A DNA stretch of 45,699 nt from Alphaproteobacteria bacterium (GTDB taxonomy: Bacteria > Pseudomonadota > Alphaproteobacteria > Rhizobiales > Hyphomicrobiaceae): contig JAHJSN010000187.1 of NCBI GenBank assembly GCA_018830445.1, positions 1 through 45,699 on the forward strand. Reading direction: 5' to 3'. The notes under the pieces are model-generated. The model worked only from the letters and a program-made list of their open reading frames with translations, searched no databases and was not told the origin of the DNA. Positions within the stretch are counted from its first letter, which is position 1. Each line of letters begins with the position of its first letter. Position numbers and translations under genes: made by a program. This document shows, one piece after another, positions 1 through 45,699 of the stretch.

Positions 1-140
1 AACCTGAATGTCAGCCCGGAACAATGTCAGCCCGGAACACTCTCAGCCCGGAACACTTGGCAACCTTTTGATTGTGTTCTGGATTCACAAACATTTGACG
101 ACCTCCACCCGGGAATCAAATGTTTGATCCAGAACACTAG
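1..140. repeat. Palindromic modules A (partial) and B, copy 1
   Basis: Module A (here cut by the window edge) carries the unit CAGCCCGGAACA three times. Module B is a long hairpin: arm GTGTTCTGGAT pairs with ATCCAGAACAC and inner arm CAAACATTTGA pairs with TCAAATGTTTG, around a short loop containing CACCCGGGAA. The module ends in CTAG. The same A+B pair recurs at 22346, 27553 and 30495, and B alone at 39840. No transposase is seen, so this is a non-autonomous repeat. Similarity to miniature transposable elements is an inference. Confidence 0.85.
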
Positions 141-212
141 TGGCCTGTCTCGCCTAAATCGGTGTGCTGGCCGCAACCGCTGACGATTTAGGCGAGACCG
201 GAAGGCCACTAG
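137..212. repeat. Palindromic module D
   Basis: This 76-bp inverted repeat starts CTAGTGGCC and ends GGCCACTAG. Inner arms are GTCTCGCCTAAATCG and CGATTTAGGCGAGAC, around a loop of about 20 bases. It shares its first CTAG with the end of module B, so the two are joined at that tetranucleotide. Only a 9-base remnant of D is found again in the window, at 39827-39849 beside module C. Confidence 0.8.
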
Positions 213-224
213 CGAAAACAATGG

Positions 225-305
225 CTTAGTGTGGCGTTCAGCGCGCCTCAATTGACAACTCCTGTGCGGCACCAACAGGTCAATTAAGGCGCGACGCCAC
301 ACTAG
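225..305. repeat. Palindromic module C, copy 1
   Basis: An inverted repeat of about 80 bp begins TTAGTGTGGCGT and ends ACGCCACACTAG. Inner arms CGCGCCTCAATTGAC and GTCAATTAAGGCGCG pair imperfectly, and CCTGT/ACAGG close the tip. The spacer GCGAAAACAATGG between D and C is also kept in the second copy at 39744, where the block is inverted. The tract 306-369 beyond it shows nothing recognisable. Confidence 0.8.
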
Positions 306-369
306 AGGGTCGCTCCGGGCGGCCCTTTCGCTGCCTGATGCCAGTTTGCATTTTCAAATGAATTCTGCC

Positions 370-768
370 TCATTCCAGCCCCAGCCGCTTCCGTTCCGCG
401 TGGTAGGTTTCGCAGGGCGGAAATAGAGTCGGGACGGAACACTGCTGTTTGAGTTCGTCGCAAATATCAGCCACCTTGCTGGTGGTCGTGCCGGCGGCGC
501 ATTCGGCGGCGATGTAGCCCTTCATATAGCTGTTGAAAGCGTGCGGGCCCAGCGGGTGCGAGTGGGTGTAGCCGATCGCTCCGCCGACAACGACCAATCC
601 AACCAACCAGGCGAGAAGCGTCCGGCCGATAACCCAGCCGCGTTTCGATAGCCGGACCCACGCCGGCTTGATCAAGCCGGCCACCAAGTGCAGTGCGCCC
701 AACAGCACGCAGAGCAGGAAGAACCCCTGCGCGACGGTCTGGATCAAGACGAGAGTGTCGTAGGTCAT
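370..768 (-). CDS. small hypothetical membrane protein
   Basis: A 132-residue protein of unknown family. Residues about 7-32 (hydrophobic, ending LVAGLIKP) and 47-68 (LLAWLVGLVVVGGAIGY) are likely membrane spans. The C-terminal 60 residues are polar and hold four cysteines (AAEC, DIC, QQC, PPC), which could form disulfides if that part faces the periplasm. The ATG is preceded by GAGAGG at a suitable distance. It stands alone between the repeat mosaic and a gene-poor tract, so context gives no function. The coding call is supported by the hydrophobic pattern and the ribosome site, not by a recognised homologue. Confidence 0.6.
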   Translation of the reverse strand: MTYDTLVLIQTVAQGFFLLCVLLGALHLVAGLIKPAWVRLSKRGWVIGRTLLAWLVGLVVVGGAIGYTHSHPLGPHAFNSYMKGYIAAECAAGTTTSKVADICDELKQQCSVPTLFPPCETYHAERKRLGLE

Positions 769-1144
769 CGGTTATCCTCTCTTCGCCACATCTCATTTTA
801 CGCTCTGGGACCGGCAGCGCGGCGACATATTCTCCCTTTCAGACTAACAGCGAAAGCCACACGGACATTGGTCTGAATGTCTTTGGACGTTCGACCCTGA
901 AATCGCCAGACCTGAAGCCGTTGCGCGCCGACATGGCGTCGCGTTAATTTGCTAGGCGAGACACCCACACAGTTCAGGTGGTTGGCGCATAGACATTATG
1001 AAAAGTTCCAATTTCCCCAAATTGCAAGGCAGATTCCGGTGCTTTATCTACGCAAAGGGACCGGGAACTGAAACGGCCGCGAATGCCCCGACACATCCAC
1101 CCCGCGGGTGTTAGAGGTGTTTTGGTCACTGACGGTTTGGGGGG

Positions 1145-1212
1145 GCCCGCACTCGGATCTGTAACAATGGCAGCCCGCCACGGGCAGAGCCATTTGCGGT
1201 TCGGGTGCGGGC
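1145..1212. repeat. 68-bp imperfect hairpin
   Basis: GCCCGCAC at the left end pairs with GTGCGGGC at the right. Inside, ATGGC pairs with GCCAT and GCCCG with CGGGC around a 4-5 base tip. No T-run follows on either strand, so a simple terminator is unlikely. It lies next to a second, larger inverted repeat. Confidence 0.6.
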
Positions 1213-1235
1213 AAATTTTTTGCGCCTTCGTCCGC

Positions 1236-1363
1236 CAACACAAGCTTGGCGCAGTGTTGGGCAGGATGCCCAGACAGGTCGTCTTTGCTCCACACTTCCT
1301 TTGCTCAACACCTGTTTGCCCAACATTCGGCGAGCCGATGTTGGAGCGCGCAAGCTTGTGTTG
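1236..1363. repeat. 128-bp long inverted repeat
   Basis: The outer arms CAACACAAGCTTG (left) and CAAGCTTGTGTTG (right) match perfectly. An inner pair, TGTTGGGCA and TGCCCAACA, lies about 20 bases further in. The overall form is a long cruciform-like palindrome of the size of a miniature inverted-repeat element. Only one copy was seen in the window. Confidence 0.65.
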
Positions 1364-1507
1364 ACGGTCTAAAGTCGTGTGGAAGCGGCAAATTACTGCT
1401 GTTCAGCAGTGAGCCGTGAGCATGGTGTGTGGCGGGGCGAGCCCCCCCAATCAAGCGGACCGCAGGTGGCCGGCCCAATACGGCTTCAGCAAGTGTTGAA
1501 AAGCCAA

Positions 1508-2479
1508 TCAGCCGCCCCAGAGCGTGATCGCGGCGGGACCCAGGATCACGACGAAAAGAACCGGCAGGAAGAACAGGATCATCGGCACGGTCAGTTTCGG
1601 CGGCAGGGCGGCAGCCTTCTTTTCGGCTTCCGACATGCGGATATCGCGGTTTTCCTTGGCCATGACGCGCAACGCCTGAGACACCGGTGTGCCGTAGCGT
1701 TCAGCCTGGATGAGCGCCGTCGCGACGGCCTTCACGCCGGGGATGCCGGTGCGCTTGCCGAGGTTTTCGAACGCCAGGCGGCGTTCCTGAAGGTAGGACA
1801 ATTCGGCGGTCGTCAGCGAAAGCTCTTCGGCCAGTTCAAGAGAGGTCGCCATGACCTCCTTCGACACCTTGCCGAACGCGGCTTCGACCGACATGCCCGA
1901 CTGCACGCAGATGAGCAGCATGTCGAGCGAATCGGGGAACGCCTGCTTGATCGCCTGCTGGCGCTTTTGCACCATATTCACGATGAAGACGTTGGGCAGA
2001 TAGTAACCGATGACGCCCGCGATGACGGCGAAGAACACCTTGACCGGCGGCGGGTAGGACAACTCGGCTACCACGAACATGTAGAAGAGGGCGCCGAAGA
2101 AAACGATGAAGGGCATGGCGAGGCGGAAGAACATGTAGGTGACGAGTGGCGCCTGGCCGCGCAGGCCGGCCATCTTCAGCTTGGTCCGCACCTCTTCGGA
2201 GTCGAAATGCTTGCGCAGGTTGAGCTGATCAACGATCTGCTGCATGTAGCCCTTCGGGGCCTGGCGAAGGTTGGCACCGGGACGTTCGGCGGCCAGTTCA
2301 GCCATCCGCTGAGCCCGCATCTTGTCGCGCTCGGTGGCCATGACCTTCATGCGCTGGCTCATGCGGTCGCTCGACATGATCGGAATCGCGATCGTGATCA
2401 CCGTTGCAAAGGCCGATACTGCCGCAAGCAGCGTGATGAGGAACTGCGGCCGCATGACTGTGTCGATGAATTCCATCAT
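1508..2479 (-). CDS. tadC: Tad pilus inner-membrane platform protein TadC
   Basis: TadC is one of two GspF/PilC-type membrane proteins that form the inner-membrane platform on which the Flp pilus is built. The product is 323 residues from the chosen ATG, the usual TadC length. It has an N-terminal span (LITLLAAVSAFATVITIAI), a central hairpin (near FFRLAMPFIVFFGALFYMF and VFFAVIAGVIGYYLPNVFI), the T2SSF domain with PDSLDMLLICVQSGMS, and a C-terminal span ending GPAAITLWGG. A GTG 17 codons upstream also opens the frame, but its extension is polar and lacks a ribosome site. It is the last gene of the cpa/tad run, 65 bases after tadB. Confidence 0.9.
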   Translation of the reverse strand: MMEFIDTVMRPQFLITLLAAVSAFATVITIAIPIMSSDRMSQRMKVMATERDKMRAQRMAELAAERPGANLRQAPKGYMQQIVDQLNLRKHFDSEEVRTKLKMAGLRGQAPLVTYMFFRLAMPFIVFFGALFYMFVVAELSYPPPVKVFFAVIAGVIGYYLPNVFIVNMVQKRQQAIKQAFPDSLDMLLICVQSGMSVEAAFGKVSKEVMATSLELAEELSLTTAELSYLQERRLAFENLGKRTGIPGVKAVATALIQAERYGTPVSQALRVMAKENRDIRMSEAEKKAAALPPKLTVPMILFFLPVLFVVILGPAAITLWGG

Positions 2480-2544
2480 GGCGATTTCGACGTCCTTCGT
2501 CCGTGTCGAGAGGCGGCCCGCACGAGCCACCGGTGGAGTTCAAG

Positions 2545-3540
2545 TCAGTACTTGAAATTGATCATCTTCTGCATCACGAGCACGCCGCAACCCATCCAGA
2601 ACAGGCCGACACCGATCATGAAGTGTCCCATCTTGGTCGTCAGCAGCGGCATGATATAGTCAGGCGACGACAAGTAGACCATGATCATCACGCCTGGCGG
2701 CAGAGAGGCGAGCACGGCAGCAGAAGCGGTGGCTTCAGCCGACAGCGCCTTCACCTTCATGGCCATGCGAATGCGCGAACGCAGCACTTCGGACAGGTTG
2801 CCGAGCGCTTCGGACAGGTTGCCGCCGGCCTGGGCTTGGATGCCGATAACGATCGTGAGAAAGCGGACTTCCGGCAGCGGCATGCGGTCGGCAAGTCGTT
2901 CGAGTGCTTCGCCGAGCGGAATGCCGACGCGTTGCTGTTCGACGACTTCCCTGAATTCGGAGGCAATCGGCTCGGGGCTTTCGCGGGCGACGATCTGAAG
3001 ACATTCGTTGAGCGGCAGACCGGACTTCACACCACGGACCACAACGTCAAGCGAGTTGGCCATTTCAGCGAGGAACTTCTGCTGGCGCTTTTTGGTCAGC
3101 TTGCCCAGCATCCAGCGCGGCACGCCGAACATTCCAACGAATCCGGAAACCATCGCGGCTACGTGGGTCAGTAGCGAGCTTTCGAGAGACAGAACGACGG
3201 TCACCACACACACCGCACCAAAGACGGCGCTGGTAATCCAGAACGCCTGTGGCGTCATCTTGAGACCGGCGCGCTGCAGGCGCAGTCGAAGATTGATCTT
3301 CTCCTTCTGCTTCTGGCGGTCTTCGAGCTCCTTCAGCTTGTCGGAAACCTGCTTGCGCCGGTTCGCTGCATTATCGGCAGCGCTGCGCGAGGCTACCTTC
3401 ACCTGGCGGTTCTCGGTCACGCTCGCCATGCGCTTCTCGGCGGACTTGTCGGCGCCGAATATCGGGTAGATCAGCGTGAAAATCAGTGCCGAAACGGCGA
3501 TGGCGCCGAACAGGGGAAACAGAAGATCGGGACTAGCCAT
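2545..3540 (-). CDS. tadB: Tad pilus inner-membrane platform protein TadB
   Basis: TadB is the partner of TadC in the inner-membrane assembly platform and receives force from the CpaF ATPase. The product is 331 residues: an N-terminal span, a lysine/glutamate-rich cytoplasmic stretch (about 40-90), two spans near residues 100-150, and a T2SSF domain with MANSLDVVVRGVKSGLPLNE, then a C-terminal span. The chosen ATG (ATGGCTAG) overlaps the TAG stop of cpaF, which suggests translational coupling, and AGGTG lies about 8 bases upstream. A GTG three codons earlier is possible but less well placed. Confidence 0.92.
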   Translation of the reverse strand: MASPDLLFPLFGAIAVSALIFTLIYPIFGADKSAEKRMASVTENRQVKVASRSAADNAANRRKQVSDKLKELEDRQKQKEKINLRLRLQRAGLKMTPQAFWITSAVFGAVCVVTVVLSLESSLLTHVAAMVSGFVGMFGVPRWMLGKLTKKRQQKFLAEMANSLDVVVRGVKSGLPLNECLQIVARESPEPIASEFREVVEQQRVGIPLGEALERLADRMPLPEVRFLTIVIGIQAQAGGNLSEALGNLSEVLRSRIRMAMKVKALSAEATASAAVLASLPPGVMIMVYLSSPDYIMPLLTTKMGHFMIGVGLFWMGCGVLVMQKMINFKY

Positions 3541-5026
3541 TGGCTTCACCTATTGGGTTGCCGTGTTCGTCGTAGACCTCGGAGGCGGACAGGGCCTCAG
3601 CGAGACGATCGGTCTCGCCGTAGTAGCTGGCCCGTTCCCACAATGCCGGACGCGAAATGCCGGTCGAGCGGTGGCGTCCGATCAGCTTGCCGTTCGCATC
3701 TTCGCCGGTGATCTCGTAGAGGATGAGGTTTTGCAGCGTCACGACTTCGCCTTCCATGCCCATCACCTCGGTGATGTGCGTGATCTTGCGGGTACCGTCG
3801 CGCAGACGGGATGCCTGAACGATGATGTCGACGGAGCCGACGATCATTTCGCGGATCGTCTTCACCGGAAGGGCGAAACCGCCCATCATGATCATCGATT
3901 CAAGACGTGAGATCGCTTCGCGCGGGGAGTTGGAGTGGAGCGTTCCCATCGAGCCGTCGTGGCCGGTGTTCATAGCCTGCAGAAGGTCGAAGGCCTCGGG
4001 GCCGCGGACTTCGCCGACGATGATGCGTTCGGGACGCATACGCAGACAGTTCTTGACGAGTGCGCGCATGGTGATCTCGCCCTCGCCTTCGAGGTTGGGC
4101 GGACGGGTTTCGAGGCGCACGACGTGGGGCTGCTGGAGCTGGAGTTCGGCGGAGTCTTCGCAGGTAATGATGCGCTCGTCGGAGTCGATCGAACCGGTCA
4201 TACAGTTGAGAAGTGTCGTCTTGCCGGAACCCGTACCGCCGGAGATCAGGACGTTGCAGCGGACGCGGCCGATGATCTCCAGAATGGTCTTGGCTTCAGG
4301 CGTGATCGAGCCGAACTTGACGAGTTGCTCGAGCTTCAGCTTGTCCTTCTTGAACTTTCGAATCGTCAATGCGGCGCCGTCGATGGCCAGCGGCGGGGCG
4401 ATGACGTTGACACGGGAACCGTCCGGCAGGCGCGCGTCGCATATCGGGCTCGATTCATCGACGCGTCGGCCGACCTGGCTCACGATCCGCTGGCAGATAT
4501 TCATCAGCTGCGTATTGTCGGCAAAGCGCACGCCGGTCTTCTGGACCTTGCCGTTGACTTCGATAAAGGTCGTCGAGGCACCGTTGACCATGATGTCGGC
4601 GATGTCGTCGCGGGCCAGAAGCGGCTCCAGCGGACCGTAGCCGAGCACGTCGTTACAAATGTCTTCGAGCAGTTCCTCCTGCTCGGCAATCGACATGACG
4701 ACGTTCTTGAGCTGGATGATCTCACTGACGATATCGCGGATCTCTTCGCGAGCGGCGACGGAGTCGAGCTTGGAAAGCTGCGTCAGGTCGATGGTGTCGA
4801 TCAGTGCGTTGAAGACCGTCGTCTTGACGTCGTAATAGTCTTCCGAATGCGACCGCTGCTTTTCGGCCTCCGGCTTGGCAGCCGCCGGCGGTGCCTTGGC
4901 GGCCGGGGATGGCTGCGGCGCACTCTGGGCCGGCGAGGATGCCGAAGCTCCAGCTGCCGGTGCGGCGACCGGCTTGGGTGCCTTGGTCGCTACGCTCGAA
5001 GGATCGTTCGTGCGTTTGCCGAACAT
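3533..5026 (-). CDS. cpaF: Tad pilus assembly ATPase CpaF/TadA
   Basis: This secretion-type hexameric ATPase powers Flp pilus assembly at the cytoplasmic face of the inner membrane. It has 497 residues. The first ~60 are a low-complexity Ala/Pro linker typical of alphaproteobacterial CpaF. The ATPase core shows Walker A GGTGSGKTT (263-271), an Asp box (about 287-293), Walker B RIIVGEVRG (334-342) and the His box GHDGSMGTLHSN (355-366). All catalytic motifs are intact. The ATG follows GGAG by about 10 bases. The stop overlaps the tadB start, and a 215-base gap with a hairpin separates it from cpaE upstream. Confidence 0.96.
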   Translation of the reverse strand: MFGKRTNDPSSVATKAPKPVAAPAAGASASSPAQSAPQPSPAAKAPPAAAKPEAEKQRSHSEDYYDVKTTVFNALIDTIDLTQLSKLDSVAAREEIRDIVSEIIQLKNVVMSIAEQEELLEDICNDVLGYGPLEPLLARDDIADIMVNGASTTFIEVNGKVQKTGVRFADNTQLMNICQRIVSQVGRRVDESSPICDARLPDGSRVNVIAPPLAIDGAALTIRKFKKDKLKLEQLVKFGSITPEAKTILEIIGRVRCNVLISGGTGSGKTTLLNCMTGSIDSDERIITCEDSAELQLQQPHVVRLETRPPNLEGEGEITMRALVKNCLRMRPERIIVGEVRGPEAFDLLQAMNTGHDGSMGTLHSNSPREAISRLESMIMMGGFALPVKTIREMIVGSVDIIVQASRLRDGTRKITHITEVMGMEGEVVTLQNLILYEITGEDANGKLIGRHRSTGISRPALWERASYYGETDRLAEALSASEVYDEHGNPIGEANG

Positions 5027-5125
5027 TGCTCGCTCACTCCTAGAAGTCTTGCCTCGGTATTCGTCTCTATTATGAGAGAGAGTCCCTAAACATTCGTTTC
5101 CAAATGCTTCTTATGGGGACTCAGA

Positions 5126-5169
5126 AGCCCGCCTGTTCGCTCGTTCGTGAAAGCGTCCGCAGGCGGGCT
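5126..5169 (-). terminator. hairpin between cpaE and cpaF
   Basis: AGCCCGCCTG and CAGGCGGGCT form a perfect 10-bp stem with a ~24-base loop, in the 215-base gap downstream of cpaE and upstream of cpaF. Read on the minus strand it is followed by TCTGAGTCCCC rather than a clean T-run. It may therefore be a weak terminator, an attenuator or an RNA-stability hairpin that lowers expression of the distal genes. Confidence 0.4.
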
Positions 5170-5241
5170 CCAGTTTGTCGTACGGCACCAGTGAGACGGG
5201 GATGAACCGTTGCGATTGCAGCCGCCAATGCCCGCCGTGGT

Positions 5242-6555
5242 TCACGCCCGCTTGAGTTTCAGTTTATCAAGGAAGCCCAATGCGGATTTCTTCTCCGGGC
5301 GGGCTTCCTGGCGGTGGGCGACGGTCATCGCGATATCGCGCAGGATGGACGCTGCCTTCGCCTTGGGATTCAACTCCTCGATCATCTGACCGTTGTTGGA
5401 GGCCTGGCCGAAGGTTTCCGCATCGAATTCGATTTCAGCGGTGACCTTGATGTCAAGCGCCTGCTCGAAGTCGCGCGCGGTGATCTCGGGCCGCTTGGGC
5501 ATCTTCGTCATGTTGAGTACGAGATGCGGCCTGTTATCGTTCTTGCGGGTCTGTTTCAGCAGATCGATGATGTTCTTTGCGTTGCGCAGGTTGGCCAGAT
5601 CAGGCACTGCCGTTATCACAACTTCGTCGGCCTGCAGCAGCAGGCGCTTCGACCAGGCGGTCCAGACATGCGGCAGGTCGAGTGTCACATATGGCACGTT
5701 CTGGCGGACGACATCGACGACCGTTTCGCAGGCGTCCACCTGAAGATCGTAGTCGCGCTCGAGGATAACCGGGGCGGCAAATATCGACAGGTGCTCGGAG
5801 CACTTGGTGAGAAGCCGGTCGAGTAGAACCTCGTCGAGTCGCTCGGGGCTCGAGAGCGCTTCGGCGATACCCTGGACGGGGTCCTGATTGAAGTCGAGAC
5901 CGGTTGTTCCGAAAGCCAGATCGAGATCAGCGATGACGAGATCGGATTGCAGGACTTCGGAGAGGATCCAGGATGCGTTATGGCAGATGGTCGAGGAGCC
6001 GACCCCACCCTTGGCGCCGATGAAGGCATAAACCTTGCCGACAGGGTCCGACGTTGGATCGTTATAAAGATTGGAGATGCTCTCCATGAGATCGAGCGGG
6101 GCAATTGGCGCAATAAGGTACTCGCTGACGCCACGCTTCAGAAGTTCGCGATAAAGGATCACTTCGTTGATGTGACCGATGACGACAACCTTGGTGCCGG
6201 CATCGCAGTGCTCGGCGAGCATGTCGAGTTCGGCAAGAAGCTGTTCGCGAGTCGCCGAGCACTCGATCACGATCAAGTTCGGTGTCGGGCTCTCCTGATA
6301 ATGGGCAACAGCAGCCGGCGTGCCGCCCATGTGGACCGAAACGTGCGTTTTCGACAAACGTCGATCCTCGGCAGCGGCCTGGACCGCCTGGGCCGAGCTT
6401 TCTGTTTCGCAGAAGGCCTGGATGGAGATACGCGGCACGGGGCGGGCGCGTTCGACGCTCCCGTCGCTGGCAGACTCGCCTCCGGCGGGGACCGTGGCAA
6501 CCTGCCGGCCAGCCAAGGCGACGTCGTCATGCATGTTTGCGGCTTCGTTGGACAT
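5242..6555 (-). CDS. cpaE: Tad pilus localisation ATPase CpaE/TadZ
   Basis: CpaE/TadZ is a MinD/ParA-like protein that places the pilus machine at its cell site. The product is 437 residues. The N-terminal ~150 residues form an atypical receiver-like domain (hydrophobic strands such as LIVIECSA and KVVVIGHINE). The C-terminal part is a P-loop domain with the deviant Walker A KGGVGSST, which carries Ser where MinD has the second Lys/Thr, as is usual in this family, and with DLDLAFG and TLDLPH strands. The ATG at 6555 has AGGA six bases upstream; the ATG two codons earlier sits too close to that site. It lies 17 bases after cpaD. Confidence 0.93.
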   Translation of the reverse strand: MSNEAANMHDDVALAGRQVATVPAGGESASDGSVERARPVPRISIQAFCETESSAQAVQAAAEDRRLSKTHVSVHMGGTPAAVAHYQESPTPNLIVIECSATREQLLAELDMLAEHCDAGTKVVVIGHINEVILYRELLKRGVSEYLIAPIAPLDLMESISNLYNDPTSDPVGKVYAFIGAKGGVGSSTICHNASWILSEVLQSDLVIADLDLAFGTTGLDFNQDPVQGIAEALSSPERLDEVLLDRLLTKCSEHLSIFAAPVILERDYDLQVDACETVVDVVRQNVPYVTLDLPHVWTAWSKRLLLQADEVVITAVPDLANLRNAKNIIDLLKQTRKNDNRPHLVLNMTKMPKRPEITARDFEQALDIKVTAEIEFDAETFGQASNNGQMIEELNPKAKAASILRDIAMTVAHRQEARPEKKSALGFLDKLKLKRA

Positions 6556-6572
6556 GATCATTCCTGCTCGAA

Positions 6573-7298
6573 TTAATTGGCGCTCTTGACCTTGACTTTT
6601 TCTTCTTCGGTCTTCTTCGCCCCGGTCGTCTCACCCTTGATGTACTTGTTCCAGATAACGTCGCGGCGCTCGGATGAACGCGAGGTCATTCCGCGGGGCT
6701 GAATGAGATCGGAAGCATTGGCTACCTGGGCAGCAAAGTTGCGCTGAGTCGCGCAGCCAAGGTTTGGGTAGGGGAGGTTGGCCGGCTCTTGCGCGAGATT
6801 GGTCGGCCACATGCCGCAATCTGGCGCCTCAGCGACGTATTTCATGTAGGACAGGCGGATCGGTGGCTGGGGGTCACCGTCGCTGTGGTAGGCTTCGACG
6901 TTGATGTCACCTTCGCCGGCACCTTCGCTTTCCAGGAGTGCGCGCACTTCCTGGACGGCCTGCATGGCGGCAACCTCGTTAGGCGACCCGCTCGGCGCTT
7001 GGACGATGACCCGTCCGCCGCCGGAACTCTGGGCGCGGAAGTGCGCGTAGAAATCGACGATCTCAGCGCGCTGGCGCGGCGACAATCCGGAGGAACCCCG
7101 ATTGATCCGCAACGGCAGAACCGTCGGTTCCTGGGACACCATGATGGGGTGGCGTTGTGACGGTTCGATCAGTGTCCAGCCCGCGACGCGGGAGCCTGGC
7201 TCGCTTCCGTGCATGCATCCACCCAGGGCGATTGCCGAGAGGGTTGCAGCCAGAACGAGCGAACCGCTGCGGAGTTCTCTTGCCTTGAAGTTCTTCAT
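6573..7298 (-). CDS. cpaD: Tad pilus lipoprotein CpaD
   Basis: CpaD is an outer-membrane-associated lipoprotein that works with the CpaC secretin. The product has 241 residues. It begins with a signal peptide ending in the lipobox LGGC (Cys28 would be lipidated). The body matches the CpaD family, with RHPIMVSQEPTVLPL followed by PRQRAEIVDF and a C-terminal PNLGCATQRNFAAQVANASD block. Its end is Lys/Glu-rich. The ATG has GAGGAG upstream, so the ten extra upstream codons were excluded. The downstream gap to cpaE is short, consistent with one transcript. Confidence 0.93.
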   Translation of the reverse strand: MKNFKARELRSGSLVLAATLSAIALGGCMHGSEPGSRVAGWTLIEPSQRHPIMVSQEPTVLPLRINRGSSGLSPRQRAEIVDFYAHFRAQSSGGGRVIVQAPSGSPNEVAAMQAVQEVRALLESEGAGEGDINVEAYHSDGDPQPPIRLSYMKYVAEAPDCGMWPTNLAQEPANLPYPNLGCATQRNFAAQVANASDLIQPRGMTSRSSERRDVIWNKYIKGETTGAKKTEEEKVKVKSAN

Positions 7299-7324
7299 TG
7301 TCTTTCTCCTCGTCCGCTGCCGGC

Positions 7325-8965
7325 TCATTCAACGATGAAACCGTAGTCACCCTTCAGTCCCCCATCGGGGATGGCGGTGCCGCGGCCGTAGATGCGGTTC
7401 ATGTGACCAAGGAAGTTCGCCTTCATGTCGGTTGCCTCAGCCAGACCGTCAGCCGGACGGGCCAGCTCCTTGGTCGAAGTCGGGCGAACCGCGAACGGCG
7501 TAACGATGACCACGAGTTCGGTTTCCTGGCGGATGAAGTCGCGCGAACGGAACAAAGTGCCGATGATCGGTACGTCCTTCAGACCGGGGAAGCCGTCGAC
7601 GTTCTGACGGGTATCCTCGGAAATGAGACCGGCAATCGCTAACGAGCCGCCGGAGGGCAATTCGACAGTCGAATTGGCCCGGCGGGTCTTGATGGCAGGG
7701 ATCTGGAGGCTGCCGATCTGAACCGCGCCCTGGTTGGAGAGCTCGGAGACTTCGGTTTCGATCTTCAGCGAGATGCGGCCCTCGGACATGACGTTCGGGG
7801 TGAACGCGACGCCGACACCGAATTCCTTGAAGATGACGCTGGTCTGGCCCTGGGAGTCGACAACGGGTATCGGGAACTCGCCACCTGCCAGGAACTTTGC
7901 CGTTTCACCGGAGACCGCTGTCAGGTTGGGCTCGGCAAGCGTCTTGATGAGACCGTTTCGCTCAAGGGCGCGCAAAGTGTAGGCGGCGCGCTGGTTGCCG
8001 GTGCCCCAGGAGCCCGCAATACCGGAGTTGCCAAATGGCAAGGTATCGTCGGAGCCACCGCTGCCGGCAAAGTTGTTGAAGAGCTGCAAAGGCTGCCCTG
8101 CGAGACCGGTTGCAAAGCCGGCCAACGGCAGGCCGCCAAGACCTTCACCGGTTGTCAGCGGCAGCGAGTTCTCGGTGAGAACGCCGGTGAGGAAGTTGCC
8201 AGAATTTATCTGCGCGCCGAGGTTGATGCCGAACTGCTTCAGGATCGAACGCTGGACTTCAGCCACGACGACACGGAGCATCACCTGCTCTTCGCCTTCG
8301 ACCTGCAGGAGGTTGATGACGACGCTTTCGCCATCCGTCTTCTCGAATTTCTTGACGGCGGTGCCTTCTGCGTTATCTCCACCCTTGGTTTCGAACTCGA
8401 CGGTGACGAACTGCTTGGCGATGTTCGAGGCACGGGCGGAATCGGCAGGAGCACGAACGCGGCCGGTCAGAACAACCGTCTGGTTGATCATTTCCACGCT
8501 GATCTTCCCGCCGGGGATGAGGCGATTGAGCATGGCTTCAAGGCCAGCGGTTTCGCGCTCCACGAAGAGTTCCAGCGTCGCAAACTGCTCGCCGTTATGG
8601 TCGAAGAAGAAGGCGTTCGCTTCACCGATGCGGCGGGCGAGCAGGAAGACCCTGTTCGAAGAGAGCACGACCGCGTCAACTGCCTGCGGGTTCGAAACCA
8701 TCACGTCTCGAACATCGCGGGGAAATTCGACCAGGACGGACTTGCCAAGACCGATGCGAATGTTGCGAGTGTAGGGCAACGCACTGGTGTCCGGAATGCG
8801 GACCAGTGAGTTGTGGTTCATCGGTCCCCGCGATTCGGCAGATTCGTCGCCGCCGCGGTGGCTTTGTGCGTTGGCGCTGTCAGAACCCAAGCCGGCGAGG
8901 GCAAGGAAAAGCGTCAGAGTTGCGACCAGGGCCAAGCCCCAGACGTTGGAAGTCCTGTCATACAT
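7325..8965 (-). CDS. cpaC: Tad pilus outer-membrane secretin CpaC/RcpA
   Basis: CpaC forms the outer-membrane channel through which the Flp pilus exits. The product is 546 residues. It has a signal peptide ending near SANAQ, an N-terminal pilus-assembly domain (about 65-135, containing IGLGKSVLVEFPRDV and VSNPQAVDAVVLSSN), a BON-like segment (about 140-190) and a C-terminal secretin domain (about 230-500) with EPNLTAVSGETAKFLAGGE and the late GSLAIAGLI and VPIIGTLFRS motifs. The ATG was preferred to a GTG six codons earlier. AAGAGG lies about 11 bases upstream. It sits between cpaB and cpaD. Confidence 0.95.
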   Translation of the reverse strand: MYDRTSNVWGLALVATLTLFLALAGLGSDSANAQSHRGGDESAESRGPMNHNSLVRIPDTSALPYTRNIRIGLGKSVLVEFPRDVRDVMVSNPQAVDAVVLSSNRVFLLARRIGEANAFFFDHNGEQFATLELFVERETAGLEAMLNRLIPGGKISVEMINQTVVLTGRVRAPADSARASNIAKQFVTVEFETKGGDNAEGTAVKKFEKTDGESVVINLLQVEGEEQVMLRVVVAEVQRSILKQFGINLGAQINSGNFLTGVLTENSLPLTTGEGLGGLPLAGFATGLAGQPLQLFNNFAGSGGSDDTLPFGNSGIAGSWGTGNQRAAYTLRALERNGLIKTLAEPNLTAVSGETAKFLAGGEFPIPVVDSQGQTSVIFKEFGVGVAFTPNVMSEGRISLKIETEVSELSNQGAVQIGSLQIPAIKTRRANSTVELPSGGSLAIAGLISEDTRQNVDGFPGLKDVPIIGTLFRSRDFIRQETELVVIVTPFAVRPTSTKELARPADGLAEATDMKANFLGHMNRIYGRGTAIPDGGLKGDYGFIVE

Positions 8966-9000
8966 CGTTTTCAGCCTCTTCACGAGCTACACACAGGCGA

Positions 9001-9807
9001 TCAGTTGACGCCGTACGCACGCGACTTGGCTCCATAACGCAAAACACTGACGGAGTTAGTCTCTTCACGATTGAGGGCATTACCGGTCTGGTTCTGCCCG
9101 TCGGTTTTCAAATCAGCGACCGAACGCAGCGACAGCGTGATCTCGCCCATTGAGTTGGCGAGTGCCAACAACTCTGCCTGACGCGGGGTCAGCTCGAGGG
9201 TCGCTGTCGTTGTGGAACCACTGGAATCGGCGGAGCGCTTGCCGCTGGTCGCCTCGATCTGCTGACCGATGGCGAGGACACGGACGTTCCGGAATAAGGT
9301 GTCGGCGACGAAATCCTCCTTGCCCGTGCGGTTACGAACGGACCGGATCAGGATTACGTCGACATGGTCGTTGGGTAGGATCAGACCGCCAACGGCGGTA
9401 CGCGGCTCGATTCGTGTCGAAACGGCGCGGAAGCCGGAGGGGAGAATCGCTGCAACGACACCGCCCTGGCCTGCCTTGATCAGTTTGTGCACGGTGATCG
9501 GTTCACCGGCGATGATCGGCGAACGGGCGATCGAGCCTGCAAGTTCATGCATCTGGGAGGAGCGCGATTCGGTGATCATTCCCGGCTTGACGCCGTCGAG
9601 TGGCCACTTCTGCCAGGTGAAGTGATGCTCGGCGATAACCTCGCCAAGTCCGACGTCCTTGGCTGCCACCAGCACTTCAGTGGAATTGATCACCACCTGC
9701 TTGGTGATCGTTTCCTTCTTCTGGTTGACCATGCCGTTCATCATTGCAAATGCGGCGATGCCAGCAACCCCGGCAACCACAATTCCGATGACTTGTGCTC
9801 GTTTCAT
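9001..9807 (-). CDS. cpaB: Tad pilus periplasmic assembly protein CpaB/RcpC
   Basis: CpaB/RcpC is an inner-membrane-anchored periplasmic protein that interacts with the secretin. The product is 268 residues: an N-terminal membrane anchor (VIGIVVAGVAGIAAFAMM), a SAF-like domain (about 45-110, with VLVAAKDVGLGEVIAEHHF and GEPITVHKLI) and an RcpC/CpaB domain (about 115-235, with GFRAVSTRIEP and LILPNDHVDVILI). The ATG follows GAGGGG. Its upstream region carries a CtrA-like box and a hairpin after cpaA, so cpaB may head its own transcript for cpaB-tadC. Confidence 0.94.
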   Translation of the reverse strand: MKRAQVIGIVVAGVAGIAAFAMMNGMVNQKKETITKQVVINSTEVLVAAKDVGLGEVIAEHHFTWQKWPLDGVKPGMITESRSSQMHELAGSIARSPIIAGEPITVHKLIKAGQGGVVAAILPSGFRAVSTRIEPRTAVGGLILPNDHVDVILIRSVRNRTGKEDFVADTLFRNVRVLAIGQQIEATSGKRSADSSGSTTTATLELTPRQAELLALANSMGEITLSLRSVADLKTDGQNQTGNALNREETNSVSVLRYGAKSRAYGVN

Positions 9808-9821
9808 CGCGCAAAGGCCCC

Positions 9822-9892
9822 TCAATACCGGGCAGGACTCTCCTGCCAACTTCGGGGTTTACTCTGGTCGAGAAACGTCAATACCGGGTTAA
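9822..9892 (-). promoter_or_regulatory. candidate CtrA-type box upstream of cpaB
   Basis: On the minus strand the tract reads TTAA-CCCGGTA-TTGA (9878-9892), one mismatch from the CtrA consensus TTAA-N7-TTAA, about 71 bases upstream of the cpaB ATG. The 11-mer TCAATACCGGG on the plus strand occurs twice, at 9822 and 9878. CtrA control of Tad pilus genes is known in Caulobacter. Its use here is inferred from sequence only. Confidence 0.45.
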
Positions 9893-9966
9893 CCGCCGTC
9901 GGAAAGCGACGCGCCGGGCAACCAAGTCTTGAAGAGTGGCTTTTGGGCAACGCGGCGCCGAGCCTC

Positions 9967-9994
9967 CGCGCCAGCGGGCTAACCTGCTGGCGCG
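9967..9994 (-). terminator. hairpin just downstream of cpaA
   Basis: CGCGCCAGC and GCTGGCGCG form a 9-bp GC-rich stem with a 10-base loop, seven bases beyond the cpaA stop. There is no strong T-run on the minus strand. It probably ends or attenuates the flp-cpaA transcript before cpaB. Confidence 0.5.
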
Positions 9995-10000
9995 TCGAGT

Positions 10001-10498
10001 TTATCCGGCGATCAAGGCGTAGAGCTGGGTGGCGGGGAAGGTTAGCAAAGCGGCACTTGAAATCGCGACGCCGTAAGGGATGCCGGTCCCCTTGGTGTGC
10101 AGCCGCTGAGCCCAAGCAGGGCCGACGACGAAGACGTCGGGGACACGGCGATAAAGCAATACGACGATCGCAAGCGCGCCGCCAAACAGCGCCATATAGA
10201 AGAAGAAATCCGCAAGAGGCGTAATTCCGACCCAAAGGCTGGCAGCGGCGAGCAGTTTGGCATCGCCACCACCAAAAGTTCCGGTGGTGAAGAGGAGGAA
10301 GCCGATGAACAGAATGCCGGCGCCGGCTCCGAGGTGCATCAGAATCGTTTCGAGGGGGAGGCCGGCGATGAAGGCAAGCGGGAAGAACACCGCGACCAGG
10401 ATGATCGAAAGCCGGTTGGGGATCGTCAACGTGAACAAATCGCTGAGCGCTGCAAGAATCATCACAGCGGGAAAAACCAAGAGCAGACCGTACGCCAT
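10001..10498 (-). CDS. cpaA: prepilin peptidase CpaA/TadV
   Basis: This A24-family aspartate peptidase cleaves the leader of Flp prepilins in the inner membrane. The product has 165 residues with about five or six membrane spans. The two catalytic aspartates are visible, in SDLFTLTIPN near residue 20 and in the GGGDAK motif near residue 80. It is the short form of the family without the N-terminal methylase domain, as expected for TadV. The ATG has CGGAGG upstream; an upstream GTG nine codons earlier is less likely. It lies between flp1 and cpaB on the same strand. Confidence 0.94.
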   Translation of the reverse strand: MAYGLLLVFPAVMILAALSDLFTLTIPNRLSIILVAVFFPLAFIAGLPLETILMHLGAGAGILFIGFLLFTTGTFGGGDAKLLAAASLWVGITPLADFFFYMALFGGALAIVVLLYRRVPDVFVVGPAWAQRLHTKGTGIPYGVAISSAALLTFPATQLYALIAG

Positions 10499-10610
10499 CA
10501 CAACACCAACCTCCGAACTCACCACACAACAACTTTCAGCGGATCATGATGCGTGCAGCCTAATTTATGCTTAATGCCCGCTGGCCATCGATGTGCCTTG
10601 ACCTCTCCAG

Positions 10611-10718
10611 ACTGGCAGGATCGGCAAGACCGGCTGGCTTGGCAAGACTGGCTGGCTTGGCAAGACCGGCTGGCTTGGCAAGACCGGCTGGCTTGGCAAG
10701 ACCGGCTGGCTTGGCAAG
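10611..10718. repeat. 18-bp minisatellite, six units
   Basis: Six head-to-tail 18-bp units of consensus ACCGGCTGGCTTGGCAAG occupy the gap between flp1 and cpaA. The first unit is divergent, the third differs by one base and the other inner units are identical. The period is a multiple of three, so open frames run through it on both strands (LARPAG or AKPAGL repeats). Neither frame has a plausible start context, so it is treated as non-coding. Near-identity of the units suggests recent expansion. Confidence 0.9.
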
Positions 10719-10782
10719 ACAAGCAGCGGCCCAAACTGCGAGCCGCTGAGAAGTAGTCATCGATTGTCGCGCGCAGCCGGCT

Positions 10783-10941
10783 TCAGAAGTAGCTGGCGAC
10801 TTCGGCGAAGACCGCGTTCAGTGCCGGTGGCAGGAGCTGCAGTCCGGATATGATCCCGACGCCGACGATCGACGCGATGAATGCGTATTCGATCGCGGTA
10901 GCACCGTCTTCGTTTTTGCTGAATAGAAAACGCTTCTTCAT
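10783..10941 (-). CDS. flp: Flp-type pilin (flp1)
   Basis: A 52-residue Flp/Fap prepilin. The short basic leader MKKRFLFSKNEDG is followed by the conserved ATAIEYAFIAS motif, where cleavage occurs after Gly and Glu is the +5 residue of the mature pilin, then a single hydrophobic helix. GGAGAG precedes the ATG; the longer open frame upstream has no ribosome site. It differs clearly from the two flp copies further upstream, with C-terminus EVASYF in place of EIIGFL. It is the flp gene closest to cpaA. Confidence 0.93.
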   Translation of the reverse strand: MKKRFLFSKNEDGATAIEYAFIASIVGVGIISGLQLLPPALNAVFAEVASYF

Positions 10942-11189
10942 ACCCTGTCTCTCCACTCTCACCTTTTTATTCGGCTTTTCATAGCCGCCATCCAAGGTCT
11001 TTTGTATAAAAACATTAGCCCCTAATACACTAACAGACTGTAGCTCAATTTATTGTCCGAAGCTGAGTTTGTGAATTCGCCAAAGAATGGGTTAACGGGG
11101 GCCGACAGCATTTTTTGGCATATCGCGAAACACTCCTGGATCGGCGACAATGCGGGCTTCCTACCAAGGCCAGCTCCGCAGGCGACTTT

Positions 11190-11226
11190 AAAAGCAAGAA
11201 AGCCACCCGGGCGAACCGGGTGGCTT
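11190..11226 (-). terminator. rho-independent terminator of flp2
   Basis: On the minus strand the stem AAGCCACCCGG/CCGGGTGGCTT with loop TTCGC is followed by TTTCTTGCTTTT. It begins about 40 bases after the flp2 stop. A near-identical copy follows flp3 at 12015-12051. Confidence 0.85.
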
Positions 11227-11266
11227 CCTTTCGTTCGCAATGCCTTTCGGATTGCGAGACCCTGAC

Positions 11267-11425
11267 TCAGAGGAAACCGATGATTTCGGTGAACAGAGCG
11301 TTCAAGGCGTCGCGCAGGAAGCCGAGGCCGGTGATGATGCCAACGCCGACAACGGCAGCGATAAGGCCGTATTCAATTGCGGTAGCGCCCGACTCGTCTT
11401 TAGCGAAAGCGTGGATCTTCTGCAT
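11267..11425 (-). CDS. flp: Flp-type pilin (flp2)
   Basis: A 52-residue Flp prepilin with leader MQKIHAFAKDESG and the cleavage/IEY motif ATAIEYGLIAA, then the hydrophobic pilin helix and C-terminus TEIIGFL. GGGAGAG lies upstream of the ATG. It differs from flp3 at only two residues (Ala for Ser at positions 24 and 40), and the duplication includes the flanking DNA. It has its own terminator, so each flp gene can be a separate, strongly expressed unit. Confidence 0.94.
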   Translation of the reverse strand: MQKIHAFAKDESGATAIEYGLIAAVVGVGIITGLGFLRDALNALFTEIIGFL

Positions 11426-11522
11426 TGTAACTCTCCCAAGATGATGCAAGATTTGCTCGTGATGATTGCCCGACGCGTTGTTTGTTTGCGCCGTCGACAA
11501 GAACCAATCTAAGCCCCAGCAA

Positions 11523-11537
11523 TTAATCTCCAGTTAC
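11523..11537 (-). promoter_or_regulatory. CtrA-like box upstream of flp2
   Basis: TTAA-TCTCCAG-TTAC on the plus strand matches TTAA-N7-TTAA with one mismatch. It lies 98 bases upstream of the flp2 ATG. The same arrangement at the same distance precedes flp3. Function is inferred; conservation between the two copies could reflect only their shared origin. Confidence 0.4.
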
Positions 11538-12014
11538 ACCCAATTATTGCAATGCGTTAATGCTGCACCTTGTAGTAAATAAAGGGTAACTCAAATCCAT
11601 TAAATCGCATTTGGATATTGATACGGCAATCCGCCTCGCGCCCAGCCGAGCCTATATACCTATATTATTGGCGCAAATTCCCACCCGGCACGGATAATGC
11701 GTTCCAGCTCGACGCCGCAGCAAAAAAACAAACCGGGTGAGCAAATAGTTACCATTGCTGCTTCATTTTATGCAACCACCCCAAGGGAAATTGGTTTGAC
11801 TGCTTCCGATACAATTGCTTTCTTACTTCCCCGACTTATTTCACCTGGGGGGGGCGTCGGTATTCTAAAACAGATATTCGATTCCGGGGGCAGGCCCGCA
11901 AAAGTCTGTGAACCCAGAACACCGACACCTGACGAAATCGATGTGCCGGGCTGACGCTTGGGAACCAAGCGCAACAGACGGAATAGCAGCCTGTCGGCTG
12001 GTGCAAGCGCCTTT

Positions 12015-12051
12015 AAAAGCAAGAAAGCCACCCGGACGAACCGGGTGGCTT
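12015..12051 (-). terminator. rho-independent terminator of flp3
   Basis: On the minus strand AAGCCACCCGG pairs with CCGGGTGGCTT around loop TTCGT, followed by TTTCTTGCTTTT. It is a copy of the flp2 terminator with one loop change. Confidence 0.85.
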
Positions 12052-12091
12052 CCTTTCGTTCGCAATGCCGTTTGGCTCGCGAGACCTTGAC

Positions 12092-12250
12092 TCAGAGGAA
12101 ACCGATGATTTCGGTGAACAGAGCGTTCAAGGAGTCGCGCAGGAAGCCGAGGCCGGTGATGATGCCGACGCCGACAACGGAAGCGATGAGGCCGTATTCG
12201 ATTGCGGTTGCGCCCGACTCGTCTTTAGCGAATGCGTGGATCTTCTGCAT
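12092..12250 (-). CDS. flp: Flp-type pilin (flp3)
   Basis: A 52-residue Flp prepilin, nearly identical to flp2, with leader MQKIHAFAKDESG, motif ATAIEYGLIAS and C-terminus TEIIGFL. GGGAGAG precedes the ATG. It is the first flp in the direction of transcription and is separated from flp2 by its own terminator and ~650 bases. A 98-base leader or upstream tract shared with flp2 holds the same CtrA-like box. The three-gene flp set may give mixed pili or dose control. Confidence 0.94.
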   Translation of the reverse strand: MQKIHAFAKDESGATAIEYGLIASVVGVGIITGLGFLRDSLNALFTEIIGFL

Positions 12251-12801
12251 GGTAACTCTCCCAATGTGATGCAAGATTTGCTCGTCATGATTGCCCGACG
12301 CGTTGTTTGTTTGCGCCGTCGACAAGAACCAATCTAAGCCCAAGGCATTAATCCCTAGTTACTTCCAAATATTTATAGGCGTTAATAGTGCACTTAAAAA
12401 CAAATAAACTGTGTCCCAGCCACAATAACATCAAGTCAAACATGACTTCCTCAAGTTACCCGGCAATTTTTCCAAAATCTATACTTTGATCAATCTGATA
12501 AATCCTCGTTCGCGATGGATAATAGTTTGTTACTCGGCCCTGCGGCGGATAAAATGCAGACTGTATTGTAGCCGAGGCGATGCTGCCGGATTGGCGTTGT
12601 ACTTCGGAAGTCTTGATCGAATCAGACATGATGTTCCTGGCGTCGACGACTTGATCGATCCGGCAGGGCGCGTGGGCGTGGCAACGCCCATATGAGCGCG
12701 GGCGAACGCACTGAACGTACCAACGCAGTGCAGGCGTTTGCACTTCGTTCATAATTTCCTGGCCTAATCGCGTGCGACACTCCCTGAAAGGAGAGACTTT
12801 C
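12251..12801. other. divergent regulatory region between flp3 and the plus-strand pilus genes
   Basis: This 551-base, AT-richer region must hold the promoters for flp3 (minus) and for the secretin-N-domain gene (plus). A minus-strand frame of 98 codons (12456-12752, start MNEVQ with AGGA five bases upstream) is open. Its codon choice is AT-rich and unlike the neighbours, and no family was recognised, so it is not called as a gene. Confidence 0.5.
12348..12362 (-). promoter_or_regulatory. CtrA-like box upstream of flp3
   Basis: TTAA-TCCCTAG-TTAC, one mismatch from TTAA-N7-TTAA, lies 98 bases upstream of the flp3 ATG. The half-sites are the same as at flp2 although the bases between and beyond them differ. 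Role inferred. Confidence 0.4.
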
Positions 12802-13341
12802 ATGCTGAATTCGACATTCCGTCGCGCCCAAGGCCGTCGCGCCCAAGACCGTCGCGCCCAAGACCGTCGCGCACAAGGCCCACTTTCGATGATCCTGGCC
12901 GCAGCCCTCAGCGCGCTGGCCGGCGCGGCCTCGGCCAATGACCTGATCGTCCGTTACGATCAATCGCAGTTGCTGCGCCTGCCGCGGGCCATCAGCCAGG
13001 TCATCATCGGCAATCCTTCGATCGCCGACGCATCCGTGCAGGGAACCAACCTTATTGTTGTGACCGGCAAGACTTTCGGGGTCACCAACATCATCGCCCT
13101 CGACAAACAGGGCAACGTGATCCAGGACCAGCGCGTTATCGTTCAGCGAGACGACGTGCGGATGGTCAACCTGCACAAGGGCAGCCAGCGGCAGTCGTTT
13201 ACCTGCGCCCCGCATTGCACTCCAACGATCACCATTGGCGACGACAAGGAGTTCTTCGAGACGATCTCGGGGCACGCACAACGCAAGACGCAGTTTTCCG
13301 CTAGCGAAAGCGATGCCGGCGGCGGCGGCGGCGGCCAGTAA
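12802..13341 (+). CDS. secreted pilus-assembly N-terminal-domain protein
   Basis: A 179-residue exported protein. The mature part starts near SANDLIVRYDQSQLLRLPRA and matches the pilus/secretin N-terminal domain (T2SS-T3SS pil_N), with VIIGNPSIADASV and KTFGVTNIIALD strands like those at the start of CpaC, but with no secretin channel. It probably acts in the periplasm with the secretin. The ATG has AAAGGAGAG upstream. An oddity is that the n-region of the signal peptide is stretched by four 15-bp repeats giving RRAQG/RRAQD units. The end is glycine-rich. It is the first of three plus-strand pilus genes and is followed by a terminator. Confidence 0.85.
   Translation: MLNSTFRRAQGRRAQDRRAQDRRAQGPLSMILAAALSALAGAASANDLIVRYDQSQLLRLPRAISQVIIGNPSIADASVQGTNLIVVTGKTFGVTNIIALDKQGNVIQDQRVIVQRDDVRMVNLHKGSQRQSFTCAPHCTPTITIGDDKEFFETISGHAQRKTQFSASESDAGGGGGGQ
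12820..12879. repeat. 15-bp in-frame tandem repeat, four units
   Basis: Four units of consensus CGTCGCGCCCAAGAC lie within the signal-peptide n-region of the pilus-assembly protein and encode RRAQ(G/D). The units differ by only one or two bases. Confidence 0.9.
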
Positions 13342-13404
13342 AGAGTGTACTTGCCGTGTAGCCGTGGGCGGCGAAGGCAGGTCGTTACCTCCCTAAAAGA
13401 ATTT

Positions 13405-13439
13405 AAGCAGGCGCTGCCAAGCGTCTGCTTTTCTTTATT
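13405..13439 (+). terminator. rho-independent terminator
   Basis: AAGCAGGCGC pairs with GCGTCTGCTT (one G-U pair) around TGCCAA, followed by TTCTTTATT. It lies ~65 bases after the secretin-N-domain gene, so the TadE gene downstream should have its own promoter. Confidence 0.85.
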
Positions 13440-13597
13440 CCGGCCCGATCGGTTCGCTTTCGTTGCATACTGCGACAGGTGTTAAGGCGCTGTTGTCCAA
13501 AACAGCAAGCTTCACATTCGAGAAAGATTTGATTCACGACAATCGCATTAGATTGACCACCTAACAAAGTCTCCAGGGATAAAGGCGGGTCAATCGT

Positions 13598-14179
13598 ATG
13601 CGTTACCCAATGTCGCACCTCCGGATAAACCGGTCCGGCATCAAGTCGTCCAAGTTCTTCAGCTTCACATCTGATGCGCGTGGCACCACGGCCATCGAGT
13701 TCGGAATGGTTGCGCTGCCCTTCCTTATGTTTGCATTCGGCATCATGGGGACGGGCCTGCACTTCTTCACCCAGAATTCGCTTGAACACGCCGTGGAATC
13801 CACGGCGCGCAAGATCAGAACCGGCCAGGCACAGCAGTCGGGAACCACGATCAACGAGTTCAAACAGTTGCTCGTCAGTGAGGCCGGGTCGATGATCGAT
13901 GCCTCAAAGCTTCAAGTCCACCTGCAGACCGGCGCCGAATGGACCGATGTCAGCCCGGTCGGCTGCACGGATAGTTCCGGGACGCAAACGACGGGAACAG
14001 GCAGCAGCGGTGACGCCATCGGCCAACATGCCGGCGGCGCCGGAGAAGTCGTCATGGTCACGGTTTGCTACGAGTGGGCTCTCGCGCAGTCGATGCCGTT
14101 CCTGCAGTACGGGAACATGGCCAACGGGTCGGCAATGATCCAGGCGTCGACGACGTTCAGAACAGAACCTTACGAATAA
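13598..14179 (+). CDS. TadE-like pseudopilin
   Basis: TadE/TadG-family proteins are minor pseudopilins needed for Flp pilus assembly. This one has 193 residues. A basic N-terminus is followed by RGTTAIEFGMVALPFLMFAF, the prepilin-peptidase-like site with the IEF motif and a single membrane helix. The rest is a periplasmic domain with a Gly/Thr/Ser-rich stretch (about 130-150) and two cysteines (VGC and VTVC). AAAGGCGGG lies upstream of the ATG. It is followed 120 bases later by a second TadE/TadG-type gene. Confidence 0.88.
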   Translation: MRYPMSHLRINRSGIKSSKFFSFTSDARGTTAIEFGMVALPFLMFAFGIMGTGLHFFTQNSLEHAVESTARKIRTGQAQQSGTTINEFKQLLVSEAGSMIDASKLQVHLQTGAEWTDVSPVGCTDSSGTQTTGTGSSGDAIGQHAGGAGEVVMVTVCYEWALAQSMPFLQYGNMANGSAMIQASTTFRTEPYE

Positions 14180-14299
14180 AAGCTCGGAGACGAATTCATC
14201 CAACCCTGGCATTCGTCCCGGCAGGGGGGGCAAACAGAGCCGGCATCCGAAACGATGTCGGGCTCCGGGGCAAGAATAGGACCTAGATTAGAGGCTGTC

Positions 14300-14926
14300 A
14301 TGTCGTTGTCGTACTTCAAAAAAGCCTGCCGCCAGCTGGGCAACTCGCTCAAGCGGGCGATTCATAACCGTGATGGCATTGCTGCTGTCGAATTCGGCTA
14401 CATCGCACCGGTGATGCTGTTGATGCTCGTCGGCTCCGTTGAGGCCAGCCGGGCGATCTCCATCGACCGGCGGTTCAGCTCCATCACTTCCATGGTCGGC
14501 GACCTCGTCTCGCGGGAACAGGAAATAGGCGTCAACAGCGCGGAGAACATCACCAAATTGACGGCGATCATGAAAGCCGTCGAACATGTGATGAAGCCGC
14601 ACCCCTTCGATACGCTCGAGCTGGAGGTGATCCCGGTGATGGGCTTCGGGGACGGCACCGACACGAAGCTCTACGCGCCATCCTACAAATATTCGGGCGG
14701 CTCGGTCGCCACGGCCAGAGCGCGTTGTGAAGCCTACACGCTACCTGCCGGCCTTGTTGCGCCCGGCGGCAGTGTCATCGTGGTGGAAGCCAAGTACACC
14801 TACGTGCCGGCGACCTATGCGACCTGGCTGTTCGGCACGTCGCACGACTGGGAAGACAAGGCTACGCACAGCCCGCGTCACTCCTGCGTGGACTTCGAAG
14901 ACAACAACTGCGTTGTGACCTGCTGA
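14300..14926 (+). CDS. TadE/TadG-like pilus assembly protein
   Basis: A 208-residue protein with the TadE-type N-terminus: a basic leader, then DGIAAVEFGYIAPVMLLMLV, a helix with conserved VEF. The periplasmic part has a RAISIDRRFSSITSMVGDLV segment typical of TadG/TadF-like subunits, and four cysteines near the C-terminus in HSCVDFEDNNCVVTC plus RCEAY upstream. The ATG at 14300 places the basic leader correctly. Fifteen further in-frame codons upstream are open but unlikely to be used. It probably acts with the upstream TadE gene. Confidence 0.85.
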   Translation: MSLSYFKKACRQLGNSLKRAIHNRDGIAAVEFGYIAPVMLLMLVGSVEASRAISIDRRFSSITSMVGDLVSREQEIGVNSAENITKLTAIMKAVEHVMKPHPFDTLELEVIPVMGFGDGTDTKLYAPSYKYSGGSVATARARCEAYTLPAGLVAPGGSVIVVEAKYTYVPATYATWLFGTSHDWEDKATHSPRHSCVDFEDNNCVVTC

Positions 14927-14966
14927 TTGTCGGTCAGCGGTTCAACATTCAGCAGTTCGGCTCCTG

Positions 14967-14997
14967 ACGCGAGGTGGGCCATGAGCCCGCCTCGCGT
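14967..14997 (+). terminator. terminator-like hairpin after the TadE/TadG genes
   Basis: ACGCGAGGTGGGC pairs with GCCCGCCTCGCGT (one G-U pair) around CATGA, followed by TTCGATT. A strong stem with a short T-run, 40 bases beyond the stop. Confidence 0.65.
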
Positions 14998-15153
14998 TTC
15001 GATTCCGCGCACGGTCTATGCCATTCCAAGAAATCAGTTATCTCCCAGCGCGCGCATCGCACGGGTTGCCCATACTGATCGCGGGCGATTATCGTTCGGG
15101 GATCAGAAGGATTAGGAATCCATGGCTACAGAATCTGGCGCGGCAATCGAACG

Positions 15154-15825
15154 ATGAAGCGAAAAAAGCTATCGACGCGCCGGCCCAAGCATACCCAGGA
15201 CGAGTTGCGAGAACTCATTGTCTCGGCCGCGACGGGGTTGATCGAAGAAGGGGGGCTCGTCACGCTTTCCGCGCGCGAGATTGCGCGGCGCATCGGGTAT
15301 TCTGCAGGCACTCTCTATAACGTCTTCAAGGATCGCGACGAAATCGTCCTGTCGATCGAGTCGCGACTGCTCGATAGACTGGCCGAGCATCTCGATACGG
15401 TCAGCCTGGTGAGGGACCCGCGCGCAGACGTGATGGCGCTTGCCAACGCCTATCTTGCTTTCACGCACGCCAATCCGAATCTGTGGAAAATACTGTTCGA
15501 GCATAAACTCAGCGATTCCGCTGAAACCCCCGGCTGGTACCAGGGAAAAATCGATTCGCTACTGCTTCGGTTGGAAGGCGCACTGAAGCCGCTTTCGGAT
15601 GGTGAGGGAGTGGATTTGGCTGCGGTCCGGGCACGGGTGCTGTGGGCGGGTGTCCACGGCATCACCTCGCTATCAGTTGCCGGCAAGCTGGCAATGGTTA
15701 CGGACGAAGCCGCGCAACATCTCGTTCAGAACCTGGTGGCGACCTACCTCGACGGCATCGAAGACCGCGGCGACGACCCCAGGGAGGTGTCGCCACCACC
15801 AAAGGCGTCGCGGAAGCGGCGATAA
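15154..15825 (+). CDS. TetR-family transcriptional regulator
   Basis: A 223-residue repressor-type protein. The N-terminal helix-turn-helix (about residues 15-62) includes LSAREIARRIGYSAGTLYNV, the hallmark TetR recognition segment, followed by FKDRDEIVLSIESRL. The C-terminal ligand-binding region (about 80-200) is of the type containing a WxGVHGITSL helix, seen in the TetR_C_33 group. The end is basic (SRKRR). The ligand is unknown. It converges on the membrane hydrolase gene with a 22-base gap, so its target is not obvious from position. Confidence 0.9.
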   Translation: MKRKKLSTRRPKHTQDELRELIVSAATGLIEEGGLVTLSAREIARRIGYSAGTLYNVFKDRDEIVLSIESRLLDRLAEHLDTVSLVRDPRADVMALANAYLAFTHANPNLWKILFEHKLSDSAETPGWYQGKIDSLLLRLEGALKPLSDGEGVDLAAVRARVLWAGVHGITSLSVAGKLAMVTDEAAQHLVQNLVATYLDGIEDRGDDPREVSPPPKASRKRR

Positions 15826-15847
15826 GCAGCGGGTGGTGCGCAGCCAG

Positions 15848-16786
15848 CTATCTTGCGGCCGCCCCACCGGCAGCGGCAGGTTCCGGCGGCACGAGTTCCT
15901 GATGCGGCAAGCTTGTTTCGCCTTCTCGTGCGCCATCATGTCGTGCGCCATCATGTCGTGTGCCATCACTTCCTGAGCCATCATGGCTGCCGCTGCGATC
16001 CGGCAATGAGCCTGTGGTGATCGGGCTACTGGTCACTGTCGTCGGTTCGGCGACGGCTTGGCGCGGCACCGTCAGACCAAACCACCTGTTGTCGCTCGGA
16101 AGCAGGCGCTGATTGAGGCCGGACCACAATGATGGCGACGAAATCGCCTCGATGAACGGCGCCGGGGTCGGTCCAGCAAACAGCAATGCAGCCGTCACGA
16201 TAGCGAGCGCTGCGCTCTTCGCGGGATACCTGGAGTCATAGACCTTCAGGGCGGTGCCAAACGATGCCTTGAGGCGGTTACCCATGAAGTCGACCGAATA
16301 GATCTCATCGAGGATGAGGTGTGTCAGGTAGCCGATGAACATGAAGCCGCCGCCGAGCCACGCAACTCCTTCGTGGAGCCGGAGAACGTAGTGGAAGAGG
16401 ATTGCGGTCAACCCTGCCCAGAAAAGCCCCGCCAACAGCGAGTGCCAGACTCCGCGGTGGACCGATATGTAATAGAAGAACGAACTCAACCCGTAGCGCA
16501 CCAGAACCAGCGATCCGAGCCAGAGGATCCAGAGTTCCACCAGGGAATACTTGTCCGCGTTCAGGAACAGAACGCAGAACGATGCAAAAACGCCGATGCC
16601 GGAAAACAGTATCGCGCTGGCGCGGCTGTCGCGCAGATCGACATCGGGCAGGACCGAACCGGCAACGCCTGCCAGTGTCACGGCCATGATGCTTTCGGGG
16701 GCGAGAATATCGGCACCGACCGTTAAGGTCGCGAGGGCGCCGGACACAACCGTTCCGACTGCGATGTGAGTGGCGTAGTTGGCCAT
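15848..16786 (-). CDS. YdjM-type membrane metal-dependent hydrolase
   Basis: A 312-residue inner-membrane protein of the YdjM (LexA-binding, putative metal-dependent hydrolase) family. The conserved His of MANYATHIAVG, the GSVLPDVDLRDSR segment and the HRGVWHSL motif carry the likely metal ligands. Four or more spans fill residues 8-200. The C-terminal ~80 residues are a disordered tail containing a run of RHDGA units made by a 15-bp repeat. The ATG follows GAGGAG; the longer open frame upstream is not supported. Substrate is unknown. Confidence 0.82.
   Translation of the reverse strand: MANYATHIAVGTVVSGALATLTVGADILAPESIMAVTLAGVAGSVLPDVDLRDSRASAILFSGIGVFASFCVLFLNADKYSLVELWILWLGSLVLVRYGLSSFFYYISVHRGVWHSLLAGLFWAGLTAILFHYVLRLHEGVAWLGGGFMFIGYLTHLILDEIYSVDFMGNRLKASFGTALKVYDSRYPAKSAALAIVTAALLFAGPTPAPFIEAISSPSLWSGLNQRLLPSDNRWFGLTVPRQAVAEPTTVTSSPITTGSLPDRSGSHDGSGSDGTRHDGARHDGAREGETSLPHQELVPPEPAAAGGAAAR
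15928..15987. repeat. 15-bp in-frame tandem repeat in the hydrolase tail
   Basis: Four units of GTGCGCCATCATGTC (two perfect, two degenerate) encode the repeated RHDGA/SHDGS-like peptide near the C-terminus of the YdjM-type protein. Confidence 0.85.
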
Positions 16787-16958
16787 GCGCGTCTCCTCGT
16801 GAGGATCACCGGGTGCTGCATGGTTCGTGTTCCATCTGATTCTGGGCCCCTGGGGGAAGTAACTTTTCCCGCAGAGGGCAATTAATACGGGGATGAATGG
16901 GGCATGCACGGTGCCGGGCAACGCGGGGAGCGACGGGCGGGTGGTAGTCTTGCGTGGG

Positions 16959-17915
16959 TCAGACGTTTGCCAATCGGCCGGCGAGATTTGCCAACAGCAC
17001 TTCGAAGGGATCGGCACGCGAAGGCACCCCGCCGTTGATTGCTGGCACGGGCAGGAAAGGCTTGAGAGCGCGGGCGATATGGCGGCAAAGGCGCCGCCCG
17101 GTCACCGACCTGTGATCCCAGAATTCCTCGACCAATTCGTTGAGGCTCGAAATCAATTCCGCACCGTCGCCGTCGCCGATGCGGACGGCGCCCGGCCTGC
17201 CGGTGGAGCCGTTGGCAGCAAAGCTGCGTGCGGCGGCGTCGATCATGACGATGTCGGCGAAGTATTGGCCGGCGATTTCCTCGTAGCGTCGCAGGACGCG
17301 GTCACGATCGGCGGGCGACAGGGTATCCTTGTGCGTGACAACGAGCAGGCTGCGTTCGCGCAACCGGGCCGGCAGGCCGCTCACGGCGCGGCGCTCCGAA
17401 TCGGTCCATGGCCGTGCAGCAACCGAGCACCACAAGAAAATGTCGGCTTCTTCCTGGAACGGGACGCTGCCATGACAACCCGGCGTGTCGAGGATCTCGA
17501 AGTCGACATTGCGCATACTGGGCAGGTCGACGTCGATGCGCTCCAGGCCTGAATAGAGAAAACGCGGCAGGGGCTCGTTGCCGGCCAATGTCGCCAGCGG
17601 AAGCCTGCCGGTGCCGGTGACGGCCGTTACCGACGGCACGACACCGTGCTTCAGACGCACCGGTACGGCCGTGTTGCCGATCACGGCCGAGGGAAGTACG
17701 TCAAGTCCGGCCAGCATGTTGGCCACCGACGTCTTGCCCGAATTGGTTTCGCCGGCAATAAGGACGACGGGGCTGCGGTGCAGTGAGCGTTGCAGGCGGT
17801 CAAGCGTGGCATCAAGCGTGTTGCGAACGTCGACGTGTCCAGGAGCCTCCACGCGCTTCAACTGCGAGCGCGCGTCGGCGATCAAGCCGTAGAGGATCTG
17901 CATGGCCTCGGTCAT
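16959..17915 (-). CDS. dynamin-like GTPase, short partner
   Basis: A 318-residue P-loop GTPase of the dynamin/Era-like group. G1 is GETNSGKTS (55-63), G3 is DTPG (143-146) and G4 is THKD (194-197). The G domain fills most of the protein, with a short helical C-terminus. No membrane span is seen. It follows the 748-residue GTPase by 17 bases, and its ribosome site (CGGAG) lies beside that gene's stop, so the two are probably co-translated. Pairs of bacterial dynamin-like proteins can form hetero-oligomers that act on membranes. That role is an inference here. Confidence 0.85.
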   Translation of the reverse strand: MTEAMQILYGLIADARSQLKRVEAPGHVDVRNTLDATLDRLQRSLHRSPVVLIAGETNSGKTSVANMLAGLDVLPSAVIGNTAVPVRLKHGVVPSVTAVTGTGRLPLATLAGNEPLPRFLYSGLERIDVDLPSMRNVDFEILDTPGCHGSVPFQEEADIFLWCSVAARPWTDSERRAVSGLPARLRERSLLVVTHKDTLSPADRDRVLRRYEEIAGQYFADIVMIDAAARSFAANGSTGRPGAVRIGDGDGAELISSLNELVEEFWDHRSVTGRRLCRHIARALKPFLPVPAINGGVPSRADPFEVLLANLAGRLANV

Positions 17916-17932
17916 CGCGAGCTGAGCTCCGA

Positions 17933-20179
17933 TCAGTTGGACCGTTTCGGTGATGCCGCGCGCAATTCGGTGATGATCTCCTCAAGGCGACCGCCGATCG
18001 TTGCCGATTCACCAAGGTGGGCCCGCAATTTGGCGATGTCGCTATTGCGACGCTCCAGAGAATCGGGTGCCGCAGTGGTGCCGACCTCGCTGGCCAGGCT
18101 GTCATAAGCAGTGCGCAGGTCCTCGCGGCGGCTGCGAAGCGCTTCGATGATCGAATTGCAGATGCCGAACGACCACTTCGTCATGTTGGTGCCATAGCCC
18201 ATCAGGGCCATTTCCGCGTTACCGATCAATTCCTCGATGACCGCACCGAACTCGTCACAAATCAGTTCGTATACCTCTTCGCCGCGCTGCTCGGGAGACG
18301 GCGACCGTTTCAAGTAGGCCGACCACCATGGCAATTCGAGATCGAGAACGACCGCAGCCGACAGCGATGACAGGTTTGCCTGCGGCATCGGGAAGCCCCG
18401 GACATCCGGCTCGCGCGGCGGATTGGAGCCGGGAATGATCATCGCCATCAGTTGATGCAGCTCGGGCGAAACGCGGGCTTGCAGGTCGGCCAGCCGGTGG
18501 GCTGCATGGTTGAAACCGGCGGTAAAGATTTCCGCCAGCCGCCGGCGGAGCAGATCCGCCTCGCACCGCCATTCGCGCGGGCCGCGACCGCGGCGCAAGG
18601 TGTCGATCAGAACATGGCGTTCATCGGCTGCGTAGCGCCCGACTTCGTTGGTGAGGACCTGACGCAAGCGGGAGACTTCTTCGTAGACGATCTCGCGCAT
18701 CTGCTCGTCGATCGATTTCGCAGACGTCTCGATGATCGCAGAAACCTCTCCCAACTGGCGCAGTTCGGCATCGAGGCGGGGAAGCTCGGCGCCGGCTTGC
18801 TGCGCGGTGGTGTGGGCGGTCAGCTGCATGTCGGTGAGTTGTGACAGTTCCCCCTGGATGGCGTTCTCGCTGGCGCGGGCCAACTCGGCAAAACACTGGG
18901 CCACCTGCCTGATGACGTGGCCGCTGCGGCTTTCCACCATGAGCTGGTCAATGGCCCGATAAACAGCAGGCACGCCGGAAGCAGCGAGGAGGGCATCCTT
19001 CAGATCGCTGCGATGGGGTCCGTCGGATTGTGCGGTTCGCACGAGATCCTCGCGCCGCATCAACCCGGTCTCGACGAAATAGGCAAGCGAGCGGCGGTCG
19101 AAAGGCTGCGAATATCCGCCTGAAGCCAGGGCCGCGTTTGCCCAGCGCGCCGAACCGGCGATCACGGGAATATTCGAATCCGGGAACTCCCGGGCGATGC
19201 GCTGTTCGACGAATTCGCGAACGTCGCGCTGGTCCTGAGAGATGTCGGTTAGATCGTCGATGCGGTTGATGAAGACGACGAAGCGATCCTTGTGCAAGCC
19301 GCGAAGTATCCGCAACAGCGCGACGTCGGCGTCCGAGAGCGGCTGGCGGGCGGTAAGGACGACGATATAAAGGTCGGCGCGTTCAAGGCTGCGCCGCGTC
19401 ACCTCGTCCCGCAAGAGGAAGGGGTCGTTGGTGCCCGGCGTATCGATGATCGTCGAGGGGAAGGCAAATGGGCCATTCAGGCAATGGACATCGGCGGCGC
19501 GGGTAATGTCGGAGAAGCGTCCAACGTCGGACTGGGAGGCCGCAGAGTTCGCGGAGAGTTCGCCCGAACAGACATACCGCAACAGTACGCCGTCATCGAG
19601 TGCATCGTAGCTGTGCGACCGGCCCATCAACTCCTGCATCTGCGGGCCAAGCCGAGACGCGGCGCGGTGACGAAGCGAATTGATCTGCTGGCGAAGAAGT
19701 TCCGGTTCGAAGCCGGGCACGAGCCGCTCGGTCAGTTCGCGAAGCAATCCGCCGCCATCGGCCAACCGCCGCCATTCCTCATCGTTGAAGAAGTGGAAGA
19801 CCGCCGCGGGGTCATCGGGGCCGCGCTGGCCGAAATGCAGATGGGTAACCGCAGTGGTCCACGGTGTGACATCCGTCGGCAGGAGGTCCGGCATCTGGAC
19901 GCAGGCATTGATGAAGGAACTCTTGCCCGACTTGATCTGGCCAATGACGGCGATCCTGCAGACCTGGCGCTCAAGTAGGCGGCCGGCCTCCTCGACCAGC
20001 GACTTGCCCGAAGGCTCGACAACCTGGGCCAGCCGGGCCCCTAGTTGCAAGAGTTCGCGGCGCTTGGCGTCAAGGCCAGCGCCGATGCCACCGTTACGCC
20101 GGAAGTCATAACCTACGGCGGTTGCGGCTTCCCCGACGGGATCGGATCGTCCGTCGTCCAACAGAGCGGTATCCCCCAT
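17933..20179 (-). CDS. dynamin-family GTPase, large partner
   Basis: A 748-residue bacterial dynamin-like protein. An N-terminal helical lead-in (about 1-72) precedes the G domain with G1 GQIKSGKSS (80-88), G2 threonines in PTDVTPWTTAVTHL, G3 DTPGTNDP (246-253) and G4 NRID (305-308). The remaining ~400 residues are largely helical (stalk-like), with a hydrophobic stretch around LSAAVVLDLELPWWSAYL that might serve as a membrane-binding paddle. It is the first gene of the GTPase pair. The Sel1-repeat protein lies upstream on the same strand after 187 bases. Possible roles include membrane fission or repair and phage-related defence; none is shown by sequence. Confidence 0.88.
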   Translation of the reverse strand: MGDTALLDDGRSDPVGEAATAVGYDFRRNGGIGAGLDAKRRELLQLGARLAQVVEPSGKSLVEEAGRLLERQVCRIAVIGQIKSGKSSFINACVQMPDLLPTDVTPWTTAVTHLHFGQRGPDDPAAVFHFFNDEEWRRLADGGGLLRELTERLVPGFEPELLRQQINSLRHRAASRLGPQMQELMGRSHSYDALDDGVLLRYVCSGELSANSAASQSDVGRFSDITRAADVHCLNGPFAFPSTIIDTPGTNDPFLLRDEVTRRSLERADLYIVVLTARQPLSDADVALLRILRGLHKDRFVVFINRIDDLTDISQDQRDVREFVEQRIAREFPDSNIPVIAGSARWANAALASGGYSQPFDRRSLAYFVETGLMRREDLVRTAQSDGPHRSDLKDALLAASGVPAVYRAIDQLMVESRSGHVIRQVAQCFAELARASENAIQGELSQLTDMQLTAHTTAQQAGAELPRLDAELRQLGEVSAIIETSAKSIDEQMREIVYEEVSRLRQVLTNEVGRYAADERHVLIDTLRRGRGPREWRCEADLLRRRLAEIFTAGFNHAAHRLADLQARVSPELHQLMAMIIPGSNPPREPDVRGFPMPQANLSSLSAAVVLDLELPWWSAYLKRSPSPEQRGEEVYELICDEFGAVIEELIGNAEMALMGYGTNMTKWSFGICNSIIEALRSRREDLRTAYDSLASEVGTTAAPDSLERRNSDIAKLRAHLGESATIGGRLEEIITELRAASPKRSN

Positions 20180-20366
20180 TACTCAGAGACCTTGTACTCG
20201 ATACTCGGTCCCACCCCAGACCACGCTTGGGAGACGTTCCGCCAAAATTGGGGCGGAAATTCATCCTGATGGTCAAAGAATCCGCTTGCCGACCCGGCAT
20301 GCGCGCTTTTGTCTTCAAAGGTTTAACACGCCGGTTTGCGATTGTGGCCGGCAAAATGAACGTCCG

Positions 20367-22292
20367 TCACTGGAGTTCAAGGCGCGCGCGCCGTTCCGAG
20401 GCGTGCGTTGCGCCCAACTCGGCCGCCCGCGCATACCAGCGAATTGCCTCCGCGACATCCGGTGCTGGAGGGCTATTCGTCTGAAACACCGCCACATAAT
20501 TGGGATCATAGGTCGCCGCCAAGAGCATCGCGCCGCGTGCCGAGCCGGCATCGGCGGCGCGCTGGAAGAGAATTCGCGCCGCGCTCATGCTGCCGCTATC
20601 GATCTGCACCTCGCCATTGTCGACGTTGCGTTGGACAGCGGCCGGCAGGTCAGGTGCTTCCTGCGCGTCAGGGACAAGGACGCTTGCCACCCCCGGCATC
20701 GTCAGCACGAATTCCGTCGACTTACGCGCGGTCCCGTCAGGGCGGCGCAATTCGGCAGCGATGTTGATGCGATGGGCGAAACCGGTGGGAACCGTCAGTT
20801 TCAAATCGGCGAGGTCGGCGAGGTCGACGCGCCATGTGTCGGATGTCAATTCGGTCCCCGCCGAGAACTTCGATCCGCGCTTCAAGCCGGTAATGATGAG
20901 ATGATGCCCGGACAGGTCACTTGGTGCGCCGAGGACTTGCAGGGGAAATGGAGCCGGCTCGTCGCCGGCAATCGGTACGACACCTGCGTGATGGATCGCG
21001 ACTTCTCCCGGGCCCAGCTCTGGAACCGGGGGTGGTACTTCACGGGATGCGGCAGGGTCCGCAGCGGCGGGCTCTTCAGCGTTTCGGGCAGTGGGAGGAA
21101 GGTCTTGGGGGGCTTCGAAGACAGCAACGACCGGAGCCTTGGTCTGGGCGGAGGCACTCGGCGTTTCGCTTTCGGGAAGCGGGGACGCGGGGGCGGGCGC
21201 TCCGGTGGCGCCGGGTCCGATCACGGTCGTTGCGCCGAGGAATGCGATTGCGGCTTTTGCGGGCTGGATTTCCGAGGTTGTTCCCGGTTCCGAAGCCAGG
21301 GCCTGAGAAGGGGACAGCGCCGCGACCAGTTCGCGGGCCGAGGAAACCTCAGGCGCCGGCTGGGCAGGTCCGAGGCGCACTGCCTGTGCGCTCTGCGATC
21401 CTGAAGAATTCGCTGCCGCCGGAGTGGCTGCCAGTTCCAATTCCGTCGCGCTTTCGCTTTGTGCGATATCGCCGGACACTTCTGGAATGCCCACGAGTTT
21501 CGGGCGCGGCGGAGTGATTTGTCCCGACTGCGCCAGCAGCCTCGAAGCTGCGGCCGGCTCAGATTCCGCCTGACCAGAAGCGAATTGCCCGGGTTGCGTG
21601 GGGGAGGTCGTCGACGAATCCTGGTCAGTGCTTACCATTTCCGTCGGCGCCGCGGGCACCGCGGGCACCGCGGGGGCTTCGGCTGGCGTAGCGCCACTTG
21701 CGGCGCCTTCAGCAACGCCGGGGGCGGCCACCTGTGCAGCGCCGGGCGATATCGGCTTTGATGGCGCATCCGCGGCCGGTGGCGCGGCTTCCCGTGCGGG
21801 CGGTGCTGAGGCGCCGAGGCGGGCGGCGAAGCTATCTTGCGACGCTGGAACACTGGATATCACAGGTGCTTCAAATGCCAGCCGGCTCGAATCCAAATTC
21901 AGCCAATAGACCGTTCCTGCCGTGGCGAGCGCGGACACCACCGCGGCTGTGATCGAGGCGACTATGACCGTATGGAATGCGCCAGAATCGCTTCCGGATT
22001 TGATGGTGGCGGGAACGGGGTGTTTGACGATAACCGGGAATTCGGTCGGGCGAGCGCCCTGATCGCGCACAATCTTGTGGCCATCGCGCGATTTGAGTTG
22101 TAGCAGCGCGTCCGCCGGCGCGGCATCGTTGGCTGGCCGGTCGAGGATCGCGGGTTTGGCTTTGCGGGCGGTGCCGGCGGCCCTAGCGGCTGCGTCGGCG
22201 GACGCCGAAGCGCGCGTATCCGGATCGATTTTCTCAAGCCGTTTCAACAGCTTCTTCAGATCGCCGAGATCCGGTTCGTCAGCGTGTTTCAC
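20367..22292 (-). CDS. large Ala/Pro-rich membrane protein with Sel1-like C-terminus
   Basis: A 641-residue protein from the GTG that follows GGGGG by five bases; a GTG 12 codons earlier also opens the frame. Residues 1-105 are polar and cytoplasmic, with LGDLKKLLKRLEKIDPDTRA near the start. One membrane span follows (about 107-129, VIVASITAAVVSALATAGTV). A disordered Ala/Pro/Ser-rich linker of ~270 residues comes next. Then there is a globular region with the segment LTVPTGFAHRINIAAELR, and a C-terminal pair of Sel1/TPR-like helices (ARILFQRAADAGSARGAMLL and EAIRWYARAAELGA). It resembles the protein at 43760 in plan. Function unknown; possibly a periplasmic scaffold. Confidence 0.75.
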   Translation of the reverse strand: MKHADEPDLGDLKKLLKRLEKIDPDTRASASADAAARAAGTARKAKPAILDRPANDAAPADALLQLKSRDGHKIVRDQGARPTEFPVIVKHPVPATIKSGSDSGAFHTVIVASITAAVVSALATAGTVYWLNLDSSRLAFEAPVISSVPASQDSFAARLGASAPPAREAAPPAADAPSKPISPGAAQVAAPGVAEGAASGATPAEAPAVPAVPAAPTEMVSTDQDSSTTSPTQPGQFASGQAESEPAAASRLLAQSGQITPPRPKLVGIPEVSGDIAQSESATELELAATPAAANSSGSQSAQAVRLGPAQPAPEVSSARELVAALSPSQALASEPGTTSEIQPAKAAIAFLGATTVIGPGATGAPAPASPLPESETPSASAQTKAPVVAVFEAPQDLPPTARNAEEPAAADPAASREVPPPVPELGPGEVAIHHAGVVPIAGDEPAPFPLQVLGAPSDLSGHHLIITGLKRGSKFSAGTELTSDTWRVDLADLADLKLTVPTGFAHRINIAAELRRPDGTARKSTEFVLTMPGVASVLVPDAQEAPDLPAAVQRNVDNGEVQIDSGSMSAARILFQRAADAGSARGAMLLAATYDPNYVAVFQTNSPPAPDVAEAIRWYARAAELGATHASERRARLELQ

Positions 22293-22345
22293 CGATGCCC
22301 CCAATGGCAACAAACGCGAGCGGCGCACCGGCGATGGCCGAACAC

Positions 22346-22489
22346 TAGTGCTCCGACTCTGACATATGGTTCCCTGCCGGGAACCTGAATGTCAGCCCGG
22401 AACACTAGGCAACCATTTGATTGTGTTCTGGATTCACAAACATTTGACGACCTCCACCCGGGAATCAAACGTTTGCTCCAGAACACTAG
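22346..22489. repeat. Palindromic modules A and B, copy 2
   Basis: The element starts CTAGTGCTCCGACTCTGACA and ends CCAGAACACTAG. Module A pairs CTGACAT with ATGTCAG and GGTTCCC with GGGAACC around TGCC. A joins B at a CTAG, and B differs from copy 1 at three positions in its arms. It lies between the Sel1 protein gene start and rimO. Confidence 0.88.
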
Positions 22490-22686
22490 GTGTGTAGCTG
22501 CTCCAGTCTCCGAGACGCCGGCCGGAAGACGCTGCAACTCTTCATGCGTTCGCCAACACCTTCGGTCCCCATCCGACACCATTGGGCTAATCATGGGATT
22601 TTGGCGGCGGTGCGACCGAGATCGCAAATTGCTGTTTTGGCCCGCAAATCCAACATCGTGACCGTCAACAGGCGTGCATTCGATCG

Positions 22687-24048
22687 TCACCGCTCGCCCC
22701 ACAGATCGTACTCGTCGGCGTGCGCGATCGTTGCCGTGACGATATCGCCCGCGGAAAGTCCGGTGTCGCCGTTGAGGAAAACGCTGCCGTCTATCTCGGG
22801 GGCGTCCCATTTGGAGCGGCCCAGTGCACCCTCCTCGTCAACCTCGTCGATCAGCACGTCGACCGTCTGCCCGACCTTGCCGGCCAGGATGTCGCGGGAG
22901 ACCTCCTGCTGGACCGCCATGAAGCGGTGCCAGCGCTCCTCCTTGACCTCTTCGGGCACGGCGCCGGGCAGGGCGTTCGCCACAGCGCCTTCGACGGGTT
23001 CGTACTTGAAGCAGCCGACGCGGTTCAGGCCGGCTTCGCGGAGCCAGTCGAGCAACATTTCGAAGTCAGCGTCGGTTTCGCCGGGGAAGCCGACAATGAA
23101 GGTCGAGCGCAGCGCCAGATCCGGGCACACCTGCCGCCAGGACTTGATGCGCTCCAGCGTTTTTTCCTGGTGGGCGGGGCGCCGCATGGCCTTCAACACC
23201 GCAGGAGAAGCGTGCTGGAAAGGTATATCCATGTAAGGCAGAATTTTACCCTCGGCCATCAGCGGGATGACTTCGTCGACATGCGGGTAGGGGTAGACGT
23301 AGTGCAGCCGGACCCAAGCGCCGAATTCGCCGAGTTCCTTGCAGAGGTCGAGGAACCGGGCGCGGACTTCGCGGTCCTTCCACCGGCTTGGCGCGTACTT
23401 GAGGTCGAGACCGTAGGCGGAGGTGTCCTGGCTGATAACGAGAAGTTCCTTGACGCCGGCCTTGACCAGGCGTTCGGCTTCACGGAGCACGTCGGAGGCC
23501 TGCCGGCTCGCAAGGTCACCGCGCAGGCCGGGGATGATGCAGAACGAGCAGCGGTTGTTGCAGCCCTCCGAGATTTTCAAATAGGCGTAGTGGCGCGGCG
23601 TCAGGCGCAGGCCTTCGGCAGGCACCAGGTCGACATAAGGGTCGTGCTGAGGCGGGACAGCTTCGTGTACGGCGTTGACGACCTGCTCGTACTGGTGGGG
23701 ACCGGTTACGGCGAGCACGCCGGGATGCTCGGCGCGGATGCGCTGTTCCTCGACGCCAAGACACCCGGTGACGATGACGCGACCATTCTCGCTGAGGGCT
23801 TCGCCGATGGCGTCGAGGCTTTCCCGCTTCGCGGAGTCGATGAAGCCACAGGTGTTGACGACCACCACGTCAGCGCCGTCATAATCGGGCGAAATCTCGT
23901 AACCTTCTGAGCGCAACCGGGTGAGAATTCGCTCCGAGTCGACGAGTGCCTTGGGGCAGCCCAGCGATACAAAGCCGACGCGCGGCGCGGCACGGCGGAT
24001 CAGCGGCGATTTCGATGCCTTTTCGGCTGGCGGCGCGTTCGCGGACAT
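22687..24048 (-). CDS. rimO: ribosomal protein S12 methylthiotransferase RimO
   Basis: RimO is a radical-SAM enzyme that adds a methylthio group to Asp88/89 of ribosomal protein S12. The product has 453 residues from the ATG at 24048, close to the family norm. The N-terminal UPF0004 domain carries the auxiliary cluster cysteines in [12 protein letters not shown] (Cys31), NTCGF (Cys67) and TGCLG (Cys96). The radical-SAM motif is CNNRCSFC (Cys163, 167, 170). A TRAM domain closes the protein (about 385-453). The frame is open 66 codons further upstream, but that part is low-complexity and unlike RimO. It overlaps nothing and follows the deacetylase gene by ~150 bases. Confidence 0.96.
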
Positions 24049-24202
24049 CAGAGCTTTCTGGGGGTCATGGGTGTTACCCGTGCAGATAGCATTCCGGCGC
24101 GGCAAGCGCCATGGGACAAGTGGCCAAAGCGGCTGATTTCTGCGGCTCGCGCAACGAATTGCGCAGGCAGCCCGTGAACTGCCGCGACCGGCGGCGAGCC
24201 GG

Positions 24203-25105
24203 TCAGGACGCGAAAGCCTGGCGGGCGGCACGCAGCGTGTTGGCATAGGCCGCGACGGTCAGCGAAATCGGCTGGGCGTAACCGCCGCCCAGGACACTCG
24301 CGACCGGCATGGAGTGCTTCCGGGCAAAGGCGAATACGCGCCGGTCGCGCTCATGCAGCCCTGCAAGTGACAGCGACAGCCGGCCGAGCCGGTCTTCATG
24401 AAGCGGATCGACGCCGGCATTATAGATCAGCAATCCGGGACGAAACCCGGCGATTGCGGCAAGCGCCTCGTCGAGAGTTTCAAGGTACACAGCATCGCCG
24501 GTTGCATCGGGTAATGGAAACGCCACGTCGGGAGGGACTTTCCTCGCCGGGAAATTCTTGCCGCCGTAAAGATCGACGGTGAGGACGCGCGGCTCGGCGG
24601 CCATGAGTGCGGCCGTGCCGTCGCCCTGGTGGACGTCGCAATCAAGGATGGCGATCCGCGCCACCGCCGCCTCGTCGAGCAGCACGCGCGAGACGACCGC
24701 CGCGTCGTTGAAGACGCAGTAGCCAGAGCCGAAGTCGCGGTGGGCATGATGCGTGCCGCCGGAGAGGTTCGAGGCAATTCCTGTTGCCAGAGCCGCGCGT
24801 GCCGCTGCCAGGCTGCCGCCGACGGAAACCAAAGAACGGGCGACAAGGGTATCGGAGAGCGGCAGTCCCAACTTGCGGACGGCACAACCATCCAAGGTCC
24901 GGTTGAGGACGGCGCCCACATAGGCCGGGCAGTGGACCCGGCGGAGATCCTCGACGCAAATCCGCGGGGCGGCGGCAAGCAACCCTTCCGGCACGATTTT
25001 CTCGCGCGCGACCGCCTCGCGAAGCAGCCGGTATTTCTCCGCGGGAAAGGTATGGCCCGGCGTCAGCGGTATGTCCCCAGTGTCGGGAAAGAAGACCTGC
25101 GCCAT
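24203..25105 (-). CDS. histone deacetylase-like amidohydrolase
   Basis: A 300-residue arginase-fold zinc hydrolase of the HDAC/AcuC/acetylpolyamine group. The paired active-site histidines are in [19 protein letters not shown] (119-120). Zinc ligands are Asp157 and His159 in [11 protein letters not shown] and Asp233 in [13 protein letters not shown], with GGGY near the end. All catalytic residues are present, so the enzyme should be active. The likely substrates are acetyl-lysine or small acetylated amines; sequence does not decide. AAGG lies upstream of the ATG. It follows the Cys-rich protein gene by 22 bases and so probably shares its transcript. Confidence 0.9.
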
Positions 25106-25127
25106 GGCGGCTACCTTCGCTGGAATG

Positions 25128-25622
25128 TCAGTCGCGGCAGACCGGCTCGGGGTCGCAGGAACACCCGCCGGGGCATTTCTTCACGGCCCGGTGGCAGCCG
25201 ATCGCCGGAGAGCACGCGCCGGTATAGACGACGAGAACATTCTTCCTGCACGAACAGCCCTGCCGGCAGCTGTCCCGTATGGTGCGCGTCGCGCAGGTTC
25301 CGTTGAGCGGATCGCAGCGGCTTTCGCTGCGCTGATAGTATTCGCCGTTGCAGCTTCCCTGGCCGATGCCGGTCGAGCACCTTTGCCGGGATGTCTCCTG
25401 GGTCTGGCAGCGGCCTGCAACGCAGCGCGTCGTCGTGCGGATCAGCGTATCGCCGAGGCAGCGCGCGTTGCCGCCCAGCGCAAGGCTGCGCGTGCATTCG
25501 TAGTCGGATGTGCAGTTCTGCGCCGTGGCCAACTGCGGGACTGCGAACAAGACAAGCGCCGAGGCCAGTACGGCGAAAGCGAATGCCAGATGGCGGGCTG
25601 GGGCCGTAGCGGTTTTACGCAT
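25128..25622 (-). CDS. secreted cysteine-rich hypothetical protein
   Basis: A 164-residue protein with a signal peptide (about 1-34, ending ATAQ). The mature ~130 residues hold 18 cysteines, an even number that would allow nine disulfides, spaced as CxxxxxxC, RCVAGRC and GCSC motifs and ending in CPGGCSCDPEPVC. No family was recognised; the pattern resembles small disulfide-stabilised or trypsin-inhibitor-like repeats. It would be periplasmic or secreted. It sits between the membrane metallopeptidase and the deacetylase gene in one direction. Its high cysteine content makes it an outlier among its neighbours. Confidence 0.72.
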   Translation of the reverse strand: MRKTATAPARHLAFAFAVLASALVLFAVPQLATAQNCTSDYECTRSLALGGNARCLGDTLIRTTTRCVAGRCQTQETSRQRCSTGIGQGSCNGEYYQRSESRCDPLNGTCATRTIRDSCRQGCSCRKNVLVVYTGACSPAIGCHRAVKKCPGGCSCDPEPVCRD

Positions 25623-25661
25623 GAAATCGATGTCCGCAGTCGTTGCGGCCGGAATTGGCCA

Positions 25662-26348
25662 TCAGAACCTTAACACACGGATCCAGCGCATCACGTCAAG
25701 CATGCTCATCGCGGCGGCGGCAACGTAGGTGAAGGCTGCGGCGCGCAAGATGTTTCTGGCGGCGCGCATGTCTTTTTCCTCAAGGTAGCCGCCTGCCTTC
25801 AGAACCGGCATGGCGCGGGAGAAGCTCGCGTCGAATTCGACGGGTAACGTCAGGGCGTGCATGAGAATGGTGAACGACAAGATGAGCATGCCGGCGGCCA
25901 ACTGCAGGACCATCAGGAAGGGCGCCTTGGTGAAGATCATCATCACCGGGGCGAGCAGCATCACGCTCGAGCCGATCGTTTCGATCCATCGGGCCTGATG
26001 GGCCATCTGCGTGCGGCGGGCAAGCGGGCCATAGCCGGTTGCATCCTGCATGGCGTGGCCGACCTCGTGGGCGGCAATGACCACAGCCGAAAGCGAGCGG
26101 CCGTTCAAATGCTGGGGGAGAAGGCGAACGACCTTCGCCATCGGATCGTAATGATCGCCGTCCTTGGTTTCCTCGACCTTGACATGGCCGAGCCTCATCT
26201 CATCGAGCAGGTGGCGGGCGAACTCGCCGCCAGTCCCGGGAAAATCCGCCCGCTCGGCGGAATGAGCCTCGATGACGCGTTTCACCCAGAATTGGGGAAG
26301 CACCGCGAGGACCACGAGTAATCCCAGGAAAATGAGGATGATAGCCAA
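25662..26348 (-). CDS. membrane zinc metallopeptidase, YugP type
   Basis: A 228-residue neutral zinc metallopeptidase (Pfam Zn_peptidase_2 / YugP). The catalytic motif is HEVGH (94-98) in AAHEVGHAMQDATGYGPL. There is an N-terminal span (IILIFLGLLVVLAVL), a central hairpin after residue 120 (SSVMLLAPVMMIF and LVLQLAAGMLILSFTILMHA) and a C-terminal span. The downstream glutamate of VEFDASFSRAMPVL is the likely third ligand region. The start is TTG: no ATG or GTG precedes the hydrophobic segment, and GGAGAA lies about 11 bases upstream. It is divergent from the CpxP-like gene. Confidence 0.88.
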   Translation of the reverse strand: MAIILIFLGLLVVLAVLPQFWVKRVIEAHSAERADFPGTGGEFARHLLDEMRLGHVKVEETKDGDHYDPMAKVVRLLPQHLNGRSLSAVVIAAHEVGHAMQDATGYGPLARRTQMAHQARWIETIGSSVMLLAPVMMIFTKAPFLMVLQLAAGMLILSFTILMHALTLPVEFDASFSRAMPVLKAGGYLEEKDMRAARNILRAAAFTYVAAAAMSMLDVMRWIRVLRF

Positions 26349-26524
26349 GTTTCAAGGTTCTCCAGAATGTGTCCGCAAGCAGGCCTTGCAGCCGCGCGCC
26401 TTTACAGAACTTTACAGTGCCGACAGGCCAGCGAAACAGCTTTCCTGCAAATTGGCTTCCGACGGGGCGCTTTCCCCCTGCGCCCTTAAGTCTACCCGCA
26501 ATGCCTCGAACAAGGAGCCATTCA

Positions 26525-27178
26525 ATGACACAGACAACCCCCGCCTCCGCACCGCAGTCCAAAAAGCGCCGTCCTTCGCGCACGCTGATCGCGGTTGGCG
26601 CCATCGGCGCCGTACTCGCTGCCGGAGCCGCAACCGCCGCCTTTTCGCAGGGCGGACTCTACAAGGGCATGCGCCATGCCGGCGTCGAAGCCGAAGGCAT
26701 GGTGCAGCAGGCCCGCTTCCGGCATGGCCGACCAAAAACCGTCGAGGAAGCACAAGAGCGCGCCTCGCGGATGGCCAAGCACCTCGCCATCGAGATCGAC
26801 GCCAATGGCGTACAGATGGATAAGCTCGTCGAGATCGCCAAGGGCGTCGCCGCCGATGTGTTCCCGATCCGCGAATCGATCAAGACGGTGCGCGAGGATG
26901 CCATCAATCTGCTTTCCGGCGATACGGTCGACCGGGCCAAGCTCGAAACCATGCGTACCGAGCAGTTCGCCAAGATCGAGGACGTCAGCAAGCGCTTGAC
27001 CATCGCTTTGGCCGATGCCGCCGAAGTGCTCAACCCCGAGCAGCGCGTCAAGCTTGCCGAACGCGTCAAGGAATGGCGCGGTCGTGGAGGACGCGGTCAT
27101 GGCTGGGGCGGACGCAAGCATGAAGGCCGCGGGCATCACGGCGGCTGGGGAAAACATCGCCGCGGCAGGGATGAGTGA
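26525..27178 (+). CDS. CpxP/Spy-like periplasmic protein
   Basis: A 217-residue exported protein. An N-terminal anchor or signal (about 21-42, TLIAVGAIGAVLAAGAATAA) is followed by a helical domain with LNPEQRVKLAERVKEW, the LTxxQ-type motif of CpxP, Spy and related metal sensors. The tail is rich in Gly, His and Arg (HGWGGRKHEGRGHHGGWG), suited to metal binding. AAGGAG precedes the ATG. It is followed by a response regulator and sensor kinase on the same strand, the order of a cpxP-cpxR-cpxA set. About 570 bases of inserted palindromic repeats separate them. Role in envelope or metal stress is inferred. Confidence 0.82.
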   Translation: MTQTTPASAPQSKKRRPSRTLIAVGAIGAVLAAGAATAAFSQGGLYKGMRHAGVEAEGMVQQARFRHGRPKTVEEAQERASRMAKHLAIEIDANGVQMDKLVEIAKGVAADVFPIRESIKTVREDAINLLSGDTVDRAKLETMRTEQFAKIEDVSKRLTIALADAAEVLNPEQRVKLAERVKEWRGRGGRGHGWGGRKHEGRGHHGGWGKHRRGRDE

Positions 27179-27192
27179 GCCCAATGCGTAAA

Positions 27193-27209
27193 CCCGGCAT
27201 GACGCCGGG
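27193..27209 (+). terminator. small hairpin after the CpxP-like gene
   Basis: CCCGGC and GCCGGG form a 6-bp stem around ATGAC, 14 bases beyond the stop. There is no T-run, so termination is uncertain. Confidence 0.35.
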
Positions 27210-27221
27210 CATGCAAATAAG

Positions 27222-27387
27222 CTAATGTTCCGGCCCCGACACTTGGTTCCCCTTGCAGCACGCTATCGACCAAGTGTCGGAGCCTCAAGGAACACGAGCA
27301 AAACTTAAGATTCTCGTGTAGCTTTTGCACCAAACGTTTGGCATCGAGCCAAGCCGCAAGTGGGGACCGAACGTCAGGTGCGCTACA
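27222..27387. repeat. Palindromic module E, tandem copy 1
   Basis: The 166-bp unit begins CTAATGTTCCGG. Its first half is a hairpin with CCGACACTTGGT and ACCAAGTGTCGG; its second half pairs GTGTAGC with GCTACAC, TGCACC with GGTGC and ACGTT with AACGT. A short ACGAG/CTCGT stem links the halves. It is followed directly by a second copy. Confidence 0.88.
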
Positions 27388-27552
27388 CTAGTGTTCCGGC
27401 CCCGACACTTGGTTCCCCTTGCAGCACGCTATCGACCAAGTGTCGGAGCCTCAAGGAACACGAGCAAAACTATGATTCTCGTGTAGCTTTTGCACCAAAC
27501 GTTTGGCATCGAGCCAAGCCGCAAGTGGGGACCAAACGTCAGGTGCGCTACA
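27388..27552. repeat. Palindromic module E, tandem copy 2
   Basis: The 165-bp copy starts CTAGTGTTCCGG and is nearly identical to the first, differing by a small change at AAAACTATGATT (one base shorter) and an A for G at GGGACCAAACG. It joins module A of the next element with no gap. Confidence 0.88.
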
Positions 27553-27697
27553 CTCGTGCTCCGACTCTGACATATGGTTCGCTGCCGGGAACCTGAATGT
27601 CAGCCCGGAACACTAGGCAACCTATTGATTGTGTTCTGGATTCACAAACATTTGACGACCTCCACCCGGGAATCAAATGTTTGATCCAGAACACTAG
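27553..27697. repeat. Palindromic modules A and B, copy 3
   Basis: The element starts CTCGTGCTCCGACTCTGACA, so its left boundary is CTCG rather than CTAG, and ends CCAGAACACTAG. It closes a 476-bp block of palindromes (E-E-A-B) lying between the CpxP-like gene and the response regulator, 50 bases before the latter's start codon. Confidence 0.88.
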
Positions 27698-27747
27698 CGT
27701 GACAAACTGGCCGGGGACGTCGCTTCCCGGCCCGTCATTGCGGCAAC

Positions 27748-28479
27748 ATGGACGAAGCCAGACGGCCACCGGAGCCAACAGACTTGGTGCAACACCTCCT
27801 TCTCATCGAAGACGACGAGCGGCTGGCGCGGATGATCTGCGACTACCTCGAAGGCGCGGGATATCGATTGCGTCACGCCAACACGGGTGCAGAAGGTCTT
27901 GCGTTGCAGCGCGAACAACCCTTCGACGCGATCATCCTGGACCTCATGCTGCCGGACATGGACGGGCTCGACGTGTGCCGCTCGGTGAGGGCGGAGGCGC
28001 GGACGCCGATCCTGATGCTGACGGCGCGCGGGGAAGCGATGGACCGCATTCTCGGACTGGAAATGGGAGCCGACGACTACCTGCCCAAACCATTCGAGCC
28101 GCGTGAACTGCTGGCGCGGCTCAAGGCTATCCTGCGGCGCGCGGGCGGGAACAGCCCCGTTGGGGACAGCGACGTCCTGCGGTTCGGGCGGCTCGAAATC
28201 GACCGCGGCGCGCGCGAAGCGCGCCTTGACGGTGAAGCCTGCCAGCTGACCGGCCACCAATTCGAGATGCTTCGCGCACTGGCCGAGCATCCCGGCCGCG
28301 TCCTTACCCGCGAGCAGATCATGGACCTGGTGCGTGGCGAAAACCTCGAAGCTTTCGACCGCTCGATCGACGTGCATATTTCGCGCATCCGGCAAGCCAT
28401 CGAAGACAACCCCAAGGAGCCGCGCCGCATCATCACTGTGCGCGGTGCAGGCTATGTCTTCGCCAAGGCGCAGGAATGA
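27748..28479 (+). CDS. OmpR-family response regulator (CpxR-like)
   Basis: A 243-residue two-component response regulator. The receiver domain (about 15-128) has acidic EDD (21-23), phospho-acceptor Asp65 in IILDLMLPDMDG and Lys114 in DYLPKPFEP. The C-terminal winged-helix DNA-binding domain (about 145-240) ends in VRGAGYVF, typical of OmpR/PhoB. A GTG at codon 14 (VQHLLLIEDD) is a possible alternative start. It precedes its kinase by 9 bases. Its promoter must lie in, or be displaced by, the palindromic block that ends 50 bases upstream. Confidence 0.93.
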   Translation: MDEARRPPEPTDLVQHLLLIEDDERLARMICDYLEGAGYRLRHANTGAEGLALQREQPFDAIILDLMLPDMDGLDVCRSVRAEARTPILMLTARGEAMDRILGLEMGADDYLPKPFEPRELLARLKAILRRAGGNSPVGDSDVLRFGRLEIDRGAREARLDGEACQLTGHQFEMLRALAEHPGRVLTREQIMDLVRGENLEAFDRSIDVHISRIRQAIEDNPKEPRRIITVRGAGYVFAKAQE

Positions 28480-28488
28480 GGGACCGAG

Positions 28489-29811
28489 ATGCTTTATCGG
28501 CTTTCGACGCAGATATATCTGACGATCATTCTGACGCTGGTTGCCGTGGTCGTCGTTGCCGGCGGGATCTGGCGGCAGTCCGGCGGGGAACGGCGGTTCG
28601 AGCATGCCATCGAAGTCGCCGGAGAGCTGCTCGCGAACGGACTTCCCGCGGCGTCGGCACCGATTTTTGAGCAGCGCGATGCGGCTCTCGATCTGGCCAA
28701 GCGTCTGCGGCTCGATCTTGCGCTCTATGATTCCAACGGCGTGGAAATCGCCCATTTCGGACGCCCATTGCCAACGCCGCGCCAACACGACCGCGAGCGT
28801 GTCGGCGACGAATACGAAGGTGGTTTCGTCCGCGGTCCCGACGGTCCGGCATGGGCGGTGCCGCTTCCCGACGGGCGCCTGATCGTCGCCAGCACGCACA
28901 GGCGGCATCCACCGCCGCGACCGGTCCGCGTGATGGTTTTTCTCGGCGCAGCGGCGCTGATCGTCGGGCTGTGCGCGTGGCCGGTGGTGCGCGGACTGAC
29001 GCGGCGAATCGAGCGCTTGCAGGAAGGGGTCGAGCGCTTCGGATCGGGAGATTTTTCCGCCCGCGTCGACGTCAGCGGGCGTGACGAGGTGGCGAAACTT
29101 GCGCGCAGTTTCAACGCGTCGGCCGAGCGCATCGAATCCCTCATAGGCGCAAACAAACTGCTTCTTGCAAATGCCAGTCATGAATTGCGTACCCCGTTAG
29201 CGCGGGTGCGCATGGGGCTCGAACTGATGCAGTCCGATCCGGGACCGGATCGGCGCGCGGCTCTCGAAGCCGACATCGGCGAAATCGACGACATGATCGA
29301 GGAGATCCTGCTGCTCAGCCGGCTCGACGCTATCGGCGGGCTCGATGAACGCTGCGACGTCGACCTGCTGGCACTCGCCGCGGAGGAGGCCTCGCGCTAT
29401 CCGGGCACCGATGTATCGGGTGAGGCGGTGACGCTCAGCGGGGATGCGCGCCTGCTGCGGCGGCTGGTCCGCAACCTGATCGAAAATGCAATCAAGCACG
29501 GCGCGGCGCCGGTGGCAGTTTCGGTAGGGCGAGACGGCGGACAGACCGTGCTGCGTGTTTCGGACAATGGCCCGGGAGTCAGCTCAGATATCGCAGAGCA
29601 GGTTTTCGAACCGTTTCACCGCGGCCCATTGCGCGGCAAAACCGGCGGCAGCGGCCTCGGGCTGGCGCTGGTGCGCTCGATTGCGGAGCGCCACGATGGT
29701 AGCGTGCGTTTCGAAGCACGCGGGGGCGGCGATGGGCGGCTCAATCAGGTGGTGGTGCGGCTCGGATGCGGTGCGACTACCGGCAGCGAGGAAACGCCCT
29801 GCCGTGCGTAG
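28489..29811 (+). CDS. sensor histidine kinase (CpxA-like)
   Basis: A 440-residue membrane sensor kinase. Two spans (about 9-27 and 147-166) flank a periplasmic sensor loop of ~120 residues. A HAMP domain (about 165-220) leads to the HisKA domain with phospho-acceptor His231 in NASHELRTPLAR. The ATP-binding domain shows the N box NLIENAIKHG, the G1 box SDNGPGVS and the G2 box GGSGLGLALV. All motifs are intact. It pairs with the response regulator directly upstream. The CpxP-like neighbour suggests envelope stress as the signal, an inference. Confidence 0.93.
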   Translation: MLYRLSTQIYLTIILTLVAVVVVAGGIWRQSGGERRFEHAIEVAGELLANGLPAASAPIFEQRDAALDLAKRLRLDLALYDSNGVEIAHFGRPLPTPRQHDRERVGDEYEGGFVRGPDGPAWAVPLPDGRLIVASTHRRHPPPRPVRVMVFLGAAALIVGLCAWPVVRGLTRRIERLQEGVERFGSGDFSARVDVSGRDEVAKLARSFNASAERIESLIGANKLLLANASHELRTPLARVRMGLELMQSDPGPDRRAALEADIGEIDDMIEEILLLSRLDAIGGLDERCDVDLLALAAEEASRYPGTDVSGEAVTLSGDARLLRRLVRNLIENAIKHGAAPVAVSVGRDGGQTVLRVSDNGPGVSSDIAEQVFEPFHRGPLRGKTGGSGLGLALVRSIAERHDGSVRFEARGGGDGRLNQVVVRLGCGATTGSEETPCRA

Positions 29812-29891
29812 GGCCTATTTGTGAAGTCGCAATAGGTTGTTCCCGGTCAGGGCGCGGCCGCCGATGGGTGGTTTCGTGCCGAGATATGCAA

Positions 29892-30467
29892 ATGGAATTC
29901 GTTTTTTATTTTGCCTATGGCTCAAACATGCTGGCGGAACGGTTGCAGCGTCGCTGCCGGTCCGCCGTTGTTCATGGTGTCGCGGTGGCGGACGACTACG
30001 CGCTGGCATTCTCCAAGATCGGACAGGACGATTCCGGCAAGGCGACGCTCGTTGCGGCAGCCGGGGTGCGCACCCATGGAGTCGTGTTCCGTATATCCAT
30101 CGATGATCTCGCGCTCCTCGACCGGTTCGAGGGACGCGGCAGGGGCTATGAGCGTTGGGATGATTTCTCTGTCCGCTGCGCCAGTGACGGCGGAAAACTC
30201 TGCAAGGCCGCAACGTACATTGCCTCGACACCGTATTTGGATGACAAGCTGCGGCCTTTCGACTGGTACCTCGATCTCGTTATTCATGGAGCACGCCAGC
30301 ACGGCTTGCCGCCGGCCCACATCGAGGCGATCACACGGACGCAGGCGGTGATCGACCCCGACCCGGGAAGACAGCAACGCCTGGAAGCACTCGAGATACT
30401 CGATCTGGTATCTGCCAGCGGCGGCATGCTTTCCGGGACGGGTCCCGATCGCAGGCGAGGACCGTAA
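29892..30467 (+). CDS. gamma-glutamylcyclotransferase-like protein
   Basis: A 191-residue protein of the GGCT/AIG2-like fold. The N-terminal FYFAYGSNM motif forms the product-binding loop. The segment ALLDRFEGRGRGYER carries the catalytic glutamate expected after the RFEG turn. Family members release 5-oxoproline from gamma-glutamyl dipeptides, but many bacterial members have unproven substrates. An ATG two codons earlier (29886) is equally open; CGAGA lies about 8 bases before the chosen one. It follows the kinase gene after 80 bases and precedes a palindromic element. Confidence 0.82.
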   Translation: MEFVFYFAYGSNMLAERLQRRCRSAVVHGVAVADDYALAFSKIGQDDSGKATLVAAAGVRTHGVVFRISIDDLALLDRFEGRGRGYERWDDFSVRCASDGGKLCKAATYIASTPYLDDKLRPFDWYLDLVIHGARQHGLPPAHIEAITRTQAVIDPDPGRQQRLEALEILDLVSASGGMLSGTGPDRRRGP

Positions 30468-30494
30468 GCTGAGGCAGAACTATTTCAGCGATAC

Positions 30495-30717
30495 CTAGTG
30501 TTCCGACTCTGACATATGGTTCCCTGCCGGGAACCTGAATGTCAGCCCGGAACACTCAGCCCGGAACACTGGCAGCCCGGAATACTGGCAGCCCGGAATA
30601 CTGGCAGCCCGGAATACTGGCAGCCCGGAACACTTGGCAACCTTCTGATTGTGTTCTGGATTCACAAACATTTGACGACCTCAACCCGGGAATCAAATGT
30701 TTGATCCAGAACACTAG
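30495..30717. repeat. Palindromic modules A (expanded) and B, copy 4
   Basis: The element starts CTAGTGTTCCGACTCTGACA and ends CCAGAACACTAG. The right arm of module A has expanded into a tandem array: the unit CAGCCCGGAATACTGG (16 bp) recurs at 30557, 30573, 30589, 30605 and 30621, after a 14-bp unit at 30543. Module B has one change in its loop (CAACCCGGG). The terminal CTAG supplies the TAG stop of the patatin gene on the minus strand. Confidence 0.92.
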
Positions 30718-31979
30718 AAATTGTCGAAAGCCGCCGGGAAGGTCTGTTGGTCGATCGACCGGGCGCCATAGGCCAGACCGATGGCATGGCAACGATTGAG
30801 GTTTGCCTGTTCGGCAAGATCCATCTGCTTCAACTTGTTTATCACCCGGCTCGAATAGGCAAACTCCTCGCCAAGGGTTGTTCGCAACCAGTCCGGTTCA
30901 AGGCGGACATTGGCGCGGTGATAGGTCAGCAGCGGCTCGTCGACGATGCGCAGGCCTTGCATATCCTCGAGGGCGCGGTTGATATACTGGCCCTTCGCCG
31001 ACTCGGAAATCGACTGCATGAAGACGACGCTGGCGGTTTCGGCATCGCTGATGATCCCGCGAAGCGCGTGGATGGCCTTGCCGACCGCCCATTGCTTGCG
31101 GAAATTCTTGACGTCCTGCCGGTCGCGCCACATTCCGGTGCCGAGCGACAGCATGAAGAGGTTGTCGGCGCCGGTCGACCACTCAAAGCCATAGGGCGAT
31201 GCATGACATCGCTGGCCCGAGCGAGCGTGACGCCGAAGCGTCGTCATGATGAAAAGCTCACTACTGGGATTGTTGCATGGGCTGGCGCCGCCATCGAAGA
31301 ACAGCCCCCTCTCCTCGGGTGAGATATCGATGTCGACGGCATCCAGGTAATAGGGTGCCGACGCACTTGCCTGGGCGACCTTGCGAAGGGCGTAGCTGCG
31401 GCCCGCGTAGAATTTCGCCTCGTCGGGTCGTGCTGCCCAGTAGTCCTTCCAAGGTTCCGAGGTGGAGTCCCAGAACTTGTGCCGTGGGTTGTTGGAGAGC
31501 ATCCAGACACTGCCGGTATCGATCCGCTTGGTGGCGATTGCCAGTCCGGTGCGCAGAAGAGTCGTATCCATCGTCGGCTCGTGAGGCTTGACGCGGTTTG
31601 CCGCCAACACCTCCGCGAAGGCATGTCGCATCACCGCGTCGAACCCCTTGGGATCGAATTTCGAGCGGATACCCGGTATCCAGCTGCTGCCGCGGAAAAT
31701 TCTCGGGCACATGTCGAAATAGAGCCTGGTGATTTCGTCGACGGTTTCGCCGAGCGCCAGCAGCGTCGCCATCAACGCACCGGTCGAGGTGCCGCCGATC
31801 AAATCGAAATAGTCGCTCAGCCGGAATTCGTCGCCCCTGCCGCTTCGCTCTTTCAATGTGTCTTCGACATGTTTCAACATGCCGAGCGTAATCAGGCCGC
31901 GGACCCCGCCGCCGTCCAACGACAAGACCCGCTTGGGCTCCTTCAGAAATAAATGCTCCTGCAATGACTTCGGCATCAT
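30714..31979 (-). CDS. patatin-like phospholipase (CapV-like)
   Basis: A 421-residue cytoplasmic patatin-type acyl hydrolase. It has oxyanion motif DGGGVRG (22-28), nucleophile Ser65 in GTSTG and catalytic Asp in FFDGGASPCNNP, so the Ser-Asp dyad is complete. Its length and C-terminal layout resemble patatins used as CBASS effectors, but no cyclase or other CBASS gene is nearby, so it is not called as one. GGAAGG precedes the ATG. The TAG stop lies inside the CTAG edge of a palindromic element, so the last residues may have been altered by the insertion; the protein nonetheless ends plausibly (FPAAFDNF). Confidence 0.88.
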   Translation of the reverse strand: MMPKSLQEHLFLKEPKRVLSLDGGGVRGLITLGMLKHVEDTLKERSGRGDEFRLSDYFDLIGGTSTGALMATLLALGETVDEITRLYFDMCPRIFRGSSWIPGIRSKFDPKGFDAVMRHAFAEVLAANRVKPHEPTMDTTLLRTGLAIATKRIDTGSVWMLSNNPRHKFWDSTSEPWKDYWAARPDEAKFYAGRSYALRKVAQASASAPYYLDAVDIDISPEERGLFFDGGASPCNNPSSELFIMTTLRRHARSGQRCHASPYGFEWSTGADNLFMLSLGTGMWRDRQDVKNFRKQWAVGKAIHALRGIISDAETASVVFMQSISESAKGQYINRALEDMQGLRIVDEPLLTYHRANVRLEPDWLRTTLGEEFAYSSRVINKLKQMDLAEQANLNRCHAIGLAYGARSIDQQTFPAAFDNF

Positions 31980-32270
31980 TCGGGCCTTCCCGTTCGCATC
32001 AAAATCGCAAAAGACTATATGAAGCGATCGGCGCGCGAGAAGCAACGCGGTTCGAAGGGCAGCACGGAATAGGGGCCGGGTCGCAGCGGAATGGCAACGG
32101 TCCCGCCAGTAGGGCGCCCATCAGACCAAGCGACCCGGCCGTGGTCCCGGTGCATGATTCGGGTTAGCCTTCACACCTTTGCCACCGTGCAATGTTAGGC
32201 GTTTCGGCGAATTCGGCATGCCCGGCTGAATGCGTCAAACCGCACCGGCCCTCAGTCAGGAACCCAGCAG

Positions 32271-33152
32271 ATGGCAGCGCAGGAAATCGACCCCAGGATC
32301 TATGAACTCTACGACGAGTATTGCCACAGCGAAATGCCACGTCGCGAATTCCTGAAGCGGGCTGCTGCGATCGTCGTCGCCAGCGGCTCGGGGCTGGCGA
32401 TGGCGCAGGCGCTGCTGCCGCAATACGCCAACGCGCAAACGATCTCGTTCACGGACGAGCGGATCAAGGCCCGGTACGTCACGTATCCTTCGCCGGGCGG
32501 GAATGCCCCGGAAATGCGCGGTTATCTCGTTCAGCCTGCGGGTGCGGGACCGTTTCCATCGGTCATCGTCATCCACGAAAACCGCGGCCTCAATCCGTAC
32601 ATCGAGGATGTCGCGCGGCGCGCCGCGGTCGAAGGCTTTATCGCATTGGCGCCCGACGCGTTGACTGCTGCCGGCGGTTATCCCGGCAACGACGACGACG
32701 GGAAGGTGATGCAAAAGCAGCTCGATGGCGAGAAGATCTTCGTCGACATGCTGACAAGCGCGAATTTCGTCAAGGGCCACGAGAAATCAAACGGCAAGCT
32801 CGGGGCGACCGGGTTCTGCTTCGGAGGCGGGGTGACGAACCGGCTGGCGGTGGAGTTGGGCGAAGACTTAAAGGCGGCAGCACCCTTTTATGGGCGTGCT
32901 CCCGACATCGCAGGTGTTGGGCGGATCAAGGCCAAGCTCGTTATTCATTACGCCGACGACGATCCGCGCGTCAACGCCACGCGTGCGGACTACGAAGCAG
33001 CACTGAAGGCTGCGGGCGCCGAATTCGAAATGCATTCCTATCCAGGCACCAAGCACGGCTTCCACAACAACTCGACGCCGCGCTACGACGAGGCGGCCGC
33101 GAAGCTCGCCTGGGAGCGTACGATCGCTCTGTTCAAGGAGACACTGAGTTAG
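32271..33152 (+). CDS. Tat-exported dienelactone hydrolase family protein
   Basis: A 293-residue alpha/beta hydrolase. The N-terminus has a twin-arginine signal (PRREFLKRAAA, Arg24-Arg25) followed by a hydrophobic stretch and NAQTIS, so export through Tat is likely. The catalytic triad is visible: Cys183 in GFCFGGG, an Asp in YADDDPRVN (229-231) and His262 in TKHGFHNN. Family members hydrolyse dienelactones or related esters; the natural substrate here is unknown. AGGA precedes the ATG. It stands alone between divergent patatin and convergent Hcp-like genes. Confidence 0.9.
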   Translation: MAAQEIDPRIYELYDEYCHSEMPRREFLKRAAAIVVASGSGLAMAQALLPQYANAQTISFTDERIKARYVTYPSPGGNAPEMRGYLVQPAGAGPFPSVIVIHENRGLNPYIEDVARRAAVEGFIALAPDALTAAGGYPGNDDDGKVMQKQLDGEKIFVDMLTSANFVKGHEKSNGKLGATGFCFGGGVTNRLAVELGEDLKAAAPFYGRAPDIAGVGRIKAKLVIHYADDDPRVNATRADYEAALKAAGAEFEMHSYPGTKHGFHNNSTPRYDEAAAKLAWERTIALFKETLS

Positions 33153-33180
33153 CGTGCCGTTCGGCAGAGCTGCTGAAAGG

Positions 33181-34158
33181 TCAAATGATCAGAATGTCGA
33201 TCGAGCCATCGGGAAATACATTCTCGTTCAGGGCCAGACCGCTGCTTATCTTAGTCCGCAGTGTGTAATCCTGGTCGGCAGGAATTGAAATCGCCGCAGC
33301 GGCGGGTTCGCTTCTTGTCGCAACATCGTAGTCGATGCCGACTTCCAAGTAAGCCTGAATTAGCTCATCAGGCGTCGCCGGATCAGTGCCTTCATCGTAA
33401 GTGAACGTAAAATTCGTTTGGCTGGTGCCGACTATCGGGCTGGCAATTATATCTCCAGGCGGATCGAATTGGATGATGGAAACGTTGACGTTGACGTGGC
33501 CCTGGTCCTGTTCGGCGGTCCCGTCTGCGTTGATATCGCCGGAGAGTGGTTCAATTAGATCAAGCAGCTTTTGAAATGTCTCCTGCGTAATTTCTCCATT
33601 CGCGAATGACTCGTCAAAAAAGAGTGCAGCTTGTTCAACCGTTCCCTCGAAGCCCAACCTGTTGCCTGACGTGTGCGGCCCAATTCCAACGGGCAGATCA
33701 TCGGACTGCTCGACATTGCTGTCCAGGATGCGCACGAGTTCGCTTTGCAACCGCCCCCAGTTCGACCACTCGAATGTCCCCAATGTGCGCAGCTGCGATG
33801 CACCGTCATCATCGGTAAAAATGCCGAAAATTTCTACCGTACTCGATCCGCTCGCGCCACTAACGCTGAAGCTGGATACCAGCACTTTCTGGAGCTTGTA
33901 TTCGACGTAGCTCTCACCATCATCGAACGACTCCCGGTAGACGAACGTGGCGCCGGCATAATCGTTGATTACGGCGGCGACGATTGCACGACCGAGACCG
34001 GGGGCCAATGCGCCGTCGAGCTCCACTTCGAAAGTCGTCGAAGCCGATGTTGCGACAACGTCCACATCGAACGTCGTCGGACCGGTAAGACCGACACCTT
34101 GCGAAACGCCAAAGCTCCAAGAAAGGATTTCAATTTCGCCACGCTTATTGCCATGCAT
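33181..34158 (-). CDS. Hcp-like protein with a long C-terminal extension
   Basis: A 325-residue protein. The first ~140 residues match the Hcp/DUF796 tube fold: GEIEILSWSFGVSQ near the start and, later, YVEYKLQKVLVSSFSVSG, the signature VSSYSVSG-like block of type VI secretion tube proteins. The remaining ~185 residues are acidic, with a calcium-site-like SGDINADGTAEQD and an all-beta tail (IISTPADQ-like strands, ending DGSIDILII). No other type VI gene is in the window. The ATG has AGGTG upstream; a GTG 13 codons earlier is possible. It may be a secreted tube-like protein or a domesticated relic. Confidence 0.7.
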   Translation of the reverse strand: MHGNKRGEIEILSWSFGVSQGVGLTGPTTFDVDVVATSASTTFEVELDGALAPGLGRAIVAAVINDYAGATFVYRESFDDGESYVEYKLQKVLVSSFSVSGASGSSTVEIFGIFTDDDGASQLRTLGTFEWSNWGRLQSELVRILDSNVEQSDDLPVGIGPHTSGNRLGFEGTVEQAALFFDESFANGEITQETFQKLLDLIEPLSGDINADGTAEQDQGHVNVNVSIIQFDPPGDIIASPIVGTSQTNFTFTYDEGTDPATPDELIQAYLEVGIDYDVATRSEPAAAAISIPADQDYTLRTKISSGLALNENVFPDGSIDILII

Positions 34159-34449
34159 AACTTGACACCTGAGGAAACCGAGAAATTGATTTTGCACTGC
34201 GTGCGCTTCACATGCACATCGAAGATTCCGATATGCCGGTTGCTGCCGAGACTATGTCGTTAATACTGGATTTCCATGGCCGAATAGTCCAGCATCAATT
34301 CGCTCAGTGGAGGTCGTTTGCGCGGCTTGATTGCGGCTCGGGGATCGCTCTCGGATGGCGAAATGCGGCTTGAACTCGAAGGGTTCAAAGTCGAGATTGC
34401 ACCGCGACCGCAACGGTTCGACCACCGCGTTTTTTTTCAAGTCGTTTCA

Positions 34450-34893
34450 CTATTCGCCCAGCGCGCGCTTTCTGGCCAGCATGCGGTCGCGGTCGGTGAC
34501 GTGGATGAGGCCGGCGATCTGGCGGATCAGCTGATCCTCGTGCGGATCGAGAGTGCCGTCGGCGTAGGCAACCGACCACAACATCTCGATGATCTCGACC
34601 TTTTCCTGCGCACTCAAGTTCGTGTTTATTTCGTGGGTGAGCGGAAAATAATGTGCGCTTTGCGCCATCCGCTCGTCAGCAGCAGTGATGAGCGTCGCGG
34701 CTTCTTCGCCAGTCAGTTCAAATCGTCGTGTCAGGAGGTTGGTAATCGTCTGGCGTTCGGCCTCACCGAACTGCTGATCCATCCGGGCCGCCTCGACCAG
34801 GAGGGCGGCGACCTCGGCACGATGATCGCTGCTGGCGGCGCGGGATACGTGCCGCTCCTTACCGGTTACGAGTTTGAGCAGTTGATCGAACAT
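34450..34893 (-). CDS. TerB-family tellurite resistance-like protein
   Basis: A 147-residue helical protein of the TerB/DjlA-like group. The diagnostic acidic stretches are present: LVEAARMDQQFGEAE near residue 35 and SVAYADGTLDPHEDQLI near residue 108, both metal-binding-type helices. These proteins are cytoplasmic and often linked to stress responses, but their reaction is unknown. GGAGG and AAGGA lie just before the ATG. It follows the molybdenum hydroxylase genes after about 70 bases and is probably a separate unit. Confidence 0.85.
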   Translation of the reverse strand: MFDQLLKLVTGKERHVSRAASSDHRAEVAALLVEAARMDQQFGEAERQTITNLLTRRFELTGEEAATLITAADERMAQSAHYFPLTHEINTNLSAQEKVEIIEMLWSVAYADGTLDPHEDQLIRQIAGLIHVTDRDRMLARKRALGE

Positions 34894-34965
34894 ATCCTTG
34901 AGTTGCCCTCCCTGGTTCTACTGGTGGCTGGCTCAGGCGGGGCAAGCCGACGATCCACTTCAAAC

Positions 34966-37179
34966 TCACACCGATGCGAACGGCAGGGCGCGTACGCGCT
35001 TGCCGGTGAGCTTCGCCCAGGCGTTGGCAACCGCCGGCCCGATCGGCGGAACGCCAGGTTCGCCGACGCCGGTGGGGGCTTCGGCGGACTTGACAATCGT
35101 CACCTCGACCTCGGGCATCTCGTTGATGCGCAGCGAGCGGTAGGTGTCGAAGTTGGACTGGACGACGCGGCCCTTGTCGAGCGTCAGGCCGGCATAAAGG
35201 ATGTGGCCAAGGCCGTAGCCGACGCCGCCTTCCATCTGCGCGCGGATGATGTCGGGGTTGACGGCGACCCCGCAGTCGACCGCGACCCAGACCTTGTGTA
35301 CGCGCGGCACGGCCTCCTCCTCGCCGGTCGAGACTTCGGCGATTTCGGCAACGTAGGTGTTGAACGACTTATGCACCGCGATGCCGCGGGCGCGGCCTTC
35401 AGGCACGCTGGCACCCCAGTCGGCCAATTCGGCGACCGCTTTCAGGACGCCCGTGTAGCGAGGATGCCTGTCGCCCAAGAGCGCTAGGCGTGCCTGCAAC
35501 GGATCCTTGCCGGCAATCGCCAGCAATTCGTCAAGGAACGTTTCGGTCGAATACGCCGTGTGGGTATGTCCGACGGAACGCCACCACAGCGGCGGTATGG
35601 CGAGCTTCTTCTTGTGCACCGACACGCGAAGGTTCGGAATCGCGTAGGGGAGATCCCGGGCTCCCTCGATCATCGTCGGATCGATGCCGTCCTTCATCAT
35701 GGCTTCGAAGGGCGTGCCCTCCATGATCGACTGACCGACAAGGACGTGGTCCCAGGCGGCAATGTTGCCGTCAGCGTCGATCGAGCCCTTGAGCCGGTGG
35801 ACGTTCATGGGGCGATAGAAGCCGCCATGGATATCGTCCTCGCGGGTGAAGACCACCTTCACCGGGCGTTTGCGGCCGATGGCATCGACGGCGGTGGCGG
35901 CTTCGGAGGCGACATCGCAGATCGGCGTTGCACGGCGGCCGAAACTTCCACCGGCGAACAGCGTATGAAGCGAAACTTCTTCGGGACGCAATTTCAGGAT
36001 CTGCGCGACTGTGCCCTGGTCGAGGGTCTGCATTTGCGAACCGGCCCAAACGCGGGCGCTCGATTGGTCCGCCTCGATGAGGCAATCGAGCGGCTCCATC
36101 GGGGCGTGAGCGAGGTAGGGGAAGACGTACTCGGCTTCGATGGTCTTGCCGCCGGCGCCCAGCGCCTTTTCGGCATCGCCTGCCTCATCGACGACCTTGC
36201 CGACGGTCGCTGCGGTCTTCGAATAATCAGCGACGATTTCAGGAGTCGAGCGGGTTTCGGCGCCAGTTTCATCCCATTCGACTTGAAGCGCATCGCGGCC
36301 CTTCAAGGCGGCCCAGTAGTTTTCCGCATAGACCGCGACACCGCGCGGCAACATCTTGACGTCGACGACACCCTTCACTTTGCGGGTCTCGGTATCGTCG
36401 AAGCTGTTGGCCTTGGCGCCGAACAACGGCGGGCGGCGCAGGAGGACGGTGAGCATGCCCGGGCGAATCGCGTCCATGGTGAACTCGGCCTTGCCGGTCG
36501 ACTTGGCGCCACTGTCGAGCTTGGGGAGTTTGGTGCCGATCAGGACGAATTCCTTCGGGTCCTTGAGGAATGGTTCCGAAGGCGGGGTCAGCTTGGCGGC
36601 GGCCTCGGCGAATTCACCAAACGCACCGGTCTTGCCGGAAGGCTGGTGCGCGATGACGCCCTTCGAAACCGTGATGTCGTCGGCAGTGACACCCCAGGCG
36701 GCGGCGGCGGCTTCGACCAGCATGTGGCGGGCGGCGGCGCCGGCCTTGCGCATCTGCTCATAGGAGTTGGCAATCGCGTTGGAGCCGCCGGTTCCCTGAA
36801 TGCCGAACTGGAGATTCTTATAAAGGGCGGCATCGGCGGGGGCGGCCGCGGCACGCATCTGCGACCAGTCCGCGTCGAGTTCCTCGGCAACCAGCGTCGT
36901 CAGGCCGGTGAAGGGGCCCTGGCCGAATTCGATATGCTTGATGAGCACGGTGACGGTCGAATCCGGGGCGATCCGCACAAACGCATTGGGGGCGAACGTG
37001 CCTTTATCGCCGTCGCCCTTCATGGCGGCGCCGGCACCAGATTCGGCCTTGGCGGAAACCGGCAGTTGCAGGCCGAGGACGAGTCCGGCTCCTACTCCGC
37101 CGATACTTTTCAAGACGAAGCGGCGGCTCGGTTGTGGCGAAGTGGACGGGGTTGCATATTTGTCGAACAGGAATTGCAT
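34966..37179 (-). CDS. molybdopterin-binding subunit of a xanthine dehydrogenase-family oxidoreductase (IorB-like)
   Basis: The 737-residue catalytic subunit of a two-component molybdenum hydroxylase, like isoquinoline 1-oxidoreductase beta or a periplasmic aldehyde dehydrogenase. The N-terminus has a Tat signal (PSRRFVLKSIGG, Arg19-Arg20), so the enzyme is periplasmic. Molybdopterin-binding segments include FGQGPFTGLTTLVAEELD, FAGGSFGRRATP and PLWWRSVGHTHTAYSTE, and the C-terminal part has GVGEPGVPPIGPAVANA, where Glu is the usual catalytic base. It lies 15 bases after the iron-sulfur subunit gene. There is no FAD subunit, as usual for this type. The substrate is unknown. Confidence 0.92.
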   Translation of the reverse strand: MQFLFDKYATPSTSPQPSRRFVLKSIGGVGAGLVLGLQLPVSAKAESGAGAAMKGDGDKGTFAPNAFVRIAPDSTVTVLIKHIEFGQGPFTGLTTLVAEELDADWSQMRAAAAPADAALYKNLQFGIQGTGGSNAIANSYEQMRKAGAAARHMLVEAAAAAWGVTADDITVSKGVIAHQPSGKTGAFGEFAEAAAKLTPPSEPFLKDPKEFVLIGTKLPKLDSGAKSTGKAEFTMDAIRPGMLTVLLRRPPLFGAKANSFDDTETRKVKGVVDVKMLPRGVAVYAENYWAALKGRDALQVEWDETGAETRSTPEIVADYSKTAATVGKVVDEAGDAEKALGAGGKTIEAEYVFPYLAHAPMEPLDCLIEADQSSARVWAGSQMQTLDQGTVAQILKLRPEEVSLHTLFAGGSFGRRATPICDVASEAATAVDAIGRKRPVKVVFTREDDIHGGFYRPMNVHRLKGSIDADGNIAAWDHVLVGQSIMEGTPFEAMMKDGIDPTMIEGARDLPYAIPNLRVSVHKKKLAIPPLWWRSVGHTHTAYSTETFLDELLAIAGKDPLQARLALLGDRHPRYTGVLKAVAELADWGASVPEGRARGIAVHKSFNTYVAEIAEVSTGEEEAVPRVHKVWVAVDCGVAVNPDIIRAQMEGGVGYGLGHILYAGLTLDKGRVVQSNFDTYRSLRINEMPEVEVTIVKSAEAPTGVGEPGVPPIGPAVANAWAKLTGKRVRALPFASV

Positions 37180-37194
37180 GGGGGGCGCTCCGGG

Positions 37195-37659
37195 TCAGCC
37201 TTTGAGGGTCGAGGCGGCGGTATGAATCGCCTTGCGGATGCGAACGTAGGTGGCGCAACGGCAGATGTTGCCGGTCATGCCTGCGTCGATGTCGGCGTCG
37301 GTGGGCGCTGGGATCTGGCGCAGCAGGGCGACGGCGCTCATGATCTGGCCGGACTGGCAGTAGCCGCATTGGGGAACGTCGTGGGCGATCCATGCGTCCT
37401 GGATGGCCTTGGCTTCGGGGCCGGAAACCGCCTCGATGGTGACGATGTCGCTGCCGGCGGCGGCCTCGACCGGGGTGACGCAGGAGCGTTGCGGCTGGCC
37501 GTCGACGTGGACGGTGCAAGCGCCGCACTGGGCGACACCGCAGCCGAACTTGGTGCCGGTCAAGCCCAATTCTTCGCGCAGCACCCAGAGCAGGGGTCTA
37601 TCGGGGTCGACGTCGACCTGATGCTCTTTGCCGTTCACTTGAAGTGCGAATTTCGCCAT
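37195..37659 (-). CDS. [2Fe-2S] subunit of the molybdenum hydroxylase (IorA-like)
   Basis: A 154-residue electron-transfer subunit. The plant-type ferredoxin cluster is held by Cys40, Cys45, Cys48 and Cys60 ([10 protein letters not shown] and RSC); the second cluster by Cys98, Cys101, Cys133 and Cys135 ([10 protein letters not shown] and CRC). All eight are present. It has no signal of its own and would be carried out by the Tat signal of its partner. The ATG is preceded by GGAGG. It is the first gene of the pair. Confidence 0.94.
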
Positions 37660-37848
37660 TGCGGACCTCCGGGCGTGGGGGATCAGGGACTGTGTGGCCG
37701 TCGTCGACCACAATCGTGGCATAACGGTGTAACGCGGTTAAGGCGAAATGGCTCCGCTCACGGGAACTTTAGTTGCCGGACGGACAGCATGGTGCACGGG
37801 GAGCGTGTCCCTAAGAACCGAACATTCAACTCCTGTCGCGCCATGGAT

Positions 37849-37867
37849 CCCGGGGACTACCCCCGGG
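37849..37867 (-). terminator. hairpin downstream of prfC
   Basis: CCCGGGG pairs with CCCCGGG around a short loop, about 80 bases beyond the prfC stop. No T-run follows on the minus strand, so it may only stabilise the transcript end. The rest of the 37660-37947 gap shows nothing recognisable. Confidence 0.35.
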
Positions 37868-37947
37868 TTGACACTGGGAGGCTCGACCCAGCGGGCAATG
37901 ACTTGGGCTAAACTTAACGCACCCTACCAACTCACTTGTCCTCCTGC

Positions 37948-39600
37948 TCACCCCGCGTTGACCGTCTTGATGTCGATGAACTCGATTTCGGGGTGGCGGT
38001 CGCGGGTGGTGGAGAGGTTGTAGATCGACGGCGCGAGATAGACGTAATCGCCGTCGAGGTCCTTGGCGATGTTGGCGCGGTAGCGGTCGGTGAATTTCTT
38101 CAGGGCCTTTTCATCCTCGCATCTGATCCAACGCACCGTGTCGCAGGGCGCCGGATCGTAGGCGGCATCGAGGCCGTATTCGTGCGTCAGGCGGTCGACG
38201 AGCACGTCGAGCTGGAGTGCGCCGATGACGCCGACGATCGGCTGGGTGCCATCGACGGGATTGAAGAGCTGCACGACGCCTTCTTCGGCCATCTCCTGGA
38301 GTGCGTCTTTCAGCTTCTTCGCCTTGATCGCATCCTCGAGGCGGACGCGGCGGAGGATCTCGGGAGCGAAGTTGGGAATACCGAGGAAGGTGATGTCCTC
38401 GCCTTCGGTCAGCGCGTCGCCGATGCGCAGGAGGCCGCGGTTGGGGATGCCGACGACGTCACCGGCGTAGGCTTCCTCGGCCAGAGAACGATCCTGCGCA
38501 AAAAAGAACTGCGGCGCGCTCAGCGCCATGGTCTTGCCGGTGCGCGGAACCTTGACCTTCATGCCGCGCGTCAGCTTGCCCGAACACACGCGCATGAAGG
38601 CGATGCGGTCGCGGTGGTTGGGGTCCATGTTCGCCTGAATCTTGAAGACGATGCCGGTCATCTTCTGTTCCATCGCCTCGACGATGCGGGTCGAGGCCTT
38701 CTGCGCGCGCGGCGGCGGGGCATGGGCGACAAGCGCATCGAGCAGATCGCGGACGCCGAAGTTCTTCAAGGCGCTGCCGAAGAAGACCGGCGAAAGCGTG
38801 CCCTGGCGGAAGGCTTCGGCGTCAAACGAACCGGCGGCGTCTTCCAGCAGGGAGACTTCCTCGCGCCAGTTATCCAAATCGCTGCCTTCGAGGAGCGTGT
38901 CGAATATCGGGTCGTCCGGTCCAGTGACGGGGACGCCGCTCGGGTCCTCGTCGACGCGGCGCACGCGGCGGGCGGCCAGATCGTAGGTGCCGCGGAAACT
39001 CGCGCCCTTGCCGATCGGCCAGACCATCGGAGCCGTATCGAGGGCCAGCGTCTGTTCGACCTCGTGCAGGAGGTCGAGCGGCTCCTGCGCCTCGCGGTCC
39101 ATCTTGTTGACGAAGGTGATGATGGGGATGTCGCGCAGGCGGCAGATCTCGAACAGCTTCAAGGTGCGCGCCTCGATACCGCGCGCGGCGTCGATCACCA
39201 TGATCGCCGAATCGACTGCTGTCAGCGTGCGGTAGGTGTGGTCGGAGAAATCCTCGTGACCGGGCGTGTCGAGCAGGTTGAAGACGCTGCCGCCATATTC
39301 GAACGTCATTACCGACGTGACGACGGAAATGCCGCGCGACTTCTCGATCGCCATCCAGTCGGAGCGGGTCGAGCGGCGGTCCTTCTTGGCCTTGACTTGG
39401 CCGGCGAGCTGGATGGCGCCGCCGAACAGCAGAAGCTTCTCGGTCAGCGTGGTCTTACCGGCGTCGGGGTGGGAAATGATCGCGAAGGTGCGGCGGCGGG
39501 CGATCTCGTAGCCGAGGTCGCCGGGCTTGCCCGCCGGCTTGGCGGATGCCGAAGCAACGCCCGCGGGGGCGGCTTTCGTCGGGGACAGTCCGTCCTGCAT
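37948..39600 (-). CDS. prfC: peptide chain release factor 3
   Basis: RF3 is a translational GTPase that removes RF1/RF2 from the ribosome after termination. The product is 550 residues, slightly longer than typical because of a ~20-residue Ala-rich N-terminus. G1 is SHPDAGKTT, the switch region has [16 protein letters not shown]3 is DTPGHEDFS and G4 is NKMD. The RF3 domains II and III and the C-terminal domain follow in order. No clear ribosome site precedes the ATG. Codons 20-106 are duplicated, with two base differences, 1217 bases upstream at 40500-40760. Confidence 0.96.
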   Translation of the reverse strand: MQDGLSPTKAAPAGVASASAKPAGKPGDLGYEIARRRTFAIISHPDAGKTTLTEKLLLFGGAIQLAGQVKAKKDRRSTRSDWMAIEKSRGISVVTSVMTFEYGGSVFNLLDTPGHEDFSDHTYRTLTAVDSAIMVIDAARGIEARTLKLFEICRLRDIPIITFVNKMDREAQEPLDLLHEVEQTLALDTAPMVWPIGKGASFRGTYDLAARRVRRVDEDPSGVPVTGPDDPIFDTLLEGSDLDNWREEVSLLEDAAGSFDAEAFRQGTLSPVFFGSALKNFGVRDLLDALVAHAPPPRAQKASTRIVEAMEQKMTGIVFKIQANMDPNHRDRIAFMRVCSGKLTRGMKVKVPRTGKTMALSAPQFFFAQDRSLAEEAYAGDVVGIPNRGLLRIGDALTEGEDITFLGIPNFAPEILRRVRLEDAIKAKKLKDALQEMAEEGVVQLFNPVDGTQPIVGVIGALQLDVLVDRLTHEYGLDAAYDPAPCDTVRWIRCEDEKALKKFTDRYRANIAKDLDGDYVYLAPSIYNLSTTRDRHPEIEFIDIKTVNAG

Positions 39601-39743
39601 GAAACTAGCTGGTTATCCGCGTAGTGGAAGTTGAGATCCGGCTTCTATCGCAACTGCGGAAAAAACGCGAGGGTATTAGCGCCCTTCAAAACCAGATGAA
39701 GCCATTCGGCTGGCGTGAATTCGCCGCGGCAGAACGATTCGAG

Positions 39744-39920
39744 CTAGCGTGGCGTCGCGCCTTAATTGACCTGTTGGTGCCGCACAGGAGTTGTCAATTG
39801 AGGCGCGCTGAACGCCACACTAAGCCATTGTTTTCGCTAGTGGCCTTTTGATTGTGTTCTGGATTCACAAACATTTGACGTCCTCCACCCGGGAATCAAA
39901 TGTTTGATCCAGAACACTAG
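39744..39920. repeat. Palindromic modules C (inverted), D remnant and B, copy 5
   Basis: The element begins CTAGCGTGGCGTCGCGCC: this is module C of copy 1 in inverse orientation, with the same spacer (CCATTGTTTTCG). It is followed by CTAGTGGCC, the end of module D, fused directly to module B (TTTTGATTGTGTTCTGG), which ends in CCAGAACACTAG. Compared with copy 1 most of D and all of A are missing. It lies between the prfC start and the pseudogene tract. Confidence 0.9.
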
Positions 39921-40117
39921 CGCTGACACGCTCACAAGGCGGGGAGGCCCACGCCATGGCTCCGTTGCTTATTCAGAGGTTCGCTGACTTATCGTCCGCG
40001 GCAGTCAACGCCGGGCAGTGAGGTGGTCCCGGTTGGTCGGACAGGTTTTCCGCTTGGATAAGTGGATCGTCTGCCGGGGTTAGGCCGCCAAGCGGATCGG
40101 CGGCGTTTCGTGGTGCC

Positions 40118-40499
40118 CGAAGTAGGCTTGACCGGGCACCAGTCCCCTTCGGCGCAGCCCGAGTTTATGGCGATCGCTGCGGCGCGCTGCGGGGCAATGA
40201 TGTTCGCCACGTCGGCCTTGATCTTCAGTCCCGCCGCGGTTTCGACGGTGCGGGTGGCGCGATCGACCTTGACCACCCGCTGGTTGTCGATGTCGTTGCT
40301 CAGATGAACGTCGATCATGCCGGGATAGTATGTTTCGAAGGCCTGCATCATCAGGGCCTGCTTGGCGAAGCTCGGTTTGGCGTCGACCAGCACGATCTTG
40401 GAGCGCCGCATATTCTGCTTGAGATAGTGCGCGACCCATGCAGGTCCGCTCATAGGGGCCCGGAGGACACCGGAACGGATTGGGTGGCGGCGCGATGAC
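40118..40499 (-). pseudogene. fccB: broken flavocytochrome c sulfide dehydrogenase flavoprotein fragment
   Basis: Two frames together give a piece of an FccB-like FAD-dependent oxidoreductase. The first (40446-40499) reads [18 protein letters not shown], the conserved FccB segment. A frameshift within the next five codons moves the match to another frame, with [19 protein letters not shown], then [20 protein letters not shown] and GDWCPVKP. The N-terminal nucleotide-binding part and the C-terminus are missing. The upstream end is fused in frame to a prfC fragment. The tract 39921-40117 holds no recognisable remainder. The call rests on remembered family motifs. Confidence 0.75.
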
Positions 40500-40760
40500 G
40501 ACGCTGCCGCCATATTCGAACGTCATTACCGACGTGACGACGGAAATGCCGCGCGACTTCTCGATCGCCATCCAGTCGGAGCGGGTCGAGCGGCGGTCCT
40601 TCTTGGCCTTGACCTGGCCGGCGAGCTGGATGGCGCCGCCGAACAGCAGAAGCTTCTCGGTCAGCGTGGTCTTACCGGCATCGGGGTGGGAAATGATCGC
40701 GAAGGTGCGGCGGCGGGCGATCTCGTAGCCGAGGTCGCCGGGCTTGCCCGCCGGCTTGGC
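40500..40760 (-). pseudogene. prfC: duplicated prfC fragment (codons 20-106)
   Basis: These 261 bases match 39283-39543 with only two differences (C for T and A for G). They encode RF3 residues [10 protein letters not shown] to FEYGGSV, including the intact P-loop, but lack the start codon. The fragment is in frame with the fccB-like piece that follows. A stop lies about 12 codons upstream. High identity points to a recent duplication. Confidence 0.92.
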
Positions 40761-41093
40761 ATTCAGTTGGCGCCGTGTTCCGAATTGGACAGATCAAGGA
40801 CAAGGGTCGTCAACGGCCGGTGTGAGATCGCCGATCGCGCCAGCGTGGCGCGCTTGAGGTGCGGAGGGGTGACGGCAGCTCAAGACTACGACCTTTATCG
40901 CGCTTGTTCTGTGCGTCCAGCCGGTCAATTCATGACACAAGGATGGGAGGGGGCTGTCACACTCGGGGCGCACGAACGATTGATTCCATATGAAGCTGAG
41001 ATTTCCTTTCGGTCGCGGCGCGCATCCAGCCCTTGCTCGCAATTCGCAATTCCGCCCCACGTGGGCAAACGATCACTCAAGGGGGCAAAATCC
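40761..41093. other. intergenic tract upstream of pta
   Basis: This 333-base stretch between the prfC fragment and pta must hold the pta promoter. No gene, clear hairpin or known regulatory motif was recognised; the open frame running from the prfC fragment into pta is not supported by a start site. Confidence 0.5.
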
Positions 41094-42095
41094 ATGAATC
41101 CGCTCGACCGTATCCTCGCCCAGGCCAAGGGCAATGTCCGCCGGATCGCGATGTCGGAAGGCGAAGACCCCAGGATCGTGGAGGGGTCGCTTCGCGCCCA
41201 GCGCGACGGACTTGCCAGGATCACGTTGATTGGAAACGAGGCGGCCGTCGTCCGCCAGGTCCAGGAAAAAGGCGGGCAGCCCAGCGACGTGGGAATCGTC
41301 GATCCGAGCACCTCGCCCGATATCGCGCGCTATGCAGCGGCTTTCTACGAGTTGCGCAAGCACAAAGGCGTCGATCAAGACGCAGCGCGCGCGGCGATCC
41401 TCAATCCGCTCAACTTCGCGGCGATGATGGTGCGCCTCGGCGACGCCGACGGCACCATTGGCGGCGCGGTGGCAACGACTGCCGATACCGTTCGAGCGGC
41501 GCTACAGATTATCGGGCGGCAAGAGGGCGCCAGTATCGTGTCGAGCTTCTTCGTCATGATCCTGGATCAGCCGCATCATGTGAAGCAAGGAAGCTTCGTT
41601 TTCGCCGACTGTGCGCTGGTCGTCGATCCGACGCCTGAGGAGCTTGCGGACATCGCGATAGCCTCGGCGGACTCGTTTCGCGCACTGGTCGGTGAAGAGC
41701 CGCGGGTTGCGATGCTGTCGTTCTCGACAAGCGGTAGCGCGAAACATGATCGGGTCACAAAAGTGGCCGAAGCCACCGCGCGAGTGAGATCACTCAGGCC
41801 GGATCTGGCAATCGGCGGGGATCTGCAATTCGACGCGGCATTCGTTCCCAAGATCGGCACTGCGAAAGCGCCGACGTCGCCGGTGAAGGGCGATGCCAAC
41901 GTGTTCGTCTTTCCGAGCCTGGAAGCTGCCAACATCGGCTACAAGATCGCCGAGCGCATCGGCGGAGCAAGGGCGGTCGGTCCGGTCCTCCAGGGCTTGG
42001 CCAAACCGGCCAACGATCTGTCACGAGGCTGCAGCGTCGATGACGTGTATCAATTGATCGGGCTTACGGCGGCGCAGGCATCCAGCGCTCGTTGA
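41094..42095 (+). CDS. pta: phosphate acetyltransferase
   Basis: Pta interconverts acetyl-CoA and acetyl phosphate. The product is 333 residues, the short single-domain form without the N-terminal DRTGG region. The PTA_PTB fold is clear from RIAMSEGEDPRIVEGSLRA at the start, and the signature MLSFSTSGSAKHDRVTKVAEA near residue 205, with PVKGDANVFVFPSLEAANI close to the C-terminus. AAGGGGGC lies upstream of the ATG. No acetate kinase gene is in the window. It converges on rpe with a 15-base gap. Confidence 0.92.
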   Translation: MNPLDRILAQAKGNVRRIAMSEGEDPRIVEGSLRAQRDGLARITLIGNEAAVVRQVQEKGGQPSDVGIVDPSTSPDIARYAAAFYELRKHKGVDQDAARAAILNPLNFAAMMVRLGDADGTIGGAVATTADTVRAALQIIGRQEGASIVSSFFVMILDQPHHVKQGSFVFADCALVVDPTPEELADIAIASADSFRALVGEEPRVAMLSFSTSGSAKHDRVTKVAEATARVRSLRPDLAIGGDLQFDAAFVPKIGTAKAPTSPVKGDANVFVFPSLEAANIGYKIAERIGGARAVGPVLQGLAKPANDLSRGCSVDDVYQLIGLTAAQASSAR

Positions 42096-42110
42096 CCTGG
42101 GGCAAGCTGA

Positions 42111-42833
42111 TCAGGCTGCTGACTGGGAGCCCTGCCTTGCTGCCTGCGCCGCGTTGCGAATTTTGCGGATGTTGTCGCCATAGACATCCGGGTTCGCGAC
42201 GCTCCCGCCCTTGAAGACCGCGGAACCGGCGACAAACACGTCGGCACCGGCAGCGGCCGCAAGGGGGACGGTTTCGGGCGTGACGCCGCCGTCGACCTCG
42301 ATATGAACCGGCCGGTCGCCGATCATCTCGCGAAGACGGGCAACCTTGGCCACCATGGCGGGAATGAAGCTCTGGCCGCCGAACCCGGGATTGACGGTCA
42401 TGACACAGACCAGATCGACCCGGTCGAGAACGTGGCCGATCGATTCTGCGGGAGTTGCCGGATTGAGCGCAACGCCGGCGCGGCAGCCCGCGGCGCGGAT
42501 CGCCTGAAGCGTGCGGTCGAGATGGGGGCCGGCTTCGACGTGGGCGGTCAGGATGTCGGCGCCAGCTTGCGCGAAAGCTTCGATAAACGGGTCGACGGGC
42601 GCGATCATGAGATGCACATCCATCAGGGTCCCGACGTGCGGACGGATGGCCTTGCAGGTCTGCGGACCAAAGGTGATGTTCGGCACGAAATGCCCATCCA
42701 TCACATCGACGTGGACCCAATCGCAGCCCTGCTTTTCGATTGCCTGGATTTCAGCACCGAAGTTGGCGAAGTCCGCTGAAAGTATCGAAGGGGCAATCTT
42801 GATGTCACGGGCGAATTCTTCACCGGCGAACAT
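42111..42833 (-). CDS. rpe: ribulose-phosphate 3-epimerase
   Basis: Rpe interconverts ribulose 5-phosphate and xylulose 5-phosphate in the pentose phosphate and Calvin pathways. The 240-residue TIM barrel has IAPSILSADFANFG at the N-terminus, the catalytic Asp and metal His in HVDVMDGHFVPNITFG, LMDVHLMI, MTVNPGFGGQSF and VDGGV, all characteristic. GAGGAG precedes the ATG. A ten-residue extension precedes the usual start. Confidence 0.96.
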   Translation of the reverse strand: MFAGEEFARDIKIAPSILSADFANFGAEIQAIEKQGCDWVHVDVMDGHFVPNITFGPQTCKAIRPHVGTLMDVHLMIAPVDPFIEAFAQAGADILTAHVEAGPHLDRTLQAIRAAGCRAGVALNPATPAESIGHVLDRVDLVCVMTVNPGFGGQSFIPAMVAKVARLREMIGDRPVHIEVDGGVTPETVPLAAAAGADVFVAGSAVFKGGSVANPDVYGDNIRKIRNAAQAARQGSQSAA

Positions 42834-43247
42834 TGCGGTTCTCCTCGAAAGTTCGTGTTGTCGTGGCCGGCAATTCTGCCCCCGTACCTGAGCATCACGA
42901 ACGACGTTGCCTCATCGACGTTGCGCCTGGCTCATAGTTTCAACAGCAAGGCAATCGGATCGACCTCTCCTGCCTATATTGGCGGCCGGGCAATCGCAGC
43001 CAAGTCGGTGCTCATCATCAATCTCGGACCGATTGCAAGGGGCAAACCGATCAGTGGTCGGAGAGCTCCTGACACTTCGCAGCCGCTGCGAGGAGACCCC
43101 ACCCTACTTTTTGGCAAATCGGTTGGTTAACCGGAACTGCCAATTGTGCCGCATTCATCGTTAACACTCGTAATTCAGGCCGGATACGCAATAATCGTTT
43201 GTCAGACCGCGCTTGAGTGCATAAAAACTGAACGGTGATATGAGGGG
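42834..43247. other. intergenic tract
   Basis: About 410 bases between rpe and the terminal gene group. It should carry the rpe promoter and possibly one for the downstream genes. GGTTAACC and CGTTAACA occur near 43125-43165 but not as a clear paired site. No gene was recognised. Confidence 0.5.
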
Positions 43248-43763
43248 GTGGCCACTACCGATTTTTCACAGGTACGGCCATGGGTTATGGTTCACTCAAC
43301 CTTTTTCCACGGTGGTGGGCGCGCGCCCGGTGCGGCCACACGAGGTAGAGTTGCTATTGCCGATATAGACGGTGCGCTTTGTATGAGTTTAGGTCACACC
43401 GCTTTCGAGACCGGATTTGCCTTGGCGACGGCGCCCAAAGGCAGACGAATGTTTGGTGTCTCCACTATCGTGGCCGCCCCAAGGGCAACCGCATCAAGCG
43501 ATCGGGCCGGCCATGGACTGCATCAGCGAACTTTCTCGCCATATGTCCGCCACAACGATGACTGGAAAATTCAACACTGCCCGGTCGATGCCGCGCACGG
43601 GGAAGGTCGCGTTCGCGGAGGGCGACCGAAAGATCACATTCCAAGGCAAGGATGCTGCGTGAACCAGCAATTGGTGGCCGCCTCGTTCATCAATCGTGAC
43701 GACGTTGAGGATTGCTTCGCGCGGGACAGAAACCAGACTGATGAGTTCGAGGACCGGCTGTGA
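43248..43763 (+). CDS. uncertain ORF upstream of the Sel1-repeat gene
   Basis: A 171-codon frame starting at GTG after GATATGAGGGG. No family was recognised, no membrane span is seen and the composition is not clearly protein-like. Its stop overlaps the next gene's start as GTGA, the classic coupling arrangement, which is the main reason for listing it. A minus-strand frame over 43494-43763 (start MSQPVLELISLV) is also open and looks equally protein-like. At most one of them is real. Confidence 0.3.
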   Translation: MATTDFSQVRPWVMVHSTFFHGGGRAPGAATRGRVAIADIDGALCMSLGHTAFETGFALATAPKGRRMFGVSTIVAAPRATASSDRAGHGLHQRTFSPYVRHNDDWKIQHCPVDAAHGEGRVRGGRPKDHIPRQGCCVNQQLVAASFINRDDVEDCFARDRNQTDEFEDRL

Positions 43764-45049
43764 CATCGAAGAAGATCCATGTTGTTCCTGACACGGTCCG
43801 CTCAGAGGGTGGCTTCGCTGTGATCCGCCTCGATGGAGTCTGGCTCCTGCAGGACAAGGCAACTGTACGCATCAGGCCCCTGGGAGATCAGGGGTCGCTG
43901 AACCTCGATGGCTGGCCCAGCCTGGAACAGGTTCCAATAGACGTCAGGACAACCTCGCGCGGCATCGAACTCGTCGTGGGTCCCGAAGTCGTCGACGCGG
44001 AGGCACTCCAACCGGGCCGCAAGGTCGGGATCAGCATTCCGGCCGCCGATGTCTCCGGCGAAGTGATCTGGCCCGATATTCCCAGAAGCCGCAAGCCGCA
44101 GGCCGCGACGGTTTCCGGCTCCAAGAAGCCGGTTGGATTGGCTTTGTCCGCCAAGTCGGCGAAGGTGGGGCCGGTGATTGCGGGGCTGGCGAAGGCGGGG
44201 CCGGCGAGCGGCGCAGTGGACGGCTCTTCCACGTCGAATGGGCTTGCTACGCTGCAACTTGAAAAATACGACGCAGTCTTCCGGAACGGCGCCCACAAGG
44301 CCAGCGCTGCTGCCGAGCAAATGACGCCGCTCAAGAGGCAGGGGCTATCCTTCAGCGCATCCGCGAAGGCAGACGTCTCGACGCTGCCGCCGGCGACAGC
44401 CAAAACGCCCGAACAGAAGTTTACATTGCTCAATCCGGCGAGCTTGGGAAGCGGCAATGCCCTGCCGCCGACTCCGACAATCCAGCTGACGAGATTTTCG
44501 CCGTTCGGGCTGTTTGCGGCGGGCCTACTGGCAACCGGCGTGATTCTGGCGTTCGCATGGTTGAACGTCAACACCGATGTCAGGCCGCAAAATGACCTCA
44601 GCCTGGCGGAAATTTTCGCGATCGGCGATATCTCACCGCGCGGCATCGATGCGCGCAGATTCGACCGCGACGACGCGTTATTGCTGGCCAATCAATTCGT
44701 ACATGGCATCGAGCGAGAGACCGACAAGATGGAAGGCGCATACTGGCTGCGCAAGGCGTTGTCCCTGAAGCTGTCGAACGAGCAGATGACGTGGGCCCTG
44801 ACGCAGTTGGGAACGATCTACGCAAACGCCGCGCCGGGCACGACGCCCGACTACCGGTCTGCAAAGATGCTGTGGGAACTCGCAGGGGCGAACGGCGACC
44901 CGGTTTCGCTGTGCTTTCTCGGGCGCCTCCATGAAGCCGGTCTTGGCGTCCGCGCCAGCCTCGAAAAAGCCAGATCGAACTATGAAAGGGCGCGAAGCCT
45001 AGGTGGCTGCCCGGGACTGGAAGCCGCACTTGTCAGGGTTGGGAAATGA
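43760..45049 (+). CDS. membrane protein with Sel1-like C-terminal repeats
   Basis: A 429-residue protein of unknown role, starting at GTG. The first ~95 residues form a beta-rich domain with VIRLDGVWLLQDKATVRI and VDVRTTSRGIELVV-like strands. A disordered linker follows (about 100-240). There is one membrane span (about 249-271, FGLFAAGLLATGVILAFAWL). The C-terminal region has Sel1/TPR-like helices (EGAYWLRKALSLKLSNEQM and SLCFLGRLHEAGLGV). The plan, N-terminal cytoplasmic part, one span and periplasmic Sel1, matches the protein at 20367. It overlaps the next gene by four bases (ATGA). Confidence 0.78.
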   Translation: MTSKKIHVVPDTVRSEGGFAVIRLDGVWLLQDKATVRIRPLGDQGSLNLDGWPSLEQVPIDVRTTSRGIELVVGPEVVDAEALQPGRKVGISIPAADVSGEVIWPDIPRSRKPQAATVSGSKKPVGLALSAKSAKVGPVIAGLAKAGPASGAVDGSSTSNGLATLQLEKYDAVFRNGAHKASAAAEQMTPLKRQGLSFSASAKADVSTLPPATAKTPEQKFTLLNPASLGSGNALPPTPTIQLTRFSPFGLFAAGLLATGVILAFAWLNVNTDVRPQNDLSLAEIFAIGDISPRGIDARRFDRDDALLLANQFVHGIERETDKMEGAYWLRKALSLKLSNEQMTWALTQLGTIYANAAPGTTPDYRSAKMLWELAGANGDPVSLCFLGRLHEAGLGVRASLEKARSNYERARSLGGCPGLEAALVRVGK

Positions 45050-45699
45050 TAAAAACGGAGCGGGCGGTCGAAGCTCTGTTGGTTGGACTTCTGGTCGTCG
45101 CCGGCTCGGCCGTGGCGTTGACGCAGGTTGCCGGCGTGGGCGGAGCGCCGGAATTCCACGACCCCAGGCAAGCGCCGGGCCTCGAGGACAAGGCGCGCGC
45201 TGAAGCCGCCAGGCAGGCCGCCGAAGACGAACGCAAGCGGCTTGCCGAAGAAACCGAAGCGTTGCGGCGGAGGGTCGAGCAAACCCAGGCGAAGGCGGAA
45301 GCTGAGCGAGAGCGGCTCGCCAAGGAAGCTGAAGCCCTTCGCAAGGCGGCTGCGGCCGCCGAACGCAACGCCGAAGCCGAGCGGATCAAGCGCGAAGAGT
45401 TGCTCGCCGCAGCAAAGGCGCAGCGCGAGCAGGAACAGCGGGAGCGCCAGGCCGCAGAAGACCGGCGCGCGGCTGAGATCGAGGCGGCACGTCAGCGGGC
45501 CGAGGCAGAGGCTGAAGCCAAGCGCAAGGCGGAAGCAGAAGCAGAAGCCGAAAAGGCGCGTCAGGCGGCAGCGGCCGAAGAAGAGCGCCGCAAGGCGGAG
45601 GCGGAAGCCAAGCGCAAGGCGGAAGCAGAAGCCGAAGCCGAAGCCGAAAAGGCACGTCAGGCGGCAGCGGCCGAAGAAGAGCGCCGCAAGGCGGAGGCG
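45046..45699 (+). CDS. TolA-like coiled-coil protein, cut by the window edge
   Basis: 218 codons are visible with no stop. An N-terminal membrane anchor (about 8-26, VEALLVGLLVVAGSAVALTQ) is followed by a very long Ala/Glu/Lys/Arg-rich coiled coil, as in TolA domain II or Sel1-linked scaffolds. DNA-level repetition is present from about 45514 (units of 90 and 96 bp, encoding AKRKAEAEAEAEKARQAAAA and related). The ATG overlaps the stop of the Sel1-type gene (ATGA), so the two are probably co-translated. Whether a TolA C-terminal domain follows cannot be seen. Confidence 0.8.
   Translation, partial: MIKTERAVEALLVGLLVVAGSAVALTQVAGVGGAPEFHDPRQAPGLEDKARAEAARQAAEDERKRLAEETEALRRRVEQTQAKAEAERERLAKEAEALRKAAAAAERNAEAERIKREELLAAAKAQREQEQRERQAAEDRRAAEIEAARQRAEAEAEAKRKAEAEAEAEKARQAAAAEEERRKAEAEAKRKAEAEAEAEAEKARQAAAAEEERRKAEA
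45514..45699. repeat. in-frame 90/96-bp tandem repeat
   Basis: Two units beginning GAAGCCAAGCGCAAGGCGGA at 45514 and 45604 are almost identical. The second is longer by two GAAGCC-type codon pairs minus small changes, and the array may continue beyond the window. It encodes the coiled coil of the TolA-like protein. Confidence 0.85.

Follow-up and report, generated by a model that had tools for sequence, protein, structure and literature searches.

The 45,699-nucleotide stretch of DNA analysed here (the window) carries short palindromic repeats joined into chains, which raises the question of what moves these repeats and what brings them together. The first-pass annotation had described five unrelated hairpin cores (A to E) with the same CTAG-bounded edges, joined in different combinations, and had proposed that they are non-autonomous elements under one target rule, possibly dependent on IS5 and nested serially. 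All five sites were found where it had placed them. The window contains 16 copies of the hexamer CTAGTG (4.95 expected; none of 100 shuffles reached 16), and CTAG overall is scarce (25 seen vs. 50.65 expected). The repeats are as follows:

1..140, plus strand: AB unit, left part lost at the contig start; the A part includes three tandem copies of the inner tip, the B part spans 56-140
137..305, plus strand: DC unit; D hairpin at 137-212, followed by a linker and by the C hairpin to 305; CTAG at 137-140 common with the AB unit
22345..22489, plus strand: AB unit, complete
27222..27391, plus strand: E unit, copy 1 (hairpins E1 and E2)
27388..27556, plus strand: E unit, copy 2, head-to-tail with copy 1; meets the next AB at CTCG
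27553..27697, plus strand: AB unit; its outer CTAG contains the TAG stop of a 495-aa ORF (27694-29181, minus strand)
30495..30717, plus strand: AB unit with the A inner tip in tandem; its outer CTAG contains the stop of a patatin-like gene (30714-32045, minus strand)
39744..39847, minus strand: DC unit, inverted, cut inside D
39844..39920, plus strand: B part of AB, joined to the cut-off D (recombination scar)

The hairpins, approximately 64-81 nt each, usually come as fixed two-hairpin units: A+B (AB, 145 bp), D+C (DC, 169 bp; also found in four relatives) and E1+E2 (E, ~167-170 bp). These units are short and contain no transposase gene of their own. The five sites are thus real, but the cores are neither uniformly edged nor all unrelated: B and C have CTAG on the outer side only (inner edges TTGATT-GTG and CTTAG-TG, respectively), C and D have CGTCGCGCCTWAA in common in relatives, and A, B and E have outer ends of the IS630 type. 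The last site, read earlier as inverted C, D remnant and B, combines a DC in inverted orientation, cut off within D, with the B half of an AB unit. The "expanded A" is real, but consists of the A inner tip in a short tandem repeat; 7 of the 18 full AB units in a sample of the source genome measure 158-173 bp, compared with the usual 144-145 bp.

This sample (769,557 bases, searched by blastn) gave 71 matches, and after removal of six with less than 79% identity the remaining 65, some of them truncated, formed 49 islands containing one (35), two (12) or three (2) matches. As the two-match island at 30495-30717 is one expanded AB that had been split, the sample holds 64 units in islands of one, two or three (36, 11 and 2, respectively). 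The pieces do occur in different combinations, as had been claimed, but mostly as paired units, and free interchange of single modules finds no support in the source genome. A few solo pieces were found, e.g. A at C34:3696-3759 and C at C117:65971-66049, and the solo A hairpins count against the main explanation given below. Genome-wide pattern searches (at most three mismatches) gave 226 matches for A, 158 for the D arm (both arms included), 93 for the C outer end and 53 for the E left end, and none for the reversed control patterns; in all these counts, copies at contig ends may figure double. Among eight congeners, one has a single A match and the other seven have none. Searches of plasmids with the AB, DC and E units, of viral contigs with the A core and the exact DC pattern, and of the window with Rfam (gathering score) yielded no matches.

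AB and E have outer ends that fit an IS630 end profile in register (0 of 20,000 shuffles of the same ends did as well), and only 0.005-0.017% of random 30-mers from the window score as high. Compared with a library of 95 IS630 ends, they share 18-19 of 25 positions with single ends (0 of 4,000 shuffles). The match is weaker for two further double-hairpin families, F (P 0.011 and 0.011) and H (P 0.19 and 0.0045). Some inner arms also match the library, namely those of A (P 0.009), F2 (P 0.011) and E2 (P 0.04). At least two kinds of unit, AB and E, are therefore classified, as far as their ends can tell, as probable IS630-type MITEs. The DC ends matched none of the 95 ends (P 0.71 for both), and DC is for the present not filed under this type.

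The transposase search proposed earlier was productive for AB and E. The source genome contains an IS630 transposase gene (C137:5488-6597; 370 aa, no internal stop) between AB/E-like ends, CTAGTGTAGC... and CTAGTGTTCTGACTCC...GGTTCCC. The right end has 19 of 25 positions in common with that of AB; the ends of this single intact IS630 are not identical to those of AB or E. For DC no such gene was found. A pattern search for an autonomous partner in 59 relatives and 397 genomes of the order revealed none among the matches examined, which were MITE copies and one chance match in a glycosyltransferase-like ORF (G124); the matches of G003, G011 and G415 were examined in part. A DDE_3 search of five DC carriers gave no DC transposase, and the DDE_3 neighbourhoods of G415 and G034 contain no DC-like end.

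These ends bear directly on the enzyme. Dependence on IS5, whose YTAR target fits CTAG and whose 4-bp duplication is compatible with the flanks, was probably the wrong choice and is extremely improbable, given the in-register match of AB and E to IS630 (the only ends used for comparison), the presence of a transposase with such ends and the mostly C-TA-G flanks of IS630 relatives. Ends of the IS200/IS605 type combine hairpins bearing one-sided bulges with a fixed tetranucleotide. The two bulged hairpins per unit and the constant CTAG resemble such ends, and one might accordingly imagine REP- or REPIN-like elements whose Y1 (RAYT) transposase reads the folded hairpins, CTAG being a guide word that is not duplicated. 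The lack of an IS630 match for DC and the letters of the filled and empty sites described below would fit this. The 25-base, in-register match of AB and E to IS630 ends speaks against it, as do the hairpins themselves, which are longer than the 20-40 bp palindromes that the consulted parts of the source describe as REPs (PMC3733652), and we regard this reading as very unlikely.

The target rule is supported by several observations. Among 51 IS630 elements whose ends were sought (a few of them wrongly located), C precedes the left TA in 42 and G follows the right TA in 48. In one relative (G010) two IS630 copies abut at CACTAGTG. Tenzen and Ohtsubo reportedly found in 1991 that a composite transposon of IS630 prefers the TA within CTAG. 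A filled and an empty state can be compared in one nested case: one DC copy (L332) holds an F unit in its inner CTAG, which is empty in three other copies. The sites agree with duplication of TA within CTAG, and a 4-bp duplication of CTAG would give the same letters. Via orthologous genes in congeners no empty site was obtained, the proteins being too diverged.

The sample contains 384 CTAGs, compared with 726 expected (second-order Markov), and 118 of these lie in or at islands, which make up 1.2% of the bases. Since landing in CTAG leaves a CTAG at both ends of the unit and the genome is poor in this word, the elements become mutual targets. Fifteen joins were counted among the 64 units, vs. 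10.7 in simulations (95% range 6-16, P 0.085); with the expanded AB counted as two (65 units, 16 joins), P is 0.048. Random landing among CTAGs is enough to account for the chains. The proposal of non-autonomous elements under one target rule is borne out by these data, and that of serial nesting on earlier CTAGs by the single nested insertion and by the number of joins.

Taking the explanation as a whole, we consider it highly probable that the units are IS630/Tc1-mariner-type MITEs, moved in trans through their outer ends into the TA of CTAG. An IS630 transposase would cut the two outer ends of the two-hairpin unit and insert it into the TA; as G is the first base of the unit and C its last, one CTAG would become two (C-TA-[G...C]-TA-G). 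In a CTAG-poor genome the elements would themselves provide a large share of the targets, and chains would follow. DC may work likewise.

A second consequence concerns genes. Landing in a C-TAG stop codon would restore the stop, and such insertions are in excess among the survivors. In 11 of 67 cases an element edge supplies the stop of an open frame 200 or more codons long (the two other frames gave 1 and 2), as compared with 35 of 532 free CTAGs (Fisher P 0.012). The best homologues of the 495-aa protein align up to residue 468-478, which is consistent with, but does not prove, insertion at the natural stop; those of the patatin-like protein align up to residues 389, 415 and 303 of 442, a less clear fit that is likewise no proof. 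A general rule for chains of repeats may be drawn from this: an element that doubles a rare target word promotes its own spread, and C-TAG stops offer harmless sites.

The position of unit edges at stop codons could also reflect a host role, the hairpins being retained for protection of mRNA 3' ends, termination or attenuation just past the stop. The predicted RNA folding is strong (z-scores of -8.3 and -10.8 for the two strands of AB, -9.2 for DC and -5.5 for E), and DC shows compensatory changes in five genomes. On the other hand, AB represents a lineage-specific burst, as judged from the A matches in the source genome and the eight congeners, and compensation is also expected if both arms copy one transposon end. 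We consider retention for such a role unlikely.

The mobile MITEs favoured here have counterparts among described repeats. The RIME (Rhizobium-specific intergenic mosaic elements) repeats are palindromic; judged by the title of their description, they resemble the present units as mosaic repeats of alphaproteobacteria. RUP of Streptococcus pneumoniae (107 bp, 108 copies) is non-coding, has IS630-Spn1-like ends and a TA target, and pneumococcal repeats cluster and are inserted into each other, according to the consulted parts of the sources (PMC2229807, PMC3049150). Our units resemble RUP in being short and non-coding and in their IS630-type ends, TA targets and clustering; they differ in that RUP is termed a simple repeat, in whose consulted descriptions the double hairpin, the inner-arm insertion and the CTAG rule are absent. 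Correia/NEMIS, BOX and BIME elements are, in the descriptions consulted, also short, highly folded and probably mobile, and some are composites of sub-units, but they inhabit other hosts and are described without hairpins made of an end and its inverted copy with an inner insertion. IS630 and ISY100 of the Tc1/mariner family duplicate a TA target upon insertion, as stated in the consulted part of PMC2170065. They share the TA target with our units, and IS630 also the reported CTAG preference, but they are autonomous (the IS630 elements here measure ~1.1-1.2 kb), and no CTAG-tipped hairpins were detected in 79 IS630 loci (305,935 bases) by a detector that does not recognize AB; these loci are part of 584 stretches encoding a relative, from a scan of named genomes other than that of the window. 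Searches of open-licence PMC literature did not turn up a precedent for the architecture of the AB and E MITEs, a double hairpin with an inner insertion.

This architecture was also recovered by a family-blind detector. Units with unrelated arms have a common skeleton, comprised of a ~15-nt linker, similar between families with different arms, and an insertion of 3-4 nt in the inner arm, often TTCA-like; extra bases are present on both inner arms in 41 of 44 double units, and the usual insertion lies 8-13 nt from the tip. Among 20 arm comparisons 18 could be registered; an indel or truncated end prevented it in the other two. Each hairpin represents an outer transposon end and an inverted copy of the same end, and the extra bases of the inner copy may put the tip and the binding site out of phase, so that the transposase would act on the outer ends only and the pair would move as a unit. 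A and F2 have no inner insertion, so a disabled inner end is not a universal rule. For MITEs of the Tc1/mariner type the skeleton common to unrelated ends raises two directly testable questions: does an inverted, phase-shifted copy of an end assist the transposase, obstruct it or give it a direction, and does exchange of ends allow a MITE to change transposase?

The skeleton suggests either one end-exchanging chassis or selection on the folded shape. In the former case, which would add to the main explanation, all families would descend from one ancestral double hairpin, recombination having swapped its arms for active IS630 ends and the inner arms having been re-templated from the outer ones. 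In the same orientation, E, H and AB have similar linkers between different arms (E-H: 13 matches, reached by none of 400 permutations; AB-H: P 0.003; E-AB: P 0.005; DC-E: P 0.048), the spacing is 15-16, and the insertions are of one kind (TTCA, TCA, TTTA, TTGA, TTTT, TTAC). However, these short, A+T-rich linkers were compared by a crude permutation test (20 comparisons at raw P), the likeness is weaker for DC-AB (P 0.072), DC-H (0.083) and DC-F (0.27), H and F are known from one copy each, and AB fits the skeleton in part, A being without an insertion and B having one of three bases. We regard such common descent as possible, a little short of probable. Integron attC sites use extrahelical bases as a polarity mark. 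By analogy, the chassis might survive by taking up, in place of its arms, the ends of one unrelated IS630 transposase after another, its near-constant 15-nt linker and TTCA-like inner insertions being kept, with the one-sided insertion showing the enzyme which arm of a hairpin, folded or symmetric, is outside; this extended version is rather doubtful. If true, it would describe a mini-transposon that switches helper by end swap and keeps its shape.

Exchange of ends is indicated by two loci, L305, where a D hairpin bears the C outer end, and L280 of a relative, where D is joined to an E2-like hairpin. The claim of modularity, which is not supported for single modules, thus holds for arms that differ around a similar linker. 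Changes on both sides occur in 8 of 48 DC pairs (five genomes) and show arms changing together. Among 167 inserted DC arms, nine have the partner lost, truncated or swapped, and at two loci (L240 and L056) it is the arm with the insertion that borders a CTAG edge, exceptions that speak against the main explanation; the group II hairpin census reported here uses a looser motif, a stricter one giving 132 hairpins.

The five compound palindromic elements with CTAG edges that the first-pass annotation had described in the window were found to be real when its sequence was re-inspected. The motif CTAGTG occurs 16 times against 4.95 expected, a number reached in none of 100 shuffles, and CTAG itself is rare (25 observed, 50.65 expected). 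Within the draft genome of which the window is contig C177 (4,154,527 bases, 213 contigs), patterns allowing up to 3 mismatches matched hairpin A 226 times, the D arm 158 times, the outer end of C 93 times and the left end of E 53 times; many of the listed matches lie less than a few hundred bases from contig ends, so some copies may have been broken up or counted double. The reversed patterns gave 0 matches in this genome.

The hairpins are arranged in two-hairpin units, AB, DC and E (E1-E2), which served as blastn queries against a 769,557-base sample that combined the window with ten long contigs. After 6 of the 71 matches had been discarded (below 79% identity), the 65 kept formed 49 islands (35 single, 12 double and 2 triple). 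The two-match island at 30495-30717 of the window is one expanded AB, so the total is 64 units and 15 joins. Because contigs often break off at such elements, a sample of long contigs may underrepresent them. Most units are whole (AB 144-145 bp, some longer; DC 169 bp; E about 167-170 bp); others are truncated, in some cases by a contig end, and solo pieces of A, C or E2 are also present. The length of AB varies through tandem copies of the inner tip of A, reaching 158-173 bp in 7 of 18 full units.

Among the 59 genomes searched, which include that of the window, the A core was found in the latter (226) and once, as a complete AB unit, in the congener G003; it was absent from the remaining 57. 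Ends of DC occur in four of the 59 (G000, 235 matches; G003, 96; G011, 52; G034, 4), and a slightly different DC pattern gave 119 matches in G415, among 397 genomes of the order. These five carriers represent three genera of one family. Double units of the E type were additionally found in G003 and G415.

In the genome, a DDE_3 search revealed a single intact gene of the IS630 family, to which a protein search added one fragment. The ends of this insertion sequence (IS) read CTAGTGTAGCGGCGCCGACAAAAGATTCCC and, inverted, CTAGTGTTCTGACTCCAACGCTTGGTTCCC. Its relatives were sought in named genomes, where 79 of 584 loci were examined (the best, from Mesorhizobium, is 77% identical), and ends were sought in 51 elements: those of 47 of the 79 loci, the genome's own copy, one from G033 and two neighbouring copies from G010. 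Including a few plainly misplaced ends, C precedes the left TA in 42 of the 51 and G follows the right TA in 48. When a profile was built from 34 left and 32 right ends and scored with the TAGTG tip left out, the AB and E outer ends stood out (0 of 20,000 shuffles of the same ends; 0.005-0.017% of random 30-mers of the window score equally high). Inner ends and the ends of D and C score at background level or barely above it, the inner end of A being the best (shuffle P 0.016). Compared with 95 single IS630 ends, the AB and E outer ends match at 18-19 of 25 positions (0 of 4,000 shuffles). For two further double-hairpin units, the corresponding P values are 0.011 and 0.011 (F) and 0.19 and 0.0045 (H), and the DC ends show no match above chance (0.71 and 0.71).

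Judged by sequence, the ends of AB and E are clearly of the IS630 type, and these units are IS630-type MITEs; it is probable that F, and one end of H, are also of this type. Low P values were obtained for three inner arms as well (A, 0.009; F2, 0.011; E2, 0.04), that of F2 being nearly identical to its own outer arm, and this resemblance slightly lowered our confidence. We still consider it likely that the elements are IS630-type MITEs landing on CTAG. The hairpin pair presumably moves as a unit, since the outer ends have the IS630 form, which inner ends usually lack. In a relative, G017, one IS630 end (L126) reads CTAGTGTTCCGACTCAGTCGCTTGGTTCCC, near the AB and E ends, which makes its element a candidate helper there; IS630 pieces, this one included, occupy many contig ends of that genome.

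The units share a common skeleton. Loci with DC-type (group II) hairpins from five genomes contain 168 such hairpins. In 163 of them a plain arm is combined with an arm bearing four extra bases; the other five, all in G003, have two plain (3) or two inserted arms (2). Inserted arms face another inserted arm in 120 of 167 cases (118 at distance 15, two at 9), 32 end near the locus end and 15 had no detected partner. For these 15, (i) the motif missed the partner in L284, L340 and L361, (ii) unit F lies between the two arms of L332, (iii) an E2-like hairpin is present in L280, and (iv) the partner is lost, truncated or swapped in nine (L330, L335, L339, L085, L111, L240, L263, L056 and window 39745), the inserted arm itself lying at a CTAG edge in L240 and L056. 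Of the plain arms, 161 of 169 have no DC-type partner despite room to see one, four share a CTAG with an adjoining plain arm and four lie near a locus end. Two loci of G003 (L286 and L347) carry solo group II hairpins with both arms plain and CTAG on either side; one combines a D end with a C end.

A family-blind detector, which knows only TAG-tipped hairpins, found 61 in the sample (1, 0 and 0 in shuffled sequence), 58 of them in known units. In the same sample it identified 12 double units, of which 11 are spaced 15-16 and have both inner arms lengthened by 3-4 bases; the remaining one, with a spacing of 29, is a recombinant at 39745-39919 of the window. The new family H (L263; G000:C83:50352-50517) is among the 11, has unrelated arms and was seen in one copy. 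Besides the two hairpins of H, one more lies outside known units (C106:12847) and appears to be a chance occurrence. Over all loci examined, a variant of the detector gave 44 double units that differ in their flanking sequence. Both inner arms carry the extra bases in 41 of them; the exceptions are one G011 unit that was mis-paired, an artefactual C-F pairing and F itself, whose second hairpin lacks the insertion. AB was missed by the detector, and its alignment shows TCA inserted in B and no net insertion in A. Thus, 8 of the 10 hairpin types (A, B, C, D, E1, E2, F1, F2, H1 and H2) carry an inner-arm insertion: TTCA, TCAT, TCAG, TCAA, TTTA or TTGT in D and C, TCA in B and H1, TTAC in H2, TTT in F1, and TTGA and TTTT in E (registration failed in two of 20 arm comparisons). 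In the 79 IS630 loci (305,935 bases) the detector picked up no hairpin of this kind, so the double-hairpin architecture seems specific to the MITEs.

The linkers between the paired hairpins are as follows:
H: GCAACACTATAATTC
E: (G)CAACACTATGATTC and relatives
AB: GGCAACCTTTTGATT
DC: GCGAAAACAATGGCT or GCAACATCAATGACT
F: GCGAGATATTGTTTC

In the same orientation, linker likeness exceeded permutation for E-H (0/400), AB-H (0.003) and E-AB (0.005) and, more weakly, for F-AB (0.013), F-H (0.025) and DC-E (0.048), these P values being uncorrected over 20 comparisons and H and F being represented by one copy each. DC-AB (0.072), DC-H (0.083), F-E (0.085) and DC-F (0.27) lay within the permutation range, and the reverse-complement comparisons were null except for F-H (0.035). 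The common linker and the insertions suggest either a single chassis whose arms have been exchanged or selection acting on shape. For 19 DC units taken from five genomes, pairing holds in 96.3% of cells, and 8 of 48 pairs have changed on both sides; the covariation score is 0.118, compared with 0.055 after shuffling and 0.030 at most after sliding. The occurrence of further pair types was unremarkable in these units (reached by 93 of 500 shuffles). Copying from arm to arm would equally yield joint changes, but would tend to erase the inserted bases; their retention suggests that the insertion matters.

The target can be seen in L332 of G003, where a complete F unit has inserted into a DC copy, at the CTAG that separates C from D; the same CTAG is empty in L297, L331 and L340. 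The filled and empty sites fit a TA duplication within CTAG, and a 4-bp duplication, or insertion beside CTAG as a guide word, would look identical. A landing unit would turn one CTAG into two. The sample contains 384 CTAGs (726 expected under a second-order Markov model), 118 in or at element islands, which total 9,038 bases, and 266 free. When 64 insertions were simulated, each taking a random CTAG and leaving two, the mean number of joins was 10.7 (95% range 6-16). The 15 observed (P 0.085), of which at least one (39744-39920) is a recombination product, lie within this range, so the chains require no special attraction. The island at 39744-39920 is flanked by a 265-nt direct repeat (99% identical):
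39279-39543, first copy, within the beginning of a gene resembling release factor 3 (37951-39600, minus strand)
40496-40760, second copy

Two head-to-tail IS630 copies in L115 (G010:C84) meet at CACTAGTG, which indicates that an insertion sequence of the parent type forms chains likewise. In L253 (G000:C182:1-446), the end of a different IS630 type (CTAGTACCCAGAATCAC...) leads straight into an E unit and an AB unit, giving a chain of one IS and two MITEs.

At 11 of 67 usable element edges, the TAG of the edge terminates an open frame that is 200 codons or longer and runs towards the element, versus 1 and 2 in the other two frames (binomial P 0.0007). At 532 free CTAGs, the same three frames gave 35, 24 and 58, and the difference between element edges and free CTAGs is significant (Fisher P 0.012). 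The stop codon would survive insertion because C-TA-G is rebuilt. Two such edges lie in the window, and both may have been natural stops before the element arrived:
27694, element-edge CTAG supplying a TAG stop
30714, element-edge CTAG supplying a TAG stop

The window also contains a 300-nt direct repeat (94% identical; 11178-11477 and 12003-12302, 825 bases apart) and tandem repeats of 18 nt (10591-10734) and 15 nt (12819-12878).
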